From Asterochloris sp. CNOR1 (lineage: Eukaryota > Chlorophyta > Trebouxiophyceae > Trebouxiales > Trebouxiaceae): a stretch of 64,000 bases of DNA. Of the stretch, positions 1 through 64,000 are shown piece after piece; the stretch's first letter is position 1; each line of letters begins with the position of its first letter. Location of the stretch: assembly GCA_963969365.1 (NCBI GenBank), contig OZ017759.1, forward strand, positions 1,612,001 through 1,676,000, given 5' to 3'. A model generated the notes under the pieces. It did no database searches. It saw nothing but the letters and a program-made list of their open reading frames with translations, and was not told the DNA's origin. Both the position numbers and the translations under genes were made by a program.

Positions 1-109
1 GCGCATGTGAGACCCATGTGCAAAGGGCACATACCAGCACTTTGCTGGTGATGACGTGGCAGCTCATATCTGGACTGCTGCCTTCCCTACTGGCCTTCCC
101 CATCTGCAG

Positions 110-3100
110 TACATTGATCGAGAGGACAAATTTGGCGCCCACAATTATGCCCCCATCCCGGTGGTGATCAAGCGCGCAGAGGGCGTCCATGTGTGGGATG
201 TGGACAACCGCAGATACTTTGACTTCCTCAGCGCCTACTCAGCTGTCAACCAGGGGCACAACCACCCTCGGGTGAGCACAAGCCAGGCACCCAGGCTGAG
301 CTTGGCCAGAGCAGCGGTAGCGGGTGTGACAGGCAGCATCAGCCTCTCTGTTGTCTACCTGGCTTTGTAGTCCCTGAGCTGTTGTGCGGCCCTCCCCAGC
401 TGACACCTCCGCTGGTCAGAGGCACAACCACCCTCTGATGAGAAGGTTGCTGGACAGGGCACTGCGCTGTTGCATTGTCATAGCGGCGAGGTGCATCTGG
501 CGGCAGTCCTATGAGCTCTGGCATGCAGAGGCACCATGCTAAGGTTCCATTTACTGGCCTGCGATCTTCTCGCTGCCATGTTTGGACGTGACTGCTTGCT
601 GCCTCCGCAAGTGGCCAGAGCTCAGGTGAACGAGGCGCACATCCTGTCTGTGGCCATCCTGTCAGCTGGTGCCTGCAGCCCGTTCACCTGCCGTTCCCCG
701 CCTCTGAGCTCTTGGAGGCAAGTGCTGCACATCTGGCCTTCACATGGCAAGTGCTGCTCATCTGGCCTTTACATGGCCCCTTTGAGACCGTGGGCCTGAC
801 AAGCGAGCACCGCTGCATAGTGTGGCAGGGGTTGTCCAAGTGCAGCCCAATCTCTGTAAAGTTCCCTCCAGGTCTCTGCCAAGGCTGCCAGCATGCACAG
901 TAAACCTAATCCATTTCCTGCAGATCACCAAAGCGCTGGTGGATCAGGTGCAGACCCTCGCCCTGACCAGCCGCGCCTTCTTCAACGACGTGCTGGGAGA
1001 GTACGAGGAGTACATCACCCGGCTGTTTGGCTATGACAAGGTGCTGCCCATGAACACAGGGGTGGAGGCTGGCGAGACCGCCTGCAAGCTGGCCAGGTGA
1101 GCTGGCACCTGTGCCGAGGGCCCCTGTCACACACGTGCACCTCTGCCAGCCCTGCAGGTGGGCTCCTGGGCTTGAGACACTGCCTGGAAGGCGGCAGAGG
1201 CTGCTTGGCTGTGAATAGATGCTGCCCATGAACACCAAGGTCAAGGCCGTGGGAGACCACCTGCAAGCCGGCCAGTTGAGCTGGCGTCCATTGTAGGGGG
1301 ACCCTGTCGTGTGCCCGCATCTCGGCCGGCCCTGTAAAAGGAGGCAGGCCCAGACAGTCCTGCCAAAAACAAGGTACTCCCAAGGGTAGCCTCAGCATGA
1401 CCTAGGGTCTGCCCTGCCCACTCCCCTGCTGTGCACCCTGCATCACCAGCATGTAGCTTCAGGGATTCTGGCTCTGTGTTTAGTCCATCTTAAGGTGGCC
1501 CCTGCCTGCAGGCGGTGGGGCTATGACGTCAAGGGTGTGCCCAAGAACGAGGCGGTCATTCTGTTTGCAGAGAACAACTTTTGGGGCAGGACCCTGGCAG
1601 CCATCTCTTCTTCCACAGGTGGGCTGCTGCTGGCTGCTGAATGGTACCTGGCCTGAAGTTGCATGCTTGCCCAGGCAGGACCCCTCTTGAGGGTTGGAAA
1701 GCCTCACGCTACTGGCTGCTCGGCTGGTGCATGAGAAGGCAGCTCTGATGTTGCAGCCTCCAGCCGGGGAGTCTGCCTCATGCTGCGTCTGTGAGGAGCA
1801 GCACGATGTGCACACCCTGCCTGGGTAGGGTGCACATCAGCACCCTGTGATGTGATGTGCAGCCCGGACACCTGTGACCGGTGCTGCAGCTTCAGCGAGC
1901 GGCTGTCGGGCTTCTGGCTCCCCCATGCGTGTACTTGAACTCAGACGCTGGACGCCTGGCAGCAGTGTTCACTGCCCTGCTACAGATCCAGAGAGTTTCG
2001 GGGGCTTTGGTCCATACATGCCAGGTTTTCAGAACATCCCCTACAACGACCTGGGGGCACTGGAGAAGGCCCTGCAGGAAAACTCCAACATTGTGGCCTT
2101 CATGGTGGAGCCCATTCAGGTGGGCTGACGGACAGGCTTTCAAGTGTCTGCAGATATCACACATCATGGGCAGCAGCACCTTGGCTGCGGGGCAAGGTAC
2201 ATGCTGGCATGGTGAACCCCAACCAGGTGGGCAATGAAACTGACATGAGCCTCAAGGTGCAGCCATAACAGCACCCTTGAGGCTGACATGCCATGAAAGG
2301 GCTCATCCCACATCTTAGAGCAGCGCCTGCTGCTGGTGGGAGTGTGCAGCTTGGTGCTGGCTGTTGGGCCCATACATGGCAAGTATGGGGGGGGGCCCTG
2401 TGTGCTGGGATGGCAGCAATCCCATCAAGGTTGCCTTGATGGTGCAGCCCAATTGGGTGGGCTGGTGGATGGAATGAGAGGTGCCTGCCACGATTGGCGC
2501 ACATCAAGGGCAGCAGCAGCAAGTCAAGGCCCACTTCAGACCGCAGCAGCTTGGCTGTGGCAAAGGCCAAAACACAGCAGGATTCGTGTTCCATGCGTCC
2601 TGGCGCTATGGGCCTTGCTCTCATGCCAGCTGTTGTCGTGGCCGAGCGGTGATCACATCCCTTGCCTACCTGCAGGGGGAGGCTGGGGTGGTGGTGCCTG
2701 ACGACGGGTACCTCAACGCAGCACATAAGCTGCTGAAGAAGCACAATGCCCTGCTCATAGCAGACGAGGTCCAGGTGGGTGTGTCTGGGTGAAGCTCGCT
2801 TCTGCTGGCATTCACTGCCTGCACAAGCACACTTTTCGTGACACTGTACCTTCAGCTGTGGCCACTAGACCCAAGCAAGCCGGACGGCCTGCAGTGTGGC
2901 ACCCTTGTAGCCCAGCACTGTGCATCTGTGGGCGGAATGGGGAAGGAGCGGGACAACAGGAGTATCTCATGGGCTCTTCATGCCTCACCTCTGCCTGTGC
3001 TGCACATCATGGCCTCCATGTGTGTACCCCGTGGGCGAGCCCCGGCATGCAGACGCAGATTTGGCGCCGCAGTAGGGATGCACACCTCACCTCCTGCTGC

Positions 3101-5646
3101 CTCTCTCTGCCTGCCGGCGGTGCTGCACCTCCAGCAACTGCAGCCATGAGCACAGCCCGTGCTGCAGCAGGCAGCTGGCGGTCCTGCTCCAAGCCGTGTC
3201 CCTGCCTGCCTGCATGCCTGAGGTGCCTTGTCCTTCCAGCTAGATCACTTTGGCCTGTGCCAGGGCGTGCCCGCCTCAACAGGTAATGCCTGCACTGCAG
3301 GTCGGCATGGGCCGCACAGGGCGCATGCTGTGCAGCGACTGGGACGGGGTGCACCCAGACATCCTGGTGCTCGGGAAGGCCCTGTCAGGGGGCATCTACC
3401 CTGTGTCAGCTGTCCTCGCAGATGATGAGGTGGGCTCTGCACCACGGGGACTGACTGAGGAGGATGGTGGTGGTGATACTTCTCTCAGGGGCTCCACCCT
3501 GGGTCAGCTGTGCTGGCCAATGACTACGTGGGCTGCTGCATGCCAGTTCGCTGGGCCCTGGCTGCTGGACTGTGGCAGTTGTATGTCACCCCTGGTGCCT
3601 GCATGAGGGGAGAGAGGCTGGTCTGCGCATTTCAACACTCTGCAGGGGCGGCACTGCTCGGCTTGTGCATTGAGGTCTGACGAAGCAGTGCACTGCCCAC
3701 TTGCAGTGGCTCTGACGGTTTGCAGGCAGCATCACAGCTGCTCAGCTTCTGGAGCATTCCCAACCAGCCTGCATCTCCATTCGCAGCGTGGGCAGACGGT
3801 CGGCCTCAATGCACTGCCTGCCCCCTGCCTTGAGTGGGCAGCCCCACAGGACCCCTGCTGCACTGCCTGCAGGTCATGCTCACCATCGGCCGTGGCCAGC
3901 ATGGCAGCACCTACGGCGGCAATCCTGTCGCTGCCAAGGTGGCTGTGGCAGCACTTCAGGTGGGCTGCATCTGCAACTGCACTACCTGTTGGCGGCAATG
4001 GACTTGAAGCCTGCAGCATTATGCAGCCGCGTGCCTTGAGACCGTTTGCTGGCACCATGTTTGCTCCATGGTAGGCCTGTAACTGAGGCATGCATATGCC
4101 CTCGCTGTCACATAGGGCAGCCTTCTGCAGCAGACATGACCATGACTGCTGGCAGCCTGTGTTGCAGGTGCTCATCGACGAGAGGCTGGCAGAGAACTCC
4201 GACAGGCTGGGCAAGCTCCTGCGCAGCGAGCTGCAGCGCATCCCCTCGGAGCGCATCACCACTGTGAGCCTCCAGAGTTGAAGCCTGCACTGCATGAGCC
4301 TGCATGGGGCGTTGTGTGGACCAGGCGGAGGGCACATGTTCCCTGAGGGAGCGCTTCACCACGAAGAGCAACTGAAGCTGGCGCCTGCATGCACAGGCCT
4401 GTCTCAGATTTCAAGGACCAGGCAGGAGGCAGAGCATGCCTCTTTGATTGCATGTAATGCTGTTCCTTCTATGCTGCGCCCGTGGAAGGTGCGCCTGCAT
4501 GCACAGCTGGTCACAACCTGTGGTGCTGGGACAGGAGTGTCAGGCCTTGCCATCACAGTGCTTGAAGGCTGGCCCCTGCTCGCAAACGCGTGTGACACAC
4601 CGCTTGGTGGGACATTATCACTACAAGGTTGTTCAAAGTTTCGAACAGAAACTGCTCACTCTACATCCTGCAATGACAAGAGTGATTGAGACCAGAAGGC
4701 CCATGGGTCAGGTATGGGAAGTGCTGTGCTGGATGCCATGGAAAACTTGTTCAGGGACCCAGTTGCTTGAAGGCTGTGTTGCTGCTGCAGTTGTGGGGCA
4801 GATGCCCGTTGAAAGTGGCACACTGCTCACTCTGCAACGCCTGAGGGCGCTCTGCAGATCTAATCTTGCCCTCTTCCCAAGTGTAGGGCAGGGGTATCCA
4901 GACTGCCTAGTCCTTTGCTCAGTGATGTTCACCTGCCTATGCTTGGCCGTCAGCAGGCGCACAAAGGCAGCTCCTGGAGGCTGCACCCTGCTCGTTTTGC
5001 ACAGTTGCATTGGCACCCCTCAACCTGACCAGAGAGGCAGGGCACTGCCACAGTACACATGCATGTCCTGCAGGTGCGTGGCAGGGGTCTCCTGGATGCC
5101 ATAGTGATCAAGGACGTGGAGGGTGTCTCAGCGTATGATGTCTGTATGAAGCTCAAGGAGGCAGGGCTGCTGGTGAGTGCTGCTGTGTCCTGCAGCCCTG
5201 AGTCATCAACCTCAGCATGTAAAGCAGGTGCACAGACGTGCTCAGCTACACATCCAGCTATGCCTGTTTGGAGAAGCACGACGCGCACAGCATCCTGGCA
5301 CTGCTGTATGGAAATGTCTCTGTCGCACATAGACCAGGTTGTGCCTTTGTCTGCCAGGCCTAGGCAGCAAGGTGCATGCATCGCTAACCCAACCCTTGGC
5401 AGCATGGCGTGCATGAGGCCTTGGGGGTGCTCGACCTCTGCTCATGCAGCCTGTGCCCATGTATTGGAGCATGGTCAACTGCTGGTGGTGCAGGCCAAGC
5501 CCACACATGGAGACATCATCCGGTTTGCTCCCCCTCTGGTGATGACTGAGGAGCAGATGCTGGAGTGCTGCGACATCATCAGGCGCACCATTTTGTCCTT
5601 TGATGCCTCTCACACAGCTGACAGCCAGCAGGCAGCCACTGCCTGA
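110..5646 (+). CDS. OAT: Ornithine delta-aminotransferase (5' end outside window)
   Basis: PLP enzyme that moves the delta-amino group of ornithine to 2-oxoglutarate, giving glutamate semialdehyde; it links arginine and proline metabolism and is usually mitochondrial. Ten in-frame exons: 110-271, 924-1096, 1512-1618, 1986-2119, 2676-2774, 3301-3429, 3873-3959, 4168-4263, 5074-5172, 5494-5646 (stop TGA). Family blocks seen in order are [64 protein letters not shown], the PLP-phosphate/ring region VVVPDDGYL...LLIADEVQ, the Schiff-base lysine in [22 protein letters not shown], and the C-terminal [15 protein letters not shown]. The first visible exon starts after a ctgcag acceptor, so the initiator and any targeting peptide lie left of the window. 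Introns 2, 4, 6 and 8 hold decayed copies of adjacent exon ends. Identification is near certain; the exon edges are inferred. Confidence 0.96.
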
Positions 5647-6152
5647 TCTGCTCCATGGATGGCAGAAGGCCAGCAAGCCTCAGCCTGTCTGACCTTTTAT
5701 CTGATGCGGTGCCCACAGTAGGCGGCCCAGCAGGTTGCTGCTGCATAGCAACCTGATGCTTTGCACACACCGGATGGCCAGCAGCAGCAGCAGTATGATT
5801 CACTGCTTCCAAGGCCCTGGACCTTTGCTGCACAGAGTCGCATTCTCTTTCCACCCCCTTCGCCCTGCATCTGCCCAGAACGCTAATTGCATCTCTCACA
5901 CCCTCAATTCTGGCTTGCCCTCTGCCACCACCTTAGAACACTGATGCTTACTTCTGAGCTAAACTTCAAAGAATGGTACACATACTGGTCGTGCAGCAAT
6001 GGCTGTCATGCTGAATACGTGAAGCAAGCTGGCAGGTGGACTGCCTGCATGTCAGCCAGAAAGGCTGTTAAAGATGGTGTTGTTGGGAGTGGCTACTGGG
6101 CGTTGTTGGAGGGCTGTCCTTTCTGTTCTGGAGGGCTGCACGGCTAACATCT
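5647..6152. other. Convergent intergenic region (3' flanks of OAT and CFAP299)
   Basis: About 500 bases between the OAT stop and the CFAP299 stop. It should hold both 3' untranslated regions. The open frames here (for example 5887-6147) show no family resemblance and no sensible splice context. I see no RNA gene or repeat. Confidence 0.6.
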
Positions 6153-8943
6153 TCAGCTGCGCCGCCTTGCAACATGGTCATAGATGACGATCTGCAGGCA
6201 GAGGCTTTGCTGTGACATGCACACATGGCCAGCTGGGACTCAATGCTTCAGGCCATAACAGGCACATCTGATCATCATCACGGTGATGGGCACTGCAGGC
6301 TATGAGCTCCCAGATGCACAGGGATCAGATCGCGTGGCATGCAAGCTCCAAGCATTGCGTTCATTGACTTCAGGCCCAGTCCCAACCCACCTGCAGGTAC
6401 TCGTCAGTGACAAGCTCCAAGCGCGTGGAATTGTCGCCAGGCTTTGCCCTGGGGTCCACATTGATGACCTTGCGATCGCGCTTGTTTTTGAACATGAGGC
6501 CATTGACATTCTCTGCAATGGTCTGCAGCAGCAGAAGGAGCTGGAGGTCATGCAAGCTCAGCCACACGAAGGGAAGGTGCTGCCTGCAGGCCCCATACCA
6601 GCTTGTGGCAGTCTCAAACTGCACCTGGAGCACAGAAAGGCGGTCTCCAGCAAATGGCAGGGTAATGAAGCTTCTGCAGAGGCTTCTGCAGTGCTCAGGG
6701 TTACCTGTGTCAGCGTAAAGTGGGAACCTCAAGCAGCAGCAAACCTTGCAGTCCCAACAAGCCCTAGATTGGCGTCAAAGTCATCGTCAATGTGCAGGCT
6801 ATGAAGAAACCTGCCAGCTATGTGGCCCTGACTGCACACCATCGCTTCCTTGCTGCCGACTGAAGCTTGTCAGCGCCCTGCAGAGCTCGCCTGGAAGTTG
6901 GGGCTGCCATTGAATGCGAGCACCTCACGGCATCAAGATTGGCAGTGAAGCATCATCGGGCAAACCCACTCGCGAGCTGGGCCCTGTCATGTGGATTTAA
7001 CAGATCTCACAACATCGAGGAAACACCCACCTGGAAGTTGGGGCTGGCATTGGAGGTGCTCATCTGAGTGTCCCAGTTGTAGTAGGACAGGTCGCTGGGG
7101 CGGGGCAGCAGGCGCCGCCGGTGGTCAAAGACAGCCTCCATCTGGTCCATCTTCAGCCTGCAGGCACACAGTCCCCATTGGATGGGCTTTCCTGATCTTG
7201 ACAGATTTCGACCTGCATCTGGGAAGCTCAAGCACCACATCCATTCCTGAGCCACAAACGCAGAACATGTGGAACTGAGCATCGCTGATGTGGCAAAGAA
7301 AGGACGATTAATTGCCACCCATGCCCACCTCACTGTGACAGCAGCAACTTGCAGTGACCACCCTGCGTTCTGTCTGTGTCCAGGGCTGGAGGGCAGTAAA
7401 AGTGTTAAGGAGCTTGCCTGTGGCCATAGTCAATGTAGCCAGAGATCTCCTGCCCCTTAGCATTCTTGTCTCGCACAAAGACAATGGTTGCCAGCTTCCC
7501 ATTCCGTACTGCCTCCTCCCGCTGCTGCAACGCCTGCAGGGCCGAGGCGGTCTTATCTCAAGTGCTTGCAAGGTACAATGCTGTCACAAAGCACCCTCTG
7601 CAGCAGCATCAACCCCCTGAACAGCCCAGGCCCAGCCCGTGCCACTGCACAACCCATGCGTGTTTGTATGGCGCCGACTGGAATGCAACACTCCCCTCCA
7701 GCAGGGAACGCTCAGCATAGTTCCTCTTTAGGCACTGCAGGGTAGTGACCTTCCACAAAGCCCATGCCCAGCTGCGTGTGGCGCAGACTCAATGCAATGC
7801 TCACCTCCAGCAGCGGGCAGTCGGCCTGCACCTGTGCTGCAGGCAACCCCTGGCTGGGGGTGGGCAGCAATGGGACCCTCTGGGCGCCTCGTCGGCAATG
7901 GGAGCAGGCCATCTGGCAGCAAGTCAGTCCCTAAACCCTACACAACCCATAAGCAGATGCCCACCTCAAGCAGTGAGGAGTCTGCATAGACTTTAGCCAT
8001 ACTGGCAGGCAGGCCTCCATGCAATATTTAGCTCAAGCAGGCCTCACACCACCCGAGATTGGCCAAACAGGCAGCAGAGAGTTGGTGTGCACCTTTTGCT
8101 GCATGTGTCCCACCACTGCTGGGCAGCGCACCAGGACTCTGTAACCCCGCCCTCGGCAAATGGAGCAGGCCATCTGTGAGTCAGTTGCAGTCTGTGGGTC
8201 ATACATCCCTACACAAACAGACGTCAGGTGCCTACCTCCAGCAAGGGCGAGTCTGCATAGCTCTTCCCTACGCTGGCGAGGCGCTTGCTCTTGCGGTTGA
8301 GGCGGGCGATTCGTAGGTCCTCCGCCTGCTTCTTGCGCTGCTCAAACTCCTCCCGTCTGCAGAAAGAGAAGCATTCATGCTTCGTGAGGGAGCCCGGCAG
8401 CTGCTCAGGTATGGTGGCGGCGCTGTAGCCAAGAAGCTGCAGCAATTTGGGACCTGATTCTACCTGCAGGTGCAGAGGCGCACAGCCATCACCCAAAGCC
8501 ATCACCCAAGGCATGCCAGAGTGTTGAATTTTGGCATACCTCGCCAGCGCAATGTGCTTTTTTGAGCTGCTGCAGTGGCTGTGAGGGTAAACTGAACTTC
8601 GAGAGCTCAGCCGTGTCCAGACAGGCCCTTTACCACGGCTGTGTTATAAAGCCAAAACCCTGTGACCATGCAGCCGCATACACCTGATGACCTCTCCATT
8701 GCCGTGATAGCCAAGCTCCACGAGCTGCCGGGCCAGAGACACGTCGCCCAAGTAAAACATGTCGGTTGCTGTGATCTGTTTGTCCAAGTATTCTTCATAT
8801 CTGCAACAATGCAGCATTTGTGGCTCATCAAAAGCTGGCAAGCAGCTTGCTGCAGCAATCAAGCCATTGATGTTGGCGCACGTCTCAAACTGGTCTGCAA
8901 TGGGGTCAACGCCAGAGCCCAGCAGCTCCAGGTCCTCATTCAT
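6153..8943 (-). CDS. CFAP299: Cilia- and flagella-associated protein CFAP299 (C4orf22 family)
   Basis: Small conserved protein found in ciliated eukaryotes; its exact molecular role is not settled. Seven exons on the minus strand: 8943-8882, 8800-8684, 8356-8236, 7533-7418, 7157-7031, 6522-6391, 6191-6153. They sum to 714 nt (237 aa plus stop), close to the roughly 233 aa of animal homologues. Conserved stretches include [120 protein letters not shown] and the C-terminal [11 protein letters not shown]. Start ATG at 8943 precedes the first conserved block by only about 20 residues, as in the family. Intron 4 uses a GC donor (CAG|gcaagc at 7418/7417) and is required by frame and homology. Intron 3 carries decayed copies of the exon 3 end. 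The start lies only about 200 bp from the TBCE stop on the same strand. Confidence 0.95.
7655..8283 (-). repeat. Decayed copies of CFAP299 exon 3 donor region inside intron 3
   Basis: The true exon 3 end with donor (8231-8283) is echoed, same orientation, at about 7960-8013, 7799-7844 and 7691-7742. Each copy keeps the core of donor, CTGGAG and the GACTCGCC-like block to a varying degree. Flanking blocks are copied as well: the stretch near 7890-7950 matches 8150-8222, and 7660-7690 matches 7766-7797. Confidence 0.8.
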
Positions 8944-9147
8944 GTTAACTCGGTGTGTGCAAGAAGCTTTGCCGTGATGCAGAACATTTGCTGACCTAAC
9001 TCGAGGGCCCTCAAGTCTCCCGCCAAAGCAGACCCCCGCAAGCCTTGAGCCTGGAGGGAGTTAGTGATTCTTTCAATTTCAAAGGGGAAGCTCTATGGTA
9101 TGAGAGGGGGTGCCCTAGAAGGGTGCAGGCCTGGCGCCGTCATCAGG

Positions 9148-12100
9148 TCACACAGCGACTTCATCAATGACTATTGCGGATCCAGCCTGCAGACTGTAAG
9201 AAGCTCAGCATGGCAGCTACTGGATGAGGCTGCAGTGCAGTCATGTAGCACTCAAAACTGTTGCTGATGACAGCAGATGAGGATTCAAAAAGCAGGCATC
9301 AGGTGTGCTGCCTTGCTTGTGCTGCAACTCGCTCTACACATGTTGCAGGCTACCTGGATGCCAAAGTAGTACAGCTCTCGATCCTCCTGGTCCCCGATGT
9401 TCTCAGGGCAAGGGTCATCACTGGACACTTGAAGAAACAGCGCCTGCTTGGCCTGCTTCACCTTGAAGAGACGCTCGACGACCACCTTGAGCTTGCCCAC
9501 CGTCAGTGACACTGCAAGATGGCATTGATCAGGGGTCAGTGTGTGTCAGACCGTCAACAGTCGGTCACTGACCACACTGAGCATGCCTACTGTCAGCAGC
9601 ACCAACAAGGCCTGGCGGAACATGCCAACCTGACAGGTTTTGTGAGCTGTGCATGCTTGACACAGCACACATGCGCTTGCCCGTGCACTTTGGAAGACTG
9701 CATGAGCCTGTGGCTTGCAATGATGTGCTTGCACACCAGCCAGCGCCAGCCAGCAGCCCCTTTAGCACTGACTCTTGCACTCGCCCCGGCGCTTCTCCTG
9801 TCCCCACCTGATTGCAGATGTGCCTGCCAGCACCCATCCAGGCCACTGTGCCCCCTGTGCACCAACTCCTCACCTTAATACACTCAGGTCTCCAAGCAAC
9901 TGCCACCCTAGCAAGTCATACAGACAGAATCACACTTTCCTTGCTCACAAACAGCCTGGCACTCATCTGTTGCAGAGACTCCCAGGTGTGGCATGCCTGT
10001 CTGCAGCATGTAGTCAGGCCGCTGCAGCGCCCATAAGCAACCAGGCCCTCACACGCTGAGCTTCTCCACTTGGCCCCCAAGCCTGCCCTGGCTGACCCTG
10101 TGCCTTGTGACTTGCAAGCAATGCTGCTTACTCAGCCCAGCTGCAGGCATGCATGCGGCAGCTAGCAACATCTGCAATAAACGTCAGGCAACTCAAGCCC
10201 TCACCTGGGAGCTTCTTCACTTGAGTGCCCATGCGACCACCAGCCGAGGGAGCCACGCACACTAGCTGCAGCTCCTGCATTGCGGAAGGCTGGGCAGCAC
10301 TGCCAGTTGCAGCCCCAACAGTGCCAGCCATCTCCCCATACTGGCTGCTGAGGGCTGAGAAGCGGGGGTGGTGGGCCATGAGCTCTGCTGTTGCCTCATC
10401 AGACTTCAGGGACTCGAGCTGGCCTGCAGAGGGGCAGTCACCTCAGCAGCAGCACAGGCGCACATCATGGGCAATGAGGTGCAAAGGCTACGCAGACTCT
10501 GGCAAGCTCACTGCAGACATGCCCATAGATGGGAATGAATGATGCTGTCATCAGGAACAGAGCAGCGGAGCTGTGCCATGCTGCCGCACCTGAGTCTGCA
10601 GGGGCACAGGCCTCAAGTGTACAGCAGCAGCACCCCTGTGTGCAGAGGCCCAATGGCCCAGTCCTCAGCAAGTTTGTCACAAGACGTATGTTGGGAGGCC
10701 CTCAGTGTCCAGCAGCACCATGCATTTCAAAAAGAAAGCAAGCAAGCAGCCCATGTCAGCTGCTGTGCCCAGAGTGACTTACCTGCATTCCCGAGGGCTT
10801 GCATGTGCACCTGCGCAGGGCCACAGGGTGCAGCAGCACCAGCAAGAGCGATGGTCAAGGTATGCTGCATTGCTACAAGGATGGCTGAGAAGCTTGCCTG
10901 TGAGCATGCGCAGGTAGCGCAGCTCTGAGTCGCGCCGCTCGTGGGCTCCAACAGCACTGCCATTCAGTGCAGCCAGGGAGGGGACCCGGGCGATGACCTG
11001 CAGTGGGGGTTGTGGAACACTGGGCAGGTTAGTGGACATCGACCTGCTGGCACGGGTGTGGCTGTTGCACTGGACTGCAAGCCTCGGGGTGCAGAACGAA
11101 GTATAGTGGAGAGCCTCTGTGCGCCATGCCGCTTGGAACAAGGCCAGGTGTTGCCGATGTGGAGGTGCTTACCTCATATCGGCAGTTTGCGTTCTGTCCC
11201 TCCAGGATGGGGTTCCCCGACAAGCGCAGATCCCGCAGGTCAGGGAAAGCGTTCAGGGCATCTATGCATGCCCAGTCGCTGATCAGGTTATCCCTCAGCA
11301 GCAGGGTTTGCAGCCCAGAAAGAGCCCCTGCAGGTGTGGGACACCATCCTCAGTCAGCGCAAGGGAGTCTGTGTGCTGGCAGCTGAGCGGCCAACATGCT
11401 ATCAAAAGCAGAGCCAGGCAGAGACTGGGCCCTGCCAGACTCCCTGCCACCTCATCAATAGAGAACAGCATGCCACTCTCTGGTGACAGGGCATGCTGAT
11501 GTGCCCCTGGGTCAATAGCAGTCAGATGCGCTGCCTCTGCAGGCAGTAGAAGATACCTTGGGCAGCACTGCCAGCAATTCGCTGCAGCCGGTTGCTGCCC
11601 AGCCACAGATGCCGCAGGGAGGGGAGGACCGCCAGCTTCAGCACCTCAGCCCAGTCAGCAATGGCATTACCCTCCAGGTCCAGCAGCTACAGGGCGGCAG
11701 TCAAATAGCGGCCTTCAGCCATTGAGACGCAATGCATCAGCACCAGGCCAAGCTCTGCCTGCAGTGGGTGGTGCAGCAGTGGTGGTGCACCTTCGACAAC
11801 AGGTCTGCAAATGCTTTGCACAGGGCCAAGCTCTGCTGTCCTCTACTGCAAATGAAGTGCAGAGGTGAACACTGCAGCACTGGTGCAGAGCCTCTGCTGC
11901 TGCGTCCTGAAAAGCACAAAGCGGCAGATTGTGCAGAGTCTTTCTGGGTCTCCTCCTCACCTCCAGATGCTGCAGAGCTGCCGGGGACTGCCCTTCGCCA
12001 CCCTTCCGGCCAGATGACAAAGAGCCGATGTTGTTGCTGCCTAGGTGCAGCTCCCTCAGCTGAGGCATGGTGGCTGCCACGAGACTCATCTGCAGGGATA

Positions 12101-13825
12101 TGGCCTGCCTTCAGGGGGCCTCTCGCCATGCTTAACTTGGCGCTAAACATGTTCAGCAAGCATCTGCCTGTGAACAGCACACAGCCGACTGCTGCAAATG
12201 CACGGTGGCGCCACCTGGCTGTCCTCCAGTTCACCAGCAACCCTGGTCAAGTATGCAGCACCAAGCTTGCCTGTGCCCACATCACGCAGCAGCAGATGCT
12301 GAGCACCAGCAATTCCCAGCGGCCTTTATGACCCATCAGCAGTGGCTGCTAGTCTCCAATAACCCAAGGCATGGATACAGGGACCAGCCTGACCCGTGCC
12401 CACGTCACAGAGCAGCAGCTGAGCCGGCGTCTGCAGTCAGCTGCAGGACAAGACCAGGCCCACTCGTGCCCACATGACACAACACCAGCTGCCCCCAGAC
12501 GCATCCGTGCCCATGTCACCAGCGTCTGCAGCGCAGCCAGGTGCAGGCAAAGTACAGCACTGTGCCCATATGTGCTCACATGATGCAGCACCAGCATGCC
12601 CCAGAGGCGTTGATGCCCACATCGCCAGCGGCTGCAGTGCTTCAGGACCTTCAAGCAGACGTGCAGCTCTACGCTCACCTGCGCCCATGTCACACTGCTT
12701 GCGCAGCCAGCTGCAGGTCCAGAAGCTGGCGGCCCGGTGCCCACATGATCCTGCAGCTGCCCTGGGCACTCCCACCTAGCATCTGCAGCACCAGGCTCAC
12801 CTGCGCCCAAGTGACGCAGCAGCTGCTCAGCACCAGCGTCTGCAGTGCGGCCAGCTGCAGAGGCAGCAGCTCCTGTGGCGCCTGCGGCATGGTCAGCCGG
12901 CTGGAGCTCAGATCCAGCGTCTGCAGGCCAGGCAGCTCCGGAGCCAGCTGCTGCACGGCCTGCCAGCTGGACAGGAGGCTGCCTGTCAGATCCAGGGAGG
13001 TCAGGGCTGGCACCAGAGGGGCCAGCTCCCCCTGCAGCAGCACCACATGGGGTGCACTCGAGGGAAAGACAAATGTGCAGTGGCGCCATGCTCTGCAGGT
13101 CCGACAGCTGACATGCAAATTGCCTGTCTGATTCACTTCCTCACAGCCGCACACTCTCAGAGAGTGCTGACACCAGACAGAAGGCCCCGGCAATGGTTGG
13201 CCATGCAGGATGCCTGCTGTCCACCCTGCCTATTGATGTGAAGGAGAGGGCACTGTCACATGCTGGGCACCACTTACCGTGCTTGACACTGCAGCATTGG
13301 GCAGGCTGGCCGCCTCAAGTCGAGCCAAATTCCCCTGCCGCTGCTGCACCTGGCTCAGTCCCACAAATTGCACAGCAGGCTGCCTGCGCCCGGCCACCTC
13401 TGTGAACAGGCCCTCACTGCCTGTGTCACAGTACCTGCCAAAGCAGCAGCCAGGTTTCGCTCAGGCTTGAAATGGCTGCTACCACATTGCTTGTCTTGAT
13501 CATCTCACATCAGAACCACGGCAAACTCTGCCTGTGAGCAGTTTGTGACACTAGAGACCCACCGCTGGCGTATTGCATCTGCCAGGCTTTGTCCCCTGCA
13601 GGCTGCTGGCAGTTTGCTGGCCCGTACAAAAGTCCCTGCCCCCTTGGCAAATTGGCAATGGAAGTACTTGTGTCCGTTGGCAGTGCCATCATGCTTGCCG
13701 CGACCAGGATCATCCCATTCCAGGCCAATCCACGGTCCCTCTTGGTCAGCAATGAGGCCAACATAACGCACGGTGGCCCTCTGGCCATCGATGATTATTC
13801 GGTCATTCACTTGGCAAGAGAACAT
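9148..13825 (-). CDS. TBCE: Tubulin-specific chaperone / folding cofactor E
   Basis: Chaperone that with cofactors B, C, D and Arl2 handles alpha-tubulin during heterodimer assembly and disassembly; cytosolic. Ten exons on the minus strand: 13825-13563, 13434-13278, 13031-12801, 12089-11961, 11686-11557, 11327-11173, 10997-10898, 10423-10205, 9511-9354, 9186-9148. The total is 1581 nt (526 aa), matching the human protein (527 aa). Domains: N-terminal CAP-Gly (residues about 5-75, with GKHDGTANGHKYF and FVRASKL), leucine-rich repeats (about 140-340, ending in GNPILEGQNANCRYE and SLAALNGSAV), and a C-terminal ubiquitin-like domain (about 460-526, SLTVGKLKVVVERLFKVKQA). The start is the ATG just before the CAP-Gly fold. 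The intron after exon 7 has a GC donor (CAG|gcaagc, 10898/10897). The intron before exon 5 ends in tag instead of cag. The long intron 3 holds an array of exon 3-end copies. Confidence 0.96.
12240..12860 (-). repeat. Array of decayed exon 3-end copies in TBCE intron 3
   Basis: The end of LRR exon 3 with its donor (about 12790-12859) recurs in the same orientation at about 12259-12320, 12382-12446, 12447-12540, 12560-12650 and 12676-12745. Shared core on the plus strand: cctg(c/t)gcccacatcac followed by gcagcagctg and a gcgtctgcag block. Units run about 65-120 bases and have drifted strongly. They explain the long but meaningless open frames on both strands here. Confidence 0.8.
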
Positions 13826-14782
13826 GATGCCAGGCCGCCCAGATCAATTCCAGCAGATGCCACTTTCTTTCCCTTTGACCGGTCATCTCAACAGAGATCA
13901 ATCCAGCCAGCAGGGCTTCGGGCAGTGTCTCTCACGCTGGGATACTGGCTGGCATGATTGCCAATAGCCAAGGACCTGCTGTAGGGCCCTAACACTGTGG
14001 GAGGACAATTTGTTTGGCTGCAGGATATGGTGTCAAACGTGGCAGGCTGCAAGTCAGCAAGTCTGCGCCACACGCTGAGGCAGGCCTGCAATGGGTGCAG
14101 TCAGCTGCAAGCCCTGACCGTTGTGCGCCCGATGCTGGTGGCTGTGGACACAGAGGGTGGGGCCAGCGTCCCAGCAAAGTCAAGGGTGCGGACACCGTTC
14201 TAGTTCATGGCATTCTGGGAATCCCAGCTGCGGGGCATAGAGCACGGAACTGGGGATTGCCAGACAGCTGGCAACGCTTCTCAGACAATGAGATGGGCTT
14301 GCGTCTCACTTATCAGTGCGCTGAGCAGCTATTTGCGGTTGATGCAGCAACAGACAGCAAGTCCCTCTGCGCTCAGCAAGCTCCTCTGATATCTAGCTAT
14401 GGTGAGCAGCGAACTCAGAGCAACAACACCAATTTGGAGCATGCAGCCCGCTTGTCAAGGACCTTGCTCTAGACAGGTGCAATTCTGAAGCAAGACGACC
14501 ATCGATTCAACAACACCCTGCACAGACAAAATTCTGTGCTGGCCAGCTGACTTTCGCCAGCAGCCCCGGCACAAAGCTGTTGCAATGAGACAACTGTCCG
14601 TTGTCAGGCCTAGCAGCGGCTACGTTTGGTTTTGAACCTGTTTCAATGAGATCCCTCAATGAGTGGGCCAAGAAAGCAAAGTGGCCAGATTGCAGAATGG
14701 CTGAGCAGACAGGGGACTAAAGTCAGAACCCAGTCCTGACAGGCTCCTGTGGAAACATCTATTTGAAGCAGTCCAGAGGAGC
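13826..14782. other. Divergent intergenic region between TBCE and the DDHD phospholipase
   Basis: About 950 bases between two divergent starts, so it should contain both promoters and 5' untranslated regions. Base composition is more AT-rich than in the genes. An unbroken frame at 14014-14472 (152 codons) has no recognisable similarity and I do not call it a gene. No clear TATA box or named regulatory motif was identified. Confidence 0.5.
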
Positions 14783-17700
14783 ATGAGCTCCAAAGATGCA
14801 GTCCAGCCAGTCTCAGTGGTGCAGCAGGCACCAGTCCAGCACTCTTTCACTTACAGACAGCTGGAAATCAACCAAGTGAGGTGGTATTGGACAAAGCAGC
14901 CCTTCAACCTGAAAGGTGAGTGGTTGCTGGCTATTCAATGCGCAATGGATCATATTGTACGCCACAAGTACCCGGCCTGCAGCTGTCTACCAGCTGGATG
15001 TGCAGCATCGTGCAAACCTCAACCGATTCTGCGATGAGGACAACAAGGCCTTGGAGGTGGACTACAGGTACAGGCACTTGAGGCAGGCATTGATCTGTCC
15101 ACCAGCATGTAATGCTCCTCCTGATCAGCAGGCAGGCTGCCTATGTGAGGCATGGCTGAGTCACTTGAGCAGTGAACATTCCAGGGTGCTTGATGGAAGC
15201 GAGCATAGCTAGGTGCCATCTTGACGCACTGGGCGCATGATTCGTCCAAGTTGCTGCAGGCTCCTTGGTTGCTGGAAGCACGGCCAGGGTTCCCAGTCAC
15301 AGCATGGCCAGGTGCATCAGGGAATCTCCACCATGACGCTGCAGGCTGCGGGCAGAGCAGGTGGAACGAGCCTGGTGGGAGGAGCAGGCAGAGCTTGGCA
15401 CAGGGCCAGCTGCTGCCCAGGCAGCCCCAGATGACCCAGCAGCCTCTATGAAGTGGCAGGTGAATTGTGGCTGTTGCTTCTGACCCCTGAGCAGGCAACT
15501 TTCAGCAGCAGTGATGCTGAGCAGGTCACCTGTTGGAGGTGGACTCCCAGAACTGAAGGTCTGAGAGTTCTGTGTGCAGGACTACATGCTAGGAGCCACC
15601 CCAGATGAGGATCTGGGCGTGGCAGTGCGGGGCCACCTGTGGGAGGTAGACTTGCTCAAGCGGCGCCTGAAGTGCAGCTACTGGCCAGACAGCCAGCACC
15701 GGGTCGTCCGTGGCACCTGGTACATAGACCGAGGGTCTGGCTATGCTCCCCTCAAGGTGGGCAGGCGCTGTCAGTGGTGGGGCCCAATAGTGGTACATCC
15801 GGTCCCTTCCTCTCAAGGTGCGCAGACACAGCAACGGGCAGTAGGCCTGCATGTGCACCCCAGGAGGTGGGTAGGTGCTGCTGCAGGTCACGGACCTGGG
15901 GACTGCACGTCCCTTGCGTCATGACAGGTGCGTAAAAACGACTTTTGCTGCACTGTCCTAAACCAGCGCAGGCAGCGCTGTGTCTGGTTGGTAGGCCCTG
16001 AGACAGGTCCTGAGACAAGGAGCTGCGGCTGTGCTCTCTGCAAGGGAGTGCAGGGGCCATCACAGGTGCAGACATCGCCAAGCTGCAGCAGACACCCTTG
16101 TCTTGCTCCCAGCAGCCTTGACAGTCCAGCGGCGGCCCCAATGCTGCGCACAGTCTGTTTGAGCCCGGCCCAGTGGCAACTTTGTTGTGGCAGCCTCAAT
16201 CAGGACTGCATGTGTGGCGCAACTTGGTGAAGCTTAGTGTCTGCCATTCTGCTGCAGGACACTGTGGGTATGAGCAACAGATGACAGGCACTCAGGACGG
16301 CCCAGTACAGTGTGTGTTGCACAAAGTGACATCACAGATCGGTGTTGCAATGCAGGAGCTTGTGGCTCATGACCTGGAAGCAGCTCACAGGCAGGGTCTG
16401 CGTGTGCGTCAGGGGTCTTGTACTGTGCTGCAGGAAGTTGCAGTCAGGGCGCAGGAGGCAGCATACTGGCAGGGTCTGCATGTACTTGCTTTGTGCTGCA
16501 GGAGACACGGACGTGTCCCAGTGCAGGGCCTGCATGTGTCTGAGCAGGTGAACAACAGACCCTTGCTTGCTGATGCAGGAAACTGTTGCTGATGAGCTAG
16601 AGACAGCATACAGGAGCGAGGTGTGGAACCCTGATATGCGCCATGTGCAGCAGCAGAAGCAGGGCTGGTCAGCAGCAAGGGTGGAGTTGACAACTCTGGC
16701 TAGCAAGGTGACTCTTCCTAAGCCCTGCTGGCAGCCAACTGTAGATTAAGCCAGCAGAAGTGCACAGCGATCACCTTCTTGCAAAGTAGCAGGCAACCGC
16801 GCCACGGCTTCCCCCTTCAGCATGATAGCAGCACTGTGCCCGTGACTGGCTGGAGGGGCTGGCTGCAGGGTCAATACATGCGCTGTGTAGCGCCTGTACC
16901 AATGCCCACCCTTGTGAGAAGCAGCAGGCGACCTTAAGACTTTGCATGGAACTCACAGTGGCCCCACCAGTACGCCTAAGACTGGCTGCCATGCTGGCTG
17001 CAGGGGCAATACGCACTCTTTGTCAGTGAGAGCGAGGCCTACCTGTGTAGCGACAGCACCTGGGGCAGCATGTTTGCCAAGTGAGGCAGGGCTGCTTGTG
17101 TGTGCCCTGGGTGGCTCTCTATGTGACGTGGGGTACAAGACAGCCAAGTCAAGCATCCACACCGTGTGACTGTATCTAGAGAGTTGCATTCCTGAGAGCA
17201 TTGCTTCCAAGTGCTGGGAGCAGCATGTGGCCTGGTGGGAGGGGACTACACAGGGCCTGTGGCCGTCCACAGACTTTGCTGGCTAACAGGTGGTGCCGAC
17301 AAACAACTGGTGCCGTTTGCTGCCTGCAGCAGTCTGTCCATGTTATAAGCTCATGTTTGAGCGGCCCCCCGAAAGGAGTACAATGTCAGCTCATCCAAAG
17401 CACGTCTGCTTGTCATCTCTCGGCCTGCACAGCCTCCTGCCCAACAAAACAAAGCCGCTCCAGCTTGACCATGACGCATGCCAGACCTGCATATGCGACA
17501 CACATTAGCCTTTGTACAGCGCCTCAGCAGCTGCACGGTGCTTTGCAGGAAAGGCAGCCCCCCGGGCGCCCGGCTGCGTCGTGGGTACGAGCCCCCTGCC
17601 CCTGGTGAGAAGCAGCAGGTGAGCATGAACATGTGTTGTGGGGCGATTGGCTTGAGAACTGACAGCATGCTGCTTCAGCAGATGGACGAGTGTATCCCTG

Positions 17701-20700
17701 GCATACGCATGGCCAAGGGAAAGATGACGATGTGCCAGTACGAGGAGGCTGCAATCTTACATAAGACTCTTCTTCATCCATTCCCCCCATTGCCAACCCC
17801 CAAGTCATGCTCTAGAGCAGCTCATTCCATTGCCCCATGAAGATCTGGCACTGAGTAGGGAAGATTGAAGTGCAGGAGATAGACGTACAACAAGAGGAAA
17901 GGGACAATCGTGCAGCCAGCACGCCAGTGGACCGCCTGGTGCTGGTCTGCCACGGCATTGGGCAGGCCATGACAGCCTCCAACATTGCCAAGGATGCTGC
18001 CTGCTTCAGAGGCGTGCTGCAGCAGATGTCACAGGTGCGTAGACTGTCCAAGCCTGGTGGGTTGGATGTGTGCTGCCCAGCTGGCAGCCTGTCAGCACCG
18101 CACCATCTCTGCAGGACATCTTTGGGGACTTCCACAAAGTGCTCCTGCATCAGAGTTTCCTGTTGCTGCCTACAACCTGTGAATGGCCAGACTGAAGTGC
18201 TGGCTCTGACCTCACTGGTGCAGGAGGTCCTGGAGGAGGACCAGCAGAGCAAGGGGCGGGTTGAGGTCCTGCCTGTGCAGTGGCGCAAGCATCTCACCCT
18301 CGATGTGAGTGACTGCCTCACCTGAACAAGCAGACTGCTCCTCTTGGCATGCGTTGCTGCCTGGGCTACCGGGCCTGCCAACAGGGCATGGATCGCTGCA
18401 GTTTTCATAAAGTCAGTCTGATTGAGAGTGGCTGCCTCACCTCAGCGACTGGGGGGCTCCATATGACGTGCATCACTGCATGGGCTGCACGGGCTACCAC
18501 CCGAGCAAGGGGAAAAGGAGGTGATGCCTGTGCAGTAGCGCAAGCACCTCAACCTAGACATGAATGGCTGCATCACCAGGCCAAGATGGGGACCCTGAGG
18601 CTCTTGGCGCGTAGGGTGTGTCTGTTTGTATCGATGAGTGGCTGGCACAGGAGGTGTTGTGCCTCAGCATTGCCAAGCCTGGCTGAAGCCATGCCAAAAG
18701 AGGCTGGTTGTGCCACTGCGTTCAAAGGCTTGGCCTTCTTGCTTGCTGGCTGCACCCCTGTCAGGTACTGAGTCAGTCCCTGCTGTGGGCTAGCCTGCTG
18801 AAGCATTGCCCATTCTGTGCCACAGCGCTGCCCCTACCCCACTACATATGCCGAGGTGGTGAAGCAGGTTCTGCACCCGTACCACGCCGCTGAGATGACC
18901 CTGGCTCTGTGCAGGTGGACCAGCTGTGCCAAGCGCTGATGCCCACAGGCGTACGCAACCTGCGAGGCATGCTGCATGCCACTGCTGTGGAAGTCCTCCT
19001 GGTGAGCGAGATGCTGATTGCCAGAGGCTTTGAAGGTCCTGTGAACATCTGGCTGTCATGCCGACATCTGGCTGTTATGCCGATTCAGCTCTGTCCTGCA
19101 ATTAAGCGGGGTGGAGCAGATCTTGACACTTCATGTGCCAGGAGGTACTGTAAAGACGGGAATATGTGGGGATATGGGCGAGCATGAGGGTTGGTGGTGG
19201 GCATGTGCATGGTCTAAAGGTATCCGTTGGCTGCTAATGTGGTGCTTAGCTTTCCCAGCAGCAGCCTAGTCTGCGGCTGAGCGCCAGTTCACCATACCTG
19301 AACAGCGCCGCTGCCATGCTCAGCGTCTGTGCTCGTGGCGCTGGCCTCACAGCACCTCACCAACTGTGGGTGACAACATCTTTGGTGTTTGCATGGTCTG
19401 CAAAATTTTGCCTTACAGGTGCTCACAGGAGTACGGAAGAACTCAGCCCTTAGCCCTAGCGCTATGTGCCGTGCAGAAAGTCATGTTGTACTGCAGACCA
19501 GATCCCTTAGCCCTAGCTCTATGTGCTGTGCAGTACCTCACGCCCCTGCACTGTCAGGACATGTTGGATTCCCTGGTCACAGCATTGAATGCCACGCACC
19601 AGAAATTTCTGTCCCGCCACCCCTACTTCAAGGTGAGGCAGCGAAATGATTCTGATTGGCTGGCTCCGCTGATTTATGCCCACTGTGATGTCTTGACAGA
19701 TAAAGTTGTGAGCTGCTTCTGCCTCAAGCCCACTGCTGCTACAAGGTGCTGCCAACTCATATGAGTTGGTGATGTTCATCCCAAGATGCAGGAAGCCTGT
19801 TTTGCTTTGAGCTCTTCCTTTCTGTGATCTGTTAGTGCACCTCACTGGCAGGCGGCAAGCTCTGAAGGCAGCCTCCAAAATGTGAAACACATCAAAGGGC
19901 CAGTGCACTGGCGCAGGCACTACTTTGTTCATCCTGGCCCTTTGTTGTAGGCAGTGTGTTGTGGCCTACAATACCTCTGCAACCAGCCCTTGCATTTCCT
20001 GCAGGGCAAGGTGTCCATTCCGCCATACTCCCTCATCAGCTTGCAATCCCTGCCATCCATCCACCCTGATGCTCCTGCAGGGCAAGGTCTCCATCCTGGC
20101 GCATTCATTAGGGAGCGTGTTGTGCTACGACATCCTCTGCAACCAGCCCCAGCTGTGGGACCAGCTGGAGCGAAATTGTCACCAGCAAGCGCAGGCCATG
20201 GACGTGGACTCTGGAGGCCTCAAGCCACTGACTCTTGATGCAGAGGAGCAGCCTGCACATGAAGTTGTCAGCACTCAGGACACCCTCACAGGGGGGAGCC
20301 AGCACCCAGATGGCGCATTTCAGCAGAGCAAGGTGAGGTCCAGTTTCGAAGCTTTGAAGTTGTTGCTTGTACACTCTGGCTAAGGGTTGCTGTCCAGGTG
20401 GACAGGTGGCAGGCTACCATTCCAAGGGTGTTTCACATGTGGTTCAGAACTCAACTGCTGCACAGGGCCTGCAGGCTGACTGCCGAGGCTGTGACCCACA
20501 TGCCTGACCAGAACCTTCTGTAGGAGTGCTTTGACATTCCCTGGATGGGTGACAGCCCAGCTGGACGGCCTCTGCTGAGGTGTTGGCTTGCCCTCCCTCC
20601 ACCCAGGGCAGGCCCATGGGGGCAGGCAGGAGCAGTGGCTCTGTGGACGAGCAGCTCTGGGGGTTGACTTGTCTGTGCTGGCGCTGCCGGGTGATAATAT

Positions 20701-23700
20701 GTTTGAAGGGGCCTACTTGGGCGTGAGGACCAGGGCGGCGAGCTTTCCCTGTCATTGTTGATCTGCAGGAGCACCAACAGCTTCTGGAGGAGAACAGAGA
20801 GCTGAAGGTGCAGGTGGCTCAGCTTCAGGAGCGTCTCAGGTCCAGCCAATTTGCAACCTCCTCTGGGCTAGAGCAGCAGCCCCAACAGGTGAGGCCAGCA
20901 AGGCCTCTTCCCACCATCATCTGTCAGCCTAAGGATCTGCCAGACAGCTCCTGTGCAGTCCGCCTCTGGCACACTATTTGCTGCTCTGGCATCAAGCAGG
21001 AGGTTTGCTGACCCATCAACCCTGCTAGGCAAGGCCTGAGGTAGCGGCATCTGGAGATGGGTGCCACCCAGCATCGGATGCTTGTGTGCCATCCTATATC
21101 CCATGAGGTGCAGTGCCTTGAAGGGCTGCAGCAGGGAGGAGCAATACCTTTCCATCTGTTCTGAACCAGCCACAGCTGAGCACTGCGCTGAGCAGATGCC
21201 ATGTGCTCACATGTATCACATGAGGGGTGCTGAGCAGATGCTGAATCGCTGCCACGCGTGCAGGTGGAGCAGCAAAAGGGGCGCCTGGCGCCCAGTGTCT
21301 TGGTGAAGCCAATCTCCTTCTGCGTAGACAACCTTGTCATGGTTGGTGAGTCCAGACGGAACTCTGTGCTGCGAGCAAGCTGCAGGCAGGTGTCTTGCGT
21401 CCAGCAAAGCTGACAGCAGAGGGGTTGCCACGTCCGTCAAGTGCTTGCTGCCATGCTGAGAACCCACATTGCTCAAGGCAGCACACAGCATGCCAGCAGT
21501 GCATGCAGCAGGCAATAACATCCTTCTGTGTCCTGTGACTGGCTCAGCCTGAGTGTACACTTGCACCAGGCAATGGTGTCCCCATGTGTGTCCTGTGACT
21601 GGCTCAGACTGAGTGTGCCTGACTGCAGGCTCCCCACTTGGCTTGTTTCTGGCCCTGCGCAAGATCAATCCCGCTCGGGGTCACGGCTTGGGCACTCCTG
21701 CCGCTGCAGAGCTGCAGGTCAGCATTGTCTCCCATGCCATGCTTCGTTGTCAGGGGTGCAACAGGCCTGCAGTGCTGCTGCTCCATCACTGCGGCGCCTC
21801 AGATGCGCCCCACGTTCTCTGCCTGCAGATGGGCGGCAACGTGACCCCTGACGGGCTGCCACTGGCCAACAGGCTGTTTAATGTGTACCAACCCTTTGAC
21901 CCTGTGGCTTACCGGTGAGACTTGCTGGGCGAAAGGCACTGTGGGGCCTTTCAGACCTCCCTGGAGGTTGTGCATTGGGTGACGGTGCCGTGGTGCAGCC
22001 TCTGCCGCCAACTTCAAGAGGAACACCTCATAACTTCACTAGGCATCTGCCAACTGGTGTCCCTCCATCGTCTAGTTGTCCTGGGAAGCCTGAGTGTCAC
22101 CGCTTTCCCCACCTGTACAGCTCATTGCCACCTCAGTGAGGGCAAGGTGCAGCTTGGAGCCACTGGTTCATACGCAAGTCTATTTGACTCAAAAGGGAGC
22201 CCTGTTGCCTTCCACTGCAGAGCGACCCAGTTCCCATTGCGCAAGTGCTCCTGTGAGGTGCATCCCTGCAATATTGCATGCTCAAGTTGGACATTTGCTG
22301 CCCCTGTAGGGTCAAAGGACGCTCTCCTGCTTGAGCAGGAGTTGCTCTGGACACAGGCTTTGTGCTTGTCCCCATCTGCCATCATAAGGAGCTCCATCCT
22401 GCAGGGACAGCACCACATTGGAGCCTGGCACTCTGTGCGGGTGTCCAGCGTAGGATAGGAGCAGGTGAACCAGGATGCCGAGGGGCGGTCCGACACCAGA
22501 GCTTTTGCTGCGCCTGCAGGATGTAGCCCCACATGTGCAGGTGGATGCAGTCAAGCAGAAGGCCTCTTGAGATCCAAGGGTGGACCCTAGAGCACCATGC
22601 CTCTTCAAGCATGGTGCTCTTGCCATACGCCAAAGCTGTGGCTTCGTCTGCAGGATGGAGTGTCTTGCAGTGGTGGGCGCTGATGATCGCAACCTGTGTG
22701 AAGCGCAAGCTCCTGTCCATGCAGGAAGGACCCACTTGCCTTGGCTATGCTGTGCTTTGAAATTGTGGCTGCCCTGCAGGATGGAACCTCTTGTGATGGT
22801 GGACGCTGAGAAGCGCAAGCCCATGTATGTGCCCTACTATCGTGGCGGGCGGCGGCTGCACATTGGGATGGCCGAGTTTGCAGAGGATGTGGGCGGCGGT
22901 GTCAGCAGAGCAGCAATGGCCACCTCTGGGGCAGTTGTGGGAGGGTGAGCGCTGCAGGCACTGCATGCTGCAGGCATCCAAGCATTAGATGCCACAGCTG
23001 TGATGCTCTGTGTTGCTGCGCCTCAGGATGGCTACTTCTTGAGGATTGAGTGCAGGTATGCGCTGCAGGCATCTCCGGCATACTTGTGAAGTAGGGCTGT
23101 TGCCACACAGCCCTCTGTTGTGTGTCCAGCTACATCATGGCGAAAGCGCAGAGGCCCTGACGAAATCTGCCATGCACTTATGCAGGCTCTCAGCCATGAA
23201 GATGGCAGCTGGCTACATGAGCAAAACCTTTGCCAAGGCTGAGAAGAAGGATCAGGAGGAGCTGGCAGCTGAAAGCTCCCCTGAAGGCAAGAATTCTGTA
23301 GGGAGTGTGGCTTGTCTGATGTCAGCGTTGCTTCGGTATGTGTGCCAGCCGCACAGCTGGCTGCTGCTGGTGCCATCTCACTGCTGTCTGACTCGATTTG
23401 TACGAGGTAAGAGTCTTTACAACTCGCATAGACCTCAGCATCAGCTCATGCCCTACTGCTGATGTCGATGGCTGGGTCGCCAACAGCCAGCCCGGTCATA
23501 GCAAGAGTGGCTCACTCCAACAGCCACCACTTTCTTGGCGCCAGCAGTGCTGCTGCACATCAGCAAGCCTTCACCTTCGCATCACGTTATGCTGCAGCCC
23601 AGCCTGGTGCTGGCATACAGCAGTGCACCACATCTGCAGCTGCCTGTGCAGAGGAGGAGAGGCGGGCCAAGGAGGCTGCAGAAGTGGACAACAAGTCGCA

Positions 23701-25503
23701 GCAGGTGGAGACAGCTGTATGGCGCCTGACCAATGGGCGCCACCGGGAGCAGTTGGAAAAGGAAGCTGCTCAGGCTGGGGATGCCGGTGAGTTGCATCTG
23801 GTCTTAGGCATGTTGGTGGATGAACGGCATGGTCATCAGTCGACGGGCAAGCCTGAGACCAGTAGCAAGAGGGACGCTGGTGAGCTGCACTGCAATATGC
23901 TTGAACCTGCATTTTCCTTCCTTGGCACGGTTCCCAGCAGGACAGGAGGACCAATGATGCTGCCCAAGCAGGGCCTGCTGGCGCGGCTCTGGTGCAGGCC
24001 AGAAAGCTGGGCATACAGCAATGCATGTTGGTGAGCATGTCTAGGCAGCGCGCTGCAGCCAGCTCCTAGCCTCTTGTTGTATCTGGGAAGCACCATGCAG
24101 GAGTGCTGCACAGCTTTTCCTGCTGAGCAGTGTGCTGTTGAACAAGGCTGCTGGGCAGCCAGCACAATGGGTGCAAGCCCAGCATTGTGCACCTTTGTAT
24201 GATGGTGACAGGCTGCCCGCCGGCACTCAGTATGCAGGCACATGCTCTTTTCGATTTAAGAGGCCAGCTGCACTTCAGATGGAGTGGCAGGTCTGTGACT
24301 GCCTGCCTCCTTGACTGAGTTGCACAGATCATCTGCTGCTATCTAAGTAAAGGCCACAGCTCTGCACACTGCGGCCTGCTGTGTAGGTCATGACCCTGTT
24401 GTGCACACGCTGCTTGTGATAGCTTGCCCCCAGCACATGCTGACAGCTCGCATTGTGCTGAAAGGTGCTGGCCTGATTGGCAGACCAAAGCCTGCATATC
24501 AGGCACAGGCTGTGTGTTCATGCAAGTGCCTTTCGTGAAACCTCATCCCTGTCATTTGCTGGCAGCTCCCCCACAACCTAACAGGGGCTGGCCTGGGCTG
24601 CTGCCAGACACCTGCATGTCACTCACAGCCTCTGGATATTGTGTAGGCGCTACTCATGGGATTGGGCCTGCACCAGCTGCCGGCAGCTCCCCCACAGCAG
24701 AGAAGGCCAAGGGCGCGTCCCTTCCAGCTGGCAGCAAGGCAGCTAAGGGCGGCAGCGAGCGCACCAACGCTGCGGGTCGCCTGGACTTTGTTTTGCAGGT
24801 GACCCCGTGAGGCACTGAGAGAGCCACTGCCATCCATTATTGTTGCTGGTTGTGCTTGGTCCTGGCTCCCATGTGCTGCAAACAGTGACTGAACACTCTG
24901 CTGATGTGCAGGACTCCCCCACTGAGTCAGCGTACCTGTCGGTGAGCGCTGGCTGTCTGCCTGTGCACATTGTGTGCTGGTCGGCTTGGCAGCTGCTCCA
25001 AACGATTTTGTTGCTCTCGATACTTCACATCCCTTAGCATGGCGCTGCAGGCCCTCAGAAGTCACTTTGAGTACTGGGCCCACCCTGATGTAGCCCTGTT
25101 TGTCCTGAGAGCATGCTATGGCAAGGATGTGCTTCAGGTGAGACCCAACCCCCAGAGCCAAAGTCTCCCTGGTTGTCATGCACTAAATCAGCTGACATGG
25201 ATTGCTCCAAGAGGCGCTGACACGTGCTTGATTGGGTTGGTGGAGTGCACCTGCAAGGCTGTAGTGATGCGCAAGTTGTCTCAGACAAAGACCTCGCTTG
25301 GGCGCTGATGTGTGCTCCTTGGGCTGCAGGAGCGCTCAAACAAGAAGAAGGGGGAGACGGCGCCCGTCAATGCGTCAAAGCGGCACTCTGAGCTGGACCA
25401 TCCGCCTGTGCTCGCCCCCAACAGTCCTCCACACTTGGTCCAGGCAGCTGAGGAGGGTGCCCTCGTTCAGAAGCGCCTCCAAAGCTGGTCCACTGGCAAA
25501 TAG
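14783..25503 (+). CDS. DDHD-domain phospholipase A1 (SGR2 / PA-PLA1 type)
   Basis: Intracellular phospholipase of the SEC23IP/DDHD1/plant SGR2 family, acting on membrane phospholipids such as phosphatidic acid. Exons: 14783-14915, 14983-15067, 15495-15558 (tentative), 15580-15756, 16579-16707, 17004-17080, 17549-17618, 17876-18034, 18224-18304, 18915-19001, 19534-19632, 20081-20332, 20769-20888, 21264-21345, 21629-21717, 21829-21914, 22780-22944, 23186-23286, 23652-23786, 24647-24798, 24912-24941, 25051-25137, 25330-25503. In frame this gives about 877 aa. Order of features: WWE-like start (RWYWTKQPFN), GHLWEVDLLKRRLKCSYW, LVLVCHGIGQ, lipase nucleophile AHSLGS, a coiled-coil segment (EHQQLLEENRELKVQ), then the DDHD domain with GSPLGLFLALR, FDPVAYRMEPL, RLDFVLQ and ALRSHFEYWAHPDVALFVL. 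The nucleophile motif usually reads GHSLGS; here Gly is Ala. Exon 23186-23286 ends at a GC donor, needed for frame. Many introns hold decayed exon-junction copies. Confidence 0.9.
16340..16640 (+). repeat. Acceptor-side copies upstream of DDHD exon 16579
   Basis: The intron end plus exon start (tgcaggaaactgttgctgat and onward, from about 16572) is echoed at about 16350-16425 and 16427-16500, with a weaker third trace at 16498-16560. Spacing is about 77 bases. The copies keep the acceptor, a caggaag core, a gcagcatac-like block and the following gcgtgtg-like block. Confidence 0.75.
19447..19580 (+). repeat. 57-base tandem duplication at the acceptor of DDHD exon 19534
   Basis: The block beginning ccttagccctagcgctatgt (about 19447-19493) is repeated from about 19504, ending in the true acceptor at 19533. 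The first copy keeps a gtgcag acceptor but is followed by diverged sequence. Confidence 0.85.
19949..20155 (+). repeat. Partial copy of the lipase-motif exon in the preceding intron
   Basis: Bases 19949-19990 resemble the exon interior that encodes CYDILCNQPQ (20114-20155). Bases 19999-20030 resemble the acceptor plus first codons of the same exon (20072-20105, GKVSIL). The intron therefore contains a broken second copy of the exon, in permuted order. Confidence 0.8.
22331..22405 (-). repeat. Inverted decayed copy of DDHD exon 22780 start
   Basis: Read on the minus strand, 22405 to 22331 begins ccctgcaggatgga and matches the acceptor and first about 40 bases of the plus-strand exon at 22772-22830 at roughly 70-75 percent by eye. 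A direct-orientation copy of the same junction lies at about 22643-22720. Confidence 0.75.
22589..22620. repeat. 12-base perfect inverted repeat (hairpin)
   Basis: Arms agagcaccatgc at 22589-22600 and its reverse complement at 22609-22620, with an 8-base loop. It is intronic in the DDHD gene and no function is evident. Confidence 0.85.
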
Positions 25504-25659
25504 CTACCACCCCCTTTGCCCTTGTGCTTTTTGTAATTGCCCTGGCCTGTACTTGTGAAACGCATTCATTTGCTCCTTTCATTTCATTATTGTTGCCCAC
25601 AATCATCCTCAGCAAAGTCTCCTCAGTTTGCAAGAGCAATGACCACAAGCAGGCTAGGG

Positions 25660-27224
25660 TCACCGCATCGGAGTTTTATTCTGCTGACGCTGCACAAGCT
25701 CAGAGTGTTGCCTAACAGCAGAGAGGTTGTTACGTATCTCCCCCTCAATACGGCTTTGTATGAGGCGCACAGGAAGCCATATCTGCATACAGCATAATGT
25801 CATGACAACAAGGGCAAGATTTAAGATGAGGCATCCTGTTGCAGTGCATGCACCTCCTGACTGCAGCAGCTGACTGACCTGTGGCCTAACAAATACAGAA
25901 TAGGAGAGGGTCGTGCAACTGGTGCTGTGCAGACTCTGCTGCATCCTCCAAATCCCTGTGAATGCCTGCAGGTAAGTTGGGAGTACAGCTTGAGATAATA
26001 CATGATGCCGTTAATGAAGCTTGAGCACTACTCTGCTCAGGCCTGACCTGGAAGTCGCCCTCTACCATGGAAAATGAGATATCCCGGAAATCAGGCTGGT
26101 TGTGTGGGCACCGCGGCAGGGGGAAGAGCGTTTCGCGGGCCGGATCATCTGGATGAGACTCTGTAAAAGCTGCGGAGCGCTCCCTGGGGACGCCTCTGCT
26201 GTGCTCCTGCATGGAAGGAGCATACGCTTGAGTTTCCGTGCAGTACATGCACCAAAGGCATTGGCGCCCACTGTATGAATCATGGAACATTCGGCCACAT
26301 ATGGGGCTCCCCACAGCAGGCTTGTTCGAGCACCTGGATGTCTAGAACCACCCTCGCTCGGAATTTGGCTCCAAAAGCGACGTCCTGCTCCCCCACTTGG
26401 AGCAGGGTGCAACCGTTTGCACGTCGATTGAGGCAGCGATTCTCTGCCAGGCCTGCAGGGACATGCAGGACCCTACGAGACATGCAGTGCAAGGTGTGTG
26501 ATGGCTCAACAGGCCAGCTCAAGCCACAGATGCATGGTGACACTCTGCCGAGCGACGGTGCCAAGCTCCCTGAGGGCACAGTTCCATCTTAGCAGGGCTG
26601 CTGTGAGCTGCCGGTTCACGTCAAGGCGCCAGTGCACATGGCAAAACATCTCAGCAACACATGCTGACCTGACTTGCGTGCTTCCCACGGCCATTTCAGC
26701 ACACAGACTGACCTGGTATGAATGTGTCCAGCCCCTCATAGTCTGTGAGAGCTTCCCAGACCACCTGCAGCGGCGCTGCGATCTCCACGCTGGCATAGAG
26801 GCGCCTGCTGTTGCGGTGCCCCTTATCTATAATCACGGAGACTGTGGTGCCCGATCCGCCTGCAGGGGGGCTTCAGTGGTCAACATTGTCATATCATTTG
26901 GCAATCAGTTCAGTTGTGCGCAACCCTGGGGCTTGCGATGTTTGCGCAGCAGTCCCGTCTAGACAGGCAAGCCCGGCATGGTGCAGAGAGCTGAGAGCCT
27001 TCCAGGCCAAGCTCACCATTGCCTCCAGCAGTATCTGAGCTGCTTGGCTGGCCCCACACGCTGTGTGCAGCATGACGCATTCGCTGGCGCTGCAGCTGCC
27101 TCCTTGTATGGCGCACTGGCAATGTGCAGGTCCAAAGTTTGACCTGTCTTGGAGGTTGCACCCAGCTGGCATGCACTGCCACTGCATTTGCATGCAATGC
27201 TTGACCAGCACAATGGCATGTCAT
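25660..27224 (-). CDS. Polyketide cyclase / START-like (COQ10-type) protein, probably plastid-targeted
   Basis: Helix-grip fold protein of the kind found in plant chloroplast polyketide-cyclase/dehydrase proteins, expected to bind a hydrophobic ligand. Six exons on the minus strand: 27224-27017, 26859-26713, 26452-26334, 26158-26048, 25938-25879, 25782-25660; 768 nt, 255 aa, all joins in frame. Conserved pattern: RRLYASVEIAAPLQVVWEAL, TDYEGLDTFIPGLAENRCL, LLQVGEQDVAFGAKFRARVV, RDISFSMVEGDFQ, LSYSVFVRPQ, and the end WLPVRLIQSRIEGEIRNNL. The first exon codes an Arg/Ser/Ala/Thr-rich, acidic-poor leader that looks like a transit peptide; its start ATG at 27224 is the best available but less certain. 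The acceptor of the fourth exon (26159) reads tacagag, chosen because frame demands it. Starts 160 bp from CGL160 on the opposite strand, so the two may share a promoter region. The ligand is unknown. Confidence 0.85.
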
Positions 27225-27384
27225 GCCTGCAGTGATGTGGCCTGCAAGGCAGACCAGGCGGGAACCCCAGGAGGGTGTGCTGTGTGCAGGACGGTGGGGC
27301 CTAAGTGCTTTATGTTGGTTGTATTACTACGTCTTGCTACATTTAGATTCCCACCCGGCGGGTGGCTGAGAGCTGTGGCTCAGG

Positions 27385-30300
27385 ATGGTGGGGGCTGGCA
27401 TGAAGTACCATGCAGCAGCAGGCGTCAGCAGGGGAGTGGTAAGAGTGAGGGCAGCTAACAGGGGTCAAGCTCCCAGACAGCCCACACAAGACAGAGAGAG
27501 AAAGAAGAGGGGTGACCTGCCTGAATCAGGCTTCTTCTCCCTTGCAGATCCTAAAGGTGAGATTTTACCAAGGATATCTTGAGATTTTAGGCTGTGGCCG
27601 GAATGCTTGCATCCTTCTGACAATCTGAGATCTATTCCTGCAGCTGAGGTATATGTCAATGCTAAAGTGAAGGGGCCTGGAGACTTTACAAAGCGTGGAA
27701 GTGGGCGATATGACAATGACTTCATCTGGAACACCAACTGGTCAGAGCAGGTGCAAAACCCCTGCGAGATGCCTTCGCTGCACCTGCAGATGTGTTACCC
27801 CACCATACTGCTTCATCTGGATCAGGTGGCTGCTGGCGTTGTTTGGCAGCCTCTACATGACCTTCCAGGGTGCCCTGAGTTGCAGCAAAGAGCTAGATTG
27901 GCAGCCTGGCAGCTCTCAGCTGCAGCTCTTTGCTCTTAGCGTCTCATCGTCTCTTTACAGTCAAGGCGGATGCTGGCTGTTTTTTGTGCAAGCCTCCAGT
28001 TACTGTGAAGCAACATGCAGGATCCGTCTTCCACTGCTCCCAGTGGCCCAGTCATTGCACTGCCATCTTCTGTGATAACAAAACCATCCCCTTACCTTTG
28101 TTGTGTGTCCCTGAATGCAGATGGACTTTCAGGAAAAGCAAGACAAGGCTCAGGAGGCCAGGAGGAACAGGCCGCCAGGGCAGCAGCCTGGCGGGCTTAG
28201 CCTCAACCGCAGCCTAGACCTTGACAAGTAAGCGTCTCTGCCTATCTGCTGTCAATCACCCCTGCCACGCATGCTGCTAGGCTTGAGGCCAGCACCTCCA
28301 GCCCTCCACATCTGCTTGGCCTGGGGCAGAGTCTGCAGCTTGGAGCAAGTGAGGTCTCCCCTGCAAGTGTGCTGGCAAATGGTGCGAAGTGTTATCCTCT
28401 GGTCCCTCCCACGGGAGAGGCTGGGCGTCACGCTGGGTGCCTGCAACCTGCTGACCATCTGAGCCTGTGCTGTCAACTCACTGCCCAGCAGTTGCAGACC
28501 GCCGCTGCCAGTGCTGCCCAGCAGCAGCCCCGCATTGATTGCTTGAGCCATCCAGCGCACTGGGCACTGGAGGGCAAGCACTTTGCGCAAAGCTTGGCAC
28601 ATGTGGTGGCTGGAACACAGCTGCAAGAGGCCAGCCTGCACAACCTGTCGCATGCCTCGCTGTGCTGAGTAGCAACAAGGACTCACCTGATCATGCAGAT
28701 GGCCAGTCCGACAGATCAGGGCAGAATGACCCCTCCGATATTCTTTACTCACCTTCAGCCTGGAGGTGGACTTGCGTCAGCAAATGCAGGAGAGCAGCCT
28801 TCACAAGTCTGCTTCATGCACAGCTGACTCACACCTGACGCCTGCAGCCTGGAGGTGGACTTGCGGGAGCAGCTGCAGGAGGCCAGCCCTGACAGAACAC
28901 AAAAGCGTGCCCCTCTGACAAGTTCCACTCACCTGCAGCCTGGAGGTGGACCTGAGTGAACAGCTGCAAGAGGCCAGCAGGCGCCAGCAGGAGCAGCAAG
29001 CCCAGGCAGTGGCTGCAGCTGCCGCTGCAGCACAGGCGGCCTCCCAGAGCGCGCTGCAAATCCCGGCCACGCAGGCAGAGTCCAGGCGGTGGCTGCGCAG
29101 CGGGCGCTACACTAAGAAAGTGTGACTGACAGGAGCCTTATCAGCTACCTTGAGCCTGCACAGGATACTTTTGCTGCTCCACTGGCCTCAAGCAGTCTTA
29201 TGGCCAGCTGAGGGACAGAGCCCCACTGCCACAGGGGAGCTGGCTCAGCTCGATTCAGTTCAATCGTGCATCACGTGACATACTGTACTGGGCAGTTCAT
29301 TGCCCTGGTGCAGGTGGCCCAGGGCCCCACTGCCTGAGCAGCCCGTCCAGCCAGAAAGATTTGAGCTGTACAGTGCTTCACGTACCATACTCAGGAAGGC
29401 CTTGCCCTGGTGCAGGTTGTAGCCCAGACCCCCACTGCCCCTGAGGAGCTGGCCAGACTGGAAGCCCAGCAGGCAGCAGAGGCTGCAGAGTATGAGCGGC
29501 TCAAGGCAGAGCTGCAGGCTTGGTGCCTGGCTACAGCCTTTCTCTGCTCCGTGGCCACTCTCTCCTTCTACAGCAAGGTGAGATGCTCCAGGGCTTGGAT
29601 GCTCTCTTGCAGTATCAAGCATGCTGTGGGCCTGGTGCCTAGCCACAGGATGGTCCATGCCTACCCATGCAGAGTCACTCCTCTGCCCCATTGACTGCAA
29701 GGTATGTGCTCAGAGGTACACTGTGTGCTTGTCACTCTTCTTGCAAGCAAGGTGAGGTGCCCCCATCACAAGGAAGAGTGTAAGCCATGAGGGGGGCCTT
29801 GATGTGTGGTTGTTGTTTGCATGTGCCCAGATGTAAGGACCGCACCAGTCAGTGCCTGGGGTAGGAACCTGTCTCTCCCACTCGCCAGTCCAAAGCTGGC
29901 GAGGTTCAGCATGCTGTGCAGATGTACAGGTGACTCTTCCCTTCCTGGCCCAATGCACCTGGGGCTGCTGTGTGCAGTGACGTGCTTGCGTCCCAGGATG
30001 GCATGGCTGTCCTGTGTGCAGGAGGTCGCAGCTTCTTACTCCTTTGGGGCGGTGGGCAGCCTGATCTACCTGCGCCTGCTGAACAGGAGCGTGGACTCTG
30101 TGGGGGGTTTCTCTGTAGGAGCAGCTCTGGGCCAACCCCGTCTACTGATCCCCATCATCCTGACAGCAGCTTACAACAGGTGAGGCTGTGTGGCTGATTC
30201 CCCAGCAAGGGACTCTACTCAGGAGAAGCTTGCAGGCCCCCTGCTCAGCACCAGGAGCTTGAGCAGAATCCAACCAACTGCCACAATACAGACTCGAGAG

Positions 30301-30553
30301 TTGACTGCTTCTGCCTGGCTGCAGATGGAACACCCTGGCTGCACACGACACAGGCCTCACCCTTCAGTTGCTGCCCATGCTTCTGGGCTTCTTCACATAC
30401 AAGGCAGCTGTCATTGCCAAGACAGCAGTCTCACTCGCAGCCGAACTCATGCCAGCGCGTGTAGAACCCTCAGACGGGGCGTCACCTGCAAAAGAGACTT
30501 CTCAACCCTCTCAGCAGGAGCAAACATACAACCAGAAGATCCTTACACAATGA
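27385..30553 (+). CDS. CGL160: CGL160, chloroplast ATP synthase CF0 assembly factor (AtpI/UncI domain)
   Basis: Thylakoid membrane protein of the green lineage that promotes assembly of the c-ring and CF1 coupling of chloroplast ATP synthase. Exons: 27385-27556, 27644-27750, 28121-28227, 28939-29119, 29416-29577, 30022-30179, 30325-30553. N-terminal soluble part: basic leader (likely transit peptide), then RYDNDFIWNTNW and MDFQEKQDKAQEARR. A Gln/Ala-rich helical linker follows. The C-terminal AtpI-like domain has four hydrophobic segments: CLATAFLCSVATLSFYSK, EVAASYSFGAVGSLIYLRLL, PRLLIPIILTAAYNRWN and LQLLPMLLGFFTYKAAVIAK. The donor after 29119 (AAA|gtgtga) would give an immediate in-frame stop if retained. 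Introns before exons 4 and 5 contain tandem copies of those exons' 5' ends. The tail after the last membrane helix is Ser/Glu/Gln-rich. Confidence 0.9.
28759..28985 (+). repeat. Three ~90-base units: two decayed copies plus real CGL160 exon 4 start
   Basis: The block cctggaggtggac... begins at 28759, 28848 and 28939; only the last is the inferred exon. All three are preceded by a cag acceptor (cttcag, then ctgcag twice) within an actcacct-like context and continue into a cagctgcaggagg-like stretch. Copies are highly similar, so this duplication looks young. Confidence 0.9.
29299..29450 (+). repeat. ~105-base duplication at CGL160 exon 5 acceptor
   Basis: The run ttgccctggtgcaggt with the following gcccag...ccccactgcc block occurs at about 29299-29335 and again at 29404-29440, the latter being the inferred acceptor and exon. 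Upstream flanks (cgtgacatactgtac and cgtaccatactcagg) also match. Confidence 0.85.
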
Positions 30554-30918
30554 GAGAACGCGTGAGCTTTCCCCTTTGCTGAGCAGTCAAAAATCAGTTA
30601 TCAATTTTGGGTCCACTAGCTGGTCAAACGTGGCCGAAAAGGACAGATCTCAGCCATGGTATCTGGTGCAGCTCTGCAGTCCCGCATGAGAGTGCACAGT
30701 GGCCGAGCAGCACATTGCACACATGCGACCCTTCAATCACATCAGCCCAGCAATAGGTTGGACAGCAGGCAGGCCCGTCGTTCAGCTAACCGTGAGCTCT
30801 TGCAGGCAAGCATTGCCTGTGTGTGATCACTTGCAAAGCAAATGGCTGGCAGAGAACCTGCACAGAGTTGTTATATGCAGCTGATCGTTATACACAGCTG
30901 CCTTTATACTGGTTGCAG
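30554..30918. other. Region between CGL160 and the alpha/beta hydrolase; hydrolase 5' end unresolved
   Basis: Holds the CGL160 3' flank and must contain the hydrolase promoter and first exon(s). Several ATGs are present (for example 30658 and 30842), but none joins in frame to the hydrolase exon at 30919 with a convincing donor, so I leave the start open. Confidence 0.5.
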
Positions 30919-33900
30919 GCTCTGACTCAGCAGTTCAGGAAGGAGACTATTCCCTGGCTCCAAGGCCTGGTGCAGCCCTTCACGCAGGGACCTCCACCCC
31001 CACTGACTAACACAGTCAGCCCCGAAGCTCTGGCAGATGCTGACAGCAAGTTTGTCACAGTAGACGGCGTCAGGCTGCACTACAAGGAGAGGGGGCCAGC
31101 AAGCCCTGGCACTCCCGCAGTGCTGCTGCTGCATGGCCTCAATGGCAGCACCTTTAGCTGGTGAGGCCTTGCAGTGCTGTCGCTTCACTACCTCACTGGC
31201 AGCACTTGGCACTCCTGCAGTGCTGCTGTTGCATGTACTGAATGGCAGCCCCTCTAAAGGCTGATGCTGCAGAGCTGCTGGCAGGGGTTTCCTGTACATC
31301 TCCCGTCGTCTTTGCAGTGCTTGCTCCAGCTTCCTATCTGGAGACGTATGCCTGATAGGATGACTCTCGACACTGTGACCACTGCAGGCAACGGGAACTG
31401 CTGTGAATGCACGCTGCAGCTGCATTGTCAGCAGCAACCCTGTACCATCGCAGACTGCTCCCGGCTGGTTGAGCCCGACCCAGCATGCCCCTGCAGGTCC
31501 AGCAAACAACAAGGCTTCGGGCAGCAGTGAGCAATGCCTCCATCACTGGGCTGCCTCTCACTCACCCTGGCCACATGCAGGCGGGACGTCATGGAACCCC
31601 TCTCCCATGTCCAGGCGGGTGAGGGGGGCTGCCGAGTCATTGCCTTTGACCGCCCCCCATATGGCCTCAGCCAGCGACCCCTCACCTGGGAGGGTGGGGA
31701 TGAGGGCAGCCCGTACACCAATAAGGCAAGCCTGCAGACGTTGCGATGCCTCCCAGGGTGCACATGTGACTTGTGGGGCCAAGCGTCAGCTGCACGGGAC
31801 AGGCGCCTGTAGGGCCTGCTGCTTGTCCTGCAGCTGCAGCTGCAGTAAGCAAAGAGCCAGGGGTTGCATGTAGCATGCAGGCGCCCTGCAACTGTGTCTG
31901 CCCTCTGGCAGACTTTAGGCAGGCAGTCATGCCTGCTCACAGAGAGTGCTGCCCCTGCCCATTTGCAGGAGTGCCACCTGGCTGAAACCAGCAGGCGCCC
32001 TGTAGTCATGCCTGGTGCTCAACTAAACCCTTGCAGGGCGTTTTGCTCGCTTGAGATGGATCATCAAGCTCACCTGCCTGTGCTTGCTGCAGGGGGTTGC
32101 CTGCCCAGCAGATACAGACTGGATTTTCCAGAGCCAGAGTTGCCATGCCCTTGCCTGCTGCAGGGGGGTGCCCGCCTGGCAGAGGGTCTGTGCCGCGCTC
32201 TGGGCATCTCAAAGGCAGTGCTGGTGGGCCACTCAGCCGGGGCACTGACTGCAATGGAGGTCTTCAAGAGGTGCAAAGCTGTACTGTCTAAGCAGATGAG
32301 GGAGAGTTGCCGTGCCTCAGGTCCTCGCACAGAGCGGCCCTGCATGATGTTTCGGGGAATTGATCTGAGGGTCAGTTGGCAGATGAGGGACACCTGCTGT
32401 GCATCATGGCAGAGAGAGGCCAGGCATGCTGTACCTCAAGTGTCGTGCCCAGAGCATCCTCGAGGATGTCAGAGCGCTGCATCAGGAAGGGCATGGCTGC
32501 CACAGCAGTGTCCTGTTTGCAGTTCAGCAAGCACTTGGCTCGGGCACTTCAGGAGCCAAGCTCATAGTGCCTCACTGCCTATTGTCGCCAATTTGCAAGG
32601 CCAACAGCTGCGGGCCTGCACTGCAGCAGACCGCCGCTGTGAGTGCAGTGCAGCACAGGGTCGGTTCTGAGCTTTGGTGTGCTGTTCTGCAGGAATCCTC
32701 AGCTGGTGGCAGGGCTGGTCTTTGTGGCTCCTGCCCTGCCTGCAAAGGCAGACAGTCAGGGGGAGAGCTTCATTTGGAAGGCATCTCTGGGGCAGCAGCT
32801 GCAGAGGCTGTATTTTAGAGCCTTATTGCAAAATGACCAGGCAGGTAGGCCAGCCCAACACAACCTGACTTGAGCGCTTCATAGGCGTCCTCCGCGAGCT
32901 GTTGGCCAGACTCAGTCAATTCTGCTGAAATCAGTCCTGCTGAGCATACCCGAGCCCTGCACACCAGCCTGCCATTTGAAGCTCCACCAGTGACAGTGTG
33001 CTGCTCAGAGAAAAGTACAGTAAAAGTGTTGCAGGATGCCTTGGAGCCTCACATCGTCAAGTTTCTTGGGGTTGCAGTCAATTGCTGCTGCAGGGCTGAA
33101 CTATGTAAGAGCTAGGATCCAAGAGCGGAGCGATCAGGTGCGAAATGGCAACCTTGGAATTCTTGGGGAGGGAGCAGAGGTGCCTCAGGTCAGCGCCCCC
33201 CCCCACCCCACCACCCCCCCTCTCCCGCCCACTACCCCGGGGCCACCCAATTGAGCTGCCTTAAAGCCTTCTGCAAGCTCATGCAGCAGGCCCACCTGCC
33301 TTCTCATTGAGCCTCCTCAGGTCAGCCCTGCATCTCAGGCTGATGCGTGAGCTCTAGAATACATCCAAAGCTGCTCTACGCTTCTACATGCGTTGGTCCG
33401 TGTCTGGACGTCTCTCTCGCCTGGCTGTGGCAGGTCTGTAATCCTGATGAGGCTGTGGCTGTGCTTTGCAGGCCTTGATCGACGGCTATCTGAAACCCAT
33501 GCGAGCTCATGACTGGGACCGAGGCAGCCTTCTCAGCTACCGAGCTTTCAGCTTCTCCTCTGATATGAATTACAGCCAGGTCACTCAGCCAGTGCTATTT
33601 ATCACGGGTGAGCCTGGCAGCAGAGGCAGCACACTGGCATGTTCAAGTGTGCATTCTGGCTGGCTAAGGTGCCTGGAAAGCACTGCAGCCTGACTTGAAC
33701 AGGGGTGCCCGTCATACTGACTGTGCCTTACGAGCACGACTGGCAAAGGGAGCCTCAGTCCCCCCTGCTGCATGTTTAATTGAATACCATATGGGATGTC
33801 TGCTGCAGGGGAGCGGGATCGGCAGCTGACAGAGGGCGCCAAGAAGGTGAGGCAGGCGTTGTTGACTTCACTGTGTGAGCGGATTGCTATGCACCACTGC

Positions 33901-34299
33901 GGGCCATGCTAGCGTGCTCCCAAGACCTCATTGCAAGAGACAACACTGCACGCTGCTGGTTCTGCTGTTCTGTCTCCCTGCTGTTGCTGTCAGTCGCGGG
34001 CTTGCATGCATGCAGCTTGACGCCCTGGTGTTCCCGACCCTGCTGATGCCTGTGCATGCCTGCAGGTCAAAGCTCTGCTTGATCAGCGCGCAATAGGTGG
34101 TGACGCTCATTATGTGGAGCTCACTTGTGGCCATGTGCCTATGGATGAGCAGCCACAGGAGTTCTTGCAAGCTTTGAAGCCCTTTTTGGAGGATGTCCTA
34201 GTTAGGGACAACACCCAACAAAGCGAATATGTTGACACTGATCCTTCTGACGACCCGCCCCTGCCTCTGTTCCCTGCCTCAGAGACTTCTGCATTGTAG
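30919..34299 (+). CDS. Alpha/beta hydrolase fold protein (5' end unresolved)
   Basis: Serine hydrolase of the alpha/beta fold; substrate unknown. Supported exons: 30919-31160, 31581-31725, 32164-32270, 32693-32844, 33078-33137, 33472-33607, 33808-33846, 34066-34299. Oxyanion strand motif LLLHGLNGSTFSW, then VIAFDRPPYGLSQRP, nucleophile elbow VLVGHSAGALTAMEV (Ser), LVAGLVFVAPALPAK, YLKPMRAHDWDRGSLL, PVLFITGERDRQLTEGAKK (acid region) and the catalytic His in ELTCGHVPMDEQP. The tail after PFLEDVLVRDN is acidic and Pro-rich. Exon 2 ends at a GC donor (AAG|gcaagc, 31725/31726). The join between 32844 and 33078 is out of phase as drawn, so a short exon near 32886-32920 or another boundary is missing from this model. 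The first exon is also not found. Confidence 0.82.
31107..31268 (+). repeat. 100-base tandem copy of hydrolase exon end, with dead donor
   Basis: Exon end 31107-31165 (coding the LLLHGLNGSTFSW region) is repeated at 31207-31265 with a few changes. The copy has lost the gtgagg donor. Confidence 0.88.
33194..33242. repeat. Low-complexity C-tract (G-rich on minus strand)
   Basis: Almost uninterrupted cytosine runs of 3 to 9 bases separated by single A or T, inside an intron of the hydrolase gene. The minus strand has several G-runs of three or more and could form a G-quadruplex. Confidence 0.8.
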
Positions 34300-34788
34300 T
34301 AATCAAACTCGCAAGAACTGAGGGAATTTCAAACATTGCCAAAGTACAGAATGCAAGTTGTGAACGTGTGTTCCTTATTTGGGTCAGACACATCATGCTG
34401 ACAAGGAAGGCCACACCCTGCAGTGCAACAAGCGCGTGGTACTGACAGGAAGAGCTGATGACGAGAATCCAGCTCAACTCCTGGAGCTCGGGACAGATGG
34501 TGGTCTTGGGAGTTTGCTAGTTGACTGGGGGCTCTGAATGCTGCAAACAATCAATTGGGGTCTCTGACGGCAGAACCATGCACATCGACTCCAGGGGACA
34601 GACTTAAAAGTCTTCCGTGGATGAAGGTCGCTTATTTGTGTGCCACCCTCATGGTGTCCAAGACGGCTGACATGAGCCCATGTGTACTTTGCCAGCATGA
34701 CAAGTGCCTGTGACAAGTGCCTGCTTGCGCTAGAGGGGCTGCGTGTGCCCCTCGGGTGCGCACCCAGCAGGGTGCCCAGGCACCTCCC
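34300..34788. other. Convergent intergenic region (hydrolase and GT77 3' flanks)
   Basis: About 490 bases between two stops. Open frames on both strands here show no family resemblance. I see nothing beyond likely 3' untranslated sequence. Confidence 0.55.
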
Positions 34789-37700
34789 TCACTGCATGAC
34801 GACGCCCGCCCGGTCCAGGGGCGCGAATATGAGGGGCTTGTGCGCCTCCAGAGTGGCATGGGAGCGCCGCCGGTTCATGCGGTACTGGTCCACGAGCTCC
34901 AGCTCAGGCACATTGGCTAGGTGAATGACACGGACGTCTATATAGTCGTCCAACTCCTCCTTCAGCTCATCCTCGTGCAGGGCTGAGGGAAGGTGCACCA
35001 CAGGCGCCTTGCGGGGCTTGAGGGCTGGAGGGGCGACAGCTGCACTGCCTCCCGACGTGGAGAGCGCTGCTGACGCGTTGGCGCCGGCTGCTGCTGCAAC
35101 CTCATCAAACCCTGGCTCATCGGCAGCCAGGCTCCTGCCCAGCGCTTTTGCCGCGAGCTCCTGCAAGAGGGTCTTACTGTGTCAAACAAAGGAGGACGAT
35201 GGCCAAGTCCCAACTGAGGAGGTCTCTTCAGACATTGACTTGCTGCTGCCAGGCTGCCGCCGAGCGCCTTGGCCGCAAACCCTAGCAAGGATTTGGAGCA
35301 TGCTTTGTGCTCATTCCCGCTGGCAAGCTGGTGTTGCAGAACGCCACTGAGGCCTTGACATACCCCTGGCTCCCAGCTGTCAGCTGCTACAGAGGAAGAA
35401 TGGGGGACTGGTTGCATGCAAAGGCTCCTGTGCCAAGCTCTCGCAAAGGGCTGTGGATATCCCTGCAGACAGTGGTCTGATGACACTGCAGGACCCTGGC
35501 TGCGCTTTGGTCATGCCTACTCCGTGATGTCTGCTCAGGGCAGGCCAGAGGGGCAGGTCCAACAAGCGGTGCACAGGTACCTGTAGGCAAGGTTGGCTTT
35601 GCTCCTGGGGCGCAAAGAATGCAAGCAGCAGCCCCACGGCCCACAGACCAGGCGTCCCCTCATGCGGCACCTGGGTGACACATGAAGTGTTGCCCGACGC
35701 AGCTTGCTGATAAAGTGAGCCCCAGGCAGTAGCCCCAAGGGGGCAGTCACCTGCAGACGGGGCTGGCTGCGCTCCCCCGGGAGCGGGGCCTCCTCCCGAA
35801 TGCGCTTGCGCCCCGTGGGGGTGGTGATGTTGCTGGTGGTCTCTGGCGCAGCGTCTCCAGCTGCCGTCCTGCCCCGGCTCCCGCCTGCCCCAAAGGCTGC
35901 TGCGATGGACTTGCCGGTGCTGATCAGCAGGCGGTTGGCACGCTTCTCGCCGCCAGTGGCGGTCTGCTGCCCCAGAGGGGCCCGTGGCGGCTGGTCAAAG
36001 GCAACGGTCAACACATCGTCCTGCAGGCAAAGCAGGCATGACTGAGAGGCAGTGGCAGGAGTTTGAAAGGCAAGCCTGCTGCAGCTGGTCAGCGGCCAAG
36101 GCACAGGTCCTGGCTGCAGGCGCACTCAGCAAGAGGCAGTCATGGGGAGAGGCACCTGCGGCAGCTGGTCGAAGGCCAGCGTCTGCACAGCTCCTGCAGG
36201 GAGACTGACTGAATAGCACTGCAGTGGTACCAGTCGGCAGGTGCAGCTCAAGGCCCCAAATCCTGAAAGCAGCACAATGCTGCAGCAGCAACTTGACACC
36301 ACACTGTGAGAAGCCAGGCAGGGCCTGCCAGTGCACCAAGGCTTGCACAGTGCAGGCCCTGTGGCAGCAAGCATGCTGTCCCTGACGTCAGAGGCACCCC
36401 ACTGTTCCCAGCAAGGTACTCTCAGCAGTCACACTGCAGGCTTGTGGGCAAGAGCTTGAAAGTGCCGTGCTTGCCTTGACTTCTGGGGGAACCCTAGGGT
36501 TCTCCATGAAGGTGCTCTCCCGGTACCAGATGGCGGGCCCATGCTTCTCATCCATGTCTGTCAGAGACAAGATGTTGAGCATGTGGTCCTGGGGGCAGAT
36601 GAAGGGCAGCTGCTGGGCATCAGCTCCAGGGAATCTGCACAGCCACGAAGACTGGTGAGAGTGGGTAAAGCATGGGTGTCATGGTTGAGCCGTAGGAGCT
36701 CAGCCCCCCAAAAAGCCTGCACAGCAAATGTGCATGTGCTCAGCTGCTGCAGAGAGGCTGAGAGGAGACAAAGAGCTGCTGCTGGCTTTCAGCTCCAGCA
36801 CAGCGTGCAAACAGAGAACGTGACTTCAGCTGTCGTTTCCAGGGAGTCTGCACAAACTGAGCACTTCAGAAGAATGACAGGAGACATTGTCAGCTGACTT
36901 GGACATCTGCCGGGCTCCTGTTCCTGGGGTGCTGCAGATTGTCAGTGTACAGTGCGCACTTGCCGTGCACCATCCTTTTGCTGGCCAAAGGCAGCCCCAC
37001 AATGTCATGGGGGACCGGACACCACCCTGGCAAATCCTCCAGGGCATAGTGGTTAGGAGATCTGCTGCAGTATCACTGCATTGCAACACGCCATCTGCAT
37101 ACTTGCACTTGACGTCCTCCTTATCCTCCAGTGCGTACATCCACAGCTCGTCGCAGAAGCACAGGAACTTGGGCAGGATGATGATGCGCTTCAGGGCCAC
37201 TGCTGTTGCAGCTGCCTTCCAGAACTGCAGCAGCAGCAGGGAGAGAGCGATCAGGGTGCATCTTTGTGCTGCCCTGGGCTCATAGTCTGGGACCTGATGC
37301 ATGCAGTCAACTTGGTTGCCATCAGACACCATGCAGCCTCACTTGCCAGCTCAAAAGGGGCAGAAGGCTGCTGTGGTGCGCTGCGTGAGGGGCCTCCCTG
37401 CAAGCTGTGTCGCTACCACATATTGCTAAAGCAGGCCAGCTGCTGACGGCTAACATCCGTCAGGGACCTCTGACCCCAGGGTTCCTGGCCCTCTCAGGCA
37501 TCAGACATCAGGCATGACCCCGCACAGTCCTGGTGGAGCTGCATGTCCTATTCTCAAGGGCCTGCGTCCAAGCCTTGCCCATGATTCTCAGACACATACA
37601 TGCTGCAGCTACAGCCCCAGCTACTGCATGCACACCCAGTGTCAGGCGTCCCACTGCTTGCTGTCTAGGGGCTGCATGACACCGCAGATGCCTTGTGCTG

Positions 37701-40700
37701 GACCCCTCACCTGGTCCTGCTGCAGCTGCAGCGCCTGAAGGTGCATGCCCACGCGCTGCCGTGCATCCCACTGCTCCCAGTCTGGGGGCTCCTCGGGGTA
37801 CTTCATGTCGAAGGATAGGTAGAACCCCTTGTTGTAGTAGTCCTGGTGGTCATAAGACCACAGCCCAGTCTCGCGGAATCGGTGGCGCTTGTAGCCACCA
37901 GCCACGTAGTTGGCATGAGCCACATACAGGTCGTAGGGCAGATCCTGCAGCAAGCAACATATGTCAGTGAGCTGCGACCTGGGTCACATGCAGGTCATAG
38001 GGGCAGGTCCTGCAGCAGGCAATGGGTGTCGGTGGGCTGCAACTGTGTGGCAGCATGGGATGCACACATGAGAGATGTCATGCAGCATGACAAGAGAAAA
38101 TGTGCCAGGTTGGGCATCATCTCCAGAGCCCTTGATAGTGCTGCATCTACACATTATAGGCTGCTCAGCCGCTGGGTGTGGTGGGGAGTTGCATGGCAGG
38201 GGAGGTTGTTTGCACGGTGCAGCCCAGCACAAGTGAGCTCCCTGGTGGTGTGAGGCTTTGTGGAATCTTGAGGACCTGCTGGCTGGCTTGTGATGTGAAG
38301 CTCTCAACATGAGGGGTTGAGGATGCTGCAGGGCGGCCCACCTCACATAGGAACAATATCACGAGCACCATGAAGAAGCCCAGTGGGCAAACCAGCAATG
38401 GGTGGTCCCAGTCCTGGGCTCAGCATTCAAGTGCCAGAGCAGCACATAGCACACAGGCAAGATCAACGTTGCCTGGACGATGGCAGTGCTAACCACTGCA
38501 CACAAGCAGGACTGCCGCAATGCACAGGCAGTGGGGCTCCGGCAGTATAGAGCCTTGACTACCCACAGCAGGGCTGCTCACCTCATACAAGCGCTGAGTG
38601 AAGAAGGCATGGCCATTGGGAAAGCCAGCGATGGGCAGCAACCCGACAGAGATTGTGTCATGGAAGCCCCAGATGACCCGGGGGATGGTCTCGTGAGGGT
38701 GGATGATGTTGAATGTTCTGCAGCCAGGCAGGGTGCCAGGATGAGGACTTGTGCCCAGTACTTGCAGGCCACCAGAGCACGGGCAGGTGACCTGCTCATG
38801 GCCTGCAGCAGACATGCGCAAGAGCAGCTTGCTGCCATCCAGGCCTGGCACCCTGAGACTGACCTGTCATGGTCTGGTGTGTGGTCCCAGAAGCTGCCAT
38901 GGTTGAGGAACATGCCCAGCCGCAGCAGGTGGTTGAACTGCCCCTGGTCCCACACATCTGGGACCCCCTCATCCAGGGCAGTCTGCCAGGCCTCGAGGAA
39001 GATTGTCATGTTGGGGGAATACCTGAGGCGCATCAGGCCTGCAGGGCAAAGGGAGGAGAGTCATGCTAGGCATGGCAGCCGACATGTCACATGACCATGA
39101 CTAGAAGCGGTGGCGCTCAAAGAACATGAAGGCTGCAGCCGGGGGTTGTTCTGGGCAGGAGGACACCAACACAGGGCCTGCGCTGCTGAGCCAACAGGGA
39201 AGACTCTGCCCTTCTAAATCACATTGTGGAGGGCAAGTAACTCCATCGTGGACCTTGCTGATGATGACATCAGCTATGCTGAGGGCCTTGGGCACTGCCT
39301 GGCCTGTTGCCCTGCATTGAGGTCCCAGCAGGCTCATGCAACAAGCAGCTGCTCATGTGATCACCACATGTCCAAGCCAGCCATGTTGCAGCCCTGGGGC
39401 GCCTCGTCACATGCTAATTGTTTGCAGCCCAGCCAGATTGTGCTTGGCAAAGCTCAGTCACATGCTGTCATGCAGCCCCACTCCAGTGCATCCATAATCC
39501 TTACCAATGTTCATGTCAGCCATGCCGCAGGCCTGGGGCGCCTCCAGCCCATCATCACTGTTGGTGGGCCTGCGAACATCTGTGGTGGCCAGGATGTCCA
39601 CCTCAGGGTACCGTTCAAAGTACTCGAGAGGGTTTTTGAACCACACTGCAGCCAGATTGACGGGCAGTCAGCAATGCGCAAAGCAGGGGTTCCTCAACCA
39701 GCGCAAAGCGCTCAGGCAATGGGCTTGGGTGTCTACCAGTGCCCTTGCGGGGCAGCGCCTGACACTGGGCAGGTGGCATGCTACCGTCTGGGGCTGCACC
39801 TCACTGAAGCTCAACAGGGCAGCAGGCCTGCTGCAAGGCTGGTCTCATTCCACATCAGACAGCACTGGGCATGGCCTCACAACAAGCAGGTGGCAGGCTG
39901 CAGAGCATGCCTGGACCCCACAAACCGGCAAGGCAGGGTCTTGGAACCAAGCAGGCAACATGCTGAGGGGCTTGCCTGTGTCCACACCTGAGAGACCAGA
40001 ACAGAGACGACTCCAGGCAGGTGGCATGCGCGATGAGGCTTGGCTGCAGCCAGCACCTGCCCAGCATGGCAGAGCCTGGACCAAGCAGGAAACAAGGCTC
40101 ACCTGTGTCCACATCAGAGAGCACCAGGTCGACGCCGTACGAGTTGATCTGGCGCGCCAGGGGCACCTTGTGCTGCCCCAGAAGCAGGAAGCCCGCCGAC
40201 AGGAACATGAGGTCCCCTGCACCACAGCGATGAGATGCCCACTGTGACTGGCCGGGGGAGCAGCCTGTTTGGTCGAGGCGCACCAGAGATGGTCTGCCCA
40301 ACACTGGTGCGATGCGTTGTGTTTCCCCAGAAACCTTAGCCCCTGTTGGGCCAGGTTGAGCACCAAAGGAGGATGGCGTCATGCACCCAAGTGGCAGAAC
40401 CCACAGGCCTGCACACTAGACAGACACTCACATGCAGGGAGCCTCTTTAAAGTCATCGCACATATCCTGCATTTCTTTGTGAAAGTGAGTTACTCCACAT
40501 CCTGCTTTAGAATCCCCACAGGCTTGCCTGCTCCCGGAGATCAGTCCAAGCCCTACACATGTGCTCCTGGAAGAAGAGGCCTTGACGCTAGGGTGTATAA
40601 TGACACCCCTTGGCTCTCCTGCAAGGACCTCCTCCCCATCCTTCAATGCCAGCAGTTGCAGCTTGACAGAAACAAACCCCTCAGCAAACCTGCCACCCTT

Positions 40701-42886
40701 GAGAACGTGCTCCATACCCTTACCACACCAACCTTAAAGCCCGTCAGCTCACCTGCAGGGAGCTCGGTCCCATCCTCATACATGTTGAAGGTGTGCACAT
40801 CCTGCCTGAGCAGCTCTCGTGCAGTGATGGCATCCAAAGCCCCCACCAGGTAGTTGGTGATGTTCAACCCCTGCAGTGGCAAGCCATGGCAGATGTTGAG
40901 CTGAATGGGATGATGCATCCTGCGCAACACATTGCGGTGCTGTGCAGGCAATTGATACCCTCCCACCCTGGTGTGAGCTGCAGAGCAAGGAGGTGCTCTG
41001 TTTAAGCCTTGGCATGGGGCCAGCTACTGATGAATGACTTTGAAGCCAAGACCCTGCCAATGAACCTGGTGGGATAAAGGGCAGGGCAGGGCTGGTGAGG
41101 CGGCACGGGGCAGAGCTGGCACCAGGCAGGCGACGCACTCAAACGCATGGGGTTCCCTGTTACTCACCCTGACGTAGTTGATCCAGTTGAAGGTGTAGTC
41201 CAGGTGGTTCTTGTTGGAAAAGGCCACGATGATGGTATTCTTGAGGGCATGCTGGCGTACCAGCTGTTCGCTCAGCTTGGGGGCACTCCATTTGCTGGGC
41301 GGAGCTGCCACGCGGCTCTGTGACCTGGCTTTAGACTTGGACTTGGCTGAGGGTGCTGAGGAGCCTGCAGGGAAGGCAGGAATATGCTGTGAGGCATGCC
41401 AAGACATTGTGATTGCCAGGTCTTGGTGCTGGTCTCAGCCTTGGCTAGGCGCTGAGGAGCCTCCGTGCCTTGCGTGAAAGTGCTGTCAGGCATGGCAAGA
41501 AGCAAACGCCAGCTTGTTATTCGGCTACAGGCAATGAGGATTCTGCAGGCATGAACGCCTTGTCCTTGACTTGGCTGGTCAGACGGAGGCAGTGAGGAAG
41601 TTGCAGACATGCACTGAGTGTGTCTCAGTATTTGGGCTGACACTTGCTGGGCAGGGCCTGACCTTGGCTAAGGACGGCACATGAGCTGCAGCCTCCCTGA
41701 TAAGTCCTGAGCAGGTTTGCGTCTGCTGGGTGCTAGCAGAATGTTAAGTGAGCCACAGGGCCACCAGGCAGGTCTGGCGTGCATCAACGCCACGCAGCAC
41801 CAAGACGTGCCCCACTGAGACATGCCATAGTCAGCGATCAGGCTTGCCTGGTGTACTGGTCGTCTTGCGCCGAGACCCGCTCAAGGTGGATGCGTCACCA
41901 CCAGATGAGAGGCCACTGCCCGACAGCCAGCCTGCAGACGTTCAAAGCGTGGCCTCAGACAAGCTTACTGCTACTTTGCAAACCCAGCACAACTGGCCAC
42001 AGGTGGGAGTACTGGGGGCTGGACTGGCCTCCTGACGAGATACAGAGGGCAGGCGCTCTGCCCAGCAGATGGTGCTGCCCACCACGCTCACCTCATCAGA
42101 CGTTGCTGCATTGACAGCCCAGAAACATGTCACGCAAGGACTTGCCATGCACAGCAGAGGATACCACAGAGCCCAGCTGTCTTCACCCTGTCAAGGTGTG
42201 CTACCTTTGCAGGCCACACACATGTCAGAAAGGGGCCCCTGCTTGGGATGCAGGGTGGGCTGCCGTCACACAAGCACCCACCTGCCAATAAGCCTGGAGT
42301 TGCTGTGGCTGCTGCCACAGCTGTGGGGGCCTGCTGCGCGCTGCCACCATGATCGGTGTCCTGCAGGCATCCAGGCACTGACTCAGTCTCCCAGCAGGCC
42401 TCCAGCGCAGCAGCCTGCCTCCATGCACTGGGCTGGCAGCTGAGCTGCACAGCCTGCATTGCAGCCCCCGACAAGTCGCCGCTCAGCCTGCTTTGGACTG
42501 AGGCACGTGACTTGGCTGTGCAAGCTCATGGCTGCTGAACGCAGCACCCTCCCTGCCCGGCATCTGCATGCTGTGACGCCCCTCAGGCTTATTTTGAGCC
42601 CGTCAGGCCAGCGGGACCCCCTGGGCCAGCATCTGCACCAGCAGTGTGAGGCGGACAGCTCATGCGTGATGTCTAGCGACCATGTGGCAGGCCCCGCAGC
42701 TCACCCGCCAGACGAGGTACAGGATTGTCAGGGCCAGTACCAGCACCAGCAATGCAAGGCTGCATGTTAGATTGGTCCCTCGCCTCCAGCTGCTGACAGC
42801 TGTGTTGCTGGTCGTTCTCAGAAGGGACTGGCGCGGGCTGCGGGGGCCAATTCGGATGGTTGGCAGCAGGTTCTGGGCAGCATCAC
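34789..42886 (-). CDS. GT77 arabinosyltransferase, XEG113-like (type II membrane protein)
   Basis: Golgi glycosyltransferase of family GT77; the plant homologue XEG113 adds arabinose to hydroxyproline-linked chains on extensins. Exons on the minus strand: 42886-42705 (5' edge uncertain), 42360-42282, 41364-41168, 40870-40753, 40216-40103, 39645-39505, 39038-38864, 38717-38582, 37944-37711, 37224-37103, 36634-36475, 36020-35751, 35160-34789. All joins keep frame, giving roughly 765 aa. The N-terminal anchor is a long hydrophobic run (SLALLVLVLALTILYLVW), then KNTIIVAFSNKNHLDYTFNW, nucleotide-sugar DxD motif in VLSDVDT, VWFKNPLEYFERYPEVDIL, DVWDQGQFNHLLR, YKRHRFRETGLW, and FLENP-like FMENPRVPPEVK. 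The exon ending at 36475 uses a GC donor. The initiator Met is not found; an upstream exon is needed because exon 1 has no Met. The C-terminal 200 residues are an Ala/Gly/Arg-rich extension. Confidence 0.9.
35250..35335 (-). repeat. Decayed copy of the last GT77 exon start
   Basis: On the minus strand, about 35296-35232 resembles the acceptor and start of the last exon (35170-35100): tttgcggccaaggcgct followed by a gcagcctggcagc block. The exon reads ctcgcggcaaaagcgct and gagcctggctgcc. Confidence 0.7.
36050..36210 (-). repeat. Two decayed copies of GT77 exon 36020 start
   Basis: On the minus strand, cctgcaggagctgtgcagac... (about 36198-36150) and a second stretch (about 36120-36065) resemble the acceptor and first 45 bases of the exon at 36020. 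Both keep the block that codes for AFDQ-like residues. Confidence 0.75.
37929..38050 (-). repeat. 62-base tandem duplication at the acceptor of GT77 exon 37944
   Basis: The stretch cacatacaggtcgtagggca at 37921 and onward is repeated as cacatgcaggtcataggggc at about 37984, with the same cctgcagca and ctgcaac flanks. The second copy lies in the intron. Confidence 0.85.
39770..40125 (-). repeat. Three ~120-130-base units downstream of the GT77 DxD exon
   Basis: Units begin near 39770, 39886 and 40019 with gcaggtggcatgc or a close variant. They share an accaagcagg block and a tgtgtccacatcagagag-like block. The last includes the true donor of exon 40216-40103; the other two are decayed copies inside the following intron. 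Confidence 0.8.
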
Positions 42887-44369
42887 CTACACAGCAACAG
42901 TTGATGCGGGTCAATCAGCTGCCATGTACATGAATGCAGAGCTGAAACTGATAGCCAGTGCTGGGAGGTCCCAGACAGGCATCTGCACACTCAGTCACAG
43001 AAATGTGTTGTTTGCAGACTGGACAGGCAATGCTGGTGGGAGCACCACCTGTCAATCAGATCCCAGCCAGGCACCAGCCCTGGGCATAGCAGAGCACCCG
43101 TGGAATGTTGCTGGCAGCCATTCCCAAACCCCGCATGGCGGGCTGAGCCTGTGGTGCTGCTGACTGCATGCTGGCAACAGCTTCCAGGCACAGTGAGATT
43201 TTGCGCTTGAGGTGCTGTGCCCACAATGTAGACAGCCTGTCAGCTCAGCTTCAGATGTGAGGCCGCATGCATTGACGGCCTCTGCAGGGCCTGCATGGAC
43301 CCCTGACCGTTGGGCCCCCCAAAACAGGCTGGCTAGCAATGCGCTACAGAGATCAACTGCCAACAGAGCTGTGGGCAGAGCTCAAGATCTGCTCTCAAGC
43401 TGCCCCGATCTGAATCCATGCAAGAGTGGCCTGCCATTCGAGAACCCCAGGTTATTGGCTGCTGGCCAGGACAGGCTGCCTACAGCCAGTACAGCGGCAG
43501 ACAGCATTCTCACCCTCCTTTGCACTTCACTGGGCATGCATGGACCGCTCCCAGATCTGCGGAAAAGCCCAACCTTAGCTGATGGGCCACAGCGGCTCAC
43601 CATGCCACTTGCGTTGATTGGGAGAGCTGACGCCCTCAGTTCCAGCGGGTCCTGAGTCGCCACTGCTGTGCCCATGTACATCTCCCCGTGGCCCCTCAGA
43701 CCAGCCAGGCCTTGGCCGTGGTGCCGCCAGACTTGCTCAGTCTGGGCCCCACACAGACCCCTCCAGTGCTCTGCTGCTCTCTGGGGTTGATGACCCACAC
43801 TGGCCTCAAGGACAGGCGCCTGCGCTCGCAGCGCAGTGCCTGCTGCGCAACAACGAAGGCCTGCCTGCTGCAAGGTGGTCTTGCAGCCTGCGAAAGGCTC
43901 AGGCGGGCTGTGGCCGCACTGTGAATGGCTTAGGGGGTCTCCTCAGGCCTAAAAGCTCTGGTTCCTGTGCAGGCACGTTGTCTGTGTGGCCTGCAGCGTC
44001 AGAAGGGGACCATGCACACCAGGAATGCAACAGCATAGGTCTGCAGAACAGCACACTGCAGGAGCCCTCAGGTCCAAACATCTGGGCTGATGGGATCATT
44101 CCTGATGCCAGGGAGTCAGCTGATCACAAGCTGGCAGCCGGAAGCAGCGTCCAACCGTACCTGAATTGCGTAGCACAGAGAGGCAGTCTTCAGGCAGCGA
44201 GACGGACAGGTGATGGAGCAAAGGTGGGGCAGAGGACGACAAAGCAGGTAGTTACTCAGATGATTTAGAATCTAGGTCACTAACTGACCCTAGTCAAGCA
44301 GAGATTACCTGTTTACTGTCTGGCCAGATCAGGCGCTTTCTGGTGACATGTAGGCTGTTGGTGCAGCTC
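42887..44369. other. Divergent intergenic region between GT77 and the PHT4-type transporter
   Basis: About 1.5 kb that should hold two promoters and the missing GT77 first exon. A 216-codon open frame at 43618-44268 (+) and overlapping minus frames show no recognisable domain. Codon content is Ser/Gly/Ala-rich, as is common for random frames in this GC-rich DNA, so I do not call a gene. Confidence 0.5.
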
Positions 44370-47300
44370 ATGCTCAAGAGCAGCAGCCATGAGCTTCTGC
44401 TCGACAGGCGAAGGTCTCTGCCCGCCCTCAAGGTGCCCTATCGCAACAGCAGGAGGAGAATGCTGCCGGCTCTGCAAGTCCGCCACCAAATTGTGCTGGC
44501 ATGCTTCCTGGCCACCTTCACAGCCTATGTGGAGCGCGTGGGGTTCTCCATTGCATACACAGCAATGGCAAAGGAAGCACAGGTACGCATCAGCTGCGGC
44601 GCCATCAGTGACTTGCAGAGCGATGGCGCTCCTGGCATGATCATTCAGTAGCAGTATGCCGTCCTTGGCCCAGAGCATGCTCCGGCAGCTGCCTTGCATT
44701 GACCAAGACATACTTGCACAGATTCAGGTGTATAGTTCGTGATCCAGGTGGACGAGGCAACTAAGGGAACAGTGCTTTCCGCCTTCTACTGGGGCTATGG
44801 CATTTCACAGGTGGGCACCCTGCTGCCTGAGAGGCACCATGCACAGCCAGAAGATGCAGTGCATCTGTGCTCCAGGCAGGACTTGCTTGACACCAACAGG
44901 CCGGTTGGAGCAGGCTGTGCTGGCTGGCCAGTCTACCTCTGGTGTGCATCTGTTACATGGCTATCTGCCAGCTTGCCGAAGCTTTTCCTGGCCGCTGAAC
45001 TGCGCATCTGGGAGGCAGACTTCACACAGCAGCCATGGCCTTGGTGTGCACATGCCCAGCTCTCAGCGACTGCCCTTCTACTGCCTCGACAGCCCATCAG
45101 CAGCATGCTGATGAGGCCTCTGCCCAGTGTCCAGCTGCAGATCTGCAATTGCTGCGCTGGCTGCAGATGTCTGGCACCTGTGCAGCCACCCAGTGCTGAT
45201 GACACCCATTGCCCTGCGCCACGCCTCGTGTCCATGACTGCTTGCTGTCGCCTGCAGATCCCTGGGGGCTCTGCAGCCCAGCGCTATGGCGGCCGCCTGA
45301 TGCTGATGGTGTCCTTTGCCCTCTGGTCCACTGCTTCCCTGCTCACGCCTGGGTCCGCCCGCAACACAGCCGCCATTGCATGCGCGCGAGTCCTGGTTGG
45401 AGTCGCGCAGGGGTTCCTGATACCTTCTGTGCACACAGTGCTGTCTCAGGTGAGCGACTAGCCTGCCATTGTGCAAGACACTGGTATGCGCAATTGCTGA
45501 TTGGGTCGGGGGGTCTCTGTGTACCCTCTGTGTGCACCGTGCTGTCTCAGCTTGGCTGCTGGACACAGACATGCATCAAGCTGGTCACATCTCCTGCGCA
45601 CCTGCTGCGTCGCAAGCACGCACCTGTTCCTTTTGGTAGACTGCTCAGGACGACTTGGCTAGGCATTGGCACATAGGGTGGTGCCCAGAGGCAAGCTTCA
45701 TCTAACCGTGCCCACTGCCTGCACATGCTGCCTTGGGGGCTTGCCACTGTTGAAAAGGGAACCCCTGCCATTGCTCGCTACTGCCACACACACAGCAATG
45801 CCCTGCTGGCCCCACAAAGGGTGGTCACCCTGCCTTTCAATGCTGCTCAACCCTAAACCCTGGACCCCTAAACCCACGGCCACATCCAAGGTGGCAAGCC
45901 CCTGCGAATGGCTTGCTGCTGTCAGTCTGGCCCAGAGGGATGGCCACATTGTGATGGCACCCTGCCTCTCAATGACGGAGTGCACTCAACAGCAAGTGGC
46001 CCACATGCGCGTTGCACCATGCCCGTCATGCTGCCCCGCCTGGCAGATGGTGGGCAGCTCCATACCAGCTCTTTTGAATGCTTGTGCGTGTCACAATCCT
46101 GACGTGTCCTGGAGGTTTGGTGAGAACCACCCTGCAAGCAGGGTGCTGCTGAGCTGTGTGTAGGGACACACTGCTGGCACACACATGCTGAGCGAATTGC
46201 AGCTGCCATGGGCGCCACCAGTCAGCGCCCATGTCAGGGCGCTTGGCGCCATGGCCTAACCCATGCTGTCCACCCCGACCACCGCATTGAAATGCAGTCT
46301 ACATCGTGTGCTGCAGTGGATCCCACCCCACGAGCGAGCCAAGGCTGTCTCCCTGTCCACGTCAGGCATGTACCTGGGCTCAGCAGGCGCCATGCTGGTG
46401 TTGCCAAGCGTGGCAGCTTGGAGAGGGGCGCCCTCCCTGCTGCGCCTGGTTGGCTGCCTGGGCCTGCTGTGGCTCCTGCTGTGGAGCCTTGTGGGCAGGG
46501 AGGTGCCCCACAGGTGCAGGCACTGGCTGCCAGGTGCCTGCTTTGTGCGGTGGCTCCTGCGGTGGAAGCCTTGTGGGCATAATGTGGCCCGCAACTCCAG
46601 GCACTGCTGCCTGCCTGTTGCTGTGTGCATTAGCTCCTGCAGGGAAGGCTCCTGCTGTGGGGTGTTGTGGACAGGGACGTGCCCCATTAGGTTAGGAGGT
46701 AGGCACTGGCTGCCTGTCTGCTCCTTTGTACTGCAGTGGAGGTTTGTTGGCGGGGATGCCCCATAGCTTCATGCACTGGCCGCCAGTTGGCCTGCTGCAG
46801 AGGCTTGCAGGCAGCGATGCGCCCCAGAGGTGCAGACAAGATGGCGCCCTGTTTGCTGCTATGAGGGTCTGTGCAAGCATAACGTGCCGCACAGGCGCAC
46901 GTGCTTGCTGCCTGTCTGCTGTGCTTCTGATGCTGCTGGCACAGCTGCTGACTGGTGGCCCTGCCTATCTCGAGACCCGGCCATATCCCCTGTGATGCTA
47001 GATGGAGCTCCGGCCTGGGGGTGCTAGGATGTCACTGGCCTGCCTGCAGGGAGAGCATTATTCCCCTGGCAACCAACCACCAGAAGCAGAAGGGCTGCAC
47101 GCCTGCAACCCCCTGGGCTAGACTGCTGTCCTCACCAGCAGTCTGGGCCATCGTCATCAATAACTTCACCTTCCACTATGCTTTCTATGTGGTCATGAAC
47201 TGGCTGCCCACTTACTTTGACAGAGTAAGTACAGCTAGGCAAGCCCAGCGCGGCTCCTGGGTAGCTGTAATGCCTATTGTCGGCGCCTTGCTTGTCGTCC

Positions 47301-48225
47301 ACTAAAAGATATAGCCTCAGGACATGCTGTGGGCTGCTGAGCACTCTGGCAGCACCTTGATCAGGCGCCTGCATTGCTTCCAGTGATCATCAAGCATGTC
47401 ATGGGCTTGTTCTGAAGCAGAAGTTGACCTAGGCCAGCCGCTGTTGGCGCCTGATTTGCTGCCCCTCATGTTGTTGCATATGTCTGCAGGTGCTTCACGC
47501 TAACCTGGCAAAGATGGGAGGTGCCAAAACAGCCCCCTACCTGGCCATGTTCGTCACATCCAACTTTGGGGGCTGGCTGGGTGACAGGCTCATCCATCAG
47601 CATCACTGGAGCACTGCCAGGGCACGAAAGCTTGTGAATAGTCTTGGTCAGCAGCAAAACTTGGCTTGGCAGCACCTGCATGCTGCAGGAACAGCCCCTG
47701 ACGTGCAATGCAATTGATCAGCCAGGCTTCACCACCAAAGTTGTGTGCGGCAGTAATGTGATGTGGACCCCTTTCCTGCAGGTTTTTGGGGTGCATCGTG
47801 TGCCCTTCTCCTGATGCCCCTGGCAGGATCATTGACCAGAGGGATCCTTTTCACCACAGCTGCCTTGGCCTTTGCTGGCCTCGCAAGAGGTGGTTTTTCT
47901 GTGAATCATATGGACATTGCCCCTAAATACGCTGGCATTGTTATGGGCATCAGCAACACAGCTGGAACTCTTGCAGGTAGAGGTCTCCCGGGATGTTGCT
48001 GCTGCACCCTTCTGCCTCAATGTCTCACAGAGGCTGTGCTTGGTTACAGGTGTGGTGGGGGTCAAGGTCACCGGGTCGCTGCTGCAGCGGGCAACTCAGG
48101 CCAATCCTGATGGCCTGGACGGCTGGTGGACTTCATTTCTGGCAGCTGCAGCTCAGTGTGTGGCTGGGAGTTTTGCATTCATCATGTTTGCGAGAGGTGA
48201 ACGCCTTTTTGGTGCAGAGTCATGA
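44370..48225 (+). CDS. PHT4/SLC17-type anion:Na+/H+ transporter (major facilitator superfamily)
   Basis: Twelve-helix MFS carrier of the plant PHT4 (ANTR) branch, whose members move phosphate or organic anions across plastid or other membranes. Exons: 44370-44582, 44748-44810, 45258-45449, 46317-46513, 47050-47224, 47490-47646, 47782-47976, 48050-48225; 1368 nt, 455 aa, all phases consistent. Signature pieces: VERVGFSIAYTAMAKEAQ in helix 1, SAFYWGYGISQIPGG, YGGRLMLMVSFALWS, LVGVAQGFLIPSVHTVLSQW, IPPHERAKAVSLSTSGMYLG, VINNFTFHYAFYVVMNWLPTYF, and APKYAGIVMGISNTAGTLAG. Start ATG 44370 leaves a short basic leader; an upstream targeting exon cannot be excluded. Introns 3 and 4 contain clear junction copies, and intron 4 (about 540 bases) is mostly such copies. 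Transported substrate unknown. Confidence 0.92.
45372..45560 (+). repeat. ~101-base duplication of transporter exon 3 end, dead donor
   Basis: Exon end ttctgtgcacacagtgctgt through the gtgagc donor (to 45455) is echoed at about 45487-45556 as ctctgtgtgcaccgtgctgt followed by ctcagct. The copied donor GT has become CT. Confidence 0.85.
45850..45876. repeat. Short interstitial telomere-like motif
   Basis: Two CCCTAAACCC units separated by four bases (tgga), inside intron 3 of the transporter. Plant and many algal telomeres use this heptamer, but two units are too few for more than a note. Confidence 0.4.
46479..46925 (+). repeat. Tandem array of five to six decayed exon 4-end copies in transporter intron 4
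   Basis: The true exon end and donor (46479-46535) recur at about 46551-46613, 46630-46715, 46735-46790, 46800-46845 and 46860-46920. Each carries a gtgggcagggaggtgccccac-like core and a gcactggctgcc-like block. Spacing is about 70-100 bases. Confidence 0.8.
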
Positions 48226-48355
48226 TGTTCGGCAGACAGAACGCAGGACTGGAAAATGCATGTTTAGCAATGCTCCTCAGTTCAGGAAGCCAAAATGAAA
48301 GTTTGCAAAAGGCCTTGCAGCTGTTGAAGGGTCGCATTTGAACTGTTCCAGGGTG

Positions 48356-50209
48356 TCACCGGAGCACCTGCTTCAACTGCTTGCGCAGATTTTTGCAGTC
48401 TGGGTGCTGCTCAAAGCCTGGGTTGTGGCTCACTGCCTGGTCAAGAGCGTCAGAGGCCTCGTGGTACTGTTCAAGGGCACCATGAGCTTCAATCTGCACA
48501 GCAAGGAACACTGCGGTACAAGACTGCGGCCTGCTAAGCATGCAGCCGCTCTGCATGTCTGGCTACTGTTCATTTGCAGGCAGACTGTACCGCAGTGCGC
48601 TGTGACTCATCTTTTCATGCATGAAAAGACGAAGATCAGTGCAGCAGCCAGCTGTGTACCTCCAGCAGCGCTGCAAGCCACAACAGCCTGGAGGCACGGA
48701 TGCCAGCCTTACTAGTCTGATGAAGGCGGTGGTGAAGCCTGCAGGCGCCTTCTCTACAGCCTGCTGCCCATCCTGTACAGCTCCAGCGGCATCCCCAAGA
48801 GCCAACTTCACCCCTGAGCGGTTTGCATACAGCAAGTGCTGCCCACGAGGCGGGTTCAGCTCAAGAGCCTCTGAGTAGCACCGAAGAGCTCCCCTGAGAT
48901 TTCCATCACGGGCTTCCATGTTGCCTGCCAGCCGCAACTGCAGGGGAACAGGAGATTGAACCCAGGGTGAGCCTTGTCTGTGCAGCCAGACAGATTGCAG
49001 CAGACTTGGGGCTTACCTGTCTTGCATGGGCTTGGTTGTGCACACAAGAGATATCGCAGCATGCAGTTTTGCCTGTTGTCTGTAGCCCTTTCTGCAGCTT
49101 GTCACCCTTACCTCTGTGGCCTTGAGCAAGACGTCTGGGACATGCACGCCACAGAAGAGCTGCAGCGCCTCCCTGAACTTTGCTGGTGTGCTGACATGGC
49201 TCAGTAGCTGTGCCTCTGCATCTCCATGGGGCATGATCACCACGTTGGGCCCAGAGCCACACTCGCCTGCACAACCAACATGGCTTCTGTGGCTGTGTCT
49301 TCCTGTGCATCGATGTTGTAAGTGCCTACAGCCCAGGCTTCATGTAAGGCCACAGACCCGATGGGCTGAGCTGTGCTGGGCATCAGAGCTGTGCTGGCCT
49401 ACAAACGCAACAGGGCTGTCCTGCGCTGGGCATCAAAGTATGGTTTTGGCATTTCTTTGGCTTGGGCCAAATGCATCACATTGCAGGTTCACTTGTCTGC
49501 ACCAGCAGGATTCTCCTCAACATCAGCCCAGGCGAGGTGTACATCCAGCACATGCCCCCAAGGCAGAACAGCCTGATACAGTGGCAGCGACAGCGGCAGC
49601 AGAAGCTGGGCAGCAGGCTGCCTCTCAGAACGAACTATTTGCTGGGGCTTCTATTCAGCATCAACAGGCCTAAGGGGCCTTGCAGCACTGAGCAGCCGAA
49701 GTGCAGTGCTCAGATGTGCAGTCATTTAGCACAGGCCCCATGCGTCTGTGTAGCACTCTGCATCGCAGTGCATGCCTGCCCATAACCAGCTTAGAGTGGC
49801 ACCCAGCTCCTAGGGCAGTTGTAGCATGAGGGGCTCACCCAGACAGCCTGTGGTGGTGATGTGAAACTCCTCCAGCCCCAAGTCCTGACCGAATTTGGCA
49901 ATCTGCACCAATACTTAGCATGTGAATGGCTGAAAGCCGCATGGTGTGCCTTGAGCACTAACAAATGCAGGGCCTTGCCTGCTGGGAGCCCTGCTTTTTG
50001 CAGGTCTTGTTGACACAGATGCGTATTTGCCTGGACTGGTCTGCCATCTGCGAAGGTGACTGCGCAGTCTGGCTGGCAGCGCTGCGGCGCACCTGCCTGT
50101 GGGAAGCAGGTCTGTACCTTGGGAGTTGCCGAGCTGGCATCTCTAGCGCAGCTGCACTTCTCTGGTGTGCTGCATCGCAAATGCATGGTGAGGGCATATG
50201 CATTGCCAT
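48356..50209 (-). CDS. [2Fe-2S] thioredoxin-fold ferredoxin fused to TPR domain, probably plastidial
   Basis: Exons on the minus strand: 50209-49979, 49902-49839, 49266-49112, 48937-48713, 48493-48356; 813 nt, 270 aa. The N-terminal about 55 residues are Arg/Ser/Ala/Gln-rich with few acids, like a transit peptide. Next comes a thioredoxin-like ferredoxin with the four-Cys pattern ICVNKTCKKQG ... GCLGECGSGPNVVIMP. The C-terminal half is TPR (RDGNLRGALRCYSEALELNP, LYANRSGVKLALGDAAGAVQ, LEQYHEASDALDQAVSHNP). Such ferredoxin-TPR proteins are known in plants and algae; their role is not settled. The first exon ends at a GC donor (CAG|gcaagg, 49979/49978). Starts 333 bp from the receptor kinase gene on the opposite strand; its stop is 130 bp from the transporter stop. 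Confidence 0.85.
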
Positions 50210-50542
50210 ACAGTGTCAGAGTTTGCAATTCTTGATCGAACGACCATAACTCTTGCACAGGTTTGACTGTTCGCAAGCGATCTGCCCTCTGTGCAAGGCA
50301 GTCGATGATCGCCATCGTGCCAGCCAGGATAGAGCTGACGTTCACGCCGTGAAGCCTCAGTTTCGCCCTTTACAGCTACAGCAGGCGGCCTGCCCCTGCA
50401 CCTGCAGCCTTCAACACAGTGGAGATAGCAGGCGGCCAGACGATATGAGGTGGACCCTGAGGCCCCCTTAGGCCTCTGCCCCCATTTGGCGGCAAGGCCC
50501 CAGAGAGAACAGTGAGGCAGCAGCAGTCCAGCAAAGTCCAGG
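50210..50542. other. Divergent promoter region of the ferredoxin-TPR and receptor genes
   Basis: Short gap between two opposite starts. No named motif recognised; open frames on either strand are unsupported. Confidence 0.5.
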
Positions 50543-53500
50543 ATGGACCTCAGACAGTTCCTGCCCCTTGTTGGCAGCCTGCTACTGCTGCTGCCAATTG
50601 GCCTGGCCCAGACCTTGTTGGGCACCTCATCTCAAGCCAGCACCCCTACACTGCCCCTGGCATCTGGGAGCGATGCAGCAAGCAACAGCTTGGCCGACCC
50701 TGCGCTGCTCACTCAGGCTGCAGACGCAGTGATCCAGCTGCAAGGGCCAGATGCAGTCCCCTTTTCAAACTACAAGGCCCTGGTGGTACAAGACAGCCTG
50801 CGCCGCGTCCTGGCTGGGTGGAGCAGCCTCAACCTCACACTGCAAAGCTTTGAGGTGAGCCAATCACAGTGAGCACGTTAGTGATCTGCTGCCAGCACAC
50901 CATCACAGCTCCGTATGCCCTCAGGTCTGACCCTGTTTGTCAGAGGCAGGCTGCTGGGTTAGCTCACCAGCCACATCTGAACTGCTGCAGGATGTGAATG
51001 GCAGCGCGCAGTCTGTGGTGCAGATATATGTCAGTGTGCAGGTCACGGCCAGCACTGCTGACTTGACCAGTTTCTACATTTTCCTGGCCGGGGATGCCAT
51101 GCGCAGCCTGGCGACATCTCTGCAGGCGGCAGGTAAGTGTTCAAAGTAGCTGAAAGCTTGTGGCTGCAAGGACCCTGCATGGAACTGGCACACCGGCCTG
51201 TCATTAGACAGCTTGCTGTGTACGAGGACCCGCCTTGCATCCAGTGGAGGGCAGTCGCACGGGTGAAGGGCGCTGAGCCTTTGCACATGACATCAACCTC
51301 ACATGGGCACAAGACAAGCTACGCAGAACAGCTAAATGCAATTCCATGCTTGCAGGCTTTGGCGTCTTGCCCTCTGTCAGCAGCGTGACTGCAGGTGCAG
51401 CACTGGAAACCGCTGGGATTGCACCAGCACCAGGGTGGCAGCAGGCACTGACAGCGCCCTCCCAGGTACACTGCGCAAGGGGCTTCATACTAGCTGAATG
51501 CCTGTATTGCACCCTGCTAGGGGGTTGGAAGATCCTGGCAACTTGCAAGTGCAGTGATGATGCAATTGTCCAATTGTCTGCTGAGGTTTTGGCCCCTGTG
51601 CAGACTGAGCAGCCCTTCCTGCTGGACATCCAGTTAGCTCTGACTGGACCGCAGCTGTTGCCAGTGGATCAAGCAGAACTGCAAACCATTGCGACCACCG
51701 TGCAAGCAGTGTTGAACCCAATCGGTGAGCAGCAAGCATTCTGGTTGCTGTGCAGGTCTCTTGTTCAAGGGTCAATCACAGCTTGATGTGGCATGCATCA
51801 TGCAGGTGCATCAGCGGAGGTGCAGTCAGCTGACCCTTTGGTAGGGCAAGACGGCCTGCTGCTGTGCATGATGATTGCTGCTCCTGTTCTGTCGGGCGCC
51901 ACAGAGCTGAATGACTTCATTGCCAGCCTCCCTCTGCAGCTCAACACCATCTTCACAAATGAAGGTGGCCCCATTTGCACAGAAGGTCCCTTGCCAACTG
52001 CTGTGCTGGAGTCTGATGCAACACATGTTGCCCAAGTTGCGGCGCAGTCCTCTCTGCACCTACTGTGCTTTAGTCTTGTGCCACTTTTAGGGCTTGGGCT
52101 CCTCTGGCTGCCATGCGCCAAATAGAGCATTGGCTGTCTTGCGGTCAGCTGGATATGTGGTTACAGGGTGCTGCTGAAGTACCATGTGTCCAGTGTATGA
52201 GGGCAATACAAGGAGTGATAACTGTGCAGGTGTGGAGGCATCGGCTGCAGTGCAGCATGTTGCTGTGGCCACCACTGGCCAGGAGCCTCTAGGTCCAGCT
52301 GCAGCACCAGTCGCAGGGCTTGGAGGTGCGACCCCACTGCAGGTGCAGCTTCAGCTCACAGGGGCAGTGGAAGCATCAGCAGGAGTGCAGGCTGCCGTGC
52401 TCCAGGCTGTTCAGCAGGTGAGCGCATTCCAGGTGTCTTGAACTCAGATACGCTGACAGGATTGCTGCAGAGTCAGCAGGTTTTTGAAGCCACCTTGTGG
52501 CAACATGCACAGCAAGCCTGCTGATAGCAGTTGCAATCCTGACTTTAAGGTGCAGCTTGCAGCTGTTCATGTGCTTGGTGCCTGCATCAATTCGTATGTG
52601 TTTGTTGCAGGCGCTGTACTCATTACCAGCAGCAGCCGACGCTGTGGTCATGAACGTGTCTGCACAGCCCAGTGCAGCCTCAGCTGCAGGTGCTGCGGGC
52701 AGGCATCTGCTGCAGGACGCCTTTTCGTCTCTCCTGTTTGGGCCCCGCAGGTTTGGTCATGTGCCTAGCTCAGGGACCCAGAGGCCAATCACATCCCAGC
52801 CCTCTCGCTCAGAGCTGCTGGATGCCCTTCGCAGCGGCAGGCCAGCTGCTGAGCTTGGCTCTGAAGCGATGCAGGTAAAGTGGCAGCAGCTGCAGCTCAG
52901 CTTGCCACCTTCTGGCGCAAATGCCGCACCTTTCGAGTTCTTTCTGACGCTTTGGTCTGCTTGGCTGCTGGACCAGCTTGGCTGCATGTCTGGCTCACAT
53001 GTGCCGACTCTCATCTGACATGTGGTCCAATGAGCGCAGGGTGATGGAGCAGCCAGCAAGCAGCAGGGGATTCATGCCACTCTCAGACTGCGAGTGAGGC
53101 CTGGTCGTGGAATTGAAGCGGATCACGCAAGACCTGATGAGATGGCGGCACCAGCCTCCATTGCAACCCGGCACATTGCGGAGGCAATCATGCCACCAGC
53201 TGAGGAACACCCTCAGACAGTGGCAGATGAGCAGCAGCTTCAGGTGGCAGCAGGAGCAGCAGCAGCAGTTCTGGAGGTAGATGTGCCTTGGCTGCATCCT
53301 GGAATTTCCTGGAGGTTGAAGCTGATTGGAAGAGAGGCTGATTTTGACCAGTGCTGCTGTGCTGTGGCGGTAATGTTGTGCATGCTCAGCCATGCCCTCA
53401 GAAGATGTAGCCTGCACACTCTAACAGATTCTGCTGGCATAAAGAGTTCAACTGCATATTGCAGCCTTCAGCAGGGCTGATGGCAGACTGGCTGCCTCTG

Positions 53501-56500
53501 GCATCACTATTTCTGCGCTTTGTGTGACAGGAAAGTTGTTGTTGCAGGACGGTGTGCTTAGGGCAGCACAGGCTGGGACATTCGTCCTTCCAGAGTTGAG
53601 CAGGCAATTGCAGCTCTTTGTGTCTCAAGCTAGGGCAGCTGCTGCTTCCAGCAGCGCACATGTCCTGGCCGCAGCAACTGAGGCTGGTAGGTTGCCTCGA
53701 TATCAGAAGCTTGATTGGTTTGCACTGTGGTGCTTCAGATGGGCTGTGGGTTCTGCCTGCTGATAGACAGATGTGCTTTGGCAGCCAGTCCCTCAGTGCT
53801 GCTGGCAGAGCTACTGCATTGCTGAAGACATTGCCATGCATGCAGGCATCGTGCTCGCACAGCAGAATGCAGAGGCATTTCCAGACATCCCTTCGAAGGA
53901 GGGGCGTGCTGAGTCAGAGCCTGTCAAGTTGTTTGCAGGTCAGCATATCCCCAAATTATTTGAGCCGCTACTCCCAGCTCACCATGTCAGAAAACAGCTA
54001 TTGCTTCCAGCTCCCTCTGTTCTGTGCAGACATGGCAAAGCTTCCTTCATTGTGATGAGATACCCCATGTCATCTGCAGGTGGACAGGGAGCACCCCTTG
54101 TAAACCAGCACAGGCGCCTCTTTGGGCCCAGCAAACGGTCCTCAGCAGACCTGGGGCAACCCAGCTTCATGCATGGGCTGCCTGACCTACAGGCAGACCC
54201 CAGTGTGGCCACCAGTGGTGGGCCCCTCTTCCTGCAGCAGCCACTCCTTCAGTCTAAGGGCAGTGCAGAGCCTGAGCACCAGCAGGCCCGGTTTGCAGCA
54301 GACCCGGGCCTGCGCAAGCTGTTTGGAGTAGTGTCAGCGCCTCTGGCAGCCTGGCGGCATCTGCCTGCTGTGGCAAGCCGCAGCAGCAACAGCCAAAGTG
54401 CTAGCAAGCAGTCTGTACCAGCAGAAATCTCCATTGTTATGAGCAGCAGTGTTGTAAGAGGGGCGGCAGACAGCAGTTACAGCCCACGAAGGCTTTTTGG
54501 GTCCAGCAGCACTCTGAGTCAGCAGTCACCAATGCCAGGCACTGACAGCATTCATGGCGGGTGGCACAGACAGCTCCTGGCTGATGCAGCTGCCAGCCCA
54601 CTGAACATCACAGTGAACATTCAGGCAGGTAGCAGCTGGACTACAAGCCACAAGTGACCTCACCGCAGTCTGTAGTATGATTTCCCTGCTCACTGCAGAT
54701 ACCCCCTGGCAGCGATGCAGAGCAGGCTGCGGATGTGTTGAACCAGAGCACAGATTTTGCCACAAATGTGCAGCAGAGCCTTGCAGCCCAAGGTGAGCAC
54801 TGAGGCATGCAGGACTCATGAATGTGTGTGTGTGTGTGTGTGTCTCTGCCTGGCATGCCTGCTTCATGTGCGTTCCTGTGAAGATGTCTGGATCATGCTG
54901 CAGGTCTGCCACTGAATGTGTCTGTCAATGGAGCTCAGGTTCTGCCGCAGCAAGCAGTAGTACGCCCACCACCCCTGGCCAGCCCCTCTGGCTTGGGCTC
55001 CACAGTGTCAATCAGCCCTGCTCTCCTCGCTGCTGCCTCAAGTCCCCTACAAGGGCCACCAAATACAGCAGGTGAGCACTGACAGCCGCCCTGTGCACAT
55101 GCTGCACTCTGAGCTGTTTTCTGTGCTGTCCATCAGCCGCAGGCAGTGGCTACACTGCTCAAGCAACTGGCACGATGTGCGCTCAGGTTATGCACCTGAC
55201 TCAGGCCAAAGCGTGCACCCGTCTTGCTAACAGTAGCATCTACACATGCTGCCTGCAGGGCCTCATCCACCTCTGGCGTCGCAACCATTCCGTTCATCGA
55301 GCCCAGTTGAGGTGCCCCCTGCTGCAGCTCCACCTGCTGTAGCCACCTCACTGCCCGCAAGTCAGCAGCCATCTGGCTTCAATCTCAGCACCCCAGCAGC
55401 TGCTGCTGTGCCAACAGCAGGCACAGCCAGCGCTGCCGCCCCATTGTCCAGGCAGCAGCCAAATTCAGAAGGGCCCGCTGCCCAGCTCTTTGGGCCACCA
55501 AGCCCAAAGATGATCACCACAGCCGCTCCATTGTCTACTCAGGCGCCTGTGCCACCACCTGCACCTTCTGCCCAGCTCTTTGCACCGCCAGCTCCTCAGA
55601 TCGCCACCACTGGTGCTCCATCATCCACTCAGCCGCCTTTGCGACCACCAGCATCAGCATCACCTGCACAGCGGCCTTCTGCCCAGGAGTTTGGGCCCTC
55701 AAGCTCAGAGGCAGCCCCCACAAGCGCTTCATTGGCACCTCAGCCGCCTGTGCAGCAGCAGTCACCTGCAACAAGAGGTCTGGAGTCCCCAGCATCACGC
55801 CTGTTTCAGGCATCAAGCGCAGCGCCAGAGGCAGCGCCACCGTCCAGCCTCCCCCTGTTTGGGCCCCTGGCCGAGCTCCCCTCACTGCTCACCCCTTCTG
55901 GAGCTGAACTGTCTCTCTTTGGGCTGGGGCCAAGCCCAGATATGCCAGCCCAAGCAGCACAGCTAGGTGTCCCTGCGACTGCTGCTGGCCCTATGCCAGT
56001 GGCAGTGCTCCCAGCTGCCAGAGAGGCGCCAAATGCTGTCATTGCTCAGGCGCCAGTGCTGTTACCTCCCCTTGGCGGGGCATCTCCCAAGGGCTTGCAG
56101 GAAGCAGAGGCAGTTGCAGGCACCCCTGCTGCAGCTCTGGTTGGAAGCCCCATCCAGCATGCTTTTGGTCAGGCTCCAGGGCCAGCAATGTCACCAGCAG
56201 ACGCACCTACACCAGCTGCACTGCATGCTCCTGCGGGGCAGCCTGCCCCTGCAACTGGAGAAGGACTTGTGCCGGCACCCGAAGAGGCCAAGCCCCAGTT
56301 TCATTGGTGGGGACAGGCAGCACCAGCCGCTGCGCCAGGGCCTCAAGCTGAGAGCCATGCTGCAGCAGCCACGCCGTCTCACACAGCCAGCACAGTTGCT
56401 GCAATTCCTGGCACAGGCAGCCCCACTCTATCTGGAGCGAACACAGCTGCCGCCTCCCCTAGCGCGGGCAGCACAAGTATGTTTGGGGCTCCTGCTATGG

Positions 56501-59500
56501 CTCCTGGTGCCATCATCAGCAGCAGTGGCCACATGCATGAGGCTGGGCAGTTGCCACAGCAGCCGCAAGGGGCTGTGGCACGTTCTGCAGCGAGCTCCGC
56601 CGCAGTGGACCCAGGGCCTATCGTCGGGGGTGTCTTGGGCGGCCTGATTGCTGTATGCTCAAGTGAGTGTCCCAGTCGGCGGTCATGCCAGAATAGAGTC
56701 TGAGCTTCAACTGACGCAAGCCCAGCAGGAACTTTGTGAGCACTTGGCTTGGGTACCATTCAATTCTCTGCTATGATTTGACAGAAGACCTGCTGCTCAA
56801 GCATGAGTCTTCTGTCAAATCATCACTGACTAGCCCATCCTGCTGACCGCAGTGGCTGCCATTGGAGTCTTTGTCCACAGACGGCGCCATCGCAGGCGTT
56901 CCTCACAGAGAGCCATGTTTGGGAACCACAGGGCCCTGCAGTTGTCCCATGCTGAGACGGCGACGGGAGCAGCAGTGGATCTGGAGGCTCAGAGTGGTCA
57001 GTGCCAACCACTGTCAAACTCCTCAAACAGCTGTGGACCGCATGTCAGCTTCTTTGCCTTCTCCCAGCTGTAAGCATGCCTTCGAGACCAGACGCTCATG
57101 TGCACTTCATGCATCTCTGCACATCTGCCAGTCATTTGGTCCATATAAGTCTACTAACTGCCATTGGCTCTGCACTGGCACTGCAGACCATACTGTACAT
57201 CATCCTGCCCAGGGGTCAATGGGTGGACGGGAGGCGGCATGTCTGGCTCAGCACAGACCTTCCCACAGCAACGCATCATCCAGCTCTAATTTGTCAAATG
57301 TGTCTCTCAAGGAGGTACACAGCTTGTGCAGCTATTGCAGTCTGGCTTGCCTGCCTCTGCCCGCACCCTGCCAAGCATGAGTTCAAGCATGAGCTGCTCT
57401 GCATGCCTGCAGCTCAGCTTGCTGCAGCTGCAGCCCTAGGCTGGAGCTCTCAGGCCTACATGTCTCAGCACTGGCAGCTGTCTGTGTCCTCCACTGGCAG
57501 CAGCTCCCTACAGATCACTCTCTGTGCAGGCGCTGTCCAGGCTGCATGCAAGGGAGTCCAGCAGGGGGGCTCAAGCCCTGTCACAAAGGTCGCGTCATGC
57601 GGAGAGCACCATCTTTTTGGTGAGCCCCTGCCTGTTTGCAGCGGCCGTGGAACTTGTTTCAGGCAACACTGCAATATGTCTTGCTGGTACTTGGGGTCCT
57701 GCAGAATCAGGTGCAGCCCAGCTACCTGGCCCCCCCCCTCCTTTCCTGACGGGTGCACTGTTCTGTGGGAGTGGTGTCATGCTTGGTGCTGCTTTAGTGT
57801 CTTTGGAATGATAGCAGATCCCCCGATTTGATGCTGCAGGCAAGCCATCTGCGGCCCGGCACCCTGTTTGCTGACAAGTACCTAATTGGCAAACAGCGTC
57901 GTCGCAGTAGTGCGACATTCACAGTGGCTGCCGAAGTCCGCAACGATCCATATGGCGATGAGGGCATGGAGGTGTGGCACAGATGTAGGGGTGCAGGCTG
58001 TGGCAAGCACCGCCTGCCTGCTTACAGCAAACCACTTGCAGGCACCAGCAAAGTGGCCTGTGTGTGCCAGCAATTGTCTAATGAGCATCGGGAGGGCAGT
58101 CTGAATGCAGCAGCTAACTAGGGTGGGTATGCCAGCAAGGTGACCTGATTAAGGCAGCAGCCCAACGCCTCTGTGCACCAGCAATGCCCACAAAACGAAA
58201 CACCAGGAGCTACTACAACGCAGCACAGCAGTGCACACCTAGCAGGGTACAGTCCCTGGGGCAGAATATGCCAGTCTTGGCATTGCAAACGGGAGGGCTG
58301 AACTCTCACTGCTGCTGCAGGTGTCCATCAGATTCTTCCCTGATGAGAAGGCATTCCAGACAGAGCAGGACTTCTATCACACTGCAGCTGCTATGCCCCC
58401 GGGAGAGCGCAGTCTGCTGCCTCAGGTACATGACTATCAACCACCTGCAGTTTGAGTACATCAATGCATGTCAGGTCTTGGACAAAGCGCTTGGGCCTCT
58501 AGGGGCCATTGACCTTGCGATTTGATTCTCGAAGCTATGGTCTCTAAATTGCCAGGTTTGCTGCTGCCCTGGCTGTTTCATGCCGCTGCTGCGGCTTCGG
58601 CCATGGCACATGCAGCCACTGAGCACTGTAATGCTGGCCTATAACAGTGCCTCGTGCAAGGGGCCTCACGGCTGCAGGCACCTAGCAGCTGGCTACTCTG
58701 CTGCTGCGCTGGCACTTGCATCAGGCATGCATACCCCTTACACAGATGCTCATTGCTCTGTCACCTGTGTGATTGCAGGTGCGCGAGATTATCCCGGCCT
58801 CCAGCCTGACGTGGAGCAGCGACAGCAACCCGCCAGCACTGGTGATGGAGAGGGCAGCCTTCAGTCTTGAGGTGCACCACAAGCAGGATACTTCTGCACC
58901 AGACAGTCCCTTGATAGGCTTAGGACACAGAGCATCACCCTGCTTTTCCAAGGGGCCAAGAGGTGGAAAGCAGGAATCAGCACCAGAGCACTCCCTTGAG
59001 ATGTCAGTCTGGGCTGCCACTATGGCACTGCCCCCTTTCAGAGCACCATGCAGAACAGCAGGAGCTTGGTCCATTGCAAAGCTGTGGCAGTGACCTGTGC
59101 TTGTGGCCATGCAGGACTGGCTGGCAGATGGGCAGTGCAGGGCAGAGGCCGGTGGCGACATCAAGGCGCACCTGTTCAGCATGTGCAAGGCGTTGCAGGC
59201 ACTGCACAACAGAGGCATTGTGCACAGGTCAGTGCATCTGCTGGTGCAGATGTTCGCATGCCATTAGTCATTCAAGTGCGTGCCCATTGCGCCCTGCAAC
59301 CCCTCATCGGCAGCGTCACAGATGCACAAGGAAGCGTACAGGCTGCACACCTTGACAAGGTGGAAACACCGAGCCTAACGCTGGTGCACAGATTAGCTCC
59401 ATTGATGTTCACTGTGACAGGGAGTGCCTGTGTTGCAGGGATCTCAAGCCTACCAGTTTCCTATGGTATACTGAGGCCTCATGCTGGAAAATAGCTGACT

Positions 59501-60348
59501 TCAAGGGGTGGGCTCACACAGGCAGCGTGGCGGCAGCCACTGGCACCTTACGACATGCAGCTCCAGAGGTGGGGCCATTGCTTGACCATGCAGCGCCTCC
59601 TTGTTGTTTTCTTTTCTGGTGCCACACTTGTGCGCTAATGTGGGTAGCGTGGTCATCACAGCAAGAGGCCAAGGTATGAATTGCTTTCAGTAAGAAAGCA
59701 TCTGGGTCGCAACTCGCATCAGGCTGCATGATGCCACAGCAGTGTGCAGCAGCCTTCTGAACCCTGCATCGCTGCGGTGAGCTGAGGATTGAGCCCGGCT
59801 TGCTCTGCAGGTGATGGCTGCAGTGGTGTCTGACCTGGCTGCCACTGTGTTAGTGGACATTTCGGCTGATGTATGGAGCCTAGGGGTGCTGGCCTGGCAC
59901 ATGCTGTCTGGCAGGCCCCTGTTTGACCCCAGAACCAAGGATGAGCATGTGCTCAGCATGCTATTGGGGTAAGCCCTTTTTGGTGATGCACAACTGTCGT
60001 TGCTGGGCATTTGTTGGAAGCTCGTGCACTTGCCTTAGCAAGCTGCTCAAGCTGTGCACAGTGCATCATGAGCCACTGCAACCAGCTGCGCACAGCAAGG
60101 AGGCCTCTGTTTGAATATCAGGGCATGTAATTCTCTGTCTTGAGCGTCATGCTGAGCAGGGCATTCTGCCACCGTGCAGGTACAGCTGCCTGCCCTTTGA
60201 GGCAGACCCCAGCTGCTGGCTGCAAATCCCCAACAGAACTGCCCGCAGCCTTCTGCAGTCCATGCTCACACGGCGGCCTGAGCAGCGAGCCAACATGGAC
60301 AGGGTGCTGGCCTCGCCACTCTTCAAACCTGTGCGAGAGCAGCACTGA
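50543..60348 (+). CDS. Single-pass receptor-like protein with degenerate kinase domain
   Basis: Exons: 50543-50854, 50991-51132, 51356-51465, 51604-51724, 51806-51964 (end tentative), 52230-52417, 52611-52874, 53548-53686, 53846-53938, 54080-54624, 54699-54792, 54904-55071, 55259-56662, 56853-56996, 57530-57588, 57840-57971, 58321-58425, 58779-58871, 59115-59227, 59439-59568, 59811-59968, 60180-60348; 4842 nt, 1613 aa, all in frame. Signal peptide 1-23 (FLPLVGSLLLLLPIGLAQ). Ectodomain of about 1200 residues with repeated beta-alpha units, then a Pro/Ala/Ser-rich stalk. The TM helix at about 1233-1255 (IVGGVLGGLIAVCSMAAIGV) is followed by RRRHRRRSSQ. Cytosolic kinase fold: HRDLKPTSF, then DFK instead of DFG, APE (HAAPE), SADVWSLGVLAWHML. 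The VAIK lysine is Arg (VSIRFF), the glycine loop lacks its glycines, and the catalytic-loop Asn is Ser. Probably a pseudokinase receptor; ligand unknown. Exon 54080-54624 appears to use a GC donor. Confidence 0.85.
54823..54843. repeat. (TG)10 microsatellite
   Basis: Ten TG dinucleotides plus one T in an intron of the receptor gene. Confidence 0.95.
56773..56823. repeat. 17-base perfect inverted repeat in the intron splitting the TM exons
   Basis: Arms 56773-56789 (atgatttgacagaagac) and 56807-56823 are exact reverse complements, with a 17-base spacer. It lies about 30 bases before the acceptor of exon 56853. No such perfect palindrome of this length was noticed elsewhere in the window. Confidence 0.95.
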
Positions 60349-60599
60349 TGACACTGTTGATCAACTCGGCGCCATCATTCCCACCGCCAGGCTGCCGCCT
60401 GCTGAGCCTCAGCCCAACAAATCCCTGTGGCCCACTGCAACCAACCACGACGGCCCACCAAGACAGATGAACAACCCATCCCACGCAGCTCATCTGTGAC
60501 TGAGCTCATCATCTTGCCCACCAGTTCAACTTTTTGCTTCTGCAGGCTGTATGCAACACTATTCATTTCAAACGCCATGTCCAGCCATGCACACCTCTG

Positions 60600-61183
60600 T
60601 CATCCAGCACCTTGGTTTCTTTTCTTGGGCTTCTTCTGCTTGGCAGGCGGCCTGTGACTGTTCTTGATGCCAACACGGAATCCCTGCTTCTTGCTCTGCT
60701 TGGCAGCCGCACTGTTGGCGCCAGCCTTCTTCCTCTGCGCAGCAGGAGCTGTGCTGGTCCCCCTTGCCTGCAGTCACTGGGTTTGTCAAGCTGCAGCTTC
60801 TAATGCCAAGCAGCTTGCCAGGCTCTGCAAACGCAAAGGCGTCAAGCTTGCAAATCACTGTGTGGCATACAAAGTTGCCTCACCTGAGCTGGCTCCTCAG
60901 TTTGGATGCCTCGCCTTGCAGCCAACTTTGCAGCTCTCTCCTGCTGACTTTGCTCCTTGGCTGATGCCCGCATGTGTATCAGCTGAGTGAAGCGGGCATC
61001 CAGAGTGGTCCCCTTGCCATCTGCATCCTTGTATGGCCCGCGACCATTGTTGGGTCCCACTGTAAACACCTTCCTACTCTCAGCAGCTGGAAAGACCTGC
61101 CGCTGAGCCTGCTGATCGGCGGACAAACCAGCCCCTCTGCCAGTGGCAGGCATCACCACCCTGTTGCTGTTCTGATGCCGCAT
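60600..61183 (-). CDS. Small basic protein of unknown function
   Basis: Two exons on the minus strand, 61183-60884 and 60767-60600, joined in phase 0 with consensus donor (CAG|gtgagg) and ctgcag acceptor; 155 aa. Sequence is rich in Arg, Lys, Gln and Ala. Features: GPNNGRGPYKDADGKGTTLD, then RFTQLIHMRASAKEQSQQER (helical), and a strongly basic tail GFRVGIKNSHRPPAKQKKPK that looks like nucleolar or RNA-binding protein tails. I do not recognise the family. Start at ATG 61183 because the frame upstream has no other ATG before the ARM gene's stop (61417). It lies between two confidently placed genes, and the splice signals argue that it is real. Confidence 0.6.
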
Positions 61184-61416
61184 TCTGTCGAGTTTCTGGC
61201 TCAAGCGTAGAGATTGACTTTGCTTTGACCGCACATGTTTCCCTTGTGTTGTGCCATGTAGCGGGGGCCTGAGTCCATCGTCATTCAAAAAGATCGTTCT
61301 CAGAACGCACAGCAGGACTCCCCATAACCCAGTCCACAAACCTCAGAACGACAGAGCAGATCAAGCCAATGTTGTACAACACCAAACCAAGCTGCCTCAA
61401 CGTAGGTGCTGCTGCC

Positions 61417-63225
61417 TCAACCAAGCTGTCTCAGGGCAAATGACGCCGCCTGCTGGGCCGCATCGTCAGTCTGCATGCAGCGCATGAGCGGCAGGATGGC
61501 ACCGCTCTTCTTGATGGCTGCCCCGTTATGTCTGGACGCCTGGGCCAGATGCCCCAGGGCTGTGCATGCCTCCTTCCTTGCATTGACTGAGCCGGTAGAC
61601 AACAGCCTGATCAGGGGCTGCAGGACCCCTCCTTTCATTATGGCTGCTGCGAAAACATTTGATCCAGATGCCATGTGCGCAAGGGCCCCTGCAGCTGCCC
61701 CCTGGGTGTCTGTCTCGCCAGTCCTGGCCAGCATCTGAGCCAGGAACTGCACGCTGCCCAGTGAGGCCACCTGGGATGCAAGGCTGCCTGAGCTGCCTGC
61801 AATGTTGCCCAGCGCGGCGGCTGCAATCTCCCAGCTGCTGGGGTCACCCAGCTGCAGCACGCTGACCAGTGCCTCGATGGCAGGTGCCATGGCTTGCCCT
61901 GATCCATCTGCCATGGCAGCGATTGCTGCCAGCGCTCCGGCTGCCTGGGCCTGCACACCGTGTTTGTGCATGCTCAAGTGTCCGCTAAGATCCAGTGTAC
62001 AACATGCAAGGACGCTTTGGCTACCTGGCCCTGCACACAGCAAGAATGTTGAAGTGTGCATCTGCAGGCGAACTCGAGCCCCTGGGCTGGTACACGGCAT
62101 GTCTGTCCTGCTGCTTCCTGTCCAGAACCCAGACACAGCAACTTAGCGCACCTGCACGCTGCTGACCGGCAGCAGGTTCAGCAGCCTGGAGACAGCGTCA
62201 GCCTTGAGCATGGATGCAGCCAGGCTGCGCGACCTGTAGGCCATCAGGGCAAGCGCCTGGCAGGACCACATCTGGGCGGCTGAGTCAGCCTCGGAGCAGG
62301 GGCGGTCCAGCAACAGCAGCAGGGCGCTGATGGCGCCTGCACTGGCCAGAAGCTCTGCCTGCAGCAGGGGCAGGAGAGCAGCAAAAGTCTCTCTGCTGCT
62401 CTGCAAACCAGGACCAGCTCACAGCACAGCCATATCAGCGCTGGTGCTGCACAGAGAGCCATGTAGTTTGCACATAGAGCTGAGTCTGCAGCCGAGACAG
62501 GGTGCAATCTTTTGTGTAGTAGTCCAAGTCATGGTAGAGCCTAAAGACTTGTCGGTCAAGCACCGAGGCTAGGGTTGCTCAGCATTGTGTTGCACAACCA
62601 CAGGGTTTTAGCCAGATGGCTGAGGCTAGGGCAAGGCTGTACTCCACTCTTTGGCTGGAAGCACAGTCTTCCCAGACGGCCCTGCCAGACATTGTGTTCA
62701 TGGTCTCACCAGTGCAACATTGTCTGGGTCTTTCTGAAGCAGGCCACAAGCTGCCTGAGCCGTAACAGCATTCAAAGTGGCACCGGCGGCAGAGAGACAG
62801 GTGACCAGGGTGGACAGGTGGCGAGGGGAACTCCTGTAGGGCAGTTGGACAGCATGAGCATCCAGCCAGGAGCTGGGTGGATGACCGCAGCCGTCAGTGC
62901 AAGGTGGAGTGCATTGGTCACGACATGCATACTGGCAGCAAGGTAGGTGCTGAGTGAATGAGAGCAGCAGCAGCAGACAGGTGCTGTCTCCATGTGGTCA
63001 GGCTATGCATGCAGCAAGCCACATTGGGTGCGGCAAGCTAGCATGGGGTGTCAGCAACAGGCTGTCATACGGATTCGCCGCTTCGCAGGTGCTGTACCTG
63101 ATGACATCCAAGACATGGTCTGGCTGCTCTGTGCATTGGCGTAGCAGGCTGGACGCCGCAGCCACCTTGCTGTCTTGCGCAGCATGCGGCACGGCCAGAG
63201 TTCTGAGGGCATCCTCCAGGGACAT
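61417..63225 (-). CDS. Armadillo-repeat protein
   Basis: Four exons on the minus strand: 63225-63098, 62833-62710, 62358-62152, 61950-61417; 993 nt, 330 aa, all in frame. Nearly the whole length is ARM-type helical repeats: SKVAAASSLLRQCTEQPDHV, VTAQAACGLLQKDPDNVAL, AGAISALLLLLDRP, AQAAGALAAIAAMADGSGQA, WEIAAAALGNIAGSSGSLAS, TQGAAAGALAHMASGSNVF, ARKEACTALGHLAQASRHNG, AAQQAASFALRQLG. No F-box, U-box or other extra domain is visible, so the function (protein-protein interaction scaffold) is only general. The second exon's acceptor is ctacag. Starts divergently from Pcc1. Confidence 0.85.
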
Positions 63226-63633
63226 GAATACCTGTGGCTGCTGAAGCTGCTGGTTGACCTGAGGGGCTGACCATGATGCCAGCCTGCAGAGCAGCTGTCA
63301 GGGCAGATGTTTCCTGAAGTCCTCACCAGGATGCCAAAGTTCTCTCATACTGCTTGCGAAGCCTGAGCCTTCACCTCGTCTGCAGCTCCTCCATGTGCGA
63401 CTAGACAGGTATGCAATCCAGCATGCAATCCCTGGATTTTGGCACACAGAAGAAGAAGTTGCGAGCCCACCAAGATCTACTCTTTCATAGGCTATCTTCA
63501 AATTGCGGCTTGATGACAGCTGTTGCTGCCAACGGAGACAGTGCCAAGAACCTCCCTTTTCGATTGTGGGTGGCCTGCTGACGGGTCCATGCATCGAGCA
63601 CGTCTGGCTGCAAACATTCGGCTCCTGTTGCAG
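63226..63633. other. Divergent region between the ARM gene and Pcc1
   Basis: Should hold both promoters and the first exon(s) of Pcc1. No initiator for Pcc1 could be assigned: the ATG at 63643 is in the wrong frame. Confidence 0.5.
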
Positions 63634-64000
63634 TGATGGCAGAGTTACATATGACACTCCAGAGGATGCAGACATGGTGTGCAAGACTCTAGCGGTGGAT
63701 GCAGAGGTCAGCCGTCTGTCAGGCACTGGCAAGCCCTGCCCCTGCAGATGTTCTGCACAAGCACGCTTGAAGCTGTGATGCCAGTGCCATGCCTGCATGG
63801 CAAGGATCTCAGTCATGCCTAGGCCTTGCTGTCTGCGATGACATCTGGCGCCACCAGGCATCTGCCAGACAGACACTGGCGGATTCTGCCTGCCTGTGTC
63901 ACCTGGCATGCTGAAGGCTTCAATGTTGGACGGACGAGTGCTACCCCTGCAGTTGAGGCCTGAGCAGGTGGAGCGCAAGCTGACCACTGATGGCAAGGAC
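63634..64000 (+). CDS. PCC1: KEOPS/EKC complex subunit Pcc1 (partial, both ends missing)
   Basis: Small dimerising subunit of KEOPS, the complex that makes the universal tRNA t6A37 modification. Two exons are visible: 63634-63706 (DGRVTYDTPEDADMVCKTLAVDAE) and 63953 to beyond the window (LRPEQVERKLTTDGKD). Together they match the family pattern of a first beta strand, a helix with (A/V)xxLAVDxE, then LRPxxVxRxxxxxG before the next strand. Upstream exon(s) and the C-terminal half are not in view. The fragment is short, so the call rests on this motif spacing. Confidence 0.72.

Follow-up and report, generated by a model that had tools for sequence, protein, structure and literature searches.

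Do introns lengthen by duplication of their own ends? Intron length is usually ascribed to transposons or to unspecific insertion and deletion. A sequence-only reading of DNA from Asterochloris sp. CNOR1 had proposed instead that introns across most genes, in eight genes named as OAT, CFAP299, TBCE, a DDHD lipase, CGL160, a hydrolase, GT77 and a transporter, carry degenerate copies of the adjoining exon end and splice site. The window, i.e., the whole stretch analysed, comprises 64,000 nt (GCA_963969365.1, contig OZ017759.1, 1,612,001-1,676,000, forward strand).

We examined this window (W) together with three further blocks (A, B and C), 314 kb on four contigs in all, in which 627 predicted introns were used. 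Gene models were made by a splice-aware gene finder self-trained on the Asterochloris genome, so that all exons and introns are predictions. Before counting, we removed introns shorter than 60 or longer than 2000 bases and those flanked by a weak exon (10 of 548 in W, A and B; 3 of 92 in C), as well as 50 of 1254 exon ends with fewer than 30 usable bases. Thirteen models were predicted in the window, and all nine window proteins submitted to Pfam, the DDHD model not being among them, matched a family above cutoff: OAT, TBCE, Nucleotid_trans (the gene called GT77), an MFS transporter, CFAP299/DUF4464 as two pieces, CGL160 and the hydrolase as one merged model, a TPR protein and a polyketide-cyclase-like protein. 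Besides this merger and the splitting of CFAP299, some small exons are doubtful. The copies, in window coordinates, are as follows.

1021-1154, + strand: OAT, parent of the next copy, comprising exon end, donor and start of intron 1097-1511
1199-1334, + strand: OAT, decayed intronic copy of 1021-1154 (75% across 136 columns), with a frameshift, one in-frame stop and the donor GT changed to TT
2391-2518, + strand: OAT, decayed copy of exon end and donor 2053-2178
3465-3540, + strand: OAT, decayed copy of exon end and donor 3365-3441
7810-8010, - strand: CFAP299, copy of 8071-8282, a stretch that takes in the end of exon 8236-8356, the donor and the intron start
12253-13027, - strand: TBCE, multi-copy array around exon 12801-13031 and introns; it sits among leucine-rich-repeat exons, so part may be protein-level repetition
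18447-18612, + strand: DDHD lipase, decayed copy of 18190-18354, which holds exon 18224-18304 and its two junctions; neither splice-site copy survives
19930-19989, + strand: DDHD lipase, decayed acceptor-side copy (80%) of exon start 20092-20149
28622-29111, + strand: CGL160, array with three acceptor and exon-start copies near 28759, 28851 and 28939, the third of which opens the conserved exon
29216-29358, + strand: CGL160, copy of acceptor and exon start 29320-29464
31201-31277, + strand: hydrolase, decayed copy of exon end and donor 31102-31179, 78%
35224-35289, - strand: GT77-type gene, acceptor-side copy of exon part 35101-35167
37601-37673, - strand: GT77-type gene, decayed copy, interrupted by three in-frame stops, of exon end 37718-37790
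39363-39449, - strand: GT77-type gene, decayed copy of exon end 39503-39591
39751-39999, - strand: GT77-type gene, array in an intron, a copy of 39868-40127 that reaches exon 40103-40216
45488-45550, + strand: MFS transporter, decayed copy of exon end 45384-45449
46349-46946, + strand: MFS transporter, array with several copies of exon end 46317-46513 and donor; the small exon predicted inside it (46737-46829) is probably spurious

The CGL160 copies had been called nearly exact, which holds for a core of about 40 bases (35/40), whereas array pairs are 64-67% identical overall.

Each exon end was matched to its own intron and, as controls, to windows of equal length drawn from the block's remaining introns, to the antisense strand and to 3-mer shuffles of that intron. 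Sixty-four of 1204 exon ends beat all 1000 length-matched windows from other introns, against 1.2 expected and 6 in the antisense control; the match to the own intron is therefore better than to unrelated sequence, and the observation stands. Adding the shuffle control left 45 exon ends in 41 introns, so that about 1 in 15 sampled introns (41/627) holds a decayed copy of the neighbouring exon's end. The exon alignment stops at the junction in 34 of these 45 copies, compared with 34 of 231 chance alignments. The presence of exon-end copies inside their own introns is confirmed. Each of the eight named genes has at least one exon end at z>4, given that one of the seven positive window models joins CGL160 and the hydrolase. 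The wider sample does not bear out the phrase "across most genes": an exon end is copied into its own intron (z>4, p≤0.002) in 22 of 67 models (W 7/13, A 3/30, B 9/15, C 3/9). Introns hit are likewise spread very unevenly (W 23/132, A 6/206, B 18/198, C 10/88), and we count this unevenness against a reading in which duplication is untargeted.

The copies are local, direct and head to tail, as internal tandem duplication produces. When the window was compared with itself, pairs less than 1 kb apart comprised 20 direct and 1 inverted, with none farther apart, in agreement with the description of the copies as usually tandem; block A gave 11 near direct pairs and 1 far, and block B 28 and 3. In the arrays shifted by 40-300 bases, the minimum shift per array has a 5-95% range of 50-195 and a median of 103, close to the 57-180 bases first noted, and shorter shifts from about 20 bases also occur. 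A sharp minimum near 100 bases in the blastn self-comparison, which looked nucleosome-scale, was rejected as a blastn self-hit artefact; a banded aligner gave shifts from about 20 bases upward. Arrays cover 10-13% of introns of at least 400 bases and 5-7% of shorter ones, and intron length correlates with array density (Spearman 0.200; 0.109 ± 0.039 after rotation, 8 of 500 rotations as high). Arrays are thus denser in longer introns, as intron growth by local duplication requires.

Placement relative to splice junctions was assessed by rotating the gene annotation against the arrays. At three thresholds, arrays spanning exon and intron numbered 88 against 81.4 ± 4.3 of 121, 62 against 59.0 ± 3.9 of 86, and 45 against 43.6 ± 3.1 of 62; rotation gives nearly as many, since exons, introns and the duplicated unit are all of similarly short length in this alga. 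These near-random counts weigh against a junction-directed process, the view of the sequence-only reading, in which duplication would begin at a splice junction or close to it and introns would grow specifically by copying their own ends; breaks linked to transcription or splicing would be one conceivable cause. Intron-only arrays are also numerous (20/121). On the other hand, junction-directed duplication is favoured by the intron/junction pairs, which are not independent (56 against 41.0 ± 6.9 on three blocks), by a slight shortage of intron-only arrays at a stricter threshold (10 against 15.6 ± 3.4), by the small number of arrays touching predicted intergenic sequence, and by the younger arrays (identity ≥72%), 33 of which span exon and intron against 25.3 ± 3.1, with 6 of 500 rotations as high. 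This younger excess is accompanied by a deficit of exon-only arrays (2 against 6.7 ± 2.3), as selection would give, and it falls to 33 of 49 against about 30 when exon-only and intergenic arrays are set aside. Exon-only arrays of all ages are not depleted (12 against 8.6; 13 against 5.5 at score ≥60), which counts against the reading that we prefer below; they are coding repeats, and in 10 of 12 the shift is a multiple of three. The placement gives little indication of aiming at splice junctions, and we consider such aiming unlikely. Of the proposal that introns grow by duplication across junctions, the local tandem copies and their density in longer introns stand, and the aiming finds little support in arrays of all ages (88 against 81.4 ± 4.3).

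The weaker matches might instead reflect cryptic simplicity, in which many tiny slippage events cluster motifs and no whole unit is duplicated. The genome is rich in CTG/GCA-like words, identity is merely 60-65% in many pairs, and locally shuffled sequence still yields 23.2 pairs against 224 at score ≥50. However, the contrast rises to 131 against 5.5 at score ≥60 and 90 against 0.5 at score ≥70, the alignments are collinear and reach the junction, and with 3-mer shuffles of the intron itself as the reference, 46 exon ends exceed z>5 in sense and 1 in antisense. We judge this explanation unlikely, a little more so than junction-directed duplication.

The copies have decayed. A frameshift or stop interrupts 33 of 45, and a second, extra copy was found in none of the relatives' proteins examined (5 OAT and 8 CGL160). 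That the copies are true alternative or mutually exclusive exons is very improbable on both counts, although 12 of 45 lack a frameshift or stop in the aligned part and the AG is kept in CGL160 copies. Predicted gene models agree with the earlier suggestion that one copy stays functional. Many copied splice sites are lost, as had been noted, but the rate is about neutral: 23 of 40 copied GT and 22 of 37 copied AG sites are retained, near the neutral-decay prediction at 72-75% identity, so that selective splice-site destruction is rejected. Hypermutation as the source of divergence was also rejected, with transitions making up 41% of 2115 intron-intron mismatches and no strong bias. Matches amount to 74.9% at exon positions 1 and 2, 72.1% at position 3 and 71.8% in intron columns; the contrast at positions 1 and 2 is below that expected of one frozen and one free copy, and counts against the reading that we prefer below. 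Young arrays are scarce, 3 of 66 reaching ≥80% identity where 25-30 are expected at a constant rate, in a test that left out arrays ≥90% exon and shifts outside 40-300. With an identity spectrum so strongly skewed to old, the notion of a recurrent process is doubtful, and a constant process leaves the lack of young arrays without explanation.

Introner-like or other mobile elements are a negligible candidate: the copies are intronic and sense-oriented, but a genome-wide search with three introns/arrays, skipping very common words, returned only self (and the neighbouring exon for OAT), in keeping with the earlier separation from introners, and the four blocks share only 4 matches, of which two join exon to exon, one joins intron to exon and one is mostly intron-intron.

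We therefore favour, as the probable explanation, that short tandem duplications arose without targeting, mostly long ago, and were tolerated where use of the outer splice site preserves an intact mRNA. Its evidence is the significance of the matches, their tandem geometry, near-random placement and decay, the denser arrays of long introns, and the lack of a second copy in those relatives that were examined. Short tandem duplications, with units mostly of 50-200 bases, would have hit gene bodies without targeting, mostly in the past. With exons and introns about as short as the unit, most would include a splice junction and so place an exon-end copy inside the intron. If the outer site (first donor, last acceptor) is used, as the predicted models suggest, the mRNA would be unchanged and splicing would hide the copy from selection. 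The inner copy, splice site included, would then decay as presumably neutral sequence, and the intron would gain one unit of length. Slippage or end-joining repair may have supplied the duplications.

At z>5 there are 31 donor-side copies and 14 on the acceptor side; the counts are 20 and 4 at z>7, and 37 and 25 at z>3. Among tandem pairs selected by score, the donor-to-acceptor ratios at rising cutoffs are 30:26, 26:20, 24:17, 22:14 and 16:8. Since the bias varies with the criterion and several cutoffs were tried, it is suggestive only. A speculative extension, which we hold to be rather doubtful, is that the copies form a genome-wide fossil record of splicing polarity filtering mutations: a donor committed first would tolerate donor duplicates and an acceptor used upstream would bar acceptor ones, giving 31:14 (20:4 among the strongest), and an old duplication wave that is by now almost silent would have set the lineage's intron lengths through this filter.

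The decayed exon-end copies are a real record of intron growth. Part of its own growth record is borne by each of 41 of the 627 sampled introns, and it is readable because the parent exon still adjoins. How frequently duplicated splice junctions are tolerated, and whether splicing commits to the first or the nearest donor, thereby become testable in one genome.

In the parts of the open-access literature covered by our search, we found no account of introns lengthening genome-wide through decayed copies of their junctions. Intronic minisatellites and tandem repeats consist of head-to-tail units of tens to hundreds of bases. The Asterochloris arrays share this arrangement and unit size but mostly have two or few strongly diverged units, many with exon sequence; Tandem Repeats Finder reported only 9 rows in the window, and Rfam gave no window match at gathering scores. 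Like introner elements, as outlined in PMC9860276, the copies provide new intron sequence at many genes; unlike them, they showed no spread from gene to gene in the search with three introns/arrays and the cross-block comparison. In the Rogers model, as summarized in PMC3443670 (citing Hellsten 2011 and Gao & Lynch 2009) and PMC2891723, an intron is gained by tandem duplication of an AGGT-bearing exon piece. Local tandem duplication within genes is common to both, and creation of introns in the junction register (donor context equal to acceptor context, shift equal to intron length) is rejected, with 0 of 546 introns at ≥36/80 columns against 1.7 expected. In the potato RdRp gene, according to PMC4974935, a tandem duplication across an intron-exon boundary created a new intron. 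As in that case, the unit here spans a junction and inherits its splice signals from the parent junction; unlike that case, existing introns are lengthened, the copies are decayed, and several percent of sampled introns carry them.

We compared exon ends with their own adjoining introns in the window (64 kb of contig C14) and in three further blocks of the 56.4-Mb, 21-contig genome, namely A (100 kb of C1), B (100 kb of C5) and C (50 kb of C8). Gene models were predicted without annotation by a splice-aware gene finder, self-trained on its own predictions in the window, A and B, and its splice signals converged on donor CAG/GTGAGC and acceptor TGCAG/G, with T/G/C at 94-97%. All 9 window proteins submitted matched a Pfam family above cutoff; for OAT, the match covered 387 residues (7e-114), and among the best 120 matches one relative reached 81% identity, Trebouxia sp. 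C0010 and [Myrmecia] bisecta being at 79%, from which the source was placed among the trebouxiophycean green algae.

Exon-end copies in their own introns are real. Across 627 introns, 64 of 1204 exon ends matched their own intron more strongly than any of 1000 equal-length windows drawn from the remaining introns of that block, compared with 1.2 expected and 6 for the antisense intron; this was the refutation test set out with the sequence-only reading. When each intron was shuffled with 3-mers kept, as a control for local composition, 46 ends exceeded z>5 in sense and 1 in antisense. Both controls were passed by 45 ends in 41 introns (17 ends in the window, 5 in A, 16 in B and 7 in C), and in each of the eight genes originally named (OAT, CFAP299, TBCE, the DDHD lipase, CGL160, the hydrolase, GT77 and the transporter) one or more ends exceeded z=4. 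Introns with a match numbered 23/132 in the window, 18/198 in B (L012-L021) and 10/88 in C (L022-L026); they were several-fold scarcer in A (L002-L011; 6/206), a regional variation.

Self-comparison of the window gave 20 direct and 1 inverted significant pairs within 1 kb and none farther apart. Other repeats in the window were a near-perfect, hairpin-like inverted repeat in a predicted intron (56775-56821), a two-copy 90-base tandem repeat within a long Pro/Ala/Ser-rich predicted exon (55478-55653), and two telomere-like CCCTAAACCC words in a transporter intron (45851-45875).

The clearest copy lies in OAT:

1021-1154, parent
1199-1334, copy, 75% identical across 136 columns, carrying a frameshift and one in-frame stop, the GT being mutated to TT

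A frameshift or stop fell within the aligned part of 33/45 copies, and 17/45 had at least two matching stretches. Exon alignments ended at most 6 bases from the junction in 34/45 copies, compared with 34/231 chance alignments, as expected of tandem units that span a junction. No dispersed matches of the introner kind turned up when the OAT intron and the arrays of the transporter and TBCE were searched against the whole genome: by a method that skips very common words, the only hits were the queries themselves and, for OAT, the neighbouring exon. The second copy was absent from OAT of 5 relatives (chosen from the best 120 matches) and CGL160 of 8 (from 97 matches), the two proteins compared. 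Given the broken frames, the single copy in relatives and the purely local genome matches, these are decayed local copies, distinct from introners as first proposed, and in OAT and CGL160 they are not conserved exons.

The proposal that duplication is aimed at splice junctions probably does not hold. Tiled self-alignment yielded 131 pairs at score>=60 and 224 at score>=50, compared with 5.5 and 23.2 in locally shuffled sequence. We rotated the annotation 500 times relative to the duplication arrays. The 121 arrays at score>=50 comprised 88 exon+intron (rotated, 81.4 ± 4.3), 20 intron only (22.8 ± 3.9), 12 exon only (8.6 ± 2.7) and 1 intergenic. At score>=60, the numbers were 62 exon+intron (59.0 ± 3.9), 10 intron only (15.6 ± 3.4) and 13 exon only (5.5 ± 2.1), and at score>=70, 45 exon+intron (43.6 ± 3.1). 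Pair counts gave a greater junction surplus (56 vs 41.0 ± 6.9, three blocks), but pairs that share an array do not count independently. Among the younger arrays (identity >=72%), 33 were exon+intron (25.3 ± 3.1) and 2 exon only (6.7 ± 2.3). The overall exon-only surplus consisted of coding repeats, with shifts divisible by three in 10/12. With UTRs counted as intergenic, intergenic contact was below rotation over all four stretches (exon+intergenic, 0 vs 4.3 ± 1.8; intergenic, 1 vs 3.9 ± 1.8). The process is thus probably not aimed at junctions. With median introns of ~225 bases and exons of ~133, a random duplication of ~100 bases beside itself would usually take in a junction, and this geometry, together with selection against frame-breaking exon events, is nearly enough to explain placement.

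Copied splice dinucleotides were retained near the neutral expectation (GT in 23/40 donors, AG in 22/37 acceptors). Matches to the copy were 74.9% at exon positions 1+2, 72.1% at position 3 (p=0.037 against positions 1+2) and 71.8% in intron columns, and the exon part was better matched than the intron part in 33/58 pairs (p=0.024). This is the direction expected if one copy is constrained and the other free, but the difference is smaller than in a simple model, perhaps owing to score-based selection of alignments. Donor-side copies outnumbered acceptor-side copies (37 vs 25 at z>3; 31 vs 14 at z>5, p=0.016; 20 vs 4 at z>7), less clearly in pairs picked by score. We infer that a cell committing to the first donor would tolerate a duplicated donor, whereas a duplicated acceptor would be recognized prematurely.

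Introns with a copy had a median length of 466 bases (n=57) vs 221 without (n=549). Introns <400 bases had 5-7% of their sequence in arrays, and longer ones 10-13% (Spearman 0.200, against 0.109 ± 0.039 on rotation, with 8/500 rotations as high). Most of this growth looks old, because only 3/66 arrays reached >=80% identity vs 25-30 under simulated constant-rate two-copy duplication; a lower threshold gave the same trend (6/98 vs 36-37% expected). Four pairs, all intronic with shifts of 22-71 bases, reached >=90%, and one junction-spanning pair showed 86% over 35 columns. Among the few young duplications is a 29-base tandem repeat in an OAT intron (717-777; 2.1 copies, 93% matches). Contraction of young identical repeats cannot produce such a spectrum, because survivors of any age passed through the young stage. 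A past wave of duplication is the simplest reading, the simulation behind the age test being itself simple.

That introns can be gained through tandem duplication of an exon piece is accepted (PMC3443670, PMC2891723), and in a potato RdRp gene a new intron is reported to have come from a tandem duplication that spans an intron-exon boundary (PMC4974935). Our register test found no intron created from an exon piece in this way. In an open-access library we found no report of lengthening by decayed junction copies, which is weak evidence of absence. What sets this alga apart from the potato gene and from intron gain by tandem duplication is that existing introns, several percent of those sampled, grew longer through decayed copies of their junctions.
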